Origin: Chrysochromulina tobinii
Taxonomy: Eukaryota > Haptophyta > Prymnesiales > Chrysochromulinaceae
DNA length: 58,709 bases
NCBI GenBank assembly: GCA_001275005.1
Contig: JWZX01003229.1
Span: forward strand, 1-58,709
Direction: 5' to 3'
In this document: positions 1-58,709 of the stretch, piece after piece
Numbering within the stretch: the stretch's first letter is position 1
How the letters are laid out: each line of letters starts with the position of its first letter
The notes under the pieces: model-generated
Seen by the model: the letters and a program-made list of their open reading frames with translations, nothing else
Told to the model about the DNA's origin: nothing
The model's database searches: none
Translations under genes and position numbers: made by a program

Positions 1-1
1 G

Positions 2-106
2 CCGTGTGGCCATCAGCTCGCGTGCGAGCGCTGCACGGCCAAGATGAAGATTTGCCCGTACTGTCGCGAGCCCGTCCAGTTTTGGCTGATGGCACGGGTG
101 GTGTAA
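2..106 (+). CDS. RING-HC finger protein, C-terminal fragment (5' end outside window)
   Basis: In frame 2 the first 34 codons read as the second half of a C3HC4 RING finger: C-G-H, then C-x2-C, then C-P-Y-C, followed by a short hydrophobic tail (FWLMARVV) and TAA at 104-106. RING-HC domains at the extreme C-terminus are typical of E3 ubiquitin ligases of the XIAP/MULAN/neuralized kind, where this zinc site recruits the E2. Only the last exon part is present, so the rest of the protein and its substrate class are unknown. The overlapping longer open frame at 4-201 is a shadow. Confidence 0.75.
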   Translation, partial: PCGHQLACERCTAKMKICPYCREPVQFWLMARVV

Positions 107-699
107 CCCGAACCTTGCGCTTGGGGCGAAACATGGCCACGGGCCGAGGGAGACACGTCACACAGGAATCCTTATTGTACTCTCGTACAACCCTTCTATA
201 GGTAATAGGACTGTTGGGAGAGACAGTTTCAACTCAACTTTCATGAGTGTGTCGACTGTGTAAGAGTACAGCTCCTGTGGGTTCGGACCCGAGCGTTAGA
301 CTTGAGTGTAGTACTAGTAGTAGCAGGAAGGTGAGATCGAGATCCAGAGATGAGTCATGAGAATTGAGATGTGTGACGACTAAATTTTATGCTAGCAACC
401 CACCACGCGACACACGACATGCAGAACTTCGGAAACAATGATATAGAGACACAAGACATTTTGACACACCGTCATCGACGGGTCTCACACGCGCCTCACA
501 CACATGGGCGCCCAAAGGCACAGCAGACACATCATCGAAAAAGGGCGCGTTCTGTCACGAGGTCCCTGCATCGTCCTCTCGGGAGGGTGGCAGGAGGCGT
601 TTCAATTCGAGCGGCCCGTTCTTCAGCCAGAGCCACACCCACCCGCTCCCGAAACGTCTTCCCCCCCCGCCCCCCGGCGCCGTCCCGCCGTCCGTAGTC
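107..699. other. Intergenic, convergent 3' flanks
   Basis: Lies between the stop of the RING gene and the stop of the minus-strand dynein gene. It is lower in GC than the genes and holds short runs such as CTAGTAGTAG. I see no convincing coding frame or structural RNA in it. Confidence 0.6.
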
Positions 700-3600
700 T
701 CAGTCGTCGAGCGCGAGCAGCCCGGCCACCCCTCGCTTCACCCAATGGTTCTCGGAAACGTCCGAGGGCAACTTGAGCATCATGACGAAATTGCTCGAGT
801 GGCCGGTGGTGGCGAGCACGCCGCGACGCGCCGACTCCTTGTAGAGCGGGCAGTTGTAATATTTGCCGTGGTCGATCGCGTCGACCTGCATCGGTCGGAA
901 CCACATCATCGGGATCTCGGTGAAGAGGACCTTGGGCTCGCACTCCTGGAGCACCTTGGTCTCGGCGTGGTAGCGCGCGCCCTCGAGGTACATGCCGAAG
1001 ACGTGCACGCCGTCCTCGGGCGGCGGCGACTCGCCCACCTTGATCGTGAGCATCGAGAAGGCAAAGTCGATCTGGTCGATGGGCAGCGTGTGCTTGCGCG
1101 CAAAGTTTTGGCTCGCGCCGGTGAGGAAGGCCTGCGTGAAGAAGAAGCCCGAGATCCAAAAGTCGGCGGGGATGCCGCTCTTGATCCAGTCGGCAAAGAA
1201 TTTGAGCCTCCGCATCATATCGCTCACGTAGCCCGCGAGGGGCTTGAGGGAGGGGTACGAGCGCTTCATCCACATGGCGGGGCGTGCGCCAGTCATGAGC
1301 GCGTTCGCGACGGCCTCGAGGTTCGCGTCCATCACGACGAGACCCTTGATGGCCTTCTTGAGGTTGTTGAGCGACGAGCGCACAATCTCGGTGAGCCGGT
1401 TGAAGCGGATGAGCTCCTGGTGCAGCACCGTGTTCATCGACTGCAGGTACTCTACCGGGTAGAGCGCCTTGGCCGCATCGAGGTCAAAGTCGGCGGGCAG
1501 CTTGGACGATATGTCCTCCGCAATCGCGGCGAGCATGGTTCGTCGCCGCCGGCCGGCGCCGCCGCCCACGGTCGACTGCGTGAGCAGGATGGCTGTGAAG
1601 AGCTCGCGTGTCTCCTTGAGCTCTTTGGTGATGGCCGCGTTCGGGTGCAGCCCGAAGACCTCGGGCGAGGGGAACTGCGGGAGCGCGCGCAGCGCCGCCA
1701 TGTACTCCTCGTGCGTTTCGGCCTTGGGCTGCGCAAAGGCGGCGCGGCTCTCGGCGGTGCCGGTCGCCGTGGAACGAGTAGCCCACGCTGATGGCGTCGT
1801 CATTGTAAAAGTTGAGCAGGAGCGCGTTGAGGCAGCGCCGGTCCTTGTCGTCGGTCACGCGCCCGCCGTAGTTGCACTCGCCCGTGGTATAGCGGAGCGC
1901 GGCGAGCGGCATCGACTCGTAGCTCTCGAGGAAGGATCGCAGCTGGCGAACGCAGATGCGCAGGTCGGACGTGTTGAACTCGTACGGGATGTTCCAGCCG
2001 ATCGGGCCGTACTTGCGCCGCTCCTGGATGACCGCGTGGAAGAAGCACAGGCCGAGGAGCAGCGGCTTCCATCCGTGCGCATTCGGCCCGCCCACCCCCT
2101 CGAAGAAGGACGGGTCCGAGATCGGGTCCTGGATGAAGGAGCCGAGCAGGTTGGCGCGCAGGCCGAGCGGCGGCTCGTTGGTCATCTTGACGCCGTTCTG
2201 GAGGATGGAGACGGGGAAGGCGGGCGACGGGCACGACGTGAGCCAGAGCCGGTAGTCCTGGCTCTGGCCGCCGGAGAGCCATGTCCTCGCAGATCTTCTC
2301 GAGCGTCGTCATCCAGCTGACGGCGAGGTGGCAGTTCTGGAGCACGACCCACGAGCCGTTGGACTGCGCGTCCATGATGAGCTTCTTCGCAATGGGCCCC
2401 TGCCCCTGGCCGAGCGAGATGGAGTTGGTGCGCTTGCCGCCAAAGCCGCGCGCGTCGCCGAACTTGAGCAGCTGCGACATCGGGTCCTGGCCTGGCGAGA
2501 GGATGAAGATGAGCGGCACCATGCACGTCGAGTCGTTGAAGCACTCCTCGAGGTTGAACGGGGGCGGCTCGACGAACTTCTGCTCCATGTTCTCGGAGAC
2601 GAAGGCGGTGACCATGGGCACGACGCGGTCGGGGCGCAGGCAGCGCAGGATGCAGCATCGCTCAAAGGGGACGCCATCGTCGTTCAGGTCCGAGTCCCAC
2701 TTGCCCGGCAGCGCCTGCTTGTGGGGCACCTCGGCCTCGTACACGATTTTCCACTCCTTGAGGTGCTTGCCAAAGTCGGAGGGTAAGTCCGCAAAGCCCG
2801 GCAGCAGCGAGAGGCGCAAGATCTCCTCCCACCGCGGCTGCGCGAGCCAAGGCGCGCCGTCGGACGTGGAGCCGTCGGCGGTCGGGTTCTTGGGCGCGTT
2901 GTCGGAGATGATGCCGGTGCCGCCCGTGAGGAAGAAGGTGAACTGGCCCGCGTCGAGCTTGTTGTCGCCGCGCATGATGTTGGTGCACATGACGAAGGAG
3001 AAGAGCAGCTTGTCCTTCTCGTAGAGCGAGCGGCACACATTGCGGTAGACGGAGTACGTGTTCGTCTTGATGATGTTCTTGAGGCGCTCCTCGAGCTTCT
3101 TCGAGGGCTCGGCCTGCTCGATGGCCCTCTCGAAGAGGGACTGGTACCAGGCGAGGGAGAACTGGTACATGGGGTCGATGTTCGCCATCGCGGCGATCGA
3201 GAAGAAGAGTATGGACGAGCGGTACGCGACGGACTTGTAGCTCTCGCGGATGGCGTCGAGCTTCTGGGTGGTCTTGTCGGCGATCACCTGCTTGGCCGAG
3301 ATCTGGTCCGAGATGACCTTCGCATCTCCGAGGATCTCGATGGCGGACGCGTCGTCGAGGATGTTGCCCTCGGACGAGGAGAGCGTGTGCAGGATCTTGT
3401 CCTCGACCTCCTTGAGCACGCGCTTGTTCTGCGCGGCCTCGAGGACGAGCTTCGTCTTCTCCTCCTCGAGCTCGGGGCGCTCCTTGGCGACCACGATGCC
3501 GAGCATCTGGTCCTCGAGCCCCTCGGGCGTGATCATGAAGTTGAGCAGCGTCACCTTGACCGAGACCTCGGGCAGGTAGTGCGGGTTGCGCAGCTTGGTC

Positions 3601-6600
3601 GTGGTGTAGAACTTGAAGTTCTTGTTGTACTCGACGACCGAGTCGCCGAGCTTGCTCGAGAGCACGCCGCCCGACTTGAAGACCTGCTTGAGCAACACCG
3701 GCTCGAGCACGGGGTCGAGCTCCTCCAGGACGTTCTCGAGGAGCGTCGGGTTGCCAAAGTTGAGCGCGTTCTCGAGCGCGCGCGCAAAGTCGCCGTCGGA
3801 GAGCTTGAAGGTGACCAGGTTGGACGACTTGGACATCTTCTTGACCCACTTGTTCGCCTGCATCTGCGGGTCGATCATGAGCGGCCAGCGGCGCGCCGAG
3901 TCGGTGATGATCCCATTGTCCGTCGAGAATGAGTCCTTGGGCAGCCCGTCGATGTTCCATTGACGAATCTTGACCTGATCGCCGAGCACGTCGACGAGCG
4001 CAAACTTGTCCGAGCAGGGCACCTTCATCACGGCGCACTCCTTGATCCAGGCCGAGATCTGCAGGTCGCGGAAGGTGGCCACAAAGGGGCCCATGTACGA
4101 GACGACGCCGGAGCCGATGAGCACGTCGCCGGTGATGTTGGTGTACGTGACGCCGAGCTTGCGCGACGCTTCGGTCCAGCGGTCCTTTTCGCCGCCCAGC
4201 CCGCCGATGAGCTTCTCGGCGCGCTCGAGCTTGTTCGCGCAGTCGATGGACTGCGCCTCGAGGCTCTCCTTTTTGGCGGTCGTCTCCTCAAAGGTCGCCT
4301 GGAGCAGCGCGAGCTTGTCCTCGACCTCCTTGAGCGCCGCCATCTTGGACGCGAGCAGCGTCGAAACTTCAGCGTACTCGGCCTCGGCTCCAGCGAGCTT
4401 GGCGCGCTTCGGGGCGATGTCCTTGGCGACGCGGTCGTACGTCTCCATCGCACGGACCCAGCAGCATAGACCGAAGGCCGCCGTCGACGCCTTCTTGACG
4501 ATCTCGGGCACGAAGCCGGGGTCGGGCATGTACTTCTCGCGGATCTTCTTCATGATGACCACGTCAATGTTGTCCTTATCGTACGAGACGAGCGAGTCGA
4601 GGAACTTGGTGTCCTGCATCATCGTCTTCGCCGGGCCCCAGAAGCTGTCGACCTTGCCCTTGCCGTCAGGCGCGGGCACCTTCTCGGGCTTGATCTCCTT
4701 CGTGATGCACACCGCCTCCATCGTGAGCACCACGCCAGCTGGAGGGACCTTCATGCCCTTCACCTCGTCAATGTCCGCCTTCTTGAGCGTCGCGAGGGCC
4801 TTGACGGCGGCATCGAGCGCGGGCAGTGCCTCGGCCAGACCGGCCTCGCAGTCCGCTTTGATGGCGCTCGCGTTCGCAGCGACCACCTCGGCGGCCGCCT
4901 TATCCTTGGAGACGACCTCCTTGACCTTGGCCGCCTCCTTCGAGTCCGCATCGATCTTGATCATGAGCGCGTCCGCATCCTTACGCGCGACCACGAGCTG
5001 CGGCTGGAGGGCCTGCAACTCCTGCTGCATGCCCGCGACCGACGCCGCCGTCTCCGAGAGCTTCTGCAGGCCGACGTCGTACCGCGACTTGGCGGCGGCG
5101 ACCTCGGAGCGCTTGACGTCGAGGAGCGCCTTGAACGAGGCGAGCAGCTCGAGGTAGGACGTGGGCGTCACGTAGTTGTTGCGCTTGAGCTCGCGCAGGT
5201 ACTTGTACGAGAGGTCGGCGACGGACTCCTGGAACGAGCAGCACATCTCCTGCACCGCCTTGCGCACGTTGTCCTCCATCTTGATGTCTTGCAAAAAGGA
5301 CTGGGCCACGGTGAGCAGCGCGTCCTTGGGCCACGCGGTGAACCAGTCGATGGTCGTGCAGTTGACGAGCGAAGGGAACTTGCGCAGGCGCGTGCGGAAC
5401 GAGTCTCCGATGGGCGACATGCAGAGCGCCATGTGGAGCAGCCCGCGGCAGTTCTGGACGAAGAAGCGCATCATCGAGCCGGGCGTGAAGTCGGTCATGC
5501 CAATCTCCTTGGCCTTGGGCTGGAGCGTCTCGCAGATCTGCGAGACCTCATCGCCCGGGAAGAGCTGGGGCACCTCGCCCGTGTTCAGGATGTTGTTGAT
5601 GTCCTCGACCATCGCCTCGTCCTTGACCTGCGTGTCGGTGAACAGGAAGACGGTCGGCTTGAGCTTCTCGCCCGCGCCGCGGAGCACCTTCTTCAGATCC
5701 TCGCGCCACGCGATCATGTCGTAGCTCTTGGTCAGCTCGATCCGGAAGGAGGGTGAAGTCGGCCATGTGGCATGCGAGCCGCGTGAGGGACTGGCGGCCC
5801 GAGCCGCCCACGCCCACCGAGAGCACGTTGCCAAAGGGCTGCTTGACGATGCGCAGGATGCGGCACACGTGCTCGGCGGCGAAGGGGAAGAGCACCAGGT
5901 CCATCGGCGCCTTCGAGATCGCATTGTGATCCTCGAGCGACGTGGTCATACGGTCGATGATGGCCGGGCATCGAGGCCATCACCTCGTACTCGGCGCCAT
6001 CATCCTTCATGAAGTCGCCAAAGATGAGCCGCTCGTCCTCCGAGCCGGTCACCTTCTTCCAGTCCGACTTGAAGACCTCCTCGAGCTGGGTGCACAAGAG
6101 CTTATGGAACCACGTCATGTCCTTCTTGTCGACGAGACGGTCCGAGAAGACGCGCTTCGTCTCGTGCGCCCACAGGCGCAGCAGGTCGACCTTCTCGAGC
6201 ACCGTCTTCGGCGAGCCCTGCGTCATGCCCTGGAAGACCTTGGTCAGGTCGCGCAGGTTGAACGTGTAGTGCGACTTGGACGGCGTGGGCAACAGCTCCT
6301 TCGCGATCGTGTTGAAGATGTTGATGGTCGCCTGCACGACGCCGTTGCCGAGGGAGGTGCACTCGCCCGGGAAGCGGTCCTTGTTGAAGTGCCAGTCGAA
6401 GATCGTCTTGAAGATGCGCTCGAGCGCCGCCGGGGCGTAGTCGGTGGCCCACATGAGGTTGAAGTGCCGAATGTAGCGCGGCGTGACCGGGTTGCGCCCG
6501 CCGCCGGGCGGGCCCATCGCGGCCACGAACTGGATGTCGACGAGCTCGCGGAAGGTGCAGTCCTTGAGATCGTACCATCCGTTGTGGTCCATCCACTGCC

Positions 6601-9600
6601 GCAGGATCTCTACGGGCGGCTGGTCGCCGTAGGTCTGGAGCATGGGCATATTGAGGTCGTCGACGAAGATGACCGTCTTCTTGCCAAAGGGCGGTCCGAA
6701 GACACCCTTGCGCCGCTTGTCCAGCTGGTTGTCGATCAGGTTCTGCGTGGCGCGTTGCGACGTCTGCGCCGAGAAGCTGATGAAGATGTTGTTGTACACG
6801 TCCTTGATGCCCTTGGCGGCCTGGGCGGCCTCGGAGTTGATGCCGTTGAGGATGCGATCGCGCACGAGCACCGACTTGCCCGTGCCCGTGTTGCCCGCGA
6901 GCAGCACGGGGATGCCGTGCGTGATGCACGTGTCCACGACGTAACTCGCCTGCACCGAATCGATCGTGGTGACGAAGATGTCGCCAAACTTGGCGCCCTT
7001 GGGCACCGAGTACTCGGGCACCGTCTTCGTCCAGTCGATCCACGCCCACGAGCGCGTCTGGTCGAAGCAGCAGTCGAAGACGGTGCCCTTGTCCACGGGC
7101 GGCGCCTTGGTGAGCTTCACGTCCGCGAAGATGGGCTGCGCGGCGCCCGGCGTCGAGAGGATCTCGGGCACCTCCTTCTTGATGAGCTGCTTGAGGAAAA
7201 AGTCGAACTTTTCGCGCGAGGGCGCGTCGACGGTGGCGCCCACGCCCCAGATGAGGGCGAAGAAGAAGAGGCCCTGCAGGATCTCGGTGCCCTTCTTCGA
7301 GTCGGGCGCACGGCTCGGCTGCTCGGGCACGTCGATCCAGATGTCGAGGTGCGCCTCGATGAAGCGCATGACCGCGACCGCGAGCATGATGTCCATCGTA
7401 GGCACGGGCGAGCGGCAGTCCTTGCGCAGGTACCAGAGGATAGGGTCGAGGAACCAGTCGAAGAGCACCTTGAGCGACTGGCGCTGGGCCTGGTCCACGT
7501 TCTTGGGCAGCTTCTGCAGCCACGAGGTGAGCACGGGCTGCCAGCCGAGCGAGTGCGGCTCCATGTACACCATGCCGCAGCGCGAGACGGTGGCGGGGGA
7601 CGCGACGGCGAGGTCCATCGGCTCGAAGATGAGGTTCATGATGCGCGACATGGCGATGATCTCGCCGCTCATCAGGCAGAGCTTCTTGTTGTCGTCGAGC
7701 ACCGTGTTCATGTTCTCGATCCAGACGGCGTCGACGGGGCCGTCGAAGACCATCCACTGGCGCACGCCCGTCGTGTCCTGCGCGCACGTGCGGTAGATGA
7801 CCGCGAGGATCCCGTCCGTCCACTCATGGCTGACCGGATCGAACTCGCCGTACAGCCGGCCGGCCGGGACCGACTTGGGGTTGAGGCACGGCGTCGCGAC
7901 CTTGAGCCACTCCTCGAAGAACGTAGGCTTGCCGAAGTGCTGCTCATTGAGGAGGGTGAGGGCCTCGGCGAGGGTGCGGTACGCGCACGTCTTGCCCGCA
8001 AAGGGCAGGCCGACGACCATGAAGCCGTGGCGCACGAGGAACATCTCATACACCTCGAGCACCTTGGTGACGAACGAGTCGACGGGCTGCAGCCCCTTCT
8101 TCTCGATGATGGTGAAGATCGCGCCCTTGAGCATGTCGTAATCCGGCGGCGGCAGCTGCACGCCGGGGAAGAGGTCCGACGTGATGCCGTTGAAGAGGGG
8201 CACGTCGTGGCTCAAGAACTTGGGCAGGTTGACGTCGCGAATCGAGCGGAGCACGAGCATCGGCTCGGGGTCGTTGGGGAGCGCGCGCTTGAGGTTGCCC
8301 GCGGCCGTGAGCACCGACTTGACCGCGCGCATGCCGTAGTCGTAGTGGTCCTGCGACGAGAGCTGCTCGGAGCAGAGCTTGTAGGTCTGCACGATCTTCT
8401 TCGAAAGGGGGCGGGCGATCGTGAAGCCGAAGGACATGAGCGAGATCTCGCCGATGAGGCCGTAATCGGGGACCATCATCGCGACCGTGCGGAAGAGCAC
8501 CTTGAGGTTGTCGGGCAGCTCGGAGCGGCCTGCGTAGCCCGGGTTCATCGTGATGAAGACCGCGTTGGTCGGGTCGATCGCGAGGTCGGTCCCCTCGAAG
8601 ATGAAGCGCTGCACGCCCGCGGCGATCGCGCGCTGGATCGTGAGCACCTGCTGCGCGACGACAGAGAGCACCTCGAGGTCGATGCGGTTGAACTCGTCGA
8701 AGCACGCCCACGCGCCCGCGGCGGCGACGCCCTTGAAAAACTTGGCCATCGCGAGGTAGTCGAGGCCGTCGGAGCAGTTGAAGACGACGCACTGCTTGGC
8801 GAGCGCCTTGGCGAGGTCCTTGGTCGTCTCGGTCTTGCCCGTGCCGGCGGGGCCCTCGGGTGCGCCGCCGAGGGTCAGCTGGATGGCGCCCATCAGGGTG
8901 CGATAGCACCGGTCGGTCAGGGCCGTCACCACGAGACGGAACGAGTTGCCGAGGTACTCCCAGCCGTACTTGACGTGCGCGGTGATCATCTTGAGGTCAA
9001 GGTCGGGGCCGATCATGCCGTCAGTCTGCGCCGGGTCGTAGTAGAGGCGGAGCTGCGCGACCCAGTTGAAGTCGAGGCACGAGTCGACGCCCATCTCGCC
9101 CATCATCGTGAGCACGTCGCGCCCGTGCACGTCGAGCGTGACCATCGCGCCGAGGGTGATGCGCTGCATCTTGTTCAGAGGCTTCTTGACGAGCTCGACG
9201 CACCCGTCGAGCTGCTCGGTGCACTTGGCCTCGTACTCGCGCAGCCCCTTGTTGCCGCCGCTGCTGAGCGCCTCCTCCGTCTCGAGCGTCCAAAAGACTT
9301 GATCGACGCCGAGGACGACCTGGCCGGGCCAGTTGAGCAGCCATTCGAGGCGAGGGCGCTGGGTGTAGTTGGCATGGCCCTTGAAGAACTGGTGCGACAC
9401 GTTCTCCTTCATCGCGCTCTCGACCTGCAGCAGCCACTTCTCGACCATGCCGTTGGCCGCGTTCGGGTCGAGAGTCTGCTTGAAGGGCACCTTCTCGCCC
9501 TCGGCCGAGATCATCCCGTGGATGATGAGCTTGTCGTCAAAGTCGACCTTGGTGATGCCCTCGAAGCACTTGCCGAGGTGCGGCTGGACGCGCGTCGGGT

Positions 9601-12600
9601 CCTTGGTCTCCGAGAGGATCTGGAGCAGCTCGTCGTTCGAGAGGAAGAAGAGGCGTGCAAACGAGAGGCGCTTGGCTTCGAGGTAGTCGTTGAGCCCCTT
9701 TTGGATGAGCTCGAGCAGTCGATTGGCCTCTTGCCACGAGGCGAGCATGCCCTCGGTCGCGGTGGCGAGCAGTACGTTGGGCTTCGCCTCGGTGGCCGCC
9801 ATGACCTTGCGCCAGAGCCGGTCGACCTGCGTGAAGCGCTTGGCCTCCTGCGGCATCTGGCGCATGATGTCCTCGGACGAGAAGATGGGCTCGAGGTAGA
9901 GCCAGACCGACTGGCACTTGAGCCACTCGTCGATGATCTCCTGCATCGAGATGAGTTTCGCCTCCCAGTCGCGGCACCGGTTCTCGAAGGGCTTGACAAA
10001 AGGAGAGCCGCGCATCGCCTGGGTCTTGACGACGTGGTCGTCGAACATGGACTGGATCTCATCGAGCGCGCGCAGGATGTACGTGCCCGTGTCGCGGTAC
10101 TCCATGCAGTCGAATTGAATTGGGCGCCACTCGTTGAGCATCTTGTCGAGGGCCTTCTCGAGCGAAAACTCCTTCGAGGCCGCATCCGACATCTCCTGGA
10201 TCTGCGCGATGTAGTCGCCGGTCTTCTGCTCGAGGATCAGCGCGAGGGTGGACATCTCGTTGGGCTGGATCGGCTTGCCCACCTGCTCCGCCAGCTGCTT
10301 CCAGTGCCGGTCGCGCATGCCCGGGTTGAGCATCGCGCCGATCAGGGGCAGGTGCTGCTTGAAGTCGTCGATCTTCTCCTTGACGTAGTTGACGACCTTG
10401 AGCGGGCCGGGCAGGCCGACGAGCGACTTGCCCAGCTTGTACAGCAGGCGCCACCAGTCGCCCACGTCCTTCTCCACCTGCTCGGGCGAGAGCTCCATAA
10501 ACGGCCCCTCGAGCCACAGCGGATAGGCGCGCTGGAAGTTGACCGCGGTCGTCCAGAGCGTGTTGTACGGCTCGAGCGCCTTGTTGAGCTCGTTGAGCTG
10601 CGAGTACTCAGTCACGGGCCAGCCGAAGAGCTCCTCACGCGAGTTGTACAGGGCCGCGCGCTCCTTGCCGTCGTCAATCTTGGCCTGGAGCGCCGCGACC
10701 GTCGCTGAGTTCGTCTCGACCTCGGACATGTCGCCGAGCGTGGCGAGCGCTTTGATCTCGACAGCCCACACGTCGAGCTCCTCCGAAAAGTGCTCGCGGT
10801 CCGTGCGCAGCTGCTCCTGGAACTTTTCGCGATCCTCCTCCTGCTTCTTGGCCGCGTCGGTCGCGACCTTGGTCACGCGGCCCGGCCAGCCGAGCGTCGC
10901 GAAGACGAGCGAGAAGGTCTCGTCGGGCAGCTCCATCGTGACCTTGTCGAGCAGCGAGATGCGCGCCTCGAGGTTGGCCTTGATCGACTCGGAGAGCTTC
11001 TCGAGCTCGAGCTCGCACGCGGCCATGTACGCGTTCATCTCGACCACCTCCTCGGCCGATCCGCTCGTCGACTGCAGCTTCTCGTAGATGACCGAGTAGG
11101 CGGCCGAGATGTCCTTGGACTTCTTCTCGAGCTCCTCGACGACGAGGCCCGAGACGCCTCGCGCGATCGCTTCCGCCTTCGTCGCCAGGCCCTGCTTGAG
11201 CTCGGTGCACGAGATCAGGAGCAGCCGGCAGTTCACCTCGGGCACGGTCGCCTCCATTACGAGCGACACGGTCGAGTTCCACTTGTTGATGAGCTCGTGG
11301 TACTGCTCCAGCGTGCACTTCTTCGCCTTGATCGTCTCGAGGTACGCCTCGATCTCGATGGCTGCGAGCTCCTCGAACTGCTTGAAGAGGCCGAGCAGCG
11401 CCTTCGGGCGCACGAGGGAGCGCTCGAGCAGCTCGAAGAGCTGCAAGCGTGCCGCCTGGAGGGTCGCGTCGTCATGGGCGAGCGTCTTGAGCATCGTCTC
11501 GGGCTGCCCGAGCATGTGCATCACGTGCGACTCGATCGAGGGGACGCCCGCCGTCTGCGTCACGATCGCCTCGAGCACTGCGTTCAGGTCGTTGACGACC
11601 TTCTCGAGGGGCGGCTCGAAGGCGAGCGCCCCCCCCTCGAGACGCAGGGTGACGGTCAGCAACGTGGGCTGCCCCATGGGAAGCTCCTTGGCGAATGCGA
11701 GCGCCGTCTCGGGCGGCCCGTTGGTCACATCGATCTCGTCCTGCGGCGTCGCGTACATCTGGAGCAGCTGCAGGTACGCGCCCATGCTCGAGAGCACGAG
11801 CGACTGCAGCTCGTCCTGCATAAGGAGCGAGAGCTGGCGCAGGATGCGCGGCACTCGCGAGGCCTCGTACGTGGCGAGGTCCATCGTTCGCTCCATCTCG
11901 GGGATCGCCGAGAGCTCCTGCTGCGTGACGGCCTCGACCGCGGGCGTCCAGAGCTGCGTGAAGCGCGCCTTGACCTCCTCCGTCTTCGTCGCCTGCACCT
12001 CGAGAAAGTGCTTCAAGTCGCACGGTGTGTTGAGCACCTCGGGGCGCGACTCAAGCAGCGACTCGGTGCGAAGCCAATACGACTCGTCGAAGACGAGGCG
12101 CACGCAGCGCAGCAGCACTGGGTCGGCCGCGAAGAGGGCGCCCGCGACCGCCGTGTGCGCCGCCTTGAACGCCGCCGTGAAGCTTTCCACAGTACCCATC
12201 TCCGGCACGTGCGCCAAGGTCGCCGTGGGCAGCTTGAGTGCGGCGACGGTGGCGCGGAAGGCGGCGGAGCGCATCTCGTAGTCTGTGTGGGCGCGGCGCA
12301 TCGCCCCCGTGTAGTCCGACGCCACCTGCTGCCACGACGACCTCATCGCCGGCGTCGCCCAGATGCTCTCATCACATCCGGGGACCCGCTGCATCAGGCG
12401 CGCCTCGTCGAGCACCTCCGACACGTCCGACAAGCTCACCTGCACGCCGAGCTGCTCGGTCGCGAAAAGGTGGTAGCGCATCGCCGCCTCGAACTGGGCG
12501 CGCAACTCGGTCGCCTTCTCGCACCGGAGGCGCCACTTGACCTCGCTCTCGAGATCAAAGAGCAGGTTGAGCCGGGTGCACAACTTCCGCTTGCCGGTAT

Positions 12601-13504
12601 GCACCCACTGAACCTCGAACTTAGCCTCCTCGGGGTGGTACCGCACCACCTCGCAGGGCAGCATCGAGGAGGTCTTGCCGCCACTCGCATAGTACTTGGA
12701 GCGGGCCTTGAAGGGCTTGCCCTTGCTGAAGTAGCTCTCGGCCTTGTCCCACAGATCGTCGGTCATCGGCTCCATCTCGCCGCCATCGAAGAACTCGAGC
12801 GGTAGGAAGGTCGAGGCAACCTCGTCTTCCGAGAGCGAGGGCGGCGTGACCGACTCCTCGTCCTCGTCGGGCAGCACGGCGTGCGCGAGCGTCGAGGCAT
12901 GCAAGCCGCGCACGTGGGGCGAGTAGTGCGACGCGATCGTCGTCGTCGGCTGCTTCTTCACGTAGCCCTCGGAACCCGCGGAGGCGGCGTGCGTCTCGAC
13001 GGGCAGCGGCAGCGGCGGCAGGCCCTTGGGCCCATACGAGCGCATCGTCTGCGTGGCCGAGACGTCGCGGAAGCCGGGGCCAGGCGCCTGGCCCGACTCG
13101 GCAGCCTGCAGCCACGCGTGCTTTGGCAGCATGTCCCACCGGCGCACCTTTTGGTACGAGAGCAGCGGTGCCGCACCAGCCGGGTCCTCGCCGGGCAGCG
13201 GCGCTGAGTGCGCCATGCCCGCCCCTTTGCCGACGCCCATGAGGGCTGTGGGCACTTTCAGCGAGATTGGGGCCGCTAGCGCCGACACGCCCGGCTTTGG
13301 CCGGCTGCCCGCGGGGATATAAGAGTGCGGCAGCGGCTCAGGCGCCTTGAAGGCAGCGTCGAGCGGCGACTCGGTCGGCAGCACGCGCGACGTGATCAAG
13401 CGCTCCTGCTCATGCAGGTGCTGCAGGTTGGCGAGCGCCGCATCGACCGCGCGGGTCGGCGCCGCGTCGCCCGCCTTGACTTTGCCACCTCGCGGTGGAG
13501 CCAT
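700..13504 (-). CDS. Axonemal inner-arm dynein heavy chain (DNAH3/7/12-like)
   Basis: Motor subunit of an axonemal dynein, an AAA+ ATPase that slides doublet microtubules in the flagellum. The ATG at 13504 sits in a perfect GCCACCATGG context. About 4,268 codons run to TGA at 700-702, close to family length. P-loops appear in order: GPAGTGKT (AAA1, ~1550), GLPFAGKT (AAA2, ~1830), GNTGTGKS (AAA3, ~2203) and GVGGSGRQS (AAA4, ~2565). A coiled-coil stalk flanking the microtubule-binding tip lies at ~2790-3080, and the C-terminus ends [15 protein letters not shown]. Wording around AAA1 and AAA2 ([39 protein letters not shown]) is that of single-headed inner-arm chains. The N-terminus is somewhat long. 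No introns are seen. The frame breaks four times (~5965, ~5748, ~2277, ~1765), each needing one base skipped. Without those the protein is complete, so sequencing error is likelier than a dead gene. Confidence 0.93.
1755..1780 (-). other. Frame break 4 in dynein gene
   Basis: [11 protein letters not shown] continues one base out of register as [20 protein letters not shown]. The exact base is uncertain. The direction is the same as in the other three breaks. Confidence 0.65.
2270..2286 (-). other. Frame break 3 in dynein gene
   Basis: After EKICED the frame must move by one base to continue as [16 protein letters not shown], the usual dynein C-terminal block. The exact base is uncertain within about 15 nt. 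Confidence 0.7.
5744..5753 (-). other. Frame break 2 in dynein gene
   Basis: The coding sense TTC ACC CTC C TTC CGG needs one extra C skipped to join CHMADFTL to [17 protein letters not shown], a continuous conserved block right after the AAA4 P-loop. Confidence 0.8.
5961..5969 (-). other. Frame break 1 in dynein gene
   Basis: The coding sense reads ATG CCC G GCC ATC ATC GAC: one extra G must be skipped to pass from [11 protein letters not shown] into [17 protein letters not shown]. Both sides are conserved dynein sequence just before AAA4, so no intron fits. Confidence 0.8.
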
Positions 13505-13772
13505 GGTGGCGGCTCGGATAAAAAAACCAACGACTCGGTGAAGGGTCAGACAGTACACACCTCATTTCCCCACAGCACTCGTGAATGAGAGGCGGGTTCA
13601 CTCACAGCGGTGTAGGTCGGACCAAAGAGCGTCATGATGAGCAAATGTACCGAGCCTTTTATATTTCCTTCCATGCAACACACATTGGGGGGATGCGGAT
13701 CAATTCATTCACAGTTCGAACTGGCGAAAACCTTGATCGTCCACGACAGGTGAGGCCGGCACGGCAGGCCAT
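13505..13772. promoter_or_regulatory. Divergent promoter region, dynein / coiled-coil gene
   Basis: 268 bp separate two head-to-head start codons. An A/T-rich stretch (CTTTTATATTTCC, around 13658-13670) could act as a TATA-like element for either gene. No known motif is clear. Confidence 0.35.
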
Positions 13773-16485
13773 ATGGCAGGGAGCTCCTCCGAATCGGAGC
13801 CGAGCTGGGCGGAGCGGCTGGGCTCGCTCGCTCGCGTAGGCAGCAGCCTGCTGAGTGCCACGGGCAAGGCCGCCTCCAACATCATCTCGATCAAAACCAA
13901 GGAGGACCTCGCGGCGCGGCCCGACCAGCAGGCGCTTGCGCTCGATCGGCACCACCGCAACCTCAGGGAGGACGCGAAGGTGCTCGAGGCGGCCATGGTG
14001 CGCAAACGATCAGAGCTCGAGGAGTGCAGCATCCGCTGCGAGGAGATCCGCGACGCGCTCGCCCGGCGCGAGGCCTTCCTCGCCGATCCCGGCCCGCGGC
14101 ACGCGCTCAAAGCGCGCCGCGAGGCGGCAGCGGCGCTGTACGCGACGCTCGCGGCGGAGCAGGACGCGGCGGAGGCGGCGCGCCAGCGCACATCCGCACC
14201 GCGCCACGAGTGGTTCGACGAGGACGACGACGCGCTCGACGCGCAGCCGCAGCAGCGCGAGGAGGACGACGCGACGACGAGCGCGGCCGAGGGCGGCGGC
14301 AGCAGCTCCGGGGGCACGGCGGTGAGCGCGAGCGAGGCGGGGCAGGCGCTCAGCCTGCTGCGCGGGCTGCTCGAGCGGCCCGCGCCGCCCTCTTCCGCGC
14401 CGCCCTCCACCGCCGCTGCCTCCGCTGCTGCCGCCGCTGCCGTAGACCCTCAGCGTGAGCCCTCGCGCACAACTAGCCTCCCCACTAGCCTCACTAGCCT
14501 GGGCCATCGCCCCTCATGTACGGAAGTGGTCCCGGCCCGCGCCCGCGCATGCACAGCCGAGGGTGCACCCTCGTCGTCACTGCTGGACGCGGGCATGGCC
14601 ATGCGCGCCGCCACCACGATCGCCGCCGGCGGTGTGCACGGCGGCGGTGTGCACTCGTCGCTGCCTCCGATGGCCCCCTGCGCGTGCGCCGCCGCCTCCT
14701 CCGCCACCGCTGGCAGCTCGACGACGGCCGCGCCGTCGTCGAATCCGTTTGAGCTGCGCCCGCCGCTCGCGACAGTGCCGCCGCCGCGCCCGCCGCCGCG
14801 CCCGCCGCCCAAGCGCTTCGACTCCGACTTGCATGCGGACGATGGCCAAGCGCTGTACCAAGCGCCTGTGCGCTCTGTCACGATCGGGACTGCTTCTAAG
14901 GACGTCATCCGATCGAGTACTGCTCTGCGTGCGCTCTCTCAGCCGCCGCCGCCCCGACCCGCCGTGAGCGCCGTGGCGAGCATGCCCGCTGCGCTGCCTG
15001 CGGGCCCGTCTCCACAGCTGCCGCCATCCAAGCCCCCTCTCAAGGTGAGCGAGCTGGTTTCACAGAGGAGCGAGCTGGTTTCAGGCGCCGCCACCGCCAC
15101 CGGGGTCACGTCCAAGCAGCTGGCCTCGAGCCTCGGACCACTCGCGCCCACCTCCTCCGCCACTGTGAACGCGGCCACTGTGAACGCGGCCACTGTGAAC
15201 GCCGCCAGTGGGCGCGCACCCCGCTCCTTCAGCATACCGGCGTCGCAGCCGATGGCGGACGCGGCGCAGACGGGTGGCGAGCCACCGACGGCAGACACGG
15301 CGCCCGCGATTGCGCCCAACACGGCGCCGGCGATCGCGCCGCCGCCGCCAGTGGCGGTGCCGGAATCGCTACCCCCTTCCAAGAACGCGTCGCCCGTGCG
15401 CGCCCCCGCCGCCAGCGGCACCCCCTACCCCCCTCGCCCCGCCGCCGCCCCCGCTGCCGCGGCGCCCCGTCCACTGATAGACGGAGAGGATGAGTACGAG
15501 TATGAGGACGAGGACGAGGACGAATATGAGGACGAGTACGAGGACGAGTATGAGAACAAGTACGAGGAGGATGAGGAGGATGAGGAGGATGAGGAGGGCG
15601 AGGACACGGGCCCTGGGCGGCGAGCTCTCGGGGAACGTCGCGCCAGCGCCCACGGCAGCGCCGCCTCTGCTCCGCACTGGTGGCCCTTCGGCGGTCACCA
15701 CGGCTAGCGGCGTTCACACTGGCGGCGTTCACACTTGCCCTGGTGGCCCTTCGGCGGTCACCGCGGCTAGCGCTCCGCCGCCGACGGCAGGAGCAGGAAC
15801 AGCAGCAGCAGCAGGAGCAGCAGCAGCAGCAGCAGCATCAGCAGCGGCAGCAGCGGCAGCAGCGGCAGCAGCGGGGGAAGCGACGAGAGCGGCCGCACCG
15901 CCGCCGCCGACGCACGCACCCTCCGCGCCGCCCGCGAGCAGCAGCAGCACCTCCGCCGCCACCGCCCAGGCAGGCCCCGTCGCGAGCAGCAGCAGTAGCA
16001 GCGGTGCCGAACGAGCGACCGAACGAGCGAGTGCTCCGGCGACGTCGGCGACGGTGAGCGCCGCCAGATGGCTCTCCGAGCAGGAGAGAGAGGCGGACTT
16101 GTCGACCGCGTACGCTGCGCCGGCGGCCGGCGGCGCCGGTGGCGGCGGCGGTGGCGATGGCGGTGGCGGCGGTGGCGGTGGCGGCGGCGGTGGCAGTGGC
16201 GGTGGCGGTGGCGGTGGCGGTGGCGGTGCGAGAAGTTTGGGCGGCGCCGCTGCTTCGCCTCCAGGCAGCCCAGAGAGGGAGGCAGAGATCGCCGCCGAGG
16301 AGCAGCATCTCGTCACCAAAATGAGCCTGCAGCGATCTCTCTCCTTCGAGCGCAAGCAGATGCAGGCGCAGCAGATGCAGCCGCAGCAGCAGGCAGTTCC
16401 GCCGCCGAAGGGTGCGCCCGCGATGGCGCCCAATCCGGGCGTGCCGGCGCAGGTACCTCGTGCGCTGCCGCCCAAAGCGCGCTGA
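13773..16485 (+). CDS. Coiled-coil, low-complexity protein of unknown function (exon structure unresolved)
   Basis: Not recognised. The ATG at 13773 opens a frame that begins with a ~30-residue head (SWAERLGSLARVGSSLLSA), then a charged alpha-helical coiled coil (~35-130) rich in Glu/Arg/Ala, then long Ser/Ala/Pro-rich disordered sequence and a Glu/Asp/Tyr tract (~570-610) coded by 15480-15600. That frame stops at 15705-15707. A second frame, open to TGA at 16483-16485, carries poly-Ala, poly-Gly (16134-16230) and a coherent end with Gln/Met repeats (QMQAQQMQPQQQ). The switch lies between ~15600 and 15770, where a 63-nt unit is duplicated. An intron there, or an indel, would join them. A phase-0 intron at 14455-14556 (GTGAGC...CACAG, 102 nt) is possible but optional. 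It may be a cytoskeletal or membrane-trafficking scaffold, which is only a guess. Confidence 0.5.
15676..15771 (+). repeat. 63-nt-spaced direct repeat at the frame switch
   Basis: A segment beginning CTGGTGGCCCTTCGGCGGTC occurs twice with a 63-nt offset. Between the copies a shorter element (GGCGTTCACACT-like) is also doubled. It sits exactly where the host gene changes frame. Confidence 0.7.
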
Positions 16486-16801
16486 GGCAAATGTGTCGTG
16501 TCGCGTGGGCATAGTCTCAAGTCTGCCACTTCATGCCCATGCGTGCTTGCTGCTTCCCGTGCGTGCTCTAGTTGTGCATGTCGCATGTGCATGCTGTCAG
16601 AACCCGCCCGCGGAATAGCCCCTGGGGACCGCGGGGTGTCGGTAGTATCCGCGCTGCGGTGCGTATTATTCTTGGACAAACTCCTGTCTCACCTCTAACA
16701 CGTTTGATAATTAGATTACATCAGGATGAGCCATGGTACATAGTACGTAGTAAATCATCAATTACACTAAGTTGTACTGAATCGGGTACGAGTCGCGAAT
16801 C
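16486..16801. other. Convergent 3' region
   Basis: 316 bp between the stops of the coiled-coil gene (+) and the reductase (minus). It becomes A/T-richer toward 16680-16800. No gene is seen. Confidence 0.5.
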
Positions 16802-17692
16802 TCACGCCAACTCGCTCTGGGCCTCGCCTAGGCCGTTGAGCGTGTCCATCTCCGCGGGCGTGAGCTCAAAGTCGTACACGTCGAGATCCTCCTTGGCGTA
16901 CTCGACGGCCTTGGTCGGATCGGTGCCCGTGCCCGTCGCGACCACAATGTCCCTCTGGAGCGCCCAGCGAAGGCAAATCTGCGCCGCCGTCTTCGAGTGC
17001 GCGGCCGCGATGCTCTTGACGGTCGCATCGTCAAATGGGCAGCCCTTCATGATGTCGTACGCCTCGTACGTGATATTGTGCGACTGGCAGAACGCGATCG
17101 TCTCATCGTCGTGCTTCTGCACCGAGCAGCCGCACTGGTTGACCGCGGGCACCACCGTCGCCGTGCTCAGCAGGGCAGTCAGCTCCGGCACCTTGTAGTT
17201 GCTCACGCCGATCGAGCGCACGAGGCCCTGGGCCTTGGCCTCTTCGAGGCCCTTCCAGAGGATCGCGTTCTTTTCGGAGCCGCCTGGGCACGGAGCGTGC
17301 AGCAGGATCAGGTCCACGTAGGTCGTGTTGAGTTCCGTCAGGTCGCGCTTGACCTCCTCGACGGTGGACTCGACGGTGGCCTTGAGGCAGTCCTCAGGCG
17401 AGACCCCAAGGCCGGCGGGGATCTTTGTGGTGATAAAAACGTCCTCTCGGCGCATGCCAGCCTTGGCGATGGCGATGGCCAGATCGGACTGCAGCCCTCC
17501 ACTCACTTGCTTTCCATAATCGTAGGCAGAGTCGAACCCTCGGCCGCCAGCCGCAATCCAGCCCGGCACACCAGTTGTGTCGCTCCCGCAGCACGTGCCC
17601 ATGCTGATGCGGTGCATGTAGACTCCGGGCGCGATCTCCTTGGTCTCGTTCAGTAGGGCAAGAGCGGCGAGCAACGAGTGGAAAATGAACAT
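16802..17692 (-). CDS. Aldo-keto reductase
   Basis: NADPH-dependent carbonyl reductase of the AKR (TIM-barrel) superfamily, 296 residues. The catalytic tetrad is visible: Asp54 and Tyr59 in GFDSAYDYG, Lys90 in ITTKIP and His132 in ILLHAPCP. The C-terminal nucleotide-binding region (RDIVVATGTGTDP) is present. I chose the ATG at 17692. An upstream in-frame extension starts only with TTG. The first ~15 residues (FIFHSLLAALALL) are hydrophobic and may be a signal peptide, which is unusual for a mostly cytosolic family, so the enzyme may enter the secretory pathway or an alga-type plastid route. The gene is intronless and divergent from the DP gene. The substrate cannot be told from sequence. Confidence 0.92.
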   Translation of the reverse strand: MFIFHSLLAALALLNETKEIAPGVYMHRISMGTCCGSDTTGVPGWIAAGGRGFDSAYDYGKQVSGGLQSDLAIAIAKAGMRREDVFITTKIPAGLGVSPEDCLKATVESTVEEVKRDLTELNTTYVDLILLHAPCPGGSEKNAILWKGLEEAKAQGLVRSIGVSNYKVPELTALLSTATVVPAVNQCGCSVQKHDDETIAFCQSHNITYEAYDIMKGCPFDDATVKSIAAAHSKTAAQICLRWALQRDIVVATGTGTDPTKAVEYAKEDLDVYDFELTPAEMDTLNGLGEAQSELA

Positions 17693-17874
17693 GCCTCGGC
17701 AATGCCGCCGGGTCCGCCGGGCCAACCGCCTTGTCTAAGTTCCGGAACAATTTAGGAGCGTCGTCACCACAATCACATTTGTCGCCAAAGACTTTCCAAA
17801 AATGGGGTTTGAGTCCGCATTGCCCGCGCAAACAGTCTCGCGCCAGCGGCATCGGTGCGCGCGTCGCTCGCGAC
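17693..17874. promoter_or_regulatory. Bidirectional promoter of aldo-keto reductase and DP, with E2F-like site
   Basis: 182 bp between the two ATGs. On the minus strand TTTGGCGA (plus 17782-17789) differs by one base from the E2F/DP consensus TTTSSCGC and lies 86 bp before the DP start, so the factor could control its own gene. No TATA box is evident. Confidence 0.4.
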
Positions 17875-19363
17875 ATGCAGGACTCGCGAGAGCACGTCAT
17901 GCCTATGCCGCTGCCAAGCACAGCCACCACACCGCAAACCTCCGACGCCACCGGGGCCAAGGCGAAATCCAAGAAGCGCGTGCGCGAGCCGTCCTCCCTG
18001 ACTGCAGCCGAAGGCACGCTGCGCGCCTTCTCGCTCAAGGTGTGCCACGCGGTGCATACGATGGGCACGACGTCGTACAATGAGGTTGCCGACCGGCTGG
18101 TAGGAGAGATGCTCGGCTTCGAGCGCCTCAATCGCACCCCGGCGGAGGAGGGCGGTGACGAGCGCAACATTCGCCGGTGCGCAACATTCGCACACGGCCA
18201 TCGCCCCCGTGGCTTCAGTGCCGCCATGCCCGCAGCCTGTATGCATCGCTCCACCTGCCAGTTGCTCACAGCCCGTCATGCTCCGCCCGCTCACGTCGCC
18301 GCGCAGCCGAGTGTACGACGCGCTCAACGTGCTCGAGGCGGTGGGCATCCTCGCCAAGGAGAAGAAGACGGTGCGCTGGGTCGGCTTCCCACACGAGTCG
18401 CAGGTTTCGGGGCTGAGCTTCCTGACGCAGGAGCGCGACGAGGCGCGCCAGCGTGTGCGTGACAAGGTGGCCAAGCTCAAGGCTCTCCTCGGCCAGCAGA
18501 TTGCTTACCATCAGCTCATATCTCGTAATAAGGCCGCCGTCGAGGCGGCAGTGGCGGCGGCGCCCTCGGCGCCCGGGACGACACTCGTGTCGATGCGCCA
18601 GACGGAGTCGCCGCTGCCGCAGGCGCCGCCGCCACCCGCGACGATGTCAGACGTGTCCACGCCGCCCACAGCGGCTACCGCTGCCGCTGCTTCCGATGCT
18701 TCCTCCGACGCATCCGCCGCCGCCGCCGCTGCCGCCTCCGCCGCTGCCCTCGGCGCCTCTGCCACCGACGCCGAAGCCGCCGCCTCATCATCGTCCTCCG
18801 CCGCCGCCGAGGCGGGCGCGGGGTCTCCGGCCCTTCCGGCGGGCGGCTCGTCGAGCGACGGCGCGCGAGCTCTGTCGCAGCGCATCCAGATGCCCTTTCT
18901 GCTTGTGAGCACTCGCCGGCCATCGGCCATTGACTGCGCCCTGTCGGACGACCGCACACGAGCGATGCTCACCTTCGAAGACTCGTTCCGCATCCACGAC
19001 GACACGCAGGTGATGCGCCGTCTCGGGCTCCATCAGCTTCCACCAGCCGACCGGCGCTCCCTCTCCCAGCTCCTCGGTCACGTCGAACCACGCCTGCGAG
19101 CCGAGCTGGTACGGTTTCATTTCGATGGCTCTCTGCCTGCCGCCGTGCCGCCCTCCGCCGCTATTGCTGCGGCCTTCAACTCGTTCAACTCGCCCTTGCC
19201 GCCGCCGCCGCCGCCGCCGCTGCCACTGCCGCCGCTCTCCACCGTAGCCGCGCCCGCGCTCGCCGCGTCCATGTTCGCTGCGCCTGCGCCCGGCGCCGAG
19301 CCTGCTGCAATCGCCGCGACCGCCCAAGCACCACCGCCGCCGCCGCCGCCGCCGCCGCCGTGA
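17875..19363 (+). CDS. TFDP: E2F dimerization partner DP transcription factor
   Basis: Two exons, 17875-18176 and 18307-19363, 452 residues. The DNA-binding winged helix reads LRAFSLKVCHAVHTMGTTSYNE... and, across the splice, NIRRRVYDALNVLEAVG, the DP/E2F recognition helix, then KEKKTVRWVGFP. It is followed by the DP heterodimerisation coiled coil (~115-160, RVRDKVAKLKALLGQQ) and the DP C-terminal domain (RIQMPFLLVSTR, then FRIHDDTQVMRRLGL, equal to the FEIHDD block of animal and plant DP). A long Ala/Ser linker separates the two, and the tail is poly-Pro. DP binds E2F to activate S-phase genes. The phase-2 splice CG|GTGCGC...CGCGCAG|C restores the conserved RRRVYD exactly. The ATG at 17875 is the first in frame. 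Confidence 0.95.
18177..18306 (+). other. DP intron (130 nt)
   Basis: GTGCGC to GCGCAG, phase 2. It begins by echoing the upstream exon: GCAACATTCGC occurs both at the exon end (about 18164-18174) and just inside the intron. It lacks the CTGAT decamers found in other introns of this window. Confidence 0.9.
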
Positions 19364-20132
19364 GGATCCTACTGGCCAGGGCAAGCTTGGTGCCACAGCA
19401 CGCAGGCGGGCGAAGTGCTCATGGCTCAGGACTCACGAACAATGAGACCGGAAGCGCAGCTGCGGGCAAATAGGAGGGGACACCAGCAGCAGGGATTTCA
19501 GGGTATTGCGGAGGCAAGCACCTCAGGCCAGGGACAGCAGCGGCAGGGCTCTACAGTCTAGCGAGCTCAGTCCAGGCATTCAGCGGCGTGGCGCAGTCTA
19601 GCATCGCGCCTTACTCGGACGCGGCGCAGGTTCTTTATTGGCAATTGGGGCACCGTAGCGCGTCGGCTACGCGATGCTGAGGTATGTTCGAGAGGAGAGG
19701 TCGGTCTCGAGAACTGTCAACTGAAAGCAGTGAAATTTATAGCTGCGCTGTATGCGCTTGCCTTTCTGTCAGCCGTCGCACATGTCGCAAGCCGTTGTAC
19801 CTCTAGCGTGATTGATTCCCGCTTATACGATAGCTTGCGGCGGTTGGTGCTTTCTGCTTACACCGGAGGCAGCTGAAACTAACTGTTCTCGGTTTTACGT
19901 ACTGCGATACTTTCTGATGCGGGACGCCGCGAGTTGCGCGCGGATGCCGCGGGATGTCAACGGATGTAAGTTCTCAACGGCGGCGAATTAGGGTTCACGT
20001 AACCGGGATGTGCCATAAAAGTAACCTTGTTCACGGTCGCCATCACGCGCGAGCGAGCCGGCGGCCCGGCCGGCGCCCGGCGGCGCGGTCGACGAGGCAG
20101 CAATCAAATCGCACCGGCGGGCGGGGCTATGC
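19364..20132. other. Convergent intergenic stretch
   Basis: 769 bp between the DP stop and the LRR-gene stop. The first 250 bp look like 3' UTR and the rest is mixed composition. No ORF with codon-like structure and no RNA gene is seen. Confidence 0.5.
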
Positions 20133-21683
20133 TCAGCTGGTTGGATGTTGCAGCATCAGCTGCAGCGCTGCCCCCCTATACCCTGACGCAACTACCTTGC
20201 CATGCAGCTCGGCAACCTCCACCGCCGACAACAGGTTCCCATCGAGATTCAATCTCTCGAGGTGGCAAGCTCCGTCAAAGTCGTCCTCGCAGTCCAGCGT
20301 AAGCACGGCCGCGAGCACCGCCGCCGCTCCGCTGGGGCCGATTTCGTTTCGGTCGAGCCACAGGCGCCGTAGTGAGCGCGCCGTGCGCAAGGGCCGCGCC
20401 AGGGCGGTGGCGCCCTTGTCGCCGATGCTGTTCCCCCCGAGGTACAGCTCGACAAGCGCCATCGTGGGGCTGCCGAGGAGCGCTGCCACGGCAACGGCGC
20501 CGTCGCTGCGCAGATGCATGCGCTCGAATGTGAGGCAGCGCAGAGCGCCGAGGGAGTACGAGGCTGCGCAAGGCTGCTGCTGGCCTCCGGCGCTCGGCAC
20601 GGCGCCCCGGAATAGGCCGTTGCCGCTCGGCACGGCGCTCCGTGAGCTGGCGGCCCAGGGGTCGATCTCGAGTGCGAGATCAAGTGCACCTCCGTGGCTC
20701 TCGAAGGCCCCTGCCGGCCCAGCGCTCAAAGCATTGTCATCAGTGGTCATCAGAGGTCATCAGTGATCATCAGAGGTCATCAGAGGTCATCAGAGGTCAT
20801 CAGAGGTCATCAGTGATCATCAGGGGCACCCACCCAAAGCATTGTCGCTGAGGCACAGCTTGCGCAGCGAGGGCACCTGGCCGAGTAGCGGCTTCACTGC
20901 GAGCCAGCCAGCCGCATCGCAGAGCTGATTACCGCCGAGCGCGAGCGTCGCGAGATGGCTGTGTGAACGGAGAGCATACGCCAAGGTCGAGGCGCCCACG
21001 GGCCCGACAGCATTATGGTCGACGTGGAGCAAGGACAACACCTGGTTTGTGACGAAGCCGTCGGCGAGCGACGCGACCCCAGAGTCACCCAGCCAGTTGC
21101 GAGACAACCTCAGCTCCTCGAGCCGTTGCTTACGTGCAGCGAGGAGCGACGCTAGGGCAGGACCGGCCCTGGCCGTCAGGTTGTTGCTGCTCAAGTCGAG
21201 GGCCACGAGCTGGACGCCCGAGGTGGCGACGATTGCGGCCACCAGCGAATCCACTCCAACGTCACCGGCGCCGACAGCGGCGAGGCACAGCGTTTGCAGC
21301 GTGAGAGGCGCACGGAGCAGCAGCGCCTGAGCGACCGACTTGAGGCCAGCATCACCGAGCGTGCTTGCGCGTAGACGCAACGTCAAGATCGCATTGGACT
21401 GAGGTCGGAACCGACACGCCTGCACGTCAGATGCCGCTTTCGCCTGCGCGTCTGCAATCTCAGTTGAAATGCAAGACTCCAGTTCTCGAGGGCTTAAGTG
21501 CCTGTTAGAGAGATCGATGACCTGATGCACAGCCAACCCGTGCCGGGCGCCGACGCGCACCGCTAGGCGTGCGAGAAGACCGCTGTCGAGCGTCACATTC
21601 GCTGAGGCGCGAGCGGCGTCCGTCATTTTCGGCTTGCCGGAAGGGTCAGGCGACCAACGCCCGGGTGCCTGGAGTCTGTTCAT
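20133..21683 (-). CDS. Leucine-rich repeat protein, ribonuclease-inhibitor type
   Basis: Two exons, 21683-20830 and 20724-20133, 481 residues. At least eight LRRs of the RI/NLRC type (LxxLxLxxNxIgdxGaxxLA) are visible, for example LVALDLSSNNLTARAGPALA, LEELRLSRNWLGDSGVASLA and LVELYLGGNSIGDKGATALA. No other domain, signal or membrane segment appears, so it is probably a cytosolic protein-interaction scaffold. The start is the ATG at 21683. An apparent upstream start is GTG. The intron is phase 2 (GG|GTGCCC ... TTTGAG|C) and interrupts the repeat array. A promoter-like module shared with other genes lies 38-87 bp upstream. Confidence 0.85.
20725..20829 (-). repeat. LRR-gene intron made of nine decamer repeats
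   Basis: 105-nt intron, nearly all of it nine tandem 10-nt units starting at 20738 (sense forms CTGATGACCT, CTGATGACCA, CTGATGATCA). GACAATGCTTTG occurs just before the donor and again at the intron's 3' end, where it supplies the acceptor AG. Confidence 0.9.
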
Positions 21684-21720
21684 GTTAATACACACAACAC
21701 GTACACAGGAGACGTGTGTG

Positions 21721-21770
21721 TGTGAACGTTAACACGACAGACGCGACAACCGGTGCTACGGCACTGTTAC
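21721..21770 (-). promoter_or_regulatory. Shared upstream module, copy A
   Basis: A 50-nt block (sense start GTAACAGTGCCGTAGCACCG, sense end GTTAACGTTCACA) just upstream of the LRR gene start. It differs from copy B at 36461-36510 by only two bases. It may be a core promoter or a short mobile element. Confidence 0.75.
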
Positions 21771-22285
21771 TGTGTGTGTGAAACCTGGTGTGCGTTGAAA
21801 GGTTCCTGCCGGTGTGATTGCTCATATAAGAAAGATGAAAGTCTAGAGAAAGAAGGGGCCGGCGCGATCGCCGTGAACAGCAACAGTTTCGAGTTTGTTT
21901 GCACCGCAAAGCAGCAGCAGCAGCTCACAGGGCACCGTCCCCATCACCGCTCAAAACGCGTGCCTCTCCTCTCTATAACCAACGCAGTCGGGCCAGCTCT
22001 ACATGCAATTCGGTATGGACATGATACGAATTACGATATGACATGCTCCATTGCTGCCCCCGACACAGCTCGCACCCATTGCGCTCGCCGTTCGCGTCTT
22101 GCGTCTAGAGCTCTCTCTACACAAAGAATATCCGTCCGGCACCGGCGACGCCCAACACGGAGCTCCCCAAACCTCGTCGATGGTTCTACAATGGCGCCGT
22201 TTCGATGCGCCTTCCAACGTGTCACACGCCCTTGGCACCGTGCGTCACCAACCGAACGCGGCCACATTTGGCAACCGGAACCAGG
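21771..22285. other. Intergenic
   Basis: About 515 bp between the LRR promoter side and the stop of the SET gene. No gene is seen. The 3' UTR of the SET gene is expected here. Confidence 0.4.
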
Positions 22286-25200
22286 TTAGGCCACTGGGCC
22301 CTCCCCCGGTCCCCATGGCACCCATCGGACGCGGCACACCTCCTTGTTTCGGTTCGCGCTCTCGAGCTTCTTGCGTTGTGCCTCCTTGCGCATCTTCTCG
22401 AAAGGTTTATCCGAGCCGTAGTTGTAAAAGATCTCTTCGCCGCAGCGGATAGTACGTGTGGCAAAGAGGATGGCGCGCATCGGGGCCAGGTCGCAGAGCG
22501 CCTTGTTCACCCCTTGGCGCTTCCGAAACTCGAGGCGCGAGTTGTACCGTTTCGGATCCCGGGGGTCATTCGCCATCGAGGCGGCACCCTCATGCCACTC
22601 GGGAGCCTCTTCTGGGGGGAAGTACCTGATGAGGGAGGCCATCAGAGCGCCATCAGAGGCACACAGGCGCAACTACGCCCCCTCCGCCCCCAAGCGCCTG
22701 GGCTGTGATGAGGGAGGCAATCAGCATGCCATCAGAGGCGAGAAGGCAAGTACCGTCCCCAAGCGCCTGGGTTGTGCGGGTTGTTGCGGATGGCGTCGGC
22801 GTAGGGCTTGCCATCGATCAGCGCTCCGCCCGAGTTCGGGATGCGCAACACGTACCTGAAGGGGGGTCCGCGATCAGCGCTCATCAGCGCCCATCCGAGA
22901 CCATCCGTGGTCATCAGCGCTCATCAGTGGCCATCAGTGACCATCCGTGGTCATCAGCGCTCATCAGTGGCCATCAGCGTACGAGGTGTCGAGGTCATCA
23001 GAGGTCATCAGTGGCCATCAGCGTACGAGGTGTCGAGGTCATCCTCCTCGATCTGCTCACGGTAGAGGATGGGGCCTGCGTAGGAGGTGATCCGCTCCCC
23101 CAGAGTGAACTCACGACCCGCGTACAGCCCCAGACCCGCCTGTGGGCCTAGACTCGAAGGCATCACGAACACGGCGCGGTCCATCAGTGTACCCGCCACC
23201 TCATCCTCCTGCATGGGCAGCAGCGTCGAGAGCTGCGCGTCCTGCGCGCCGAGAGGAGCCAAGAGCGAGCCATCAGTGATCAATCAATGTGCAATCAGCG
23301 AGCCATCAGTGATCAATCAGTGATCAATCAATGTGCAATCAGTGTGCCATCTCAGAGAAACATCAGAGGGTGCATCAGAGGGTGCATCAGAGGGTTCATC
23401 AGCGGGTGCGAATCAGACCTGCTCGGCGACGAGCTTGGCACGGCGCGATGCGCGCGCTGCTGCGAGCAGCTTCGAGTCAAGTGCGTCATCCGCTGCTTCG
23501 TCCGAAAAGGTGCGCTGCGCCACTTGCTTGCCTCCCCGCTCGCAACGCAAGCACAGCGAAGGCTTGTTGTTGCCACTCTCCCACGCCGCTCGCGCGCGGT
23601 GCTTGCATCCCTTGTGGAACCACTTGGCGCAGCTCTCGCATTGGCGAGCTCCACCGTCGGTGCCTCCGCCGCCCCCGGCGCCCCCGGCGGCGCCCCCGGC
23701 GGCAGCAGCGGCGGCGGCGGCGGCGGCGGCGGCAGGTAAAGGGGCGGCAGCGGCGCTGCTGCTGCTGCTGCTGCTGCTGCTGAGTCCCCTCTTGTTGCCA
23801 GCCTTGGGGGCTGCGCCGTCGTGGGCGCTGCTGCTGAGTCCCCTCTTGTTGCCAGCCTTGGGGGCTGCGCCGTCGGCATCGGCGCCCACGATGGCGCCCT
23901 TGGGCCCACTGCTGCCGCTCCTCTCGAGGTCGCCGTTACATGGGCACGACCATTCGCGCTTGATCAGCTTGTTCGGGTGATTCGCGCACCTGCATGCAAT
24001 GAGGGAGGCCATCAGCATGCAATGAGGGAGGCCATCAGCATGCAATGAGGGAGGCCATCAGCATGCAATGAGGGAGGCCATCAGCATGCAATGAGGGAGG
24101 CCATCAGCATGCAATGGGAGAGGCCATCAGCATGCAATGAGGGAGGCCATCAGCATGCAATGAGGGAGGCCATCAGCATGCAATGAGGGAGGCGATCAGC
24201 ATGCAATGAGGGAGGCGATCAGCATGCAATGAGGGAGGCCATCAGCATGCAATGAGGGAGGCCATCCGCATGCAATGAGGGAGGCCATCAGCATGCAATG
24301 AGGGAGGCGATCCGCTTGTTGGGGGGCGTCGCGCACGCACCGTTTGCCGTGCACGGTGGCGCTGCTCTCGTCCTCAAACGCGCGGCTGCAGAAGCGGCAA
24401 CTCCACACGAACCGTCCAGCATCCGAATGGTAGCCTTGCTCCTGCAGCCGCTTGGACTCGCACTGGATGCACATGTAGAGACGCTTGTCGCGCATGCGCA
24501 CGAGGTCGTCCCGGCCGTAATCGAGCCGCTCGCAGCGCGCGTGGAACCATCGGTCACAGGCCGCACACGGCAAGGCGAAGTAGTTGCCCGACAGGTGGCC
24601 CGCGCACACGCATCCCCACGAGGTGAGGCCGCGCGCCGTGTTGAGCTTCTCGAGCTTCTCCGACTCGCGCGAGGCCATCACCTGGTTCGCGGCGCGGTCG
24701 TCTCGTCCCTTAGGAAGGAAGTCGCGCAGCAGCATGAGCTGGCGTGACACCTTGAGAGGGAGTGCCGCCGCGGCGACGGATGTCGCCCCGCCGAGAGCGC
24801 ACACGCCGCTGCTGAGCGCCAGCCCCGCGGCGGCGGCGGCCGATTTGCCGCCGCCGCCGCATGCGGTGGCGGTGATCGCGGCCGCGGCGGCGAGACCTTC
24901 AGGGCCGAGGCCCTCCGCTGCCCCCGGGAAGACGTCGTCCACGGCAGCCATGGGCGCCCCCGGGAGTGGTTTCGTCACTTGAGTGACGACACCACAATGA
25001 CGAAACCCGTCCACGTCGTCCACCGCTGCCGTGAGCGCCCACCCTGGCGCACCGATGCCGCCTCCGACCGAGACAGCCACCGATGCGCCCGAGACGGCGC
25101 TGCTCCTTGCCTCGAGCTGCGTGCTCGCGCCGAGCTCGCTCGGCAGATCGTTGCTCGTCATCAGGCGCACCTGATGAGGGAGGCAATCATGGGTCATCCG

Positions 25201-25469
25201 TGGTCATCCGTGGTCATCAGTGGTCATCAGAGGCCATCAGAGCTTCTCGAGGCGCACCTCTGAATCATCAGCCTCGTCCTCGGGCGCGAGTGACGAAGCC
25301 GACGAGATCCCGGCCGACGCACCGCACGCTTCCATATTAGGGAGCACGTGGATCTCATCAGCTGCCAGATTAGGCGTCGTGGTCGACGCACCGCACACCG
25401 CACTGCTAGAGCCGCTGCCATTGCCGGCGGCCGCCTCTGCCTCCGCCTCCGCCTCCGCCTTCGCATCCT

Positions 25470-25503
<34 letters not shown>

Positions 25504-26667
25504 TACCGCCGCGCCAGCGAGGTCAAACCCAAATCCAGAGGGGATGGCGCTGTCCCGGGCGCCCCGAGAGGACATGGCGCTGTCCCGGGCGAGGTCAAAC
25601 CCGAATCCGCTGAGCCCGCAGAGGCTCGCGCCGTACTGGGCACCGAGGCTCGCCCCGCCGTTGAGGCTGCCCAGTACGGCGCCACCTCGGCCGAGCTCCG
25701 CACCGCCGGCATGCATCATCTCGCCCCCGAGCTCGCATCTCGTCCCCGAGCTCAGGCTCATCTCGCCCTCGAGATCGCATGGGTCGCATCCCGTGAGCAC
25801 CCCCGCGCCCCGCGGCCAGAACTCGTCCCTAATATGGAAATCGCCCTCGTCGCTCATCGGGAGCGGCATGCGCCCATCGAGCCGCTCGGCCTCTTCCATA
25901 TTAGGGAGCGGCACGCGCCCATCGAGCCGCTCGCCCGCCGTCGACGCGTTGCTGCTCGCGCCAGAGCCGCTCGCGCCGCCGCCGCCGCCGCCGCCACAGC
26001 CGCCGCCGCCGCCGCCGCTGCCCAGGCCGTGTTGGCTCTGGGCTAGAGCTTGGGCGAGCATGTGCTGCTCGTCGAGCAGGGCGGCGAGCGTCCAGTCGGG
26101 CTCGCCGTGCGAGCGAGTGCCGCTGCGTCCGCCCACGCGGTGCACCGCCTCCATCGCTTCAGGCTTCACACGTGGCATCCGTGGCTGCTTGGGCCGGCTC
26201 GCCGCTGCGGCCGCCTTGGGCGGCTTGGGCGGCTTGGGCGGCTTGGGCGGCTTGGGTGGCTTGGGCGGCTGGGGCGGCTGGGGCGCCGGTGCGGTCGCCT
26301 CTGAGCTTGTGTCGGAGCTCGAGGGCATGTCGGCGCCCTCGGTGTCGGCGCCGCCGGCCATCGTGGCCTCGTGCTCCGCCGCCGGTGGCCGGCTGGCCTT
26401 GGCCTTGGGCTGCAGGCCGGCCTTCAAGCGTGCCTGCTCAGCTAGCTTACGCGGATTGTCCGCGGGTGCGGCCTCGTAGACACGAGGCCGCTTGCGCTCA
26501 CGTCCGCCTGCGGCGGCAGCCTCCGCCGGCTTGCACAGGCCCGAGTGCAACCGGAAGAGCTGGCAGCCCCACAGGCCGCAGACATCGGGAAAGCCGTCGG
26601 CGCGCAGAGGAATGCCCGGGTGTGTGATGGCGTAATTCGCCGGTGCTTCTAGAACCTCGCCCTCCAT
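22286..26667 (-). CDS. PHD-finger / SET-domain protein (putative histone lysine methyltransferase)
   Basis: Six exons: 26667-25258, 25170-24341, 23989-23419, 23241-23027, 22855-22754, 22625-22286; 1,155 residues. All joins keep frame. Domains: disordered Pro/Ala/Gly-rich N-terminus (with a PPK repeat); PHD-like finger ~654-704 (WGCVCAG...CAACDRWFH..C...CIQC); a C2H2-type finger ~723-750 split by intron 2; second Cys/His finger ~862-895 (CESCAKWFHKGC...CLRC); SET domain ~955-1130 beginning GLGLYAGREFTLGERITSYAG and ending ILFATRTIRCGEEIFYNYG. The usual NHSCxPN cofactor motif is replaced by SMANDPRDPKRYNSR, a change seen in some algal and protist SET proteins. Likely nuclear chromatin modifier. 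The ATG at 26667 is confirmed on sequence. Confidence 0.88.
22626..22753 (-). repeat. SET-gene intron 5 (128 nt)
   Basis: CG|GTACTT to CATCAG|GTACTT, phase 2. It carries CTGATG units and two copies of the GCCTCCCTCATCA cassette. It also holds an altered copy of the upstream exon end (CCCAGGCGCTTGGGG). Confidence 0.9.
22856..23026 (-). repeat. SET-gene intron 4 (171 nt)
   Basis: TC|GTACGC to TTCAG|GTACGT, phase 2. Decamers CTGATGGCCA and CTGATGAGCG fill it. The donor region CGACACCTCGTACGCTGATG is repeated inside the intron, giving a second potential donor. Confidence 0.9.
23242..23418 (-). repeat. SET-gene intron 3 (177 nt)
   Basis: CAG|GTCTGA to GCGCAG|GAC, phase 0. It contains CTCTGATGCACC repeats and two copies of a TTGATCACTGATGGCTCGCT block. 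Two other in-phase CAGs lie a few codons downstream, so the exact acceptor is less certain. Confidence 0.7.
23990..24340 (-). repeat. SET-gene intron 2: 14 copies of a 23-nt repeat
   Basis: 351 nt, CG|GTGCGT to GCATGCAG|GTGCGC, phase 2. Positions 23993-24314 are 14 head-to-tail copies of a 23-nt unit (plus-strand core CATGCAATGAGGGAGGCCAT) with few substitutions. The splice joins GKRC to ANHPNKL within a zinc finger. Confidence 0.93.
25171..25257 (-). repeat. SET-gene intron 1 (87 nt)
   Basis: GAG|GTGCGCCT to CATCAG|GTGCGCCT, phase 0. The same AGGTGCGCCT lies at both junctions. Inside are CTGATG/CGGATG decamers and the GATTGCCTCCCTCATCAG cassette. Confidence 0.92.
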
Positions 26668-26798
26668 GGAAGCAGACGAACCTTTTCGGCGCGAAGCGGC
26701 GGAGCGGCTTCTTGGGCGCGCGTGCTCGATGTCATTTCATCGTGGAGCTTCTACAATCTACCTAGAACAATTGACATTCGGAACCCGGATCGAGCTGC

Positions 26799-29316
26799 AT
26801 GCATTGCCCAAGTTTTATCCACTGCCCTGAAAGCACTCACCTAGACCGTCTTTCAACATTTCATCCTGAACGACGCATGACCACCCTTTTTGCTACTCGT
26901 ACTGACTTGATGACCCGCCGGAATATCCTGCCATTCGCACCCAACGTGACCTTGCGCAACACGCGCTGGCCTGAGACGACGCCGTGGGAGCAGATCTGCT
27001 CCGAGCGACGGGCAATGCCCAGCAGCAACTTCGCCGGTGGCAGCAGTCGGCAACGGCATCACGAGACGAAGCTGCTTCGGTTGTTGGCATCCGGCGCTCC
27101 GCTCGTGGACGGCGAGCATGCGGTCCTCGCCTTTGCCGACCGGCTCAGGCGCGACCTAGGCGCGCGCGGCGTGCTGTGCGATGGAGCACAGCCGTGTGCC
27201 GTGAGCGTGCACACGGACGGCGACAACGGCAATGTGACGGCCGAGATCTGCTTGCCGCGGCTCTCGAGCGCGGCCCGGCGCGCCGTGCTTTGCGAGCCAT
27301 ACGGCGAAATGTGGCAGCAGCTCGGTGGCGAGGTGGACCTCTTCGACGGCCGCCGCTCGCGCTATAAGGCCGGCTGGAAGGGCGACAAGCAATTCACAGG
27401 CGACCTCACCGGAGCTTTCGACCGCCCAGCGTGCGCGAGCTTCGAGCTGCGCCGACTCGCGCGCTGGTGGACGGCGCTGCGCACGATGACGCCTTTTGTG
27501 AACGCGAGCCAGCTTCAGCGCGGCCCCAGGGCCAACGGCAAGCTCTCGACCGGCTGGCCTCTGCGCGGGAAGCAATCGAAGGGCGCAGCCGCCTCTGCCG
27601 AGAAGCAAAGCAGTGACCAGGCGAGGAGCTCTGCGAGGAGCTCTGCGAGGAGCCCTCGAGCATGGGATTGGATGGGATTGCAGATTGGATGGGATTGCAT
27701 CTCATTTTGCAGACTGGATGGGATTGCAGATTGGATGGGATTGCATCTCATTTTGCAGAGCCCTCGTCCCATCGAGCTCGCCGCTGATGGGCGCTGATGG
27801 GCACTGATGGGCAACGGGCGCTGATGACGATGGATTGCCGTTGATGTGAGCGCTGAGTGTGACCCCCACTCTCTATCAGGCGAGAGCCCGTGAGTTTGCA
27901 CAGTGGCTCCGCTCCGACTCGCCCTCGGCAGTGCGCGCGCGCGCGTACGGGCCCCAACACTTCCGAACGTGCGCGGTCGTCGGCAGCGGCCATGACCTGC
28001 GCTGCGGCGTGCCGCGAGGAGCGGAGATCGACTCTCACGACGCCGTCTTTCGGAGCAATGCGGCACAGCACGGAGAGGCCATGGGTGGATTCGATTCGGC
28101 GCAGGCGCGCGCGCTGCGCAGGCAGCGGCTGCCCGAGAGCCAGGCAAGGGCACCCACTGATGCCCCCTGATTGCCCCCGAGTGCCTCCATGATTACGAAT
28201 AAATTACGACTTAATTACGACTGCTGACCGCTGAATGCGGCTGCCGGAGAGGCTGGCAGGCGGGCCGGCGCACCACGTTCCGGGTCAGCTGCCTCTACAA
28301 CGGGCGCGTCGAGCAACCCCGTGACGAACCTGACGAACTTGACGAACCTGAGCGAAAGTCCGTGCGAGAGTCGAAGGTGGATCATGACGAACCTGAGCGA
28401 GAGTCGAAGGTGTATCATCGGCAGTTGAAGCCCAACAGACGGCTTGCACCTGGCACCCCACAGCCATCTTCACAGCCATCTTCACGGCCATCAACGGCCA
28501 TCAATAGCAATGAGCTCGGGCCGAACAGAAAGCAAGGGGCTGGGGTGGACGCATCATCTCACGAGGGAGCGCCAGGGACGGTGTCAGGGGCGGCGTCAGG
28601 GGCAGCGTCGGGGGCGGCGTCAGGGGCGGCGTGGTCCGAGCAGTGCATTGTGCCGCGGCCGTGGTTTGAACAGCGATGGGGGCGTGAGGCCATGAGCAAC
28701 ACGCGCCACGTGTGCTGCGACCACACGCAGCTCCGCTCGTCCTACGACCTGAGCTCCCTCCAGGTGATGGCCGTTGATTGCCGTTGATTGCCGTTGATGA
28801 CGACCATACGCAGCTCCGCTCGTCCTACGACCTGAGCTCCCTCCAGGTGATGGCCGTTGATTGCCGTTGATTGCCGTTGATTGCATGCAGGCGCTCGAGC
28901 GGGAGCGGTCTGCGCGCCATTGATTGCCGTTGATTGCCGTTGATTGCATGCAGGCGCTCGAGCGGGAGCAATCTGCGCGCTTCCTCTTCTTCCTGGGCGC
29001 CGTGTCGGGCGACGAGTCCATCGACGCGATGCTCGCCGGCTCCGGTGGCAATGCACTCCACGCCGCCCTCAGCCTGTGCGCCGCCGTCGATGTGTACGGT
29101 AGCGGGCTGCACAGCCGCGGCGTCGGCCACGACAAGATCTATGCGCATGCGTACGACGAGCGCGTCGGCCATTGCCTCGTGCCAGGCTCGCGCCCTTACC
29201 GTTTCGGGAAGCTCAAGGGCATCCTCGGGTTCGTCAAATGGCGCAAGGACCGCGTCCGTACCGAGATGCTGCTGCACGTGCTGCATGCGCTCGGCGTCGT
29301 GCGCTGGGTGCAGTGA
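26799..29316 (+). CDS. Sialyltransferase-like glycosyltransferase (GT29 family)
   Basis: Four exons: 26799-27620, 27880-28143, 28260-28763, 28954-29316; 650 residues if the ATG at 26799 is used (the next ATG is at 26877). The L-sialylmotif reads CAVVGSGHDLRCGVPRGAEI then DSHDAVFRSN (~305-335), followed across intron 2 by GRRTTFRVSCLY. The S-motif is GGNALHAALSLCAAVDVYGS (~561-580), with a VS-like HDKIYAHAYDE behind it. GT29 enzymes transfer sialic-acid-type sugars from CMP donors in the Golgi. Oddly, no signal anchor is visible in the ~270-residue N-terminal region, and the 131 bp to the divergent SET gene leave little room for an upstream exon. The sugar transferred in an alga may be Kdo or a related acid rather than sialic acid. 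Two introns use GC donors. Confidence 0.82.
27621..27879 (+). repeat. Sialyltransferase intron 1 (259 nt, GC-AG)
   Basis: CAG|GCGAGG to TATCAG|GCGAGA, phase 0: CAGGCGAG lies at both junctions. Inside are GAGGAGCTCTGC triplets, a duplicated GATTGGATGGGATTGC block, and CTGATGGGCG/CTGATGGGCA decamers. Confidence 0.85.
28144..28259 (+). other. Sialyltransferase intron 2 (116 nt, GC-AG)
   Basis: CAG|GCAAGG to GGCAG|GCGGGC, phase 0. It joins the L-motif exon to GRRTTFRVS, which matches the conserved G-x-x-TT block after the L-motif. It contains CTGATGCC, TGATTGCC and ATTACGAC repeats. Confidence 0.85.
28764..28953 (+). repeat. Sialyltransferase intron 3 with copies of both flanking exon ends
   Basis: CCAG|GTGATG to GCATGCAG|GCGCTC, phase 0, 190 nt. 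Inside it are a ~45-nt near copy of the upstream exon end (ending CTGAGCTCCCTCCAG|GTGATGG), three GATTGCCGTT tracts, and a copy of the acceptor plus the first ~25 nt of the next exon. Using that inner acceptor would give a stop after ten codons, so the last one is the working site. Confidence 0.88.
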
Positions 29317-29667
29317 AGGCCTCAGGTGTGACGTGCGAGGCCCCAGCTGAGGGCGAGGCGGAGTATACCTCGCGTAGGCGGAGGGGTGCGCTGAAGATGC
29401 GGGGAATGGATGCATTCATTCATTGATCTTCGACGGAATACATAGTATGAAATACCGTTCTCCAATTGCATTCTCCAATCACGTCAGCGGGATGCATGCG
29501 CATGAGGCTTGATCGAGGGTTGTGTTGAGCGAGAGTGGGATGTGGGTGGCTGCGTCTACTCGACTTGACTTGACTCCTGTTCACACCCAAATTTGCATCC
29601 GCCCAAGACAGCGCGTGTTGGCATTGGTGTGGAGGCTCTCTCCTCTCGTCGCTCCGCCCGAGACGCG
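29317..29667. other. Intergenic between two plus-strand genes
   Basis: 351 bp with the sialyltransferase 3' flank and the promoter of the next gene. No motif or gene is recognised. Confidence 0.4.
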
Positions 29668-30261
29668 ATGTACAGCAAGTTCGACGGCATCGGCGACGGT
29701 GAAAACGATGGCAGCGCAACCGCCACCGCACCGCTAGCGCCGACGCGCGACGACTTTGCCAAGAAGCTTCAGAGTATGCAAGCGCAGGCGCAAGGTGGCA
29801 ACCTGTCCGTCACCGAGATCATGGCGCAGATGAAGGCGCTGCCCGCTGAGGCGAAGATGAAGCTCATGGAGCAGCTCGGCCCCCTCGCGGCATCGCTGCA
29901 GCCCAAGAGCAGCGCGGTGCCAGACTCGCCGAACACTGCGTCAGCAGCTGAGTTTGCTTCTAGGCTCGCGTCAGAGAAGTCAGCGTTTGCTATGCCCAAA
30001 GCCCTCGAACGCGAGCAGGAGATGCGCGAAGAGCAGCAGAGCCTGCAGCTAGTGAAGAGCCGAATCATCGTCTCGGGGTTGGTGGCTCGGCCGGAGCTCA
30101 ATGGCAGAGTCGGCACGATCACAGCTTGGATCGGCGCCAAGGGGCGGTTCGCTGTGAAGCTTGAGGGCGTGAACGAGCCGGTGCTGCTCAAGCGGCTCAA
30201 TTTGGTAACGACGGACGAGCTGGCCACGAAGAAGATTGAAGGATGCGTTACGCGAGGTTGA
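29668..30261 (+). CDS. Small conserved-motif protein of unknown function
   Basis: 197 residues, ATG at 29668. An apparent longer start at 29593 is TTG. It starts MYSKFDGIGDGEND, has a charged alpha-helical middle (~40-130) with a Met/Lys/Glu-rich block, and ends in a ~45-residue segment with VARPELNGRVGTITAWIGAK and GRFAVKLEGV...LKRLNLV. That pattern (xxRPELNGxxGxVxxxxxxxGRxxV...LKxxNL) is an SH3-like fold element widespread in algal and protist proteins next to MYND, ankyrin or chaperone domains. No signal or membrane segment is seen, and it is intronless. Function unknown. Confidence 0.8.
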   Translation: MYSKFDGIGDGENDGSATATAPLAPTRDDFAKKLQSMQAQAQGGNLSVTEIMAQMKALPAEAKMKLMEQLGPLAASLQPKSSAVPDSPNTASAAEFASRLASEKSAFAMPKALEREQEMREEQQSLQLVKSRIIVSGLVARPELNGRVGTITAWIGAKGRFAVKLEGVNEPVLLKRLNLVTTDELATKKIEGCVTRG

Positions 30262-30662
30262 AGTCCAGCATCCTATCACGCGAGCCCGTAGACCTTGCGT
30301 CGGCTGTGCACACACCTTAGGCGCTTAGGCCGGGGGGCCCGCGCGACCCCCACGACTCCTTGCATGTAGGCACACACAGGACACACTGTGAGCCCCGCCG
30401 GCCAGGAGCGAAGGCACAGATAGAGCGGGGGTCATACTCTAATTAGTTTTTGCAGCAATCGATCCTAAGAACATGCACGGGCTCTGTCGCACGCGCCGGG
30501 TTGTGATCACAGCGCCTCTTCCTCGCGCTCGCCTATCTACGCGAGAGTGACGCCGCACAAGCACCCATACACGATACAGTAGTCAGCGGCAGTGCAGAGC
30601 GAGGCCAAAGCCCAAAGTTACCCAAAGTGGTCGAGTGTCGTGTCGTGTTGTGAGATTCGTCA
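30262..30662. other. Convergent 3' region
   Basis: 401 bp between the stops of the small protein (+) and threonine ammonia-lyase (minus). No gene or repeat stands out. Confidence 0.4.
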
Positions 30663-32123
30663 TTACGATTGTGGGGCTGGGGCTGGCGGTGCTTTTAGAG
30701 CTTCGAGTACTTCTTTTTCGTCCTTGGTTTCGTTAATGCCGTCCAATTTGGCCGTTTCGTACCCCAGCCCGCGGAGGTGGCGGATGAGTTGTCGGTTGTG
30801 ATCGAAGCCCCGCGTCTCGAGGACCGCCTTGATCACTACCATGTCCACCGATGTGTGCAGCCACGCTCGCTCATGGAAGATGTCCTTCACACTCGCCCCC
30901 ATGCCGGCGATCGCCTTGGCGAGCTCGGCGATGCCGCCCGGCCGGTCGCTCACAGGTACGGTGAGCCGGATGAGGCGGCCGTCCGCCGCGAGGCCCCTCT
31001 CGATCACACGCCCCAGCACCGTGACATCGATGTTACCGCCGCACAGTGGAACAAGAACCTTTTTATCCTGGAGGTCCGAACGATCGAGGGCAGACGGCAC
31101 TCAGAGGGCACTCAGAGGGCACTCAGAAGGCTCTCGGCAGATGGCACTCGAATAGCACTCAGATGGCACTCCGAGGGCACTCCGATGGCACGCCGAGGGC
31201 ACTCAAATGGCCCTCACCTTCAGGTCCAAACGGTCGAGAGGACCTCCAGGGAGCATCGCCGCAAGACCGGCCGCGCCTCCTCCCTCGACGACCATCTTCT
31301 CGCCCTCGAGCAGCCGCAGCACGGCCAGGGCCACGGCCGCCTCGTCCACCGTCACTATCTCGTCCACCCAATGGCGTGCTACGGCGAAGGCATGTGCACC
31401 GACCTGTGGAACTGCCAAACCATCGGCGAGTGTCGGCATCACTGCCACGGGAACAGGATGGCCAGCCTCGAGCGCCGCGCTGTACGAGGCACAGCGCTTG
31501 GGCTCGACGCCGATCACCCGCAGCCCCGGCTGCATCGTCTTCATCGCGAGCGCGATGCCCGCGATGAGCCCTCCGCCGCCCACAGGCACAACGACAGCGT
31601 CGCAGTCGGGTACCTGCTCGAGCATCTCCATGCCAAGCGTGCCGGTGCCCGCGATGATCTCGGGATCGTCGTAACCATTGATGTAGCGCAGGTCGCCGTA
31701 CACCTCGAGCGCGTGCTGCTTCGACTCGCCAATGTGCGCACCGTGAATGACAACGTTCGCTCCAAAGAGCCGGCACTTGTCGACCTTGGCCATCGGCGCC
31801 ACAGTCGGCATCACGACCGTCACCGGGATGCCGAGCTGCACGCCGTGCCACGTGAGCGCAAGCGCATGGTTGCCCGCCGACGCCGCCACCACGCCACGCC
31901 GCCGAGCCTCGCCATCCAGGCTGAGCAGGGCGTTCCTTGCACCCCTTTCCTTGAAGGAGCCCGTGAACTGCTGCTGCTCCAGCTTGAAGTGCACATGCGA
32001 CCCGGTGATCTCCGAGAGCCAGTGCGAGCGCTGGCAGCTGGTGCGCACGATCCCACCTCGAATGCGGTGCATCGCCGCCGCGACGTGCTCGAAGCGCACA
32101 CAGTCATAGGACGGCAGCTTCAT
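30663..32123 (-). CDS. Threonine ammonia-lyase (threonine dehydratase) with ACT domain
   Basis: PLP enzyme converting threonine to 2-oxobutanoate and ammonia, the entry to isoleucine synthesis or threonine breakdown. Two exons, 32123-31218 and 31067-30663, 436 residues. The PLP lysine is Lys58 in TGSFKERGARNALL. SAGNHALALTWHG and the phosphate-binding loop PVGGGGLIAGIA are present, and exon 2 opens with VLVPLCGGNIDVTVLGRVIE, the end of the fold-type II domain. A C-terminal ACT domain (RLTVPVSDRPGGIAELAKAI) follows, with the layout of the short bacterial-type catabolic/anabolic enzyme. ACT domains usually give allosteric control by amino acids. ATG at 32123. No clear transit peptide is visible, so a cytosolic location is likely. 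The intron is phase 0 (AAG|GTGAGG...CCAG|GAT). Confidence 0.94.
31068..31217 (-). repeat. Threonine ammonia-lyase intron (150 nt)
   Basis: The sense strand carries repeats of CTCTGAGTGCC / CGGAGTGCCATC. The last ~21 nt before the acceptor (CTCGATCGTTCGGACCTCCAG, split here as CTCGATCGTT and CGGACCTCCAG) mirror the end of exon 1 (CTCGACCGTT, TGGACCTGAAG) with four changes. Confidence 0.9.
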
Positions 32124-32669
32124 TCGGGAAGCGGCAGACGCAGGCAGAGGGTGTGCAGGGTACCGTAGGAATACTTGATTGACGAATCTTCATTCCCATA
32201 TTCAAATTTATGTCAAGTCATCTCCATCAACTCCACCTCCAACATCCCACTATCACCTGCTGGCTTCCGGAGCACACGATAGGCTTACGTCTGGTTGTCC
32301 GCTGTTTATGTAACATGTAACGACTTGACTTGTCCCCAAAAATAAACTTTTCACGTACATGTTCAAGCCGCACGCGGGAACAGAAATGCGTACGAGATTT
32401 TCAGCACCGTCTCCGAGTTAATTGCGATTTGCGAAAAGGCGTTTCGTTTCTTTTTCCAGCTCCCTGTTTATCTTCTTCGAAGTCCGCAGGGTTCAGATAC
32501 CCGCGTGCCTGCCCGTGCGAGCGAAGAGCCGCCTGTCGGGCACTCCTGCTTCGTCCATTGCGAAGTTGAATTCGCGACGGAAGATTGTACTGGGAGGGTC
32601 GATCGAAGCGGATCCGGAAGCCGCCACAGGTGACCTACTGGGTAAGTTTTGTGGTGCTCAGTTGTAAAG
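32124..32669. promoter_or_regulatory. Divergent promoter region
   Basis: 546 bp, A/T-richer than the genes, between head-to-head starts of threonine ammonia-lyase (minus) and the LRR/TIG gene (+). It includes a doubled TGTAAC (ATGTAACATGTAACG) near 32308-32322. No known motif. Confidence 0.35.
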
Positions 32670-35519
32670 ATGTTGCACGCCAAGCTGGGGCTCATCTGCC
32701 TCGCGACTGCCGCTGGATTCGCCGCCGCTGCGGGCAACCAGCTTCTCGACCCCGAATTGGTCATGGGTCCGGCTCCTTTGCCGAATGAGCTTCCGATCCG
32801 TGCCAAGACTGAGGAAAACCAAAAGAGCCGTTTGTGGAGGGAGGACCACATCGTGTACCCGGAGTGGGTGGTTCCGGAGCAAAAGACCGGGATCGTGTCT
32901 GTGGCTGAGTCGCACCCCGTGGATGTCAAGGCGACGGCGCGCGCGGGCCGCCGCCGCCTTCAGGCTTCGTGCCCGACCCCCCAACCTCCGGCTCCGGTCG
33001 TCATTCCAACCTATTGCCCCGGCTATCCGAACTTGCCACTCCTCAACTCGACGATGGGCTTTTCGGGCCTCAACTCGACGATGGGCTTTTCGGGCATTCC
33101 GAGCACTCCCATTCTGCGGGCCGGTCAGCGGAATCTCACTACCGGCACTTACATCGATTCCGGTGGCGTCTTCGAGTGGACGACCGGCTGCCCGGTGGCC
33201 ATCAATCTTGGCAGCGGCGAGAACCTGTACACCAAGGTTTACCTCCAGCCCCGGTGGAAGCTCAAGTATGCCTGGGAGACGTCGCAGAGCTTCATCATGC
33301 TCCCCGACTGGCACCAGATCCCGTACTACTTCTCGAATGTGCAAACAAATGTGCAAGCACCCTCCCCGAACGTCACCTTCTTCTATTTCGGCTCCTTGAA
33401 CTCCGAGTACGTGTTCCAGCCTGTTCCGTCTCCTTCGTTCCGAGACTTTTACCACCGCACGGCCGCCTGGGTACGCGCCGCCAAAGGCCCCCGCCGCGCG
33501 TGCTACACGATGCGCTGGTGGCTACTCGCGTTTACCCCCAAATATGCGCGCGAGCTCCCGCACGTACACCAATGACCTGCTCAGGTACCCCCCCCTCCTT
33601 CTCAGGGTTGGTGCGGCGAGGCCTCTCCTCGGACTAACTGCACGGCAGGTACCTTCGGCCTCGCCAACTCGGGCTACGTGTACATGACCTGGCACGCCGT
33701 CGCGGCCGGGTTCGCCTTTCCGGAGTCTCGGCTCACCGGCCGCATCACCGTCACGACCATCCCCCCGACCCTCACGTACATCAAGCCAGCGCAGCTTAAC
33801 GCCCTCCGCGACATCTATAACACCATGTGCAAGCCAACTCAGTCCCTGCTGCCCATCTGGAACGTCAGCGCGGCCGCGACCAGCGTCAACCGCCACTGGA
33901 CGCGAGCATTCTTCCGAAGCGGCGCGTACGCGAGGAACTATGGGAACGCCGACCCGACGTACCTCTACCTTGCCAACTACAGCACCACTGGCCGTGAGCT
34001 GGACACAGACGTGATTCCCTACTGCGATTGGCTCTTCGCGACCCGCCTGGACTCGAACCCCGCGGACCGCACGGTGGTTCTCGCCACGCCGCCCGGCCTC
34101 GCTGGTAACGGCAACTGCGAGCGGATCGACTTCATCTTGTGCAATGTAGATGGCGACGTCATTGAGATCGACTTCGACAGTCTGGGCCTGACGGGCACGC
34201 TGCCAGCTTCATTCTCTGCGTTCGACACGCTCAAGAATCTCTACCTGCGCGAAAACACAATCTCCGGCACCCTCCCGCCCTCCATCTTTGCCTCGTCCGA
34301 GCTCAAGAACGTCTTCCTCGGCAAGAACTTTTTCACCGGACCCATCCCATGCCCCACGCACCCCGAGTCCGTGCTGACGAGTATCTCGCTGGAGCGCAAC
34401 TCGTTCACTGGCACGCTGCCCAACTGCCTGTTCACGGATGCGCCCTACCTGCAGACCCTCGATGTGAGCTACCTCGACCTCGATACCACCATCCCCAACG
34501 TCATCCAGGAGGCCACCCAGTTGGTCTCTCTCACCATGCGCCATGCCGGAATTGTCGGCAACCTGCCCCAGGAGATGAAGTGCAACGACAAGCTTCAGTG
34601 GGTGTCGCTCGAGCGCAACAAGATGTCTGGCACTGTGCCCAGCGACGTGATTGGTGGCATGGGTGCCCTTTACGAGCTCGGACTCTCGTACAATGACTTC
34701 AGCGGCCCGATCCCCACGATCCCGAACACCTCCACGGGCTTCCGGATGCTTTACCTCGACCACAACCGATTCTCGGGGCAGTTCGAGGAGCAGCTTAAGG
34801 GGTGGACGCAGAACCTGGGCTCCTCAACAACCTCGAGGCTCTACCTGGACCACAACGACCTCAGCGGTCCGCTGCCCACCTACCTCTACGACCTGATATA
34901 CGATGCGCACGGCATCAAATCGCTCGCCATCAACGGGAATCACTTCCTGTGCGACCAGCAGCGTGTTGACTGGCCGGCGTGGGTCTTCCGCGTGGGCACG
35001 GGCGCGTTTGGCGTGTGCACCCCTCTGGCCATGGTGACTAGCGTCACCGTCCCCAACCCCGGAAGCATCGTGGTTACGGGCGCCAACTTTGTCGCCAGCC
35101 CTGAGCTCAAATGCAAGCTCATCAACACGGAGACCTCTATTGCTACGATCGTTAATGCCGCGTACCGCTCGCGGACGGAGGTTGAGTGCATCGCGCCGAC
35201 CATTGCGCCGACCATGAACTACATCGTGCAGGTGGCCAACTATGGCACCGACTTCTACTCGCCTGCCCTCGCAGGGTCGGCATACGTGATGCGTTCAGTT
35301 GTGATCCCAGCCAATGAGGTGCTATCGGTTGGCGTTATCATCGCGATCGTCGTGTCGGTGGTCGTCGCGTTCCTCCTGTGCCTCTGCGCCTTGACTCTCA
35401 TCCAGCGCGAGCGTGCAGGCAAGCCCGTCTTCTCGCTCGTGGGTGGCGACGCAGGGTCTGCTAAGCCCTTGGCCACTGCGACGAAGAGTAGCTCTGCCGC
35501 TGGTGGGCACACGCTCTAA
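32670..35519 (+). CDS. Secreted-side LRR and IPT/TIG single-pass membrane protein
   Basis: About 949 residues, ATG at 32670. Signal peptide MLHAKLGLICLATAAGFAAAA. An N-terminal extracellular region of unknown fold holds a doubled LNSTMGFSG. Plant-receptor-style LRRs (~500-760; LTGTLPASFSAFDTLKNLYL, ISGTLPPSIFASSELKNVFL, FSGPIPTIP) come next, then a TIG/IPT immunoglobulin-like domain (~785-870; MVTSVTVPNPGSIVVTGANF) and a transmembrane helix (~893-915; VGVIIAIVVSVVVAFLLCLC) with a ~35-residue tail. It has no kinase, so it is probably a cell-surface adhesion or receptor-like protein. The frame breaks twice: one base too many in ACCCCCAAAT (~33532-33541) and one too few in the 8-C run at ~33587-33595. 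Corrected, the middle reads NMRASSRTYTNDLLRYPPPP then SQGWCGE. Both are homopolymer sites, so sequencing error is likely. Confidence 0.85.
33532..33595 (+). other. Pair of compensating frame breaks
   Basis: Reading passes from frame 0 to frame 1 in CCCCCAAA and back to frame 0 in a run of eight C. Both neighbouring frames end in stops, while the path through the two indels gives continuous protein-like sequence. Confidence 0.75.
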
Positions 35520-36604
35520 TCGGATCCGGATCGCGTCTAAACACAAAATTAGACTGACGTTGTGTGTGAATCCGACGCCAGACTGATCTCTCCGCTTCCA
35601 CGGCTCCGCCGTATCCTGGTTATTATGCGTTAAGCGCACGGGTGCGCCGGCGGTGTGCGGCCGCCGCGGCGCGTCGTACCTCGTCCACACGTGACATGAC
35701 GAGATCACACTTCACAGTCGCTCCCCTCCCTCCTTTCCACCTCACCTCGGTGGGTCCTTGTTTGGGATCTAGCCACTATCCAGACACAGCCCTAAAATCC
35801 GCCCGCCGACACAGCACACACAATGCACGCATGGCGTGGCGCCGGTGGGCCCACGGTATACTATTCCGCACACAAGACAGAATGAAACCGTTCCCCCACA
35901 ATGCATGCATGGCCCAGGTTATCAGGATAACCGAATCATGGGGGTACCTTGTTCTCAAATAGATGCCCCCCCCACTAAGCCTACACTCTTGGTACCCCAC
36001 AACCAGGCTCTGGGAAAGATGAAGGAAGGAAAAAGGTCCACACCTCGTTCACACAGTTTCATATGCCATGTGTGTGTCAATGACGATGTGATTCAGCGGC
36101 CTTGGTGTTTCCTGCAGCAGATGTCGCAAGAGATCCCAGAACGACCCAAGCCTCTCCTTTCAGGCAGGCAAAGGGAGAAGAGCTAGACAGCAACAAGGCG
36201 GTCTCCTGTGCCGGCTCCACGTGGCACCGCGAAACTCCCGAAATACCCATGGAAATACCTCACCCGCTAATCCAGATGCAACAATTCCGTGCGCCTATTT
36301 CCCACCTCTGTCCCGCGACACCCCTATCGCCTAACCCCATGTGTTCTCCACGCATCTACACCTACAGTAGGTTACTCCCTTCAGTGTCTGTCGTGTCAAC
36401 GTTCACACTCCGACGTGTCTCGTTTGGGGTCATGTAAGGTGTGTGTATTCTGAGCGGGCAGTAACAGTGCCGTAGCACCGGCTGTCGCTTCTGTCGTGTT
36501 AACGTTCACACTCCCAGCCCCTTGTGTTGTCGCCGCTCCTGAGAGTTCGCAGAAATTACCCAGCACAGGACTGTCACTAGATACTCGCGCGCATCTGGAC
36601 CATC
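35520..36604. other. Intergenic with shared upstream module, copy B
   Basis: 1,085 bp between two plus-strand genes. The first ~850 bp show no gene. The last ~200 bp contain the shared module described separately. GTCGTGTCAACGTTCACACT near 36389-36408 also echoes part of that module. Confidence 0.5.
36415..36513 (+). promoter_or_regulatory. Shared upstream module, copy B
   Basis: Begins GTCTCGTTTGGGGTCATGTA, passes TATTCTGAGCGGGCAGTAAC and ends GTTAACGTTCACACTC, about 92 bp before the F-box/LRR ATG. The 36461-36510 core matches copy A with two differences. The first half matches copy D. Confidence 0.75.
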
Positions 36605-39166
36605 ATGACCACCGCCGCTCACCTCCTGCAGCCGGACACGCTCTCGGAGATCCTCGGCCTGCTGCCGACGACCTCGGTCCTAGCGTGCGGCTGCGTCTCA
36701 GCCGCGTTCCGTGTTCTGGTTGACGAGTATTTGCGCCGCTCCAAGCGGCTCGACCTCGCCGGCTCGGAGGTGACGCCACGTCATCTACGCTCCCTCGCTC
36801 TCATTCGCATGCGTGGCGGCGCACAGGCCATGAACCTGTCTGGGTGCAGGCGCTTGAATAAACAGTCCATCGTTCAGGCCGTGCGCGATAGCTGCTCGCT
36901 GGCCGAGCTGATCGCTTGCGACGTGGGCGTGGGCAGCTGGACGTTGCCAGCGCTGCTCGCACTGACTGCCGCGTCGCCGGCCAAGTTGCGCGTCGGTGGC
37001 AACATCCGCATCGACTGCCGCCTTGCCCTCAACCACGATGTGGTGCCGGGTTCCGCGCTGCTGCTTTTGCTGAGTGCACTGCCGGCCCTTGAGGTCCGGC
37101 GGCTTGTGCTCATCAACGATCGCGTCAACGATCGCGGCGCTATGCCGGCTGGCGCAGCCGCTGCGATGCTCGGAGCGGCGATGCTCGGCGTGGCGGCTCC
37201 GGCGGCTGTGGTGCTCACGGAGGCAGGCCCGGGTCAAGCTGATGCCGCGGCGCCCGTCGAGCTGGGCGGCGGCGTCGAGCTGGGCGGCGGCGTCGAGCTG
37301 GGCGGCGGCGTCGAGCTGGGCGGCGCAGCGGAGGGCAGCGCAGCGATTCCGGCGGAGGGTAACGCGGCGGGGGAGGCCGAGGCCGCGGGGGAGGAGGAGG
37401 CCGAGGAGGCCGAGGCGGCGGCGGAGGAGGAGGAGGCCGAGGCGGCGGCGGAGGAGGAGGAGGCCGGGGCGGAGGGGGAGGAGGAGGCCGAGGCGGCGGT
37501 CGACGAGTCACGGCTCCTCTACGATGCGCTCGCCACGGCGCTTGCCGCGTCGCGTAGCCTCGAGGAGCTTGATGCATCGTCGGGCGCCCTCGGTGTGATT
37601 GGAGTGCTGCAGCTCGTCGTCCCGCTGCTTGAGTCGGAAGCTTGCGTGCTCCGTCGGCTCGCGTGCAGGTGATGGCTCCTGATGAGCTCTGATGAGCTCT
37701 GATGAGCTCTGATGAGCACTGATGGCTCCTGATGAGCCTCTGATGAGATATGATTGCATCTGATAGCCATATGAGTGCGCTCGGAGTGCAATCTGAATGC
37801 CATCTGAATGCATCCATGTGGTCCGTGCGTTCGGCTGCAGTGCACTGCCGCGCGCAGCCATCCCCAGCCTGACCGCGAGCTTGAGCCTCAACCGCACCCT
37901 ACGCACCCTCAAGCTTGGTATGAACTGCCTCGATGTGGGTGCGGCGCGGCTTCTCGCTCGGGCGATTGAGCGACATGCAGCCCTCACCTGCCTCACGCTC
38001 GAACATAATCAGGTGATTGCATGCATCGTCAGGCGCTGATCCTTGATGGCCACTCTGTTTGCCTCCTCCCTGGGCCACTGAGACGCGCCCCTTCGCCCCC
38101 TTTGCCTCTTTTGCCTCTCGACTTGACTTGACTTGGCTTGCCTCTCAGACACTCGACAGTGGTGCGGCCGCGCTCGGCGCGACCCTTGTGACCAACCAGC
38201 TGCGGACGCTCAGTGTGGCATTCACGGGCGCCGCCGATGGCGCGTGTGAGGCGCTCGCGCTCGCCATCGCCCTCCGCCGCCCCCTCGCGGACCTGTGCCT
38301 GTGCGGTAACGGCGTCGGGCCGAGCGGCGTCGGGGCGCTCAGTACGGCGCTCGAGGCCGCGGGCTGTGAAGGTTGTCTGACGGCGCTCAACCTGAGCGCC
38401 AACCAGCGGTTGGACGTGTCGAGCGTGCGTGCGATCGCTCGGGCGCTGCCGTGCACTCGGCTGGTTGAGCTACAGCTGGCTGGGGTGAGTGCCTCTGATG
38501 AGAGTCATTCGATTGCCATCCGAGTGCCATTGAGTGCCACTGAGTGCCTCTTAGTGCCACTGAGCGCCACTGAGCGCCACTGAGCGCCACTGATTGTAAC
38601 CGGATTTCCTCTCTTATTGCCTGCTAGATTGCCTCTCCGATCGCCTCCCTAATGGTATTGCCTGCTAGATTGCCTCTCCGATCGCCTCCCTCATCAGGTG
38701 CATGGGATGAGCGCCCACGCGTGCCCTCATTGCATGCTGATTGCCTCCCTCATCAGGTGCATGGGATGAGCGCCCACGCGTGCCCTCATTGCATGCTGAT
38801 TGCCTCCCTCATCAGGTGCATGGGATGAGCGCCCACGCGTGCGGAGTCCTCGCGGCCGCTCTGCCCGGCTGCCCCACCCTCGAGCGCCTCGATCTGTCGA
38901 TGAATCCGTTCGGGGACATGGGCGCATGGGGGCTCGCCTGGGCACTGCCTGAGTGCTCCAGATTGCGCGAGCTCGATCTCTCGAGCTGCGAGGTGGGCGA
39001 CGACGGCGCAGACGAGCTGCTCGAGGCACTGGACGCCAATACGACGCTCGCCACGCTCGACTTGCGGGGCAACAAGATCCATCCCAAGCACGTGCTCGGC
39101 AGGGACGTGGCGCGTGTTCGACTCGAGTTCCAACGGCCGGTTCTGTCGTCCGTGTTCGCGGTGTAG
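36605..39166 (+). CDS. F-box-like / leucine-rich repeat protein
   Basis: Four exons: 36605-37668, 37841-38012, 38149-38484, 38816-39166; 640 residues. The start (LLQPDTLSEILGLLPTTSVL then ACGCVSAAFRVLVDEY) fits an F-box, which would tie it to an SCF ubiquitin ligase through Skp1. It is followed by an irregular LRR region, an insert with four copies of VELGGG and a Glu/Ala tract (~240-300), then RI-type LRRs (LRTLKLGMNCLDVGAARLLA, LERLDLSMNPFGDMGAWGLA, LRELDLSSCEVGDDGADELL). No membrane segment. Splices are phase 2, 0 and 0, each joining one LRR smoothly to the next. ATG at 36605, directly downstream of shared module copy B. Confidence 0.82.
37669..37840 (+). repeat. F-box/LRR intron 1 (172 nt)
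   Basis: TGCAG|GTGATG to GGCTGCAG|TGC, phase 2. Decamers CTGATGAGCT/CTGATGGCTC are repeated about six times at the 5' side, then ATCTGAATGCC-type units. TGCAG lies at both ends. Confidence 0.9.
38013..38148 (+). other. F-box/LRR intron 2 (136 nt)
   Basis: CAG|GTGATT to CTCTCAG|ACACTC, phase 0. It has a few CTGAT/TTGATGGCC units, TTGCCTCTTTTGCCTCT, and an ACTTGACTTGACTTGGCTTG tract before the acceptor. Confidence 0.9.
38485..38815 (+). repeat. F-box/LRR intron 3 with triplicated acceptor
   Basis: GGG|GTGAGT to CATCAG|GTGCATGGG, phase 0, 331 nt. The 5' half is GCCACTGAGC decamers. The 3' half holds three copies of TTGCCTCCCTCATCAG followed by the first ~30 nt of exon 4 (GTGCATGGGATGAGCGCCCA). 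Only the third continues into the LRR frame. Confidence 0.92.
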
Positions 39167-39656
39167 CTGTAGGGGTGACGTCGAGCTTGCTGTGCATGGA
39201 TTGCAGCGTGAAACTGCTCATAAACCACAGTTAGTGACGACCCCGAGCAGCACACGACACACTCATACGTCAAGCGCCCCGTGAGCCAAGGCCCCATGCA
39301 AGGCCCGCAAGTGAGCCCCGCCGCTCCACGTCGGACTACTCCTCGGATGATGGCCCGTCCGCGCATTTCGAGCGCGCACACGCGCACGTGCAGGACGCAG
39401 TGCACCCACGCTCCAGAGACCTCCATGCTGGTGCCTTTGGTGATCACACCGATTGAGGAGTGACATGTGCTGTGGCACCTGTGGGTTCGGCTTCATGCCG
39501 ATCGGCTGCATGTGGGCTGGAGCTCAGGGTAACCTCTGGGTGCGTCACGTGTGCCTTCTTGAATCGCGATCGGTGCAATCGCGACGACCGCGGCGGTCTA
39601 GAACGCAAAACGGGTAACCTGACTCGGCTGCGACCGCAGCCCTCTGCTGGCTACCG
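39167..39656. other. Convergent 3' region
   Basis: 490 bp between the stops of the F-box/LRR gene (+) and the next minus gene. Nothing recognised. Confidence 0.45.
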
Positions 39657-41246
39657 CTAGCCGTTGCAATTCAGCGGCGAGCCCCAGCCAGTGCCTTCAG
39701 CTCGGCACCTGCAAGGCAAGGAGGCGTCATAGCCATGGAAGTAGAGCCCTGCCGAATGCACTGGATCGAAGCAGCCATTGACCTGGTTGTGTATGTCTCG
39801 GAGGTTGACGATCTCAAAGACCTTGGTGCCTCCCGATCCGGTATTCGGCTCAAACGTACTGGGCAGCTGGATGCTGTCGAAGCCGCGGGTACGAAAGCAA
39901 TTGAGCACTTGGAAATGGTCGCCCTGGCAGTTGTGCGCCGATCTCAGATTCTGAAACGCATTATCGTTGGAGATGAGGGAGCGGCCGACGTTGAAGAAGA
40001 TGCCACTGCCCGGGACCATATAATGCCACAGCCCTTGCGAAAGGCCGCGTTCCTGCCAGTCGCAGCAAGTGTGCGTCACTTCCACTGCCGAGTAGCTCGG
40101 AACGCCGCGGACCATGACGGTCTGCTTTGTGCGATCCGATTCTGCGTTGACTTGACGGAAGCTGCGCCAGACATCTCCATATTGCAGCGGATACGCTCCC
40201 GGCTTGTACTGGCCGTACGAGTAGTGGTTGGGATCGCACAGCCTCGGTACCAGATGGTCGCCGTCCGTGCACACGAGGGGGAGCCGCACTGGCAGGCTCC
40301 GTCCATGGAAGTTGGCGAGGTAGCCCAGCGAGAATGGGTACTGCATGGTCGTGATACCGTAGAGCGCATCGATGTAATGAAACCAAGGCGAGCTCCTGAG
40401 TATGCTCTCGTTGCCAAAGGTATCAGCCACGCTCGTGTACCACCCATTCTCGTACAGATGGCAGTGCCACCATGCGCGGTACTTTGTGATCGGTGTGGGC
40501 ATCCGGTCGTAGGTGGGCGTATGGCGGTTGAGGCCGCATGCCTCGTCGCTCGGACGGAAGGAGCCGGGCGACGATGGCGGCGGAGGCTGCCTCGGCGGCG
40601 GCGGTGGAGGTGGAGGAGTAGGTGGCGATACTGGCAATGGTGGCGGCAGTGGTACAGGTGGTGGCAGTGGCGACGATGGCAAAGGCGGCAAAAATGGCAA
40701 GGGTGGCGACGGTGGCCACAGTGGCAAGGGTGATGATTCTGGCGACGGCGGAGGGAGCTGGGGCGACGACGTTTGTGTTGGCCACGACGCCACAGAGACA
40801 AGTGGCACACGCGGCCTCAGCTGCCCCGAAATGCTGCTTGAGCCAGCCGCGGCACTGAGCACCAAGACAACGACGCATACAAGTAGTGCGCAGGACCAAC
40901 GGAGGCGTTTCGAGGGGGCCGTGGTGTCTGGTGGCGAGGAAGACAAAGCCTTTCCAGGGGACGGCGCAGGCATGGGGGGTGCATGGAATCCACCTATGGA
41001 GATGTCCACGACTTGTGATGACAATCCATCTGGCTGATCATCTGAACTCGCTAGCCGACGGAACTTGCGAGCCGTACGCGCAATCCTGAGCTCACTTAGC
41101 TTGAGAGCCGGACGCGCGATCCTCAGGCGCATTCTCTTGCCCATTACACCATGGTAGAGTCCTGCCTCACTTTTCGGTCCGTCTCCTTGGGCTTCGCGAC
41201 TGATCTCCATGATGCCGATCCTACCTGCACCTGAGACGGCGTCCAT
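39657..41246 (-). CDS. Type II membrane protein with proline-rich stalk, unknown lumenal domain
   Basis: 529 residues, ATG at 41246. A basic cytosolic head (~1-117) precedes one hydrophobic anchor (~118-137; WSCALLVCVVVLVLSAAAG), a Pro/Ser/Leu stalk (~160-235, with runs of PP and PPP) and a ~290-residue Cys-containing lumenal domain (HTPTYDRMPTPITKYRAWWH at its start). The architecture is that of a Golgi type II enzyme or a surface protein, but I recognise no catalytic motif. It has the same plan as sulfotransferase 1 and the partial gene at 58007. Intronless. Confidence 0.75.
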   Translation of the reverse strand: MDAVSGAGRIGIMEISREAQGDGPKSEAGLYHGVMGKRMRLRIARPALKLSELRIARTARKFRRLASSDDQPDGLSSQVVDISIGGFHAPPMPAPSPGKALSSSPPDTTAPSKRLRWSCALLVCVVVLVLSAAAGSSSISGQLRPRVPLVSVASWPTQTSSPQLPPPSPESSPLPLWPPSPPLPFLPPLPSSPLPPPVPLPPPLPVSPPTPPPPPPPPRQPPPPSSPGSFRPSDEACGLNRHTPTYDRMPTPITKYRAWWHCHLYENGWYTSVADTFGNESILRSSPWFHYIDALYGITTMQYPFSLGYLANFHGRSLPVRLPLVCTDGDHLVPRLCDPNHYSYGQYKPGAYPLQYGDVWRSFRQVNAESDRTKQTVMVRGVPSYSAVEVTHTCCDWQERGLSQGLWHYMVPGSGIFFNVGRSLISNDNAFQNLRSAHNCQGDHFQVLNCFRTRGFDSIQLPSTFEPNTGSGGTKVFEIVNLRDIHNQVNGCFDPVHSAGLYFHGYDASLPCRCRAEGTGWGSPLNCNG

Positions 41247-41908
41247 GCACGGTTCACAGGACTGCAGGCTCTCAACATCCGGAAGATAAGAATCTCCCCA
41301 AAGTAGATTGCTTTCGGAACTTTACCTCAGTTGCATGCATACGCAGTTCGGGAACGAGCAGCGAATTAGGTTCGAGTTCCGGGACGTGTCAGTCGGGTAG
41401 TTACGAGTTAGTTCCTCATGTAGGTACCGTACATGACTGTACCACTTCCGTCCCAGCTCGCGTTCGAAATCATCGTACTCAACAGCCACCGTCCCTCAGA
41501 TCTCCGGTTTCATGTTGGTCTCATGCGTGGATGATGTGTCGCCCTGCTGCTCCTCATCCTCCTGATAAGCGCATTCGATTCATTATCGATTCAACGACAT
41601 GGCCTTTGCGCTTCTTGGCTTTGCGGTGCGACCGGAGCGCAGCCGCGCACGATCCACGATGCGCTTCTGGGGGCTGGCCGCGTGGGCCCTTCCCAAGACT
41701 CTCGAACTGCGTGGATCCCTCCGGCTCGAGAGCCTCCTGTCAGTCAGTCAGTTTCTTCGCGGTCCCCGCGCGCCTCTATAGGATTATTTCTCTCATCGAA
41801 TTCTAAAGACTAAACGAACGTACATCGGTCATGACATCGGTACTCTAACCGTACCTCCGTATCCTAAGAGTAGTTTCCATATTCCACTGACTCGCTAGTC
41901 GCTATTGG
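41247..41908. other. Intergenic
   Basis: 662 bp between two minus-strand genes. GGTTCGAGTTCC at ~41370 resembles a tRNA T-loop but no cloverleaf forms around it. No gene seen. Confidence 0.45.
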
Positions 41909-43550
41909 CTATAGCCAGCCGCCCTCAAGGGCAAGCACGCCGTCCGCGAGGGGGCGCAGCAGCAGCCGCTCTCCGGCGAGCATCAGCGCGCCGAAGCCGA
42001 CAGAGAGTGGGATCGCCGGCTCGAGAGATCGAAGCGGCCAGCGCAACGCCACGTGGACCATGAGCAGCCCGAGACCGCAGAGAAGCCCAATGGCTACGGC
42101 GGCGAGGGGTGCGGCGCCGAGACGGGCGGCGTGGCCTGCGAACACCGAGAAGACGATGAAGTCGCCCAGTCCGAGGAGGAGGTCGTCCTGAGCACCAGCG
42201 ACACACACGAGACCCGACCATCAGTGGCCATCCGTGGCCATCCGTGGCCATCCGTGGCCATCCGTGGCCATCAGAGCTATGCCTTAGCAGAGCTGCACTA
42301 ATGAGGGAGGCAATCAGCATGCAATCAGTGGCCATCAGAGCTATACCTTAGCACCAACATTATCAAACGAGAGCCCGGGCATCTGCTCGACGCCAGCCTT
42401 CTGTCGCGCGGCGTAGAGTTTGTCGATGGTCTGGACGGGCGAGCAGTAATGCGAGGCCATGAGAGGCCATTAGTGGCCATCAGTGGCCATGAGTGGCCAT
42501 CAGTGGCCATGAGTGGCCATCAGTGGCCATGAGTGGCCATGAGTGGCCATCAGTGCCAAGCAGTGGCCATCAGTGGCCATCAGTGGCCATCATCAGTGGC
42601 CATCAGAGGCCTACCTGGACGGGGGAGCAGCACGGGAGGCCGACGAGGAGGATGTCGAGCGCAGCGAGCAGCCCGATGATCGCGATCATCATTTGGTACG
42701 GTATGCACGTGAGTACCCACGCAAAGAGGATCTGCGCAGGCGAGGCCAAGGGACGAGGCGCCGTTCTGAGCACTTGCATGCGAGCTCCTCCTCACGCTCG
42801 ACACAAGGTTGTCTGCGATCCGAGTGCATGCAAGTGCTCAGCACGGCGGGAGCGCACCGCGAGGCTGTCAGCGTATACGATCCGAGTGCGCTGAAACCGT
42901 CGGCGCGTCGGAGCCCATTGGGCGAGGAGCACGCCAGGCACGGCGAGATTCCACACGAGAAACGCCGTCGTGGGCGCGTCGAGCGGCACGCCGGCGGCCT
43001 GGGCGGCGCGTAGCAGGAAGAGCGCGAGCGGCACGCCCAAGCCCACTCCCACCCAAAAAGATACGAGCGTGTGCAGCAGCCTCAGCCACGAATGCGTGTA
43101 CAGAAGGGCGTACGCGACGAAGTTGAACAGAAAGAGCGCGCCGACGACTGAGGCGCCGAGCAGTGCGGCGCGTGCCTGCGCGGCGGCCGATTCGCGAATG
43201 TCAAAGGGCGCGGGCAGCGCATCGAAGGCCGGCGGCAGCGCGAGCACGAGCACGACTGTGCCGCCCATAACCAGAGCCATCTCGCGCACCACCGGCCAAG
43301 CGCGCACGAGTGGCGGCCGCGGCAAGCGGAACCGTCGAGGTTTTGCGCGCTGGATCCGCTGGTCCACGCGCTCAAGGTAGCGCGAGAGGCAGTCCGGCGC
43401 CGAGGCCGCCTTCTTCTCACTCCGTGGCTTGCACGTTTCGGAATCTGCCACGAGCGTCACGTCATCGATGCTGACGGGTGAACGAGACGCGCTCTGCTGG
43501 TGCCGGGCAGCGTGCGATGGTGCCCTCTCCAAGCGGAGTGCGTCGGCCAT
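41909..43550 (-). CDS. Presenilin-like GxGD intramembrane aspartyl protease
   Basis: Four exons: 43550-42858, 42731-42615, 42430-42347, 42187-41909; 390 residues. The presenilin hallmarks are LLLGLGDFIVFSVFAGHAA (second catalytic Asp ~307) and EPAIPLSVGFG (PAL-type motif ~357). The earlier helix AIIGLLAALDILLVGL gives the first Asp at ~257. The preceding part (HSWLRLLHTLV...FLVWNLAVPGVLLAQW) aligns with presenilin TM3-TM5, including the W-N before the W of the KGP loop. Presenilin is the catalytic subunit of gamma-secretase and cuts type I membrane stubs. Deviations are Leu in place of Tyr before the first Asp, PAIP for PALP, and only ~50 residues between the two Asp, so no long auto-cleaved loop. 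A signal-peptide-peptidase relative is possible, but GLGDF and the N-terminal half favour presenilin. ATG at 43550 (upstream TTG rejected). Confidence 0.82.
42188..42346 (-). repeat. Presenilin intron 3 (159 nt)
   Basis: GCTAAG|GTATAG to GCTCAG|GAC, phase 0. TGGTGCTMAGG lies at both junctions. It contains CTGATGGCCA/CGGATGGCCA decamers, one TGATTGCCTCCCTCATTAG cassette, and an inner copy of the donor region (GCTAAGGCATAGCTCTGATG). Confidence 0.9.
42431..42614 (-). repeat. Presenilin intron 2 (184 nt)
   Basis: CCAG|GTAGGC to CCAG|ACC, phase 0. Mostly CTGATGGCCA / CTCATGGCCA decamers. CTGCTCSCCCGTCCAG (16 nt) precedes both the donor and the acceptor. Confidence 0.92.
42732..42857 (-). other. 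Presenilin intron 1 (126 nt) with 16-bp inverted repeat
   Basis: GCG|GTGCGC to GCGCAG|ATC, phase 0, chosen because it joins VYADSLA to ILFAWVL at the expected spacing. CTGAGCACTTGCATGC at 42766-42781 is perfectly inverted at 42826-42841, a 16-bp stem with a 44-nt loop. No decamers. Confidence 0.75.
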
Positions 43551-43593
43551 CAAGATTGAAGCGTGTGAACAAACGTGTGAAGAGACTATCGCA

Positions 43594-43720
43594 AAGTCAG
43601 CTAAACCACCCGGGCCTGCGCTCCCTCGAGGAGCGTGGCAGGTCGCGAGCTATTCCTCTGTCGGTGCGGTCCGAGCGGCCACGCGCCGGTCAGTGTGCCG
43701 TGTCGACGTGACTGCTATGG
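43594..43720 (+). repeat. Dispersed ~125-nt repeat, copy 1
   Basis: Starts AAGTCAGCTAAACCACCCGG. A second copy in the same direction lies at 57006-57130 with roughly 15-20% changes. It includes CCTCGAGGAGCGTGGCAGGT. Both copies are intergenic, upstream of plus-strand genes coding for stalked type II proteins. Confidence 0.8.
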
Positions 43721-44294
43721 GGGTTCGAGAAACAGTAAAAGGACAGATCGGCTTTCGACACCGTGAGTCAGTCCCACATATTACGATTGATATTACGTTT
43801 CTGAGCTGGGACGTAGCGGAGCGTATCGCACCCTTGAGCCTGACGCGAATGGGGTGCGGTGGTAGTGCGGCGGCGCACACAGGTGATTACCGTGTGTAGG
43901 GCAGTGCCGTACGCAAGGTAGTCCCAATGCGACACACAGTCGGTAAGTCAGGTACAAGAGAGAAATTATAAGGAGCTGGAGACAAACGGTCAAACGCCAG
44001 TCGTCCTTGCGCCGAACTCAGAGTTAGCAGTTGCAAGGATTCGATATTGAAATAGCACGCCCCTCGGGTGCGACCCCACCTATTCAGAATCCAGAGACCT
44101 CCGCACCACCGGATAGGGTGGGGCGAAGTCTGGATTGCATGCATATCATCTAAATTTGGGGTCATATATTTTGGAGGATTCCTCAGTCCTGTGTGGGAGA
44201 ATTCCTCAGTCCTAAATGAATTTAATTTGCACCATTGCACGAGAGAAACCGCACGCGCCATCCGCTGGAGTCTCTACAACTGAGGGCTCGCACC
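43721..44294. other. Intergenic upstream of sulfotransferase 1
   Basis: 574 bp including A/T-rich sequence. GGGCAGTGCCGTACGCAAGG near 43898 weakly recalls the shared upstream module. No gene seen. Confidence 0.4.
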
Positions 44295-45800
44295 ATGCCA
44301 AGCCTCCCTAAGCGAAAGCGAAGCAAGAAAGGCTTTGCTGCCTTGGAGACTGCTGCGGCCGAAGACGACGAGCAGGAGGAGGACCTCGACTGTCTGGCCA
44401 ATGTCCAGCAGCAGCGTGGCCAAAGTCAGCACGAGCAACAACCAGCTCCAGGTGCGGGGACGAGCGAACAGCCTAGGCCCACGCGAGTGCAAGCTCGCGA
44501 CGGACGGCAGGCGGCAGATCTGAGTGAGCATGAGCCACTGCCTATGGGTGGGCAAGCTCTCACGCTTCATGGGGAGCGGTTCGTACCGTTTCGGCCCACG
44601 ATCACGTGCGGCAGCATTTGCTTGATCATGAACTTGATCACTGCAGGGATGGTCACAGGGATGGTCATCACCCTAGCAGGGCTGCGGCCACAAGGTGCTG
44701 CTCATGATGGGGCCACGCGGGACGAGACGAACTCAGTACAGCTCTTCATGCTGCCGCCGCCGGAGCCTCGGTTGCCTCTGCCGCGTACACCGCCAATCCC
44801 ACCACCGCCAATCCCACCACCGTCGCCGTTCCGACCACCACCGCCGTTCCTACCACCGCCGCCATTCCGACCACCGCCGCTGTCCTCAGCACCACCGCCG
44901 CCACCACCGCCAATCTCACCACCGCCGCCGCTCACACCGATTGTGCGGTGGGAACGGCCACCACCACACTTGCTGCCATTCCCACCACCGCCGCTGATCC
45001 TCACACCTTTGAAGATACCGGTGCCGCACTACATGCAGGGCTCCTTTTTTTGTGCACAGCACCACAACACCGAGTTCGAACGATGTGCTCGGTGCAACCA
45101 AGAGGACAAACATTCGAAGCCTATCATCATGTACGTCCATGTGGTCAAGACGGGTGGCAGTGCTGTCGAATGCGCCACGGAAGGGCAAGCTGACTGGGAC
45201 AAGGTCATGTGGATCAACATGGGGCACACAAACGTGCGCGCATTAGATCACTGCAGAGCAGCTTGCACCCATGGCGGGCGGGCGCCCAAGGTTGTGGTCA
45301 GCATCAGGGATCCATACAGCTACTGGCAGAGCCTCTTCACCTACGCGTGGGTTTTGTGCTGTACTTGCAAGAACCGCCAGTTCACCGCCACGTGTATTGA
45401 TCGCAGCGTCGACTTCTTGACCTTTATGCGACGTGCAAAGAGACAGCCGAGAATGGCTGACTGGGCGCCGGTCAACACGGTCAACACGGCGCCAAGATCT
45501 CAGAGCATGGAGATCGAAAAATCGTGTGGACGCCCATGCAGCCACGTGGACTTCTTCTTGCACACAGAGCACATGCAGGATGATTGGCTGGCCATGATCA
45601 CCTCGTTTGGCAATCTTGGCGTTCCGCGCGTTGGCCTTCCGAAAGTCAATCCATCTCTGACGGCTAACACACCGCCACCGCCGGAGACTGTGTTCACGCA
45701 AGAGATTCTTGATATCATACATGAAGTGGACGCCAACATGTTCCGCGAGTTCAAATATTCCAAGCGAACAGATGCTCCTTTCACTCTAGGCCACAAATGA
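44295..45800 (+). CDS. Golgi sulfotransferase, type II with proline-rich stalk
   Basis: 501 residues, ATG at 44295 (CACCATGC). Cytosolic acidic/Gln-rich head, signal anchor ~103-130 (ICLIMNLITAGMVTGMVITL), Pro-rich stalk ~150-245, then a sulfotransferase domain with the 5'-phosphosulfate loop YVHVVKTGGSAVE (~284) and the 3'-phosphate motif VVVSIRDPYSYWQSLFTYAW (~335-355). It would transfer sulfate from PAPS to a glycan or protein in the Golgi lumen. Cys-rich segments (CARCNQ, CCTCKN) suggest disulfides. The acceptor cannot be predicted. Intronless. Confidence 0.85.
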   Translation: MPSLPKRKRSKKGFAALETAAAEDDEQEEDLDCLANVQQQRGQSQHEQQPAPGAGTSEQPRPTRVQARDGRQAADLSEHEPLPMGGQALTLHGERFVPFRPTITCGSICLIMNLITAGMVTGMVITLAGLRPQGAAHDGATRDETNSVQLFMLPPPEPRLPLPRTPPIPPPPIPPPSPFRPPPPFLPPPPFRPPPLSSAPPPPPPPISPPPPLTPIVRWERPPPHLLPFPPPPLILTPLKIPVPHYMQGSFFCAQHHNTEFERCARCNQEDKHSKPIIMYVHVVKTGGSAVECATEGQADWDKVMWINMGHTNVRALDHCRAACTHGGRAPKVVVSIRDPYSYWQSLFTYAWVLCCTCKNRQFTATCIDRSVDFLTFMRRAKRQPRMADWAPVNTVNTAPRSQSMEIEKSCGRPCSHVDFFLHTEHMQDDWLAMITSFGNLGVPRVGLPKVNPSLTANTPPPPETVFTQEILDIIHEVDANMFREFKYSKRTDAPFTLGHK

Positions 45801-46613
45801 ATCGAACAGCCGATACAAAGCATTTGTGAAGCATTCGTGAAGATGAAGCAGATGACTCGCAAGCCGCTTATAGTGCTGCCTGTGATCGGGCAGGCTGCCC
45901 TTGATGACGGAGCAATTGACGGATCGGAGAGGCCAAGAGCCCCTGAGCACGAACGCGCGAGATACATCGGTAGAACGAGGCAACGAGATACAACGACACA
46001 CCAATACAACGAGACCATGAGACACAGCGTGAGTGTGTCATGTGTCATGGAAGCACTGGAAGCACGAGCATGTGGAAGCAAGATGAACGGTGACTTGGTT
46101 AAGTTGGGGGGGGGGGCGAGCCGGAAGAGAGCTCATGATGAGAGAGTTCCCAGGGAAAGTGGGACGAATGGCAATGCGTGCTCGGCCCGGTGGCTTTGTA
46201 TTGTACGTTGAGCTTGAAGAGGTGCCGGGCCGCGGTCAAAAGCGGTCGACTAGAGCGACGAGTTATGAGTTATGAGTTTGAGCTTATGAGTTATGTGCCT
46301 TATCGATACACGATAGACCTTAGACGATAGCTCAAACCTCCGAATAAGCATGTCAATGAGTCTGAGTTAAACCTGGCCAGAACCCCCACAGGGCGATTTA
46401 GGCGAGATGCAGATGGAGATCAGAAGCACAAGCAAGCCCGCTCGTGGACGCGTCCGTGCCATGGTCGCTGTCCACGGCGCCGTGGGGACGGGACCAAAAC
46501 GGACTAAGGAGCGATCGTGTGCTCGAGTGGTCTACTATTTTTCATGTTTATAAGAGCCCCACTCATCCCTTGCCCTCGCTTGAACTTGGCTACGACTGTT
46601 TTCGGTGCATGGA
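45801..46613. other. Convergent intergenic region
   Basis: 813 bp between the stops of sulfotransferase 1 (+) and the SR/coiled-coil gene (minus). It holds a run of nine G (~46108) and GAGTTATGAGTTATGAGT repeats at ~46258-46290. No gene is seen. Confidence 0.45.
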
Positions 46614-47390
46614 TCATGTGGATCGCCGCTCACAGTTCTTTGTGTCTCGCAAGCGGGCCTCTTGCGAGACACAAAGCAGCTTCTTGCCAACGCTGTGAAG
46701 CCGATCGATGACTGACTTGCACGCCAACCGGGCCTCCACCGTGCAGCAATCGTCCTGCATGTCGATGAGCTGTCGGAGCTGCTCTGTGAGCCTCACCTCC
46801 AACTGCTCGGCCGCGTGGCGCAGTGAAGAGGACGCACGCCCCCACGCGGCCAGCTCCTTTGCGAGCATCTCGGATTGGTCCTCGGCCTCTTTGAGTGCGC
46901 GCATATGCGAAGCATGGGCGGCCATTATCGGCGCGTCCACGTCATCGATGGTTGAACTTATATCGCTACTCGATGCCGATATGGCAGCACGCATCCTCTC
47001 GAACTCGGCAGCCACTGAGCCAGCCTCGGTTCCGATGTCGATGTAGTACCCGAGGCCGTGGATACCCGCTCTGAAGACACGACCTCGGCGTGGCCCAAGG
47101 AAGCGTAGCGACGGCTCAAATTCTAAAGCCTCAGATTCTGGAGGATCTTCGGCTGCAGTCGCTCCCTGCTGATGTGATACATCAGCCTGTGGGCTGCGAC
47201 TTCGGCTTCGGCTTCCGCTTTTGCTGCGGCTGTGATCCTGCCGATCATCTACAGTGCGGAGGTCTCGCTCGGAGGTGAGTGGTGGCAATAGCGGCAATGG
47301 CGGCAATGGCGCGCTCTCATCATAGCTTGCATCCATAGCCAGCTTCCAAGCGGGCACCCCACGAGACGCAGCGTTCTTCTTGCGGAGCAT
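46614..47390 (-). CDS. SR-repeat and coiled-coil protein of unknown function
   Basis: 258 residues from the ATG at 47390. An apparent start further upstream is GTG. Order: Pro/Leu-rich segment (APLPPLPLLPPL, ~20-31), short Arg-Ser tract (SKSGSRSRSRSPQ, ~50), the motif LRFLGPRRGRVFRAGIHGLG then YYID (~90-115), then a coiled coil to the end. The GPRxGxVFxxGxxGLGYYxD motif occurs in many algal and animal proteins, often near the C-terminus, but I cannot assign a function. The last 40 codons include a perfect 16-bp hairpin. Shared module copy C lies ~75-135 bp upstream. Confidence 0.65.
   Translation of the reverse strand: MLRKKNAASRGVPAWKLAMDASYDESAPLPPLPLLPPLTSERDLRTVDDRQDHSRSKSGSRSRSRSPQADVSHQQGATAAEDPPESEALEFEPSLRFLGPRRGRVFRAGIHGLGYYIDIGTEAGSVAAEFERMRAAISASSSDISSTIDDVDAPIMAAHASHMRALKEAEDQSEMLAKELAAWGRASSSLRHAAEQLEVRLTEQLRQLIDMQDDCCTVEARLACKSVIDRLHSVGKKLLCVSQEARLRDTKNCERRST
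46638..46676. repeat. Perfect 16-bp inverted repeat (hairpin)
   Basis: CTTTGTGTCTCGCAAG (46638-46653), 7-nt loop, then its exact reverse complement (46661-46676). It falls in the 3' end of the coding region just above. Confidence 0.95.
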
Positions 47391-47459
47391 TTCCTGGCAG
47401 AGCCTGTGACGGCGCCGTCTTGTGTGAACAAAACGGCACACCGTGTGTGAACGTTTCGA

Positions 47460-47530
47460 TGTTGGTGTGAACACACCCGGTTCTACGACACTGTTAATGC
47501 CCGTTCAGAATACACACGACGCGGAGAATG
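47460..47530 (-). promoter_or_regulatory. Shared upstream module, copy C
   Basis: The sense strand carries GTGTGTATTCTGAACGGGCA, TTAACAGTGTCGTAGAACCG and further down GTTCACAC, matching copies A, B and D with more changes. It lies upstream of, and is oriented with, the gene at 46614-47390. Confidence 0.65.
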
Positions 47531-47866
47531 CGCGCGGCGTTGAGGTGGGTACTTCGTCCTTTCGTAAACGTAATAGGTTCAAGTTGTCTGTTGTTATATT
47601 TCGTATTCACAGGTGCCGAAATCGAAACGTCATCCGGAACGAGCCGCTTCCATGTTCCCATAGTGGTTTGCCTGCCACCATCGAGGTCAACCGGCGCCCT
47701 GGCGTGTGACTACGGGTAGAGTGGGTGTACCGGGCGGGGCCCCCGGCGCGTGGCCGTGGGCCCGCGTTGCGCTTGTGGGGGGGCGGGGCCGGCGGACGCA
47801 GCGCGCTAATCCTAATGGCGGGAAAGAAGTGGGAAATCGTCGCGAGGAAGGGATACTGTGCTTAAT
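47531..47866. other. Intergenic between two minus-strand genes
   Basis: 336 bp, GC-rich near 47720-47800, probably 3' UTR of the next gene. No gene seen. Confidence 0.4.
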
Positions 47867-49486
47867 TCAATCGAGCAGTGGGTCTGTATCGTCGCCGGCG
47901 CGGGCGCGCGCGCTGCGACAGGATCCGTCCTGATCTGCCCTACCACCCATCGATGCTGCGAGGGCGGCTGCTCGAGAGCCCACCGCCCTACGCACCGCCG
48001 CCCCGCCCTTCAAGTGGCATCCCGGCGCTGCTGTGGCTGCGGCTGCAGCAGCTGCGGGGAAAGTGGCTGCCAACGCACGGCCACGGGGCTGAGGCTCAAC
48101 GGCTGCAGGCCCGGCGCCCCTCCTCGACGTGACGCCGGCCCTCGTAACGGCGATTGGCTGGCGCATGCATTTCGAGTGCGTCGCGCCTTGAGCAAGGCCT
48201 CGAGGCGCCGCTCGAGGCGCCGCTCGAGGCGCGATCGGCGGATCGTCCACATGATCTGTCACATCCACGTCCTCGAGATCATATCCTCCTCCATCGCCTC
48301 CTCCCCTGTGGACCCTCCCTTGGCTGAACCCTCTTGCTCCTCCATTCGCGTCGGCCTTGAGCGCTGTTATGGGCGCTGCTCGACACGCTGGATGGCGGCA
48401 GCCATCGGGACTCAGTGGCACACCAACCCAGTCAAGCACAGGCGTGTGGCGGTCCGTCTGCTGCAGCCGTGCATGCAGCCGGCGCACGAGAGCCACGGCA
48501 ACGCCGGAAAAAGCCAAAAGCATCGCCATCCACCGAAGTGGGCGCGGCGGCGGGATGGCGGCGGTCTGCTCAGTAGCAGGCCTCTCAGAAAGGGTCGCCG
48601 TCTCAGTCGCCGTCGCAGTCGCCACCGCCGCATCGTCGGCGCTGTTATGGCTGCCGGTGCCGAGTAGCACCATGCGCGCGGGGGGGCGTGGCGCCTGGGA
48701 CGGCACCTGCGGGCCATCTGGGTTCGGGCTACGCGGTGGCGGTTGGTGTTGGCGCGAGGGATTGCGCGAGGCCCACTCGGCGGGCGGTGGGGGTCGACTC
48801 CATGGTGGCGGCGGGCGCGGCGGTGGCGGCGGCAGCGTGAGCAACACGGCATTCTCGGCAGCCGTGCGGCAGACGACCCTGGGGTACGGGACCACATTTG
48901 CATCTCTGATGGCGTCATCGTACAGAACATTCGTCGTCTTGCCGACGATGGTGACACCTTGCGCGTGCGCATCGTCGGCCTTCCAGCCCTGTCCAACAGG
49001 CGCCACCGCCGACGCACCGAACTGGAGCTTCAAGCTCGCAAGTGGCTTGCCGAGGACTGAGTATGCCATCGACGCCAGTGCGAACTCGGAGAGCCCCGGG
49101 TAACGAGCTGCAAGCGTATCGTCAACAGGGTGCACGCGGTCGCCGCGAATCTTGGTGATGATCACATGGTCTGGCCACGTCAGCGTCGCAAACCAAGAGC
49201 CCTCACTGGCCGTATCGTTGTGCCCAGGCCAATCGAAGACGTAGAAGAGTTCGAACACCTGCGCCGCTTCCAAGCGCATGCCAGTTTTCATGTCGGTCGC
49301 CCACGCGTGCGAATCCGAGGTGGGCTTGAGACAGTCGCGAACGTTGCGCATCGAGGGTGTCAACACCGCCGCTATGCCTAAGGCCGCCGCCACGACAGCC
49401 GGCAGCGGCATTTGGGGCGTTTCTCCTTTGCTCCTTTGCGGACATTTGCGTTTGATATGCACGTTTGATACCCCCAGCGCTTGCAT
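47867..49486 (-). CDS. Type I membrane protein with proline-rich stalk, unknown lumenal domain
   Basis: 539 residues, ATG at 49486. An N-terminal hydrophobic stretch (~26-43; MPLPAVVAAALGIAAVL) may be a signal or anchor. A lumenal domain (~50-210) contains YVFDWPGHND and SWFATLTWPDHVIITKIRGD. A Pro-rich stalk (~215-275) is followed by a transmembrane helix (~315-333; WMAMLLAFSGVAVALVRRL) and a long Gly/Arg/Ala-rich tail. No family is recognised. The plan (signal, domain, stalk, late helix, tail) is that of sulfotransferase 2. The tail is extremely GC-rich, so its exact end is less certain. Confidence 0.65.
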   Translation of the reverse strand: MQALGVSNVHIKRKCPQRSKGETPQMPLPAVVAAALGIAAVLTPSMRNVRDCLKPTSDSHAWATDMKTGMRLEAAQVFELFYVFDWPGHNDTASEGSWFATLTWPDHVIITKIRGDRVHPVDDTLAARYPGLSEFALASMAYSVLGKPLASLKLQFGASAVAPVGQGWKADDAHAQGVTIVGKTTNVLYDDAIRDANVVPYPRVVCRTAAENAVLLTLPPPPPRPPPPWSRPPPPAEWASRNPSRQHQPPPRSPNPDGPQVPSQAPRPPARMVLLGTGSHNSADDAAVATATATETATLSERPATEQTAAIPPPRPLRWMAMLLAFSGVAVALVRRLHARLQQTDRHTPVLDWVGVPLSPDGCRHPACRAAPITALKADANGGARGFSQGRVHRGGGDGGGYDLEDVDVTDHVDDPPIAPRAAPRAAPRGLAQGATHSKCMRQPIAVTRAGVTSRRGAGPAAVEPQPRGRALAATFPAAAAAAATAAPGCHLKGGAAVRRAVGSRAAALAASMGGRADQDGSCRSARARAGDDTDPLLD

Positions 49487-49642
49487 GCTTCTCCAAGAAA
49501 ACTCCGGTCAAGGGCGGTGCAGCTCTACGCGCGCTGGCGCTGGGCGCGCCTGCGAAACGGTTTGGGATTAAAAAACTAAACATTCACATTCACAGCCTTT
49601 GACGTTCACAGCCAATGTTTAAAAATTCGACATTCACACCAG
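49487..49642. promoter_or_regulatory. Divergent promoter with repeated TTCACA
   Basis: 156 bp between head-to-head ATGs. Four TTCACA motifs (ACATTCACATTCACAG, CGTTCACAG, CATTCACACC) lie within 60 bp of the exostosin start in an A/T-rich background. The same GTTCACAC ends the shared upstream module, hinting at a common initiator. Confidence 0.45.
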
Positions 49643-51321
49643 ATGTTCGGCTTGCTGCGTGTACTCATGCAGTATGCGGTCGTCGGTGCTGGCGGCGACG
49701 CCAACGCCTCCGTGCACGGCTGGGCGCCGGCGCGACCAAGCTGGCGAATCGCTGCGGCTGGCTATGTTGCGCTGCTGGTCGTGATGCTGGCGCTCCACAG
49801 CGTCTTCAAACGCACTTCCTGCCTGCGGGCCGACACGTCCAGCCTCAGCCCGGCGATCTGGACGAGTCCAGACAAGTCGAGGCCGGTCGAGAAGGGCAGC
49901 ACGAGCGGCCATCATCACCACAACAAGCTACTCTACGTATACGATATTCCGCCGTCGCTCGCTGGAGCCGAGTGCAGCTACTGCGGCGTGGGAGCTGGCC
50001 GTGCGGACCCAGGCTACATGACGGAGCACGCGGCACACCAGGCGCTGCGCGCCTCTTCATGGACGACGCGCGAGGCGCACGAGGGGCGCTGGTTTGTAGT
50101 GCCACTGCTGTACAGCTGCGCGAGCGTCTGCCACATGCGCCTTGGCGAGCTGCAGGTGGGCAAATGGTTCCGCGACGGGCGGGCGGCGGCGTGCGCGACG
50201 GAGGAGGCGGGCGTCGCCTACGTGCGTCGCGTCTTTGGCTGGCTGAGCGAGCAGCCGGCGTGGCGCGCGGCGGCGCACCGACACGTCTTCGTGTGGTCGC
50301 AGGACAAGGGCGCGTACCGCATCGCAGAGCACGACCCCGCCCTCTTTGCCGAGCTGCGACGCGGCGTCTTCGTACAAGTAGCGGGCGCCTTCATGCCAGG
50401 TCGACCCCTGGCCTTCGAGCCGAGCTGGGACGTGGTGATCCCGCCGCAGTCGGACCGGCCGATCGTACCGATCCCGGCGAGCGCGGCCGACGCCCGCGCG
50501 CGACAACGCACCGTCTTCTGGCAAGGAGCCGCAGCGTACGCACACTCCACGTACCCGGCACGCGTGGCTTTCGTACGAGAGTACGGCGCGGGGCAGTGGC
50601 CGAAGGTGAAGCTGCGCATCGGGCAAGGTGGGAGTGCCTCGGATCGCGAGAGCGCGGCGCGCGGCCTCACGGACGCGACCTTCTGCCTCTTCCTCTCCGG
50701 CCACAGCCCACAGCGATGGTCGGGCTCTCTCGGCCACATGATCGCGAGTGGTTGCCTCCTCATCTTCGCTGATGATGTCTCGACCCTTCCGCTCGGCGAG
50801 ACGCTCCCCTGGGAGAGCATGTCGCTGCAAGTGCCCGAGGCGACGCCCGCCGCGCTCTCGAGGCTCGTCGAGGCCCTCTCCGACGCCAAGCTCGACGAGA
50901 TGCTGCGCCAGTGGCGGGCCGTGCGTCCGAAACTGCTCTTCGCTCCGAGTGCCCGGGACGGCGCCGTAGAGCAGGTAGCGGCTGCGCTCATCCGTCGCGA
51001 AGCGACCTGCATGCAAATGCTCACCACGGCGCTTCACCCTCCCCACAGGTAGTGGCTGCGCTCATCCGTCGCGAAGCGCCCGAGTACGTGGCGTGGTCCA
51101 ATGAACAACGGCGCCGCTGCCTCAGCGCGCTCACGCGCGGCAGCAGCCGTTTCAGCCTCGATGACGATGCGGCTCGCATGTCCGCCGAGCAGAAGGCCGC
51201 ATGCTGTGTTGGGCCGCGCGCCTGCCCCGACGCCCCGATGCCCAGCCCCAGCGCCAGCCTCTGGAAGGGCCCTGGCTCGCTTCAACCGAGCGATCCGCGA
51301 CCTTCATCGAACCCTGTGTGA
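49643..51321 (+). CDS. Exostosin-family glycosyltransferase (GT47-like)
   Basis: Two exons, 49643-50974 and 51049-51321, 534 residues. Type II anchor at ~36-55 (AAAGYVALLVVMLALHSVF) after a short cytosolic head. The exostosin domain starts LLYVYDIPPSL (~95), has FVVPLLYSCASVC and VFVWSQDKGAYR, and ends with the family block SDRESAARGLTDATFCLFLS then HSPQRWSGSLGHMIASGCLL and IFADD. GT47 enzymes build xylan, xyloglucan, heparan or extensin side chains in the Golgi. The acceptor is unknown. ATG at 49643. The splice (CAG|GTAGCG...CACAG|GTAGTG) is phase 0 and gives EQ|VVAALIRREAPEYVAW. Confidence 0.87.
50975..51048 (+). repeat. Exostosin intron (74 nt) flanked by a ~31-nt duplication
   Basis: The first ~30 nt of the intron (starting CAG|GTAGCGGCTGCGCTCATC) and the first ~30 nt of exon 2 (CAG|GTAGTGGCTGCGCTCATC, on through CGTCGCGAAGCG) are almost identical, with only about two differences. 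Confidence 0.93.
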
Positions 51322-52275
51322 TGCGAACTTGCCAGGAGGACGGCTGGATGGATGGGGGGACACCTCGGTGACGGCTTGATGTCATGTTTTTGAGATTGCC
51401 GTGCGAGATTCTGTTTGAGATGGGCTGAATTCCGAAAATGGTAACGATTCCACGATCCACGTCGCTCGGGGCTGAGCTGTCTTCCCGCTCCAGCTGTTCT
51501 TTGTATGGTTATTGAAGAGGTAATTGAGTTGGTTTGCCTTTTATTCTTCCCCAATCCCTGACCAGACCGGGCATTCCCAAGCCGACGGTCTGGTTAGGGG
51601 TACACACAAATAAATACCATACTACATGCGATCTATCGAGTATCGACTCGCAGAGTGGGTTGCGGGTGGGCGGGTTTCAAGAGAGAGAGAATGTGCTGTC
51701 GCTGGTTCGCGACGGTCACGATGCTTGCGCTCGCCTCGATTTAGTTCTCGCGAGCCTCTGTGGAAGCACCAAAGATCCTTATAAGGTATTCTTTCCCGGT
51801 GTGCATGCGAGGAAATTCCGGAGCGCCCCTGGGGGCTCCAGGATTTTCGAGATCGCCCACTGACGCGCGCCGATCGGCGCGCGGCCTAGCATCTCACCCG
51901 CCGCTCCAGACAGCCACGGTTCTCGCATGCGCGAGAACCCCCATACTCACAACTCAGTGAGTACCAGGGCCTGCAATGCGTATACTACACGTTCCTGCAC
52001 GCTCAGGGCGGGGTCCGGTCACGCGTCTGCTTTCCCGCGCCATCTCGTGGGTCGGGGCCGCGCGGCCGGGCCGCCGGCTTTGACCGTCACCGCCCGCACC
52101 GGGCGCCGGCGCGGTCGTCAAACGCGGGGCAGGCGCCGCTCGGCGCCAAGCGGGGTCAGGGCGGTTCTTATACGGAAAATTCCGTCCCATTAACTCCGTC
52201 TAAGGATCTCAGGTACTTGCCCTCAACCTTGCCCTTGGGTTGCTTCGCCGAACCTGCTGCTCCTGTGTCAAACTC
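51322..52275. other. Intergenic with palindrome cluster
   Basis: 954 bp. At ~51864-51883 CGCGCGCCGATCGGCGCGCG is a perfect 20-nt palindrome. At ~51919-51940 GGTTCTCGC and GCGAGAACC form a 9-bp hairpin. GGAGCGCCCCTGGGGGCTCC lies at ~51820. No gene is seen. Confidence 0.6.
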
Positions 52276-52830
52276 TCAAACATCGAGGAGGACGAAGTCA
52301 CGCGGTCCGCCGTCAGCACGCACGGTTCGCTGGACGTCGGCGCAAAAGTCTTTCCAGGCCATATTCTCGAACTCGCTACGGACTTCAAGCCAAGACACTC
52401 CGTAGTGCGCACTGATCAGCGCAATGACCTCCCTGGTAAGCGGGTGGCGCGTGTGGCCCTTGAGGGTGGCAAAGAACTTCACAGACGCAATGAGCCCAGT
52501 CCCCTTGCCGCCAGCTTCCACAAAAAGGGAGTGCAGATTTGCCGAGAATATCTCGCAGTCGCAGCGAATCGCATAGAGGATGGGGTGTAGCTCGGGCGGT
52601 GGATCGGCGACTCGATCGACAGTGCAGTCGAGATTGCGAGCTTTCATCATGGTAGACATGACCGCTTCGAGGCCGCGGTCGTTGTTGGCCGAGGCGGGGA
52701 TGGCGCTCCCTGTCTCCATGTACCGCTCCAGAGCGTAGGTGCCGCGGGCCCGCCCGCGGTCCAGGCCGTGCCCTTGCGCATCGTCGTCGAGGAGTCCTCT
52801 TCCAGACGCCACTGCGTAATTGCGAGGCAT
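52276..52830 (-). CDS. Uncharacterised protein, possibly truncated or broken
   Basis: 184 residues from the ATG at 52830 to TGA at 52276. Not recognised. The central part (~75-170) looks like folded protein: HPILYAIRCDCEIFSANLHS, KGTGLIASVKFFATLKGHTR, EVIALISAHYGVSWLEVRSE, FENMAWKDFCADV. The same frame continues in protein-like fashion after the TGA (EFDTGAAGSAKQPKGKVEGK), and a neighbouring frame before the start (SPFSTLLREECLAITQWRLE) also looks coding. This may be a damaged gene, a fragment with frame errors, or a gene with unseen introns. Confidence 0.45.
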   Translation of the reverse strand: MPRNYAVASGRGLLDDDAQGHGLDRGRARGTYALERYMETGSAIPASANNDRGLEAVMSTMMKARNLDCTVDRVADPPPELHPILYAIRCDCEIFSANLHSLFVEAGGKGTGLIASVKFFATLKGHTRHPLTREVIALISAHYGVSWLEVRSEFENMAWKDFCADVQRTVRADGGPRDFVLLDV

Positions 52831-53088
52831 TCCTCGCGAAGCAGCGTCGAAAATGGGGACTTTTGGTACGAAAGATCAAGTTCTTTCTTTCGTGAATGCA
52901 TGCACGAAAAGAGGCGACATCCTCACCACGGTCATCGGTCTTCACACGATAATCCGACAACATGTGATTGGTCCCTAGAGGAACCTCGAACACAAAACAC
53001 AAAACACACGCTTCTGTATGTTCACGTGAGGGTGGGGTGCGTCCCGGTACTAGTTTTCGTTTCACACACGCCGCGAGCTCGCGCATGC

Positions 53089-53202
53089 TCCGTGTCTCGT
53101 ATGGGGTCATGTAAGATGTGCGTACTCTGAGCGGGCAATAACAGTGCCGTTCTAGCCCCCCGGTTGTCGCGTGTGTGTCGTGGGTTAACGTTCTCGTTCA
53201 CT
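53089..53202 (+). promoter_or_regulatory. Shared upstream module, copy D
   Basis: GTGTCTCGTATGGGGTCATG, CTCTGAGCGGGCAATAACAG, TGCCGT, a small insertion, GGTTGTCGCGTGTGTGTCGT and GTTAACGTTC follow copy B closely. Downstream only a 12-codon ORF (ATG ~53225) is found, so it may be an orphan copy. Confidence 0.65.
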
Positions 53203-53667
53203 CAGCTCACAGGAGTGACGCTTGATGACGGGCCCGCTGCTCCCGAGACACATCTTTGCCTAGGCCGGGCCGATGATCCCTCTGGCGTGCTGGGGGGGGA
53301 GACTGAGGATGGCATTTGTCAATAGAGTTCGGCATGCCGGACGCGATCGGATAGCTCCATAGCATGACCGCTCGCGCCCGTCGCCGCCTTAGCTAGAGAC
53401 CGGTTTGGTTTCTTTCAGGTTTCTTAACTATCAAGTCGATTACCCCCCCGCAGGATACACACACACAATGAGTGGTCTCTGATCATGAGTTCATGTGCGA
53501 ACCGACCTCTCTGACCGACTGTCCTAATTTTGCATTCAGCCCGTAGCCACCACCGCAGCACCGTGGAGCCACAATAGCACCAGCCGCGCGACACTGAGGT
53601 GACGCATCCGCAACTCCTCCTTGCCTGCCAAACGACATGCATGTATTGGCACAACTGAGACTTGACC
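53203..53667. other. Intergenic
   Basis: 465 bp between the orphan module and the lipase stop. No gene is seen. Confidence 0.4.
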
Positions 53668-55281
53668 TCACAATTCCTCCTGCCAAACGACTGGCACGAC
53701 TTCTACGAGGGATGCTCCACTCGCATGAGATCCGCTCACCCCGCTCGGCGTGGCGACCTTGCCTTTGGCCGCCCTCACCGGCCAGGCAAAGAGGGGTGGG
53801 ACCGACTGTCGTGGCTTGCAGCGAGGCGCGTGCCCAGCGAGGAAGGCCGCGTAGCACGTGTGAAGCTTGGGGTTGGGCCAAGCGAAACGCTGATCTCGAT
53901 CGTACGGATCCGCATGCTCATCATACTTCAACGGACCCTGGCGCTTCAAGCCAGGCTGAATGACCAGCCGCGCGCCAATGCCATGCACGACTTCGTATCC
54001 TAAGTCAAACGGAATCCGCGGCACGATGTCACCTCGTACGATGACCCTGCGAAAGTCGCGAGTCAGACGGGCCAACGCTCAGTGCCAGCCCTCGCTGCGC
54101 AGTGCCAAAGGCTGCCAAGAAAGGAGGCGCATTCGCCCACCGCAGCGCTCGGAGCCGATTTCGGTGGCGCAGCTCGTCGACGACCTTCTTGAACGCGAGG
54201 TTGAACGATCGCGAGGATCCGAAAGTCACACACGTGATGCACTCAGTATGCTTCTTCACCAAACTCGATGAGAGGAGCAGGTCCACCGAGCACAAGGTCG
54301 CGAGTGTGCCACCTGCGTGTCGCTCATCGGAGCGCACGTGCTCGTGAGCCGGGACGAACAGGCGCGCGCGCAGGCAATGGGACGCACAGGCGCGCGCGCA
54401 TGCACTGGGACGCACAGGCGCGGAATCGCGCCACACTCAGCCGCAGTCGGTGAGGGCGTGCGGGGATTGTGCACAGTCTCCCGCCTTCAACACTTACCCA
54501 TGCTGTGCCCGGTGATGATGAGCTGCGGCCGCTGGCCGCTGGCCGCATGCGAGGAGAGCAGGCGCTCCACAGCCGCCCGCACCCGAGCACGTGGGGACAT
54601 GCGCGGGTCCGCTCCTTCATTCGCAGGAGGAGTGGAGCCTGACATAGCGCGCGCCGCCAGCTTCTTACGAACGATTGGTCTCTTACGCCCGTCGTACGCC
54701 TTCCACATGCCTAGCGAAATGCACGTCTTCCTGGAGTGCTTGAGCCAGTGCATTAGCCGAGGTGGGCCGACAGCCTCAACTGAGCCTCCCTCCTCGTCGA
54801 TGGGCAGGTGCAGCGGCTGATGGAACTGGTTCGAATTCACGAGAAGCCAGTCTTCGGTGGTCCGCGACCCTCGAAATGCGACGACGATCACAGGCCTCTG
54901 GGGATTGTGCGTCAACTCGAGGATGCACACTTGTTTCTCTGTGACTCGTTCGACGTCGATCCACTCCACCACTCGTGCGGCATACTTGCTCTTGAGAATG
55001 TGAGCGTACTCACAGCACTTGATGCGCACGAAGCACGTGGCGTCGCCTTCTTTCGGCGCTCGGCCCTCGACTTCAAAAGGAGCCAAACCCGAAAGGAAAG
55101 GAGCCGTGTCCTTTTCGACGCAAGTCATCTCTTGAATGTTCTTGGGTTCCAGAGAAAGGAGGTCGTACATGACAAGAACCTCGGACAAACCGGCAAGGGC
55201 GGCGACGAAGGCACGATCGGCCAGCAGGTCGTCGTCAGCAGACTCCGCCGCGACCTCGAGCACCTTGGGTGGATACGCCAT
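53668..55281 (-). CDS. Class 3 lipase (fungal lipase-like alpha/beta hydrolase)
   Basis: Three exons: 55281-54498, 54312-54141, 54046-53668; 444 residues. RPVIVVAFRGSRTTEDWLLV is the strand and oxyanion region. The nucleophile elbow GHSMG|G (Ser260) is split by intron 1. LATLCSVDLLLSS and HTECITCVTFGSSRSFNLAF follow. Intron 2 joins LRAL to RVIVRGDIVPRIP (Asp325), and His381 in KLHTCYAAFL completes the triad. It hydrolyses acylglycerols or galactolipids. No signal peptide is evident, so a cytosolic or lipid-droplet role is plausible. ATG at 55281. Introns are phase 1 (GTAAGT donor) and phase 2. Confidence 0.93.
54047..54140 (-). other. Lipase intron 2 (94 nt)
   Basis: CG|GTGGGC to TTTCGCAG|GGTC, phase 2. 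No decamers. It is open in one frame, which makes it look coding. Confidence 0.85.
54313..54497 (-). repeat. Lipase intron 1 (185 nt) with private repeat
   Basis: ATGG|GTAAGT to ACGCAG|GTGGC, phase 1. It contains about three copies of a ~27-nt unit built on GCGCGCGCCTGTGCGTCCCA and no CTGATG decamers. Confidence 0.9.
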
Positions 55282-55543
55282 GCTAGGAAACGAATTACTT
55301 GTACAGTACCAGCATTTTCTCGCTCACGCGCTATCGGGCGCCCCCGTGGGCGTTCATACATCTCACACATCGTCAGCAATCACATGCTCTCCTCACCAGA
55401 GGAAATGTCGCGTGAAAAAGCGAGCGAGGGACGTGCCCCTTGAGACTGGAGTATCCCGTAGACCGGCACCCTGCCGTGCCAGTTATTATGCGGTTCCGCC
55501 TCTTCGGGACTAGAACCGCGTGCAGGACGTGTTACAAGTTCCA

Positions 55544-56802
55544 CTAGATATCCACCTCATCATCTGGCAGGAACTCGAACTCTTGCCGACCCTTGTAGAG
55601 TGGACTTTTGCGGGTTGGCTTGCGCTTGGGCCTTTTTGGCTTGAGCTCTGTTGGCTTGAGATCTGTTCGGAAGTCGAGTCCTTTCGTCGGCGGCGGTGAT
55701 GGCGGCGACGAGCAGCGCCGCCAGCAAACTCGCAAAGCTACGACGACGCTTGCCAGTATACAGGAACACGCTGTGCCGAGGACCCCGAGGTTTAGCAGCG
55801 CCCGGGATGGCGCCCACGACAAGAGCACAGATGGCATTTGAGGACCAGGGACGGTGGTGAGATGGGTGATGGTGAGACGGGCGGGGGTGAGATGGGTGAT
55901 GGTGAGACGGGCGGTGGTGAGATGGGTGGTGGTGAGACGGGCGGTGGTGAGATGGGTGATGGTGAGACGCGCGGTGGCCTCGAGGGCGACGGTGCGCAGG
56001 GAAGGGGCGACGGCAATATTGATTGCAGTGGCGATCTCGGTGGCGACTCGAGGCGGTGGCCAAAGACCGCGTGGGCCTCGAGTCGCGCCAGTAATGCATA
56101 CTCATTCTCAAGGATGTCCATCAGATTCTTCCATCCCTTTGGTGACAGATGGGTCTCATCCTTTGCCGGATAATCGCTGCGAATTTGTGGCAGCTTCGCT
56201 GGTGGGGGAAGGCAGCCGAGCCATTGCGCGATTTGGCGGAGGTCGGAACTGAGCGTGGTTATGTGCGTCAGCGCGTACGATTGCTGCTCGAAGCGATCGA
56301 TGCCGCCACCCTGCCCGATGGTACCCAAATAATATTCGTATCCCGTCGAATAGAAAGTGTTGTCCCGCGTGAAAATCTCGCGCGCGGCGTCAGAGCAAGG
56401 GCCCGTGCCGCTGAGCGCCTCCGCAAAGTCATTCACGCGGTCAAAGCATTTGTAGAACGAGACCTCCCAGGGATGGCCTTGTCCTGGGATGGGCGGGTTG
56501 TAAAGCTGTGTGTAGCCGCGATACGGATGGCGATAGTTGAACGCCGACACAACTCGATCCAGTGGATCACGTGTCGACATGACTATCTTTTTGCCGAACC
56601 CCGTTGGACGATTCATATGCACCGGGCTGACGCTCAAGCACTTGCCGCCGCCCGGCCTTTCTAGGTTGCGCAGCACGGCCTCCACCGTAGAGCCCGCGCA
56701 TTTGCCTACGTGCAGGAACTGTACCTCGATGCCATGTGTGCCACAAATGTTGGCCGCCAGAAGCAACAACTGCACGGTGAAGCTCCGCCAAGAGCACAGC
56801 AT
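55544..56802 (-). CDS. Sulfotransferase, secreted-side domain with Pro-rich stalk and C-terminal helix
   Basis: ATG at 56802. Signal peptide ~1-24 (FTVQLLLLAANICGTHG), 5'-PAPS loop VQFLHVGKCAGSTVEAVL (~28-44), 3'-phosphate motif IVMSTRDPLDRVVSAFNYRH (~73-92), then a stalk of SPSPISPPPV-type repeats (~270-315). The first frame stops at 55792. A one-base change places the sequence in the frame ending at TAG 55544-55546, which supplies a transmembrane helix (LGVLGTACSCILASVVVALR) and a basic/acidic tail (...LPDDEVDI). I read this as one type I membrane protein (~415 residues) with a one-base deletion or sequencing indel near the stalk repeat. It would sulfate glycans in the Golgi or at the cell surface. 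Confidence 0.78.
55850..55985 (-). repeat. Coding minisatellite in sulfotransferase 2 stalk
   Basis: Tandem units of GGTGAGATGGGTGATG and GGTGAGACGGGCG(GT/GG) on the plus strand (30-nt composite) code the SPPPV/SPSPI stalk. Such a tract is a likely place for indels. Confidence 0.85.
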
Positions 56803-57005
56803 CCCTATCCCCGAGCCTCGGGTCGTGGGCTTGACACAATGAAAAAATCATGTTCAAAATGCATCTCATGGCCGTTTCTGGTTTCTGTATGCATACAAGT
56901 ATGGTATCTTGGTATGCATGCAATCATTAGTTACATGAGAGCGAAAGTTTCAAGATTATTCAATCATCAAGATGATTTATACTCACAAGCAAGCAAACAA
57001 GCAAG
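56803..57005. other. Upstream region of sulfotransferase 2
   Basis: 203 bp with ATGCATACAAGTATGG/TTGGTATGCATGCAAT-type TATGCAT motifs and low GC. Probable promoter, with no defined element. Confidence 0.35.
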
Positions 57006-57130
57006 AAGTCAGCTAAACCACCCGGGCCTGCGTTTCCTCGAGGAGCGTGGCAGGTTGCGAGCCATTCCTCTGTAAGTGTGGTCCGAGCGGTTGCACGCCG
57101 ATCAGTGCGCCGCGATGACGACTGCTACGG
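57006..57130 (+). repeat. Dispersed ~125-nt repeat, copy 2
   Basis: Matches 43594-43720 from AAGTCAGCTAAACCACCCGG through the CGATCAGTGCGCCG region, with scattered substitutions and a small deletion. Confidence 0.8.
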
Positions 57131-58006
57131 GTGGCCCATAGGCGCGCGTCACGATCGGGCGACACTCCTCACGTTGGGAAGCGTGAGGGCAGCATGTCCC
57201 GGTGAGCGTTCGCGGTCTGGGCATACATCCCCTCCTCTCCGCCCACCCTTTCCTACTCTACTGGCTACGAGGGTATTCGGTTGCGCTTGTTTAGGTACTT
57301 GTGTTGTTTCGACTAACTAGCTTGCTTGCTTGATACTCACACAGGAGCAGGTGCATTAGGATGCTCACCCCCTCTGAACTGGGTCCTGATTTAGGTCCTG
57401 ATCGCGAGCCTCCCCCCTGTGTTGCCAGCCTGTGTGCTGTGAGATAACCGTTCCGCTCGCCCTGCCCTCACCCAGGCGAGTGAGGAGAGAATTCCCCACC
57501 GCAATTCAGGGGTCCCGCCAATGTGTGGGTAGCTTGGTCAGTTACAAATCTCATCAGGGAGGAGGGATCGGAGATGCGTTTATGGTTTAAAGATGCGTGA
57601 GATGTGGATTGCAATCGCTGGCACACAGGTATAGTTGGCAAGAAATTGTAACTTTGCTCATATCTTTTTTCACTTGGCATGTGACTTGACTTCTCATGAT
57701 AATTATATTGTAATTGGATATTGTGGAGGGTGCGGGACCCTGCGGGTCAGGGCGCTTGAGGGCTTGCAGGGGAATTTCTCGACCCAAATCTCCACCGAGT
57801 GACACCGACGTCGGTGGACATGAGCGTTCAGAAACTCATTGAAACAATCAAGCTTCAAGAAACTGGAGCCTCCGTGGACATGCGAGGAGCCCGGCATGCA
57901 TCTGAACGATGATCTTCGCTAAAAATAGATCCGGACGCGTCTCGTCCGTTGGGCCTTTTGCTCACATTTCTCACACATTCGGCTTGCACACCCGGAGAAG
58001 CGGACC
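57131..58006. other. Intergenic
   Basis: 876 bp. It includes an A/T-rich part (57580-57720). No gene or named element recognised. Confidence 0.4.
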
Positions 58007-58709
58007 ATGAAGACCTTGCGAACAAAACGAAGCGTGAGTACTAAGGCTCGTCGCAAGCATTTCGAGCTTCTTCCCAGCGCTGAAGCTGCAGCAGCTGATG
58101 CTGCTGAAGACGATGATGTTGACGTGGACCGTCAGGTAGACATCAATCAACAGCGGCGTGGCGGTCATCAATCGCCCTCCGGAAAGGGCGATGTAGCGGC
58201 GGATGTTCCCGATGGCAACGACCTAGAGGACGTCGAGGGCAAGGACACCGGCCGTCGTGCGTGTGGTGAACCAGCAACGAGCACGTCGTTTGAGGTTGAG
58301 GCCGTTGGTGGCAACGACGGCGTGCAAGCTGTTGCGCCCGTGCGCAAGAAAGCTCTATCTGTGCTCATAATCTGCATCGGAGGGATCTTATTGGGAAGCG
58401 CGGCGTCGAGGCACGCCCTCTTGCACAGCGCGGAGAAGCGCACCACAATGTTAACTGCGATCGTGGAGCCGTCTTCAGCTGGTGCGAAGGACTCCGTGAA
58501 TGCCACGAGGACTTTGTTGCCAGCAGCTCCGCCTCCCTTCCCGCCGCCTCTCTTCCCGCCTCCCTTCCCGCCTCCCTTCCCGCCTCCCTTCTCGCCTCCC
58601 TTCCCGCCTCCATTCCCGCCTCCCCTCCTGCCGCCGGCGGCGCAACCGCATCCACCGTCACCTGCTCTTCCGCCGCTGGCATCGCCACGTCCGCCTCCGT
58701 CACCTCATT
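58007..58709 (+). CDS. Type II membrane protein with proline-rich stalk, N-terminal part (3' end outside window)
   Basis: The ATG at 58007 (GGACCATGA) opens a frame with no stop to the window edge, 234 codons. Basic start (MKTLRTKRSVSTKARRKHFE), acidic Gly/Asp-rich cytosolic part, one signal anchor at ~115-130 (LSVLIICIGGILLGSAAS), then from ~170 a stalk of PPPFPPPF repeats. The catalytic domain lies beyond the window. The plan equals that of sulfotransferase 1 and the 39657-41246 gene, so a Golgi glycosyl- or sulfotransferase is a reasonable guess. Confidence 0.75.
   Translation, partial: MKTLRTKRSVSTKARRKHFELLPSAEAAAADAAEDDDVDVDRQVDINQQRRGGHQSPSGKGDVAADVPDGNDLEDVEGKDTGRRACGEPATSTSFEVEAVGGNDGVQAVAPVRKKALSVLIICIGGILLGSAASRHALLHSAEKRTTMLTAIVEPSSAGAKDSVNATRTLLPAAPPPFPPPLFPPPFPPPFPPPFSPPFPPPFPPPLLPPAAQPHPPSPALPPLASPRPPPSPH

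Follow-up and report, generated by a model that had tools for sequence, protein, structure and literature searches.

Introns built from tandem arrays in Chrysochromulina tobinii as likely products of duplicative insertion

Many introns of C. tobinii that are built from short tandem repeats lie between two copies of a 10-37 bp piece of exon, the main feature missed by an earlier reading of the DNA made from sequence alone. It is likely that these array introns are spliceosomal introns gained by duplicative insertion of a tandem-repeat family and filtered by splicing. We read them as introner-like, derived from microhomology-guided insertion of a tandem array with duplication of the target.

Array introns and the strand on which they read

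We analyzed a stretch of 58,709 nt, hereafter the window, and a random 200-kb sample of the genome. Gene structures were predicted with a small self-trained coding/intron model that was blind to the decamer; its errors include one intron split in two and joined genes, with the SET-domain gene fused to the LRR gene. By prediction and homology, the predicted introns resemble the U2 type, with in-frame joining and GT-AG ends (GT/GC-AG being demanded by the model itself), and a genome search recovered one U2 snRNA match carrying the usual GUAGUA. An Rfam scan of the window gave nothing above threshold. The model called 22 introns between positions 20,711 and 42,857, among which one measures just 1 bp and several are long gaps of doubtful standing. 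The sequence-only reading had counted 14-15 array introns among 20, in six genes; we recovered the six genes, but only about 12-13 of the 22 calls are array introns (Table 1). These genes are an LRR gene, a SET-domain gene, a gene at 26.9-29.3 kb with no Pfam match, a threonine dehydratase/serine racemase-like gene, an F-box-like gene with a Pfam score below the cut-off, and a presenilin gene. Local duplications of 59 bp and 83 bp are also present in the window, and extra copies of the target were seen inside introns.

Table 1. Predicted array introns of the window. Arrays from Tandem Repeats Finder have period 10, except those marked as related, which are 11-, 12- and 23-mers.
Intron	Strand	Gene or domain	Array units	Tandem Repeats Finder	Flanking repeat and remarks
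42431..42614	-	presenilin gene	decamer, CACTGATGGC-type	42455-42611	16-bp duplication, exon 42615-42630 / intron end 42431-42446 (15/16)
42188..42346	-	presenilin gene	decamer, CCACGGATGG, CACTGATGGC	42218-42272	11-bp duplication, 42346-42356 / 42187-42197 (10/11); joint at exact start of Pfam Presenilin match
31068..31217	-	threonine dehydratase/serine racemase-like gene	11-mer, GAGTGCCCTCT	31091-31216 (related)	diverged copies, exon end 31222-31238 / intron end 31072-31088 (15/17)
25171..25257	-		decamer	25192-25240	perfect 10-bp duplication, 25250-25259 / 25163-25172; type A
23990..24340	-		23-mer, GCATGCTGATGGCCTCCCTCATT	23992-24312 (related)	diverged duplication, 24314-24336 / 23967-23989, shift 4
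23242..23418	-		11- and 12-mers, CTGATGCACCCT and others	23361-23409 (related)	weak match, 12 nt
22856..23026	-	inside SET domain	decamer	22873-22979	in-register match of 5 nt only; Pfam match crosses joint
22626..22753	-	inside SET domain	CTGATGGC units and CTGATTGCCTCCCTCATCA		7-nt match, 22748-22754 / 22620-22626
20711..20833	-	LRR gene	decamer, CTGATGACCT	20736-20823	GACAATGCTTTG before intron and near its end, out of register with predicted 3' splice site
28764..28953	+		decamers, TTGATTGCCG	28765-28798	in-register repeat of at most 4 nt; exon-plus-array unit itself duplicated (83 bp, starts 28718 and 28801)
37669..37840	+	F-box-like gene	decamer, CTGATGAGCT	37670-37747	exon end resembled by intron end, with indels
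38485..38815	+		decamer, CACTGAGCGC, CACTGAGTGC	38522-38593	array followed by 59-bp repeats with CTGATTGCCTCCCTCATCAG, which also carry copies of the next exon's start (38698, 38757, 38816)

That introns are built from sense-oriented decamers, as had been claimed, was confirmed: all 21 period-10 tracts found blind by a lag-10 search (nine in the window, 12 in the 200-kb sample) lie mainly in predicted introns. TGA was commoner on the gene strand in each of the nine window tracts. The arrays had been described as always sense, but among the 12 tracts of the sample, all intronic, seven lean sense, four are tied and one, a TGCCACTAAT array (L024 4352), leans antisense by 1:0. TGAT/TGAG pairs at decamer spacing numbered 100 sense versus two antisense over all intron segments, one sense and two antisense in 190 kb of exon, and one in 24.8 kb of intergenic DNA. 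With [CT]TGA[TG] spaced exactly 10, the counts were 99 sense, one antisense and one in exons. Decamer-spaced pairs were thus equally frequent neither on the antisense strand nor in intergenic DNA, from which they are nearly absent in the small amount sampled. A supposed exon tandem repeat at L006 832-909 was rejected since homologue P0242 places it within a single intron, 591-909.

The sense and antisense densities of CTGATG per kb were 5.75 and 0.68 in the introns of the window, 0.35 and 0.20 in its exons, and 0.14 and 0.14 in its intergenic DNA; the corresponding values in the random 200 kb were 1.93 and 0.84, 0.34 and 0.22, and 0.34 and 0.23. CTGAG was biased in the window introns (2.37 and 1.52 per kb), whereas the random sample showed no such bias (1.06 and 1.21). 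Across the genome, CTGATGACCTCTGATG has 1304 + 1318 copies versus 1 + 0 for the reversed word, and the repeat family has the genome-wide consensus CTGAT[GT][GA]CC[TA]. Among the 47 introns that hold a tandem array with a period between 7 and 23, period 10 is the commonest (29 introns) but not the only one. Related introns are thus present in many copies at unrelated sites, as are introners in the functional sense, and a search of viral contigs with two array patterns gave no matches. Extrapolation from 14 in 200 kb gives roughly 3,700 decamer introns per genome (bootstrap 1,300-6,900), and the introner-like array introns probably number in the thousands.

Exon copies around the arrays

We collected 25 flank-duplicated introns, 21 by an in-register criterion and four read by hand, from loci of which about half were chosen by array patterns. 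The duplications measure 10-37 bp (median 20), and 11 of them are perfect (10-25 bp), which suggests recent events. As a rule their register matches that of the splice sites, and predicted splicing would then return an uninterrupted frame. Of 50 decamer introns, 15 reached an in-register score of at least 10 (in the random sample, 5 of 14), versus 4 of 104 others, all four of which look array-like by eye; mismatched pairings reached this score in 0.13% of 9187 controls and in 0.37% of 2450 among decamer introns. Lowering the bar to at least 6 brings in 29 of the 50, but 12.7% of the decamer controls as well; a strong in-register duplication is kept in only 15 of 50. When shifts of -4 to +4 were allowed, 9 of 11 introns scoring at least 10 sat at shift 0. 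As in introners, a target duplication is combined with a splice site co-opted from it and a restored frame, strongly so in the 15 decamer introns. Direct repeats of exon sequence at both intron ends also coincide with microhomology, as in staggered-break repair, and the range of 10-37 bp differs from the one fixed short duplication length of DNA-transposon introners.

At these sites, most homologues have a single copy of the exon segment. The asparaginase has one copy, read straight through the site, in 29 of 31 aligned homologues and the threonine dehydratase in 34 of 36, out of 120 listed for each, a comparison at the protein level that is compatible with intron loss in the relatives and in which some homologues may be spliced predictions. 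In a third gene, homologues are ungapped at residue 350 (9/9) and residue 416 (8/8). In two near-identical proteins from other data sets, P0121 and P0008, the sequence continues into the insert. Among the homologues labelled with an organism in one protein search, the closest came from Prymnesium parvum (72%, P0022), in keeping with a Prymnesiales-like haptophyte. That the array introns are an artefact of the assembly or the gene models is extremely improbable: the introns are predicted, the contigs are short and the assembly may be mixed, but homologues cross the joints in three genes, the SET match crosses two joints, and P0121 and P0008, from other data sets, reach into the same inserts.

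Insert ends, the antisense copy and the proposed origin

Microhomology at the junctions was assessed in two versions of a test with small numbers. At the 5' junction its mean length was 1.76 nt in the 17 of 25 cases with clear array register, versus 0.71 (p 0.0008) and 0.44 (p 5e-5); at the 3' junction it was 1.71 nt in 7 of 25, versus 0.68 (p 0.002) and 0.57 (p 0.004). Introns that take the 5' splice site from the target and the 3' splice site from the insert (type A) make up 15 of the 25, most of them ending in TCATCAG. By eye, inserts start at several phases of the unit, some use the target's own CTG, and the CATCAG end is missing from types B and C. The 12 loci of the random sample and the window, which were not fetched by array patterns, comprise six of type A, five of B and one of C. 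Exact copies of CTGATTGCCTCCCTCATCAG are followed by GT in 425 of 643 cases genome-wide, where chance (1 in 16) would give about 40, and a longer 3' module, CTGATTGCCTCCCTCATCAGCATGCA, had no matches.

The interpretation given by the sequence-only reading stands in part. The arrays are intronic and mostly sense, and a copying process is needed, but it does not look specific to introns in itself, as one antisense array copy lies in a coding exon. This single case is a 57-bp in-frame insertion that adds 19 residues, flanked by perfect 25-bp repeats, in a 959-aa frame with a CysS_C domain and coding log-odds of 58 and 65 on that strand. Insertion therefore seems not to be bound to strand. Units free of both GT and AG number 164 of 220 in sense versus 10 of 220 in antisense, and antisense arrays are rich in CAG and AGGT. 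A splicing filter is the best account of the sense bias; by itself, it would leave the near-absence from intergenic DNA (one pair in 24.8 kb, little sampled) unexplained.

The flanking duplications, the co-opted splice sites and the junction microhomology together point to insertion followed by a splicing filter. A stretch of the genome-wide repeat would be inserted into an exon, leaving 10-37 bp of that exon duplicated at both ends of the insert. The duplicated exon, through a GT at its start or an AG at its end, would supply one splice site or both, with the insert providing any remaining one, and splicing would remove the insert with one exon copy and give back the original frame. Sense arrays would suit splicing in offering branch-like sites and few GT or AG; the one antisense case seen persists as an in-frame coding insertion. 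We infer both the splicing of the array introns and the DNA step, which may have been staggered-break repair or template switching, whereby one end of the target, for example CTG(A), anneals to an array already present and copies it, with units added by slippage. A narrower version, which we put forward tentatively, is a "spliceable satellite": a decamer spreading through coding genes by microhomology-templated repair, with neither transposase nor fixed ends. It would give rise to thousands of introns, since splice sites are nearly lacking from its sense strand and most unit types have a branch-like site.

Insertion by other machinery was also considered. LINE insertions typically have variable target duplications and 5' microhomology. 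Target-primed reverse transcription of excised intron RNA by a LINE-type enzyme, with a fixed 3' CAG and a 5' end truncated at microhomology, would share the insertion step and would fit these two features, the prevalence of type A with its TCATCAG end and the GT that follows most 3' modules; it is nevertheless unlikely, as the mixture of types outside the pattern-fetched loci suggests that the fixed 3' end is no rule and array-only inserts also have 3'-junction microhomology. Rather less probable are non-autonomous DNA-transposon introners, which also insert but imply a transposase, a fixed element and a target duplication of fixed length. The introns are indeed multi-copy and duplication-flanked with one co-opted splice site, the array start CTGATGA and the type A end TCATCAG are inverted repeats of each other, and introners with 4-bp duplications and no TIR are reported in Chrysochromulina sp. 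(PMC9860276). The variable duplication length argues against such an element, as may, on a reading by eye, the several starting phases, the CTG from the target and the ends of types B and C.

Two explanations that dispense with a foreign insert are very unlikely. Purely local tandem duplication or slippage of exon segments with AG|GT would agree with the local duplications of the window and the extra target copies inside introns, but what lies between the exon copies is a member of one genome-wide family rather than exon sequence from the neighbourhood. The other is that introns were selected for a branch-site ladder or a stop-codon ladder, one option raised in the sequence-only reading, with no special gain process at work. 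CTGAT fits YTNAY, and CTGA[TC] lies 10-40 nt from the 3' splice site in 35 of 50 decamer introns versus 4 of 75 others and 0 of 50 reversed sequences, a partly circular comparison as decamer introns were picked by such motifs. A branch-site role of the decamer is plausible on these motifs, and the scarcity of GT and AG in sense arrays also agrees with selection. Neither ladder is universal, since YTNAY occurs in only 32 of 47 array units (15 without) and a stop triplet in 38 (nine without), and selection would leave the duplications and the shared unit sequence unexplained.

Relation to known introns

Introners have been described by Gozashti et al. (2022; PMC9860276), including from Chrysochromulina sp. 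TARA_PON_109_MAG_00232. The array introns resemble them in being multi-copy, in the target duplication of some families, in the single co-opted splice site, in mRNA length that is usually unchanged by splicing, and in the haptophyte host. However, some earlier families have duplications of 3-9 bp, and the Chrysochromulina introner has a 4-bp duplication carrying the 5' splice site, whereas here the duplications are of 10-37 bp, both arrangements occur and the body is a tandem array; the word "tandem" does not occur in the main text of that paper. Neointrons of Daphnia pulex (PMC4202315) likewise repeat the exon end at the far intron end, contain internal repeats and are inferred to stem from repair, but with repeats of 4-12 bp; the repeats found here are longer, and a single genome-wide tandem family serves as filler. 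Rogers and Bendich (2025; PMC11782384) report that all 213 introns in their survey have direct repeats close to the borders, 4-30 bp long (mean 11.4), and read them as insertion scars, so short repeats alone are weak evidence; their abstract mentions no array body, and the repeats studied here, which were tested against mismatched pairings, occur for the most part in array introns only. Small tandem duplications through fill-in at 3'-overhang breaks provide a known route to short target duplications (PMC8355091), but the abstract describes neither an inserted array nor introns. Stranded tandem repeats in Daphnia introns share the strand bias (PMC3152781), with flanking duplications absent from passages of that paper.

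Our search of listings and passages in the open-licence literature found no description of decamer-array introns with such duplications. Introns of Emiliania huxleyi reportedly contain strand-biased repeats of 10-11 bp, in work by Read et al. from 2013, and are not known to have flanking duplications. Introners are known, also from Chrysochromulina, but the array body and the long, variable duplications look new.

The origin of spliceosomal introns is a long-standing question with few fresh cases, and array introns offer a way to watch new introns arise. Through the antisense coding copy, insertion and the splicing filter can be told apart as two steps. If our reading is right, no transposon is required to seed introns, and repair acting on a simple repeat can do so instead.

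Location and strand of the decamer arrays

A small coding model was trained on long frames from the window (contig C2070 of a 53.15-Mb assembly with 2253 contigs) and from 20 stretches of 10 kb picked by contig number. Genes were called with a Viterbi model in which splice signals were generic, the intron state had no features and the decamer was not an input; a 150-nt threonine dehydratase intron, originally fixed via its reading frame, was recovered by this decamer-blind model. The sample is small (0.2 Mb of random sequence, the window and chosen loci), the gene model makes errors, and the introns are predictions.

All 21 tracts detected blindly at lag 10 were located mainly in predicted introns, and TGA was more common on the gene strand in 16 of these, tied in four (L024 3735, L024 5412, L030 2732, L031 3941), and leaned 1:0 to the opposite strand in one (L024 4352). 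Decamer-spaced pairs numbered 100 sense vs 2 antisense in introns (44.0 kb), 1 and 2 in exons (190 kb), and 1 and 0 in intergenic DNA (24.8 kb). A looser motif search of the random sample, the window and the pattern-fetched loci gave 62 sense and 2 antisense clusters in introns, 3 and 3 in exons, and 3 in intergenic DNA (34 and 2, 2 and 2, and 3 in the random sample and window only). Of the 11 exceptions to intronic-sense clusters, 10 had only one or two hits; the remaining one is the array in locus L001. The intronic sense-strand bias claimed in the sequence-only reading holds in these data, decamers being neither as frequent antisense nor as frequent in intergenic DNA. CTGAG alone showed no strand bias in the random sample (1.06 vs 1.21 per kb).

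The distribution of array introns was uneven, with 14 in 7 of the 20 sampled stretches. The large dynein heavy chain gene on the minus strand (window 1-13504; Pfam AAA_6, DHC_N2) is free of decamer tracts, on a contig rich in them.

Duplicated exon sequence at the intron ends

A copy of the neighboring exon, which had escaped the sequence-only reading, was found at the start or end of introns (table). A test that tolerated shifts of -4 to +4 gave scores of at least 8 for 13 of 36 decamer introns, for 4 of 67 others and for 1.5% of mismatched pairings; the shift was 0 in 9 of the 11 introns scoring at least 10. In strict register and with a larger locus set, 15 of 50 decamer introns scored at least 10 (controls, 0.13-0.37%), as did 4 of 104 "other" introns, all array-like by eye.

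Examples of introns with flanking duplications, and the "other" introns with a score of at least 10
Locus	Position	Duplication	Remark
L034	2787-2850	17 bp, perfect	insert between two GGTACGACCAGGAGCTG copies; "other"
L015	771-847	20 bp, perfect	
L016	2582-2655	23 bp, perfect	
L028	1009-1089	27/28	
Window	42431-42614	15/16	
Window	31068-31217	15/17	
L003	330		"other"; CTAATGACCT array
L015	989		"other"; 11-mer
L016	2045		"other"; TGATGAC heptamer

Splice sites were typed in 25 flank-duplicated introns (score at least 8, duplications of 8-28). The 5' splice site came from the duplicated target and the 3' site from the insert end in 15 (type A), the 3' site from the target and the 5' site from the insert in 6 (type B), and the joint lay within the duplication in 4 (type C); the split was 6/5/1 among the 12 introns outside pattern-fetched loci. 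Genome-wide, the 3' module has 643 copies, and GT directly follows 425 of them.

One gene in L006 (contig C33, minus strand) contains three array stretches with flanking duplications of 24, 37 and 36 bp, along with nested insertions. Exon-plus-array units are tandemly duplicated at window 28718-28881 (83 bp) and 38680-38842 (59 bp), whereby candidate splice sites are repeated. At 24969-25006, a predicted exon of a SET-domain gene carries the inverted repeat GTTTCGTCA...TGACGAAAC.

Homologs and the probable mode of insertion

Of 31 aligned asparaginase homologs (120 listed), 29 have a single copy and cross the joint at the site in L010; P0147 stops short of it, and P0121, 99% identical, continues from copy 1 into insert sequence. 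The threonine dehydratase joint is crossed in 34 of 36 aligned homologs (120 listed), including P0021, P0025 and P0035 with small indels, while P0106 stops short and P0008 (98%) continues into the intron. In the L006 gene, no gap was seen at residue 350 in 9 of 9 homologs or at residue 416 in 8 of 8; at its other sites some homologs are gapped or poorly aligned. At the protein level, intron loss in the relatives would be a less parsimonious account than gain.

Junctions were analyzed in 25 cases (21 from the typing set with duplications of at least 10 bp, and 4 hand-read in L001 and L006), restricted to insert ends with a clear array register. At the 17 of 25 5' junctions that qualify, target bases extend the register by a mean of 1.76 nt, compared with 0.71 and 0.44 in controls; at the 7 of 25 3' junctions the mean is 1.71 nt, compared with 0.68 and 0.57; an earlier version gave 1.88 vs 0.60 (8 junctions, p 0.005). 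Given duplications of variable length, junction microhomology and inserts made of array alone, we favor staggered-break repair or template switching over the transposase of DNA-transposon introners. Target-primed reverse transcription of excised intron RNA by a LINE-type enzyme is a less likely route, and the CATCAG end of type A introns speaks for it. Both alternatives agree with the favored explanation, intron gain by duplicative insertion, on the insertion itself and differ from it in the machinery, so the odds of all three overlap. Slippage during or after insertion would vary the unit periods, and the observed range of 7-23 is compatible with this.

An antisense copy and a proposed filter by splicing

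The array in L001 (1470-1551) is a 57-bp antisense insertion in a coding exon, inside a 959-aa frame, with 25-bp perfect repeats and 32 bp of decamers. It adds 19 residues to the reading, since its length is a multiple of three and the antisense unit lacks a stop; coding log-odds support this choice of strand, as does a match to Pfam CysS_C.

In 35 of 50 decamer introns, CTGA[TC] is found 10-40 nt from the 3' splice site; U2 is canonical. On these grounds, the branch-site role proposed for CTGAT is retained, as it could explain efficient splicing of the arrays. Units free of both GT and AG number 164 of 220 in sense and 10 of 220 in antisense orientation. CAG occurs at 6.7 per kb sense vs 52.3 antisense in decamer introns, and at 15.8 vs 20.2 in other introns. 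With thin support for the antisense orientation (one case), we infer that arrays insert in both orientations and that the survivors are mainly those sense copies that form clean introns.
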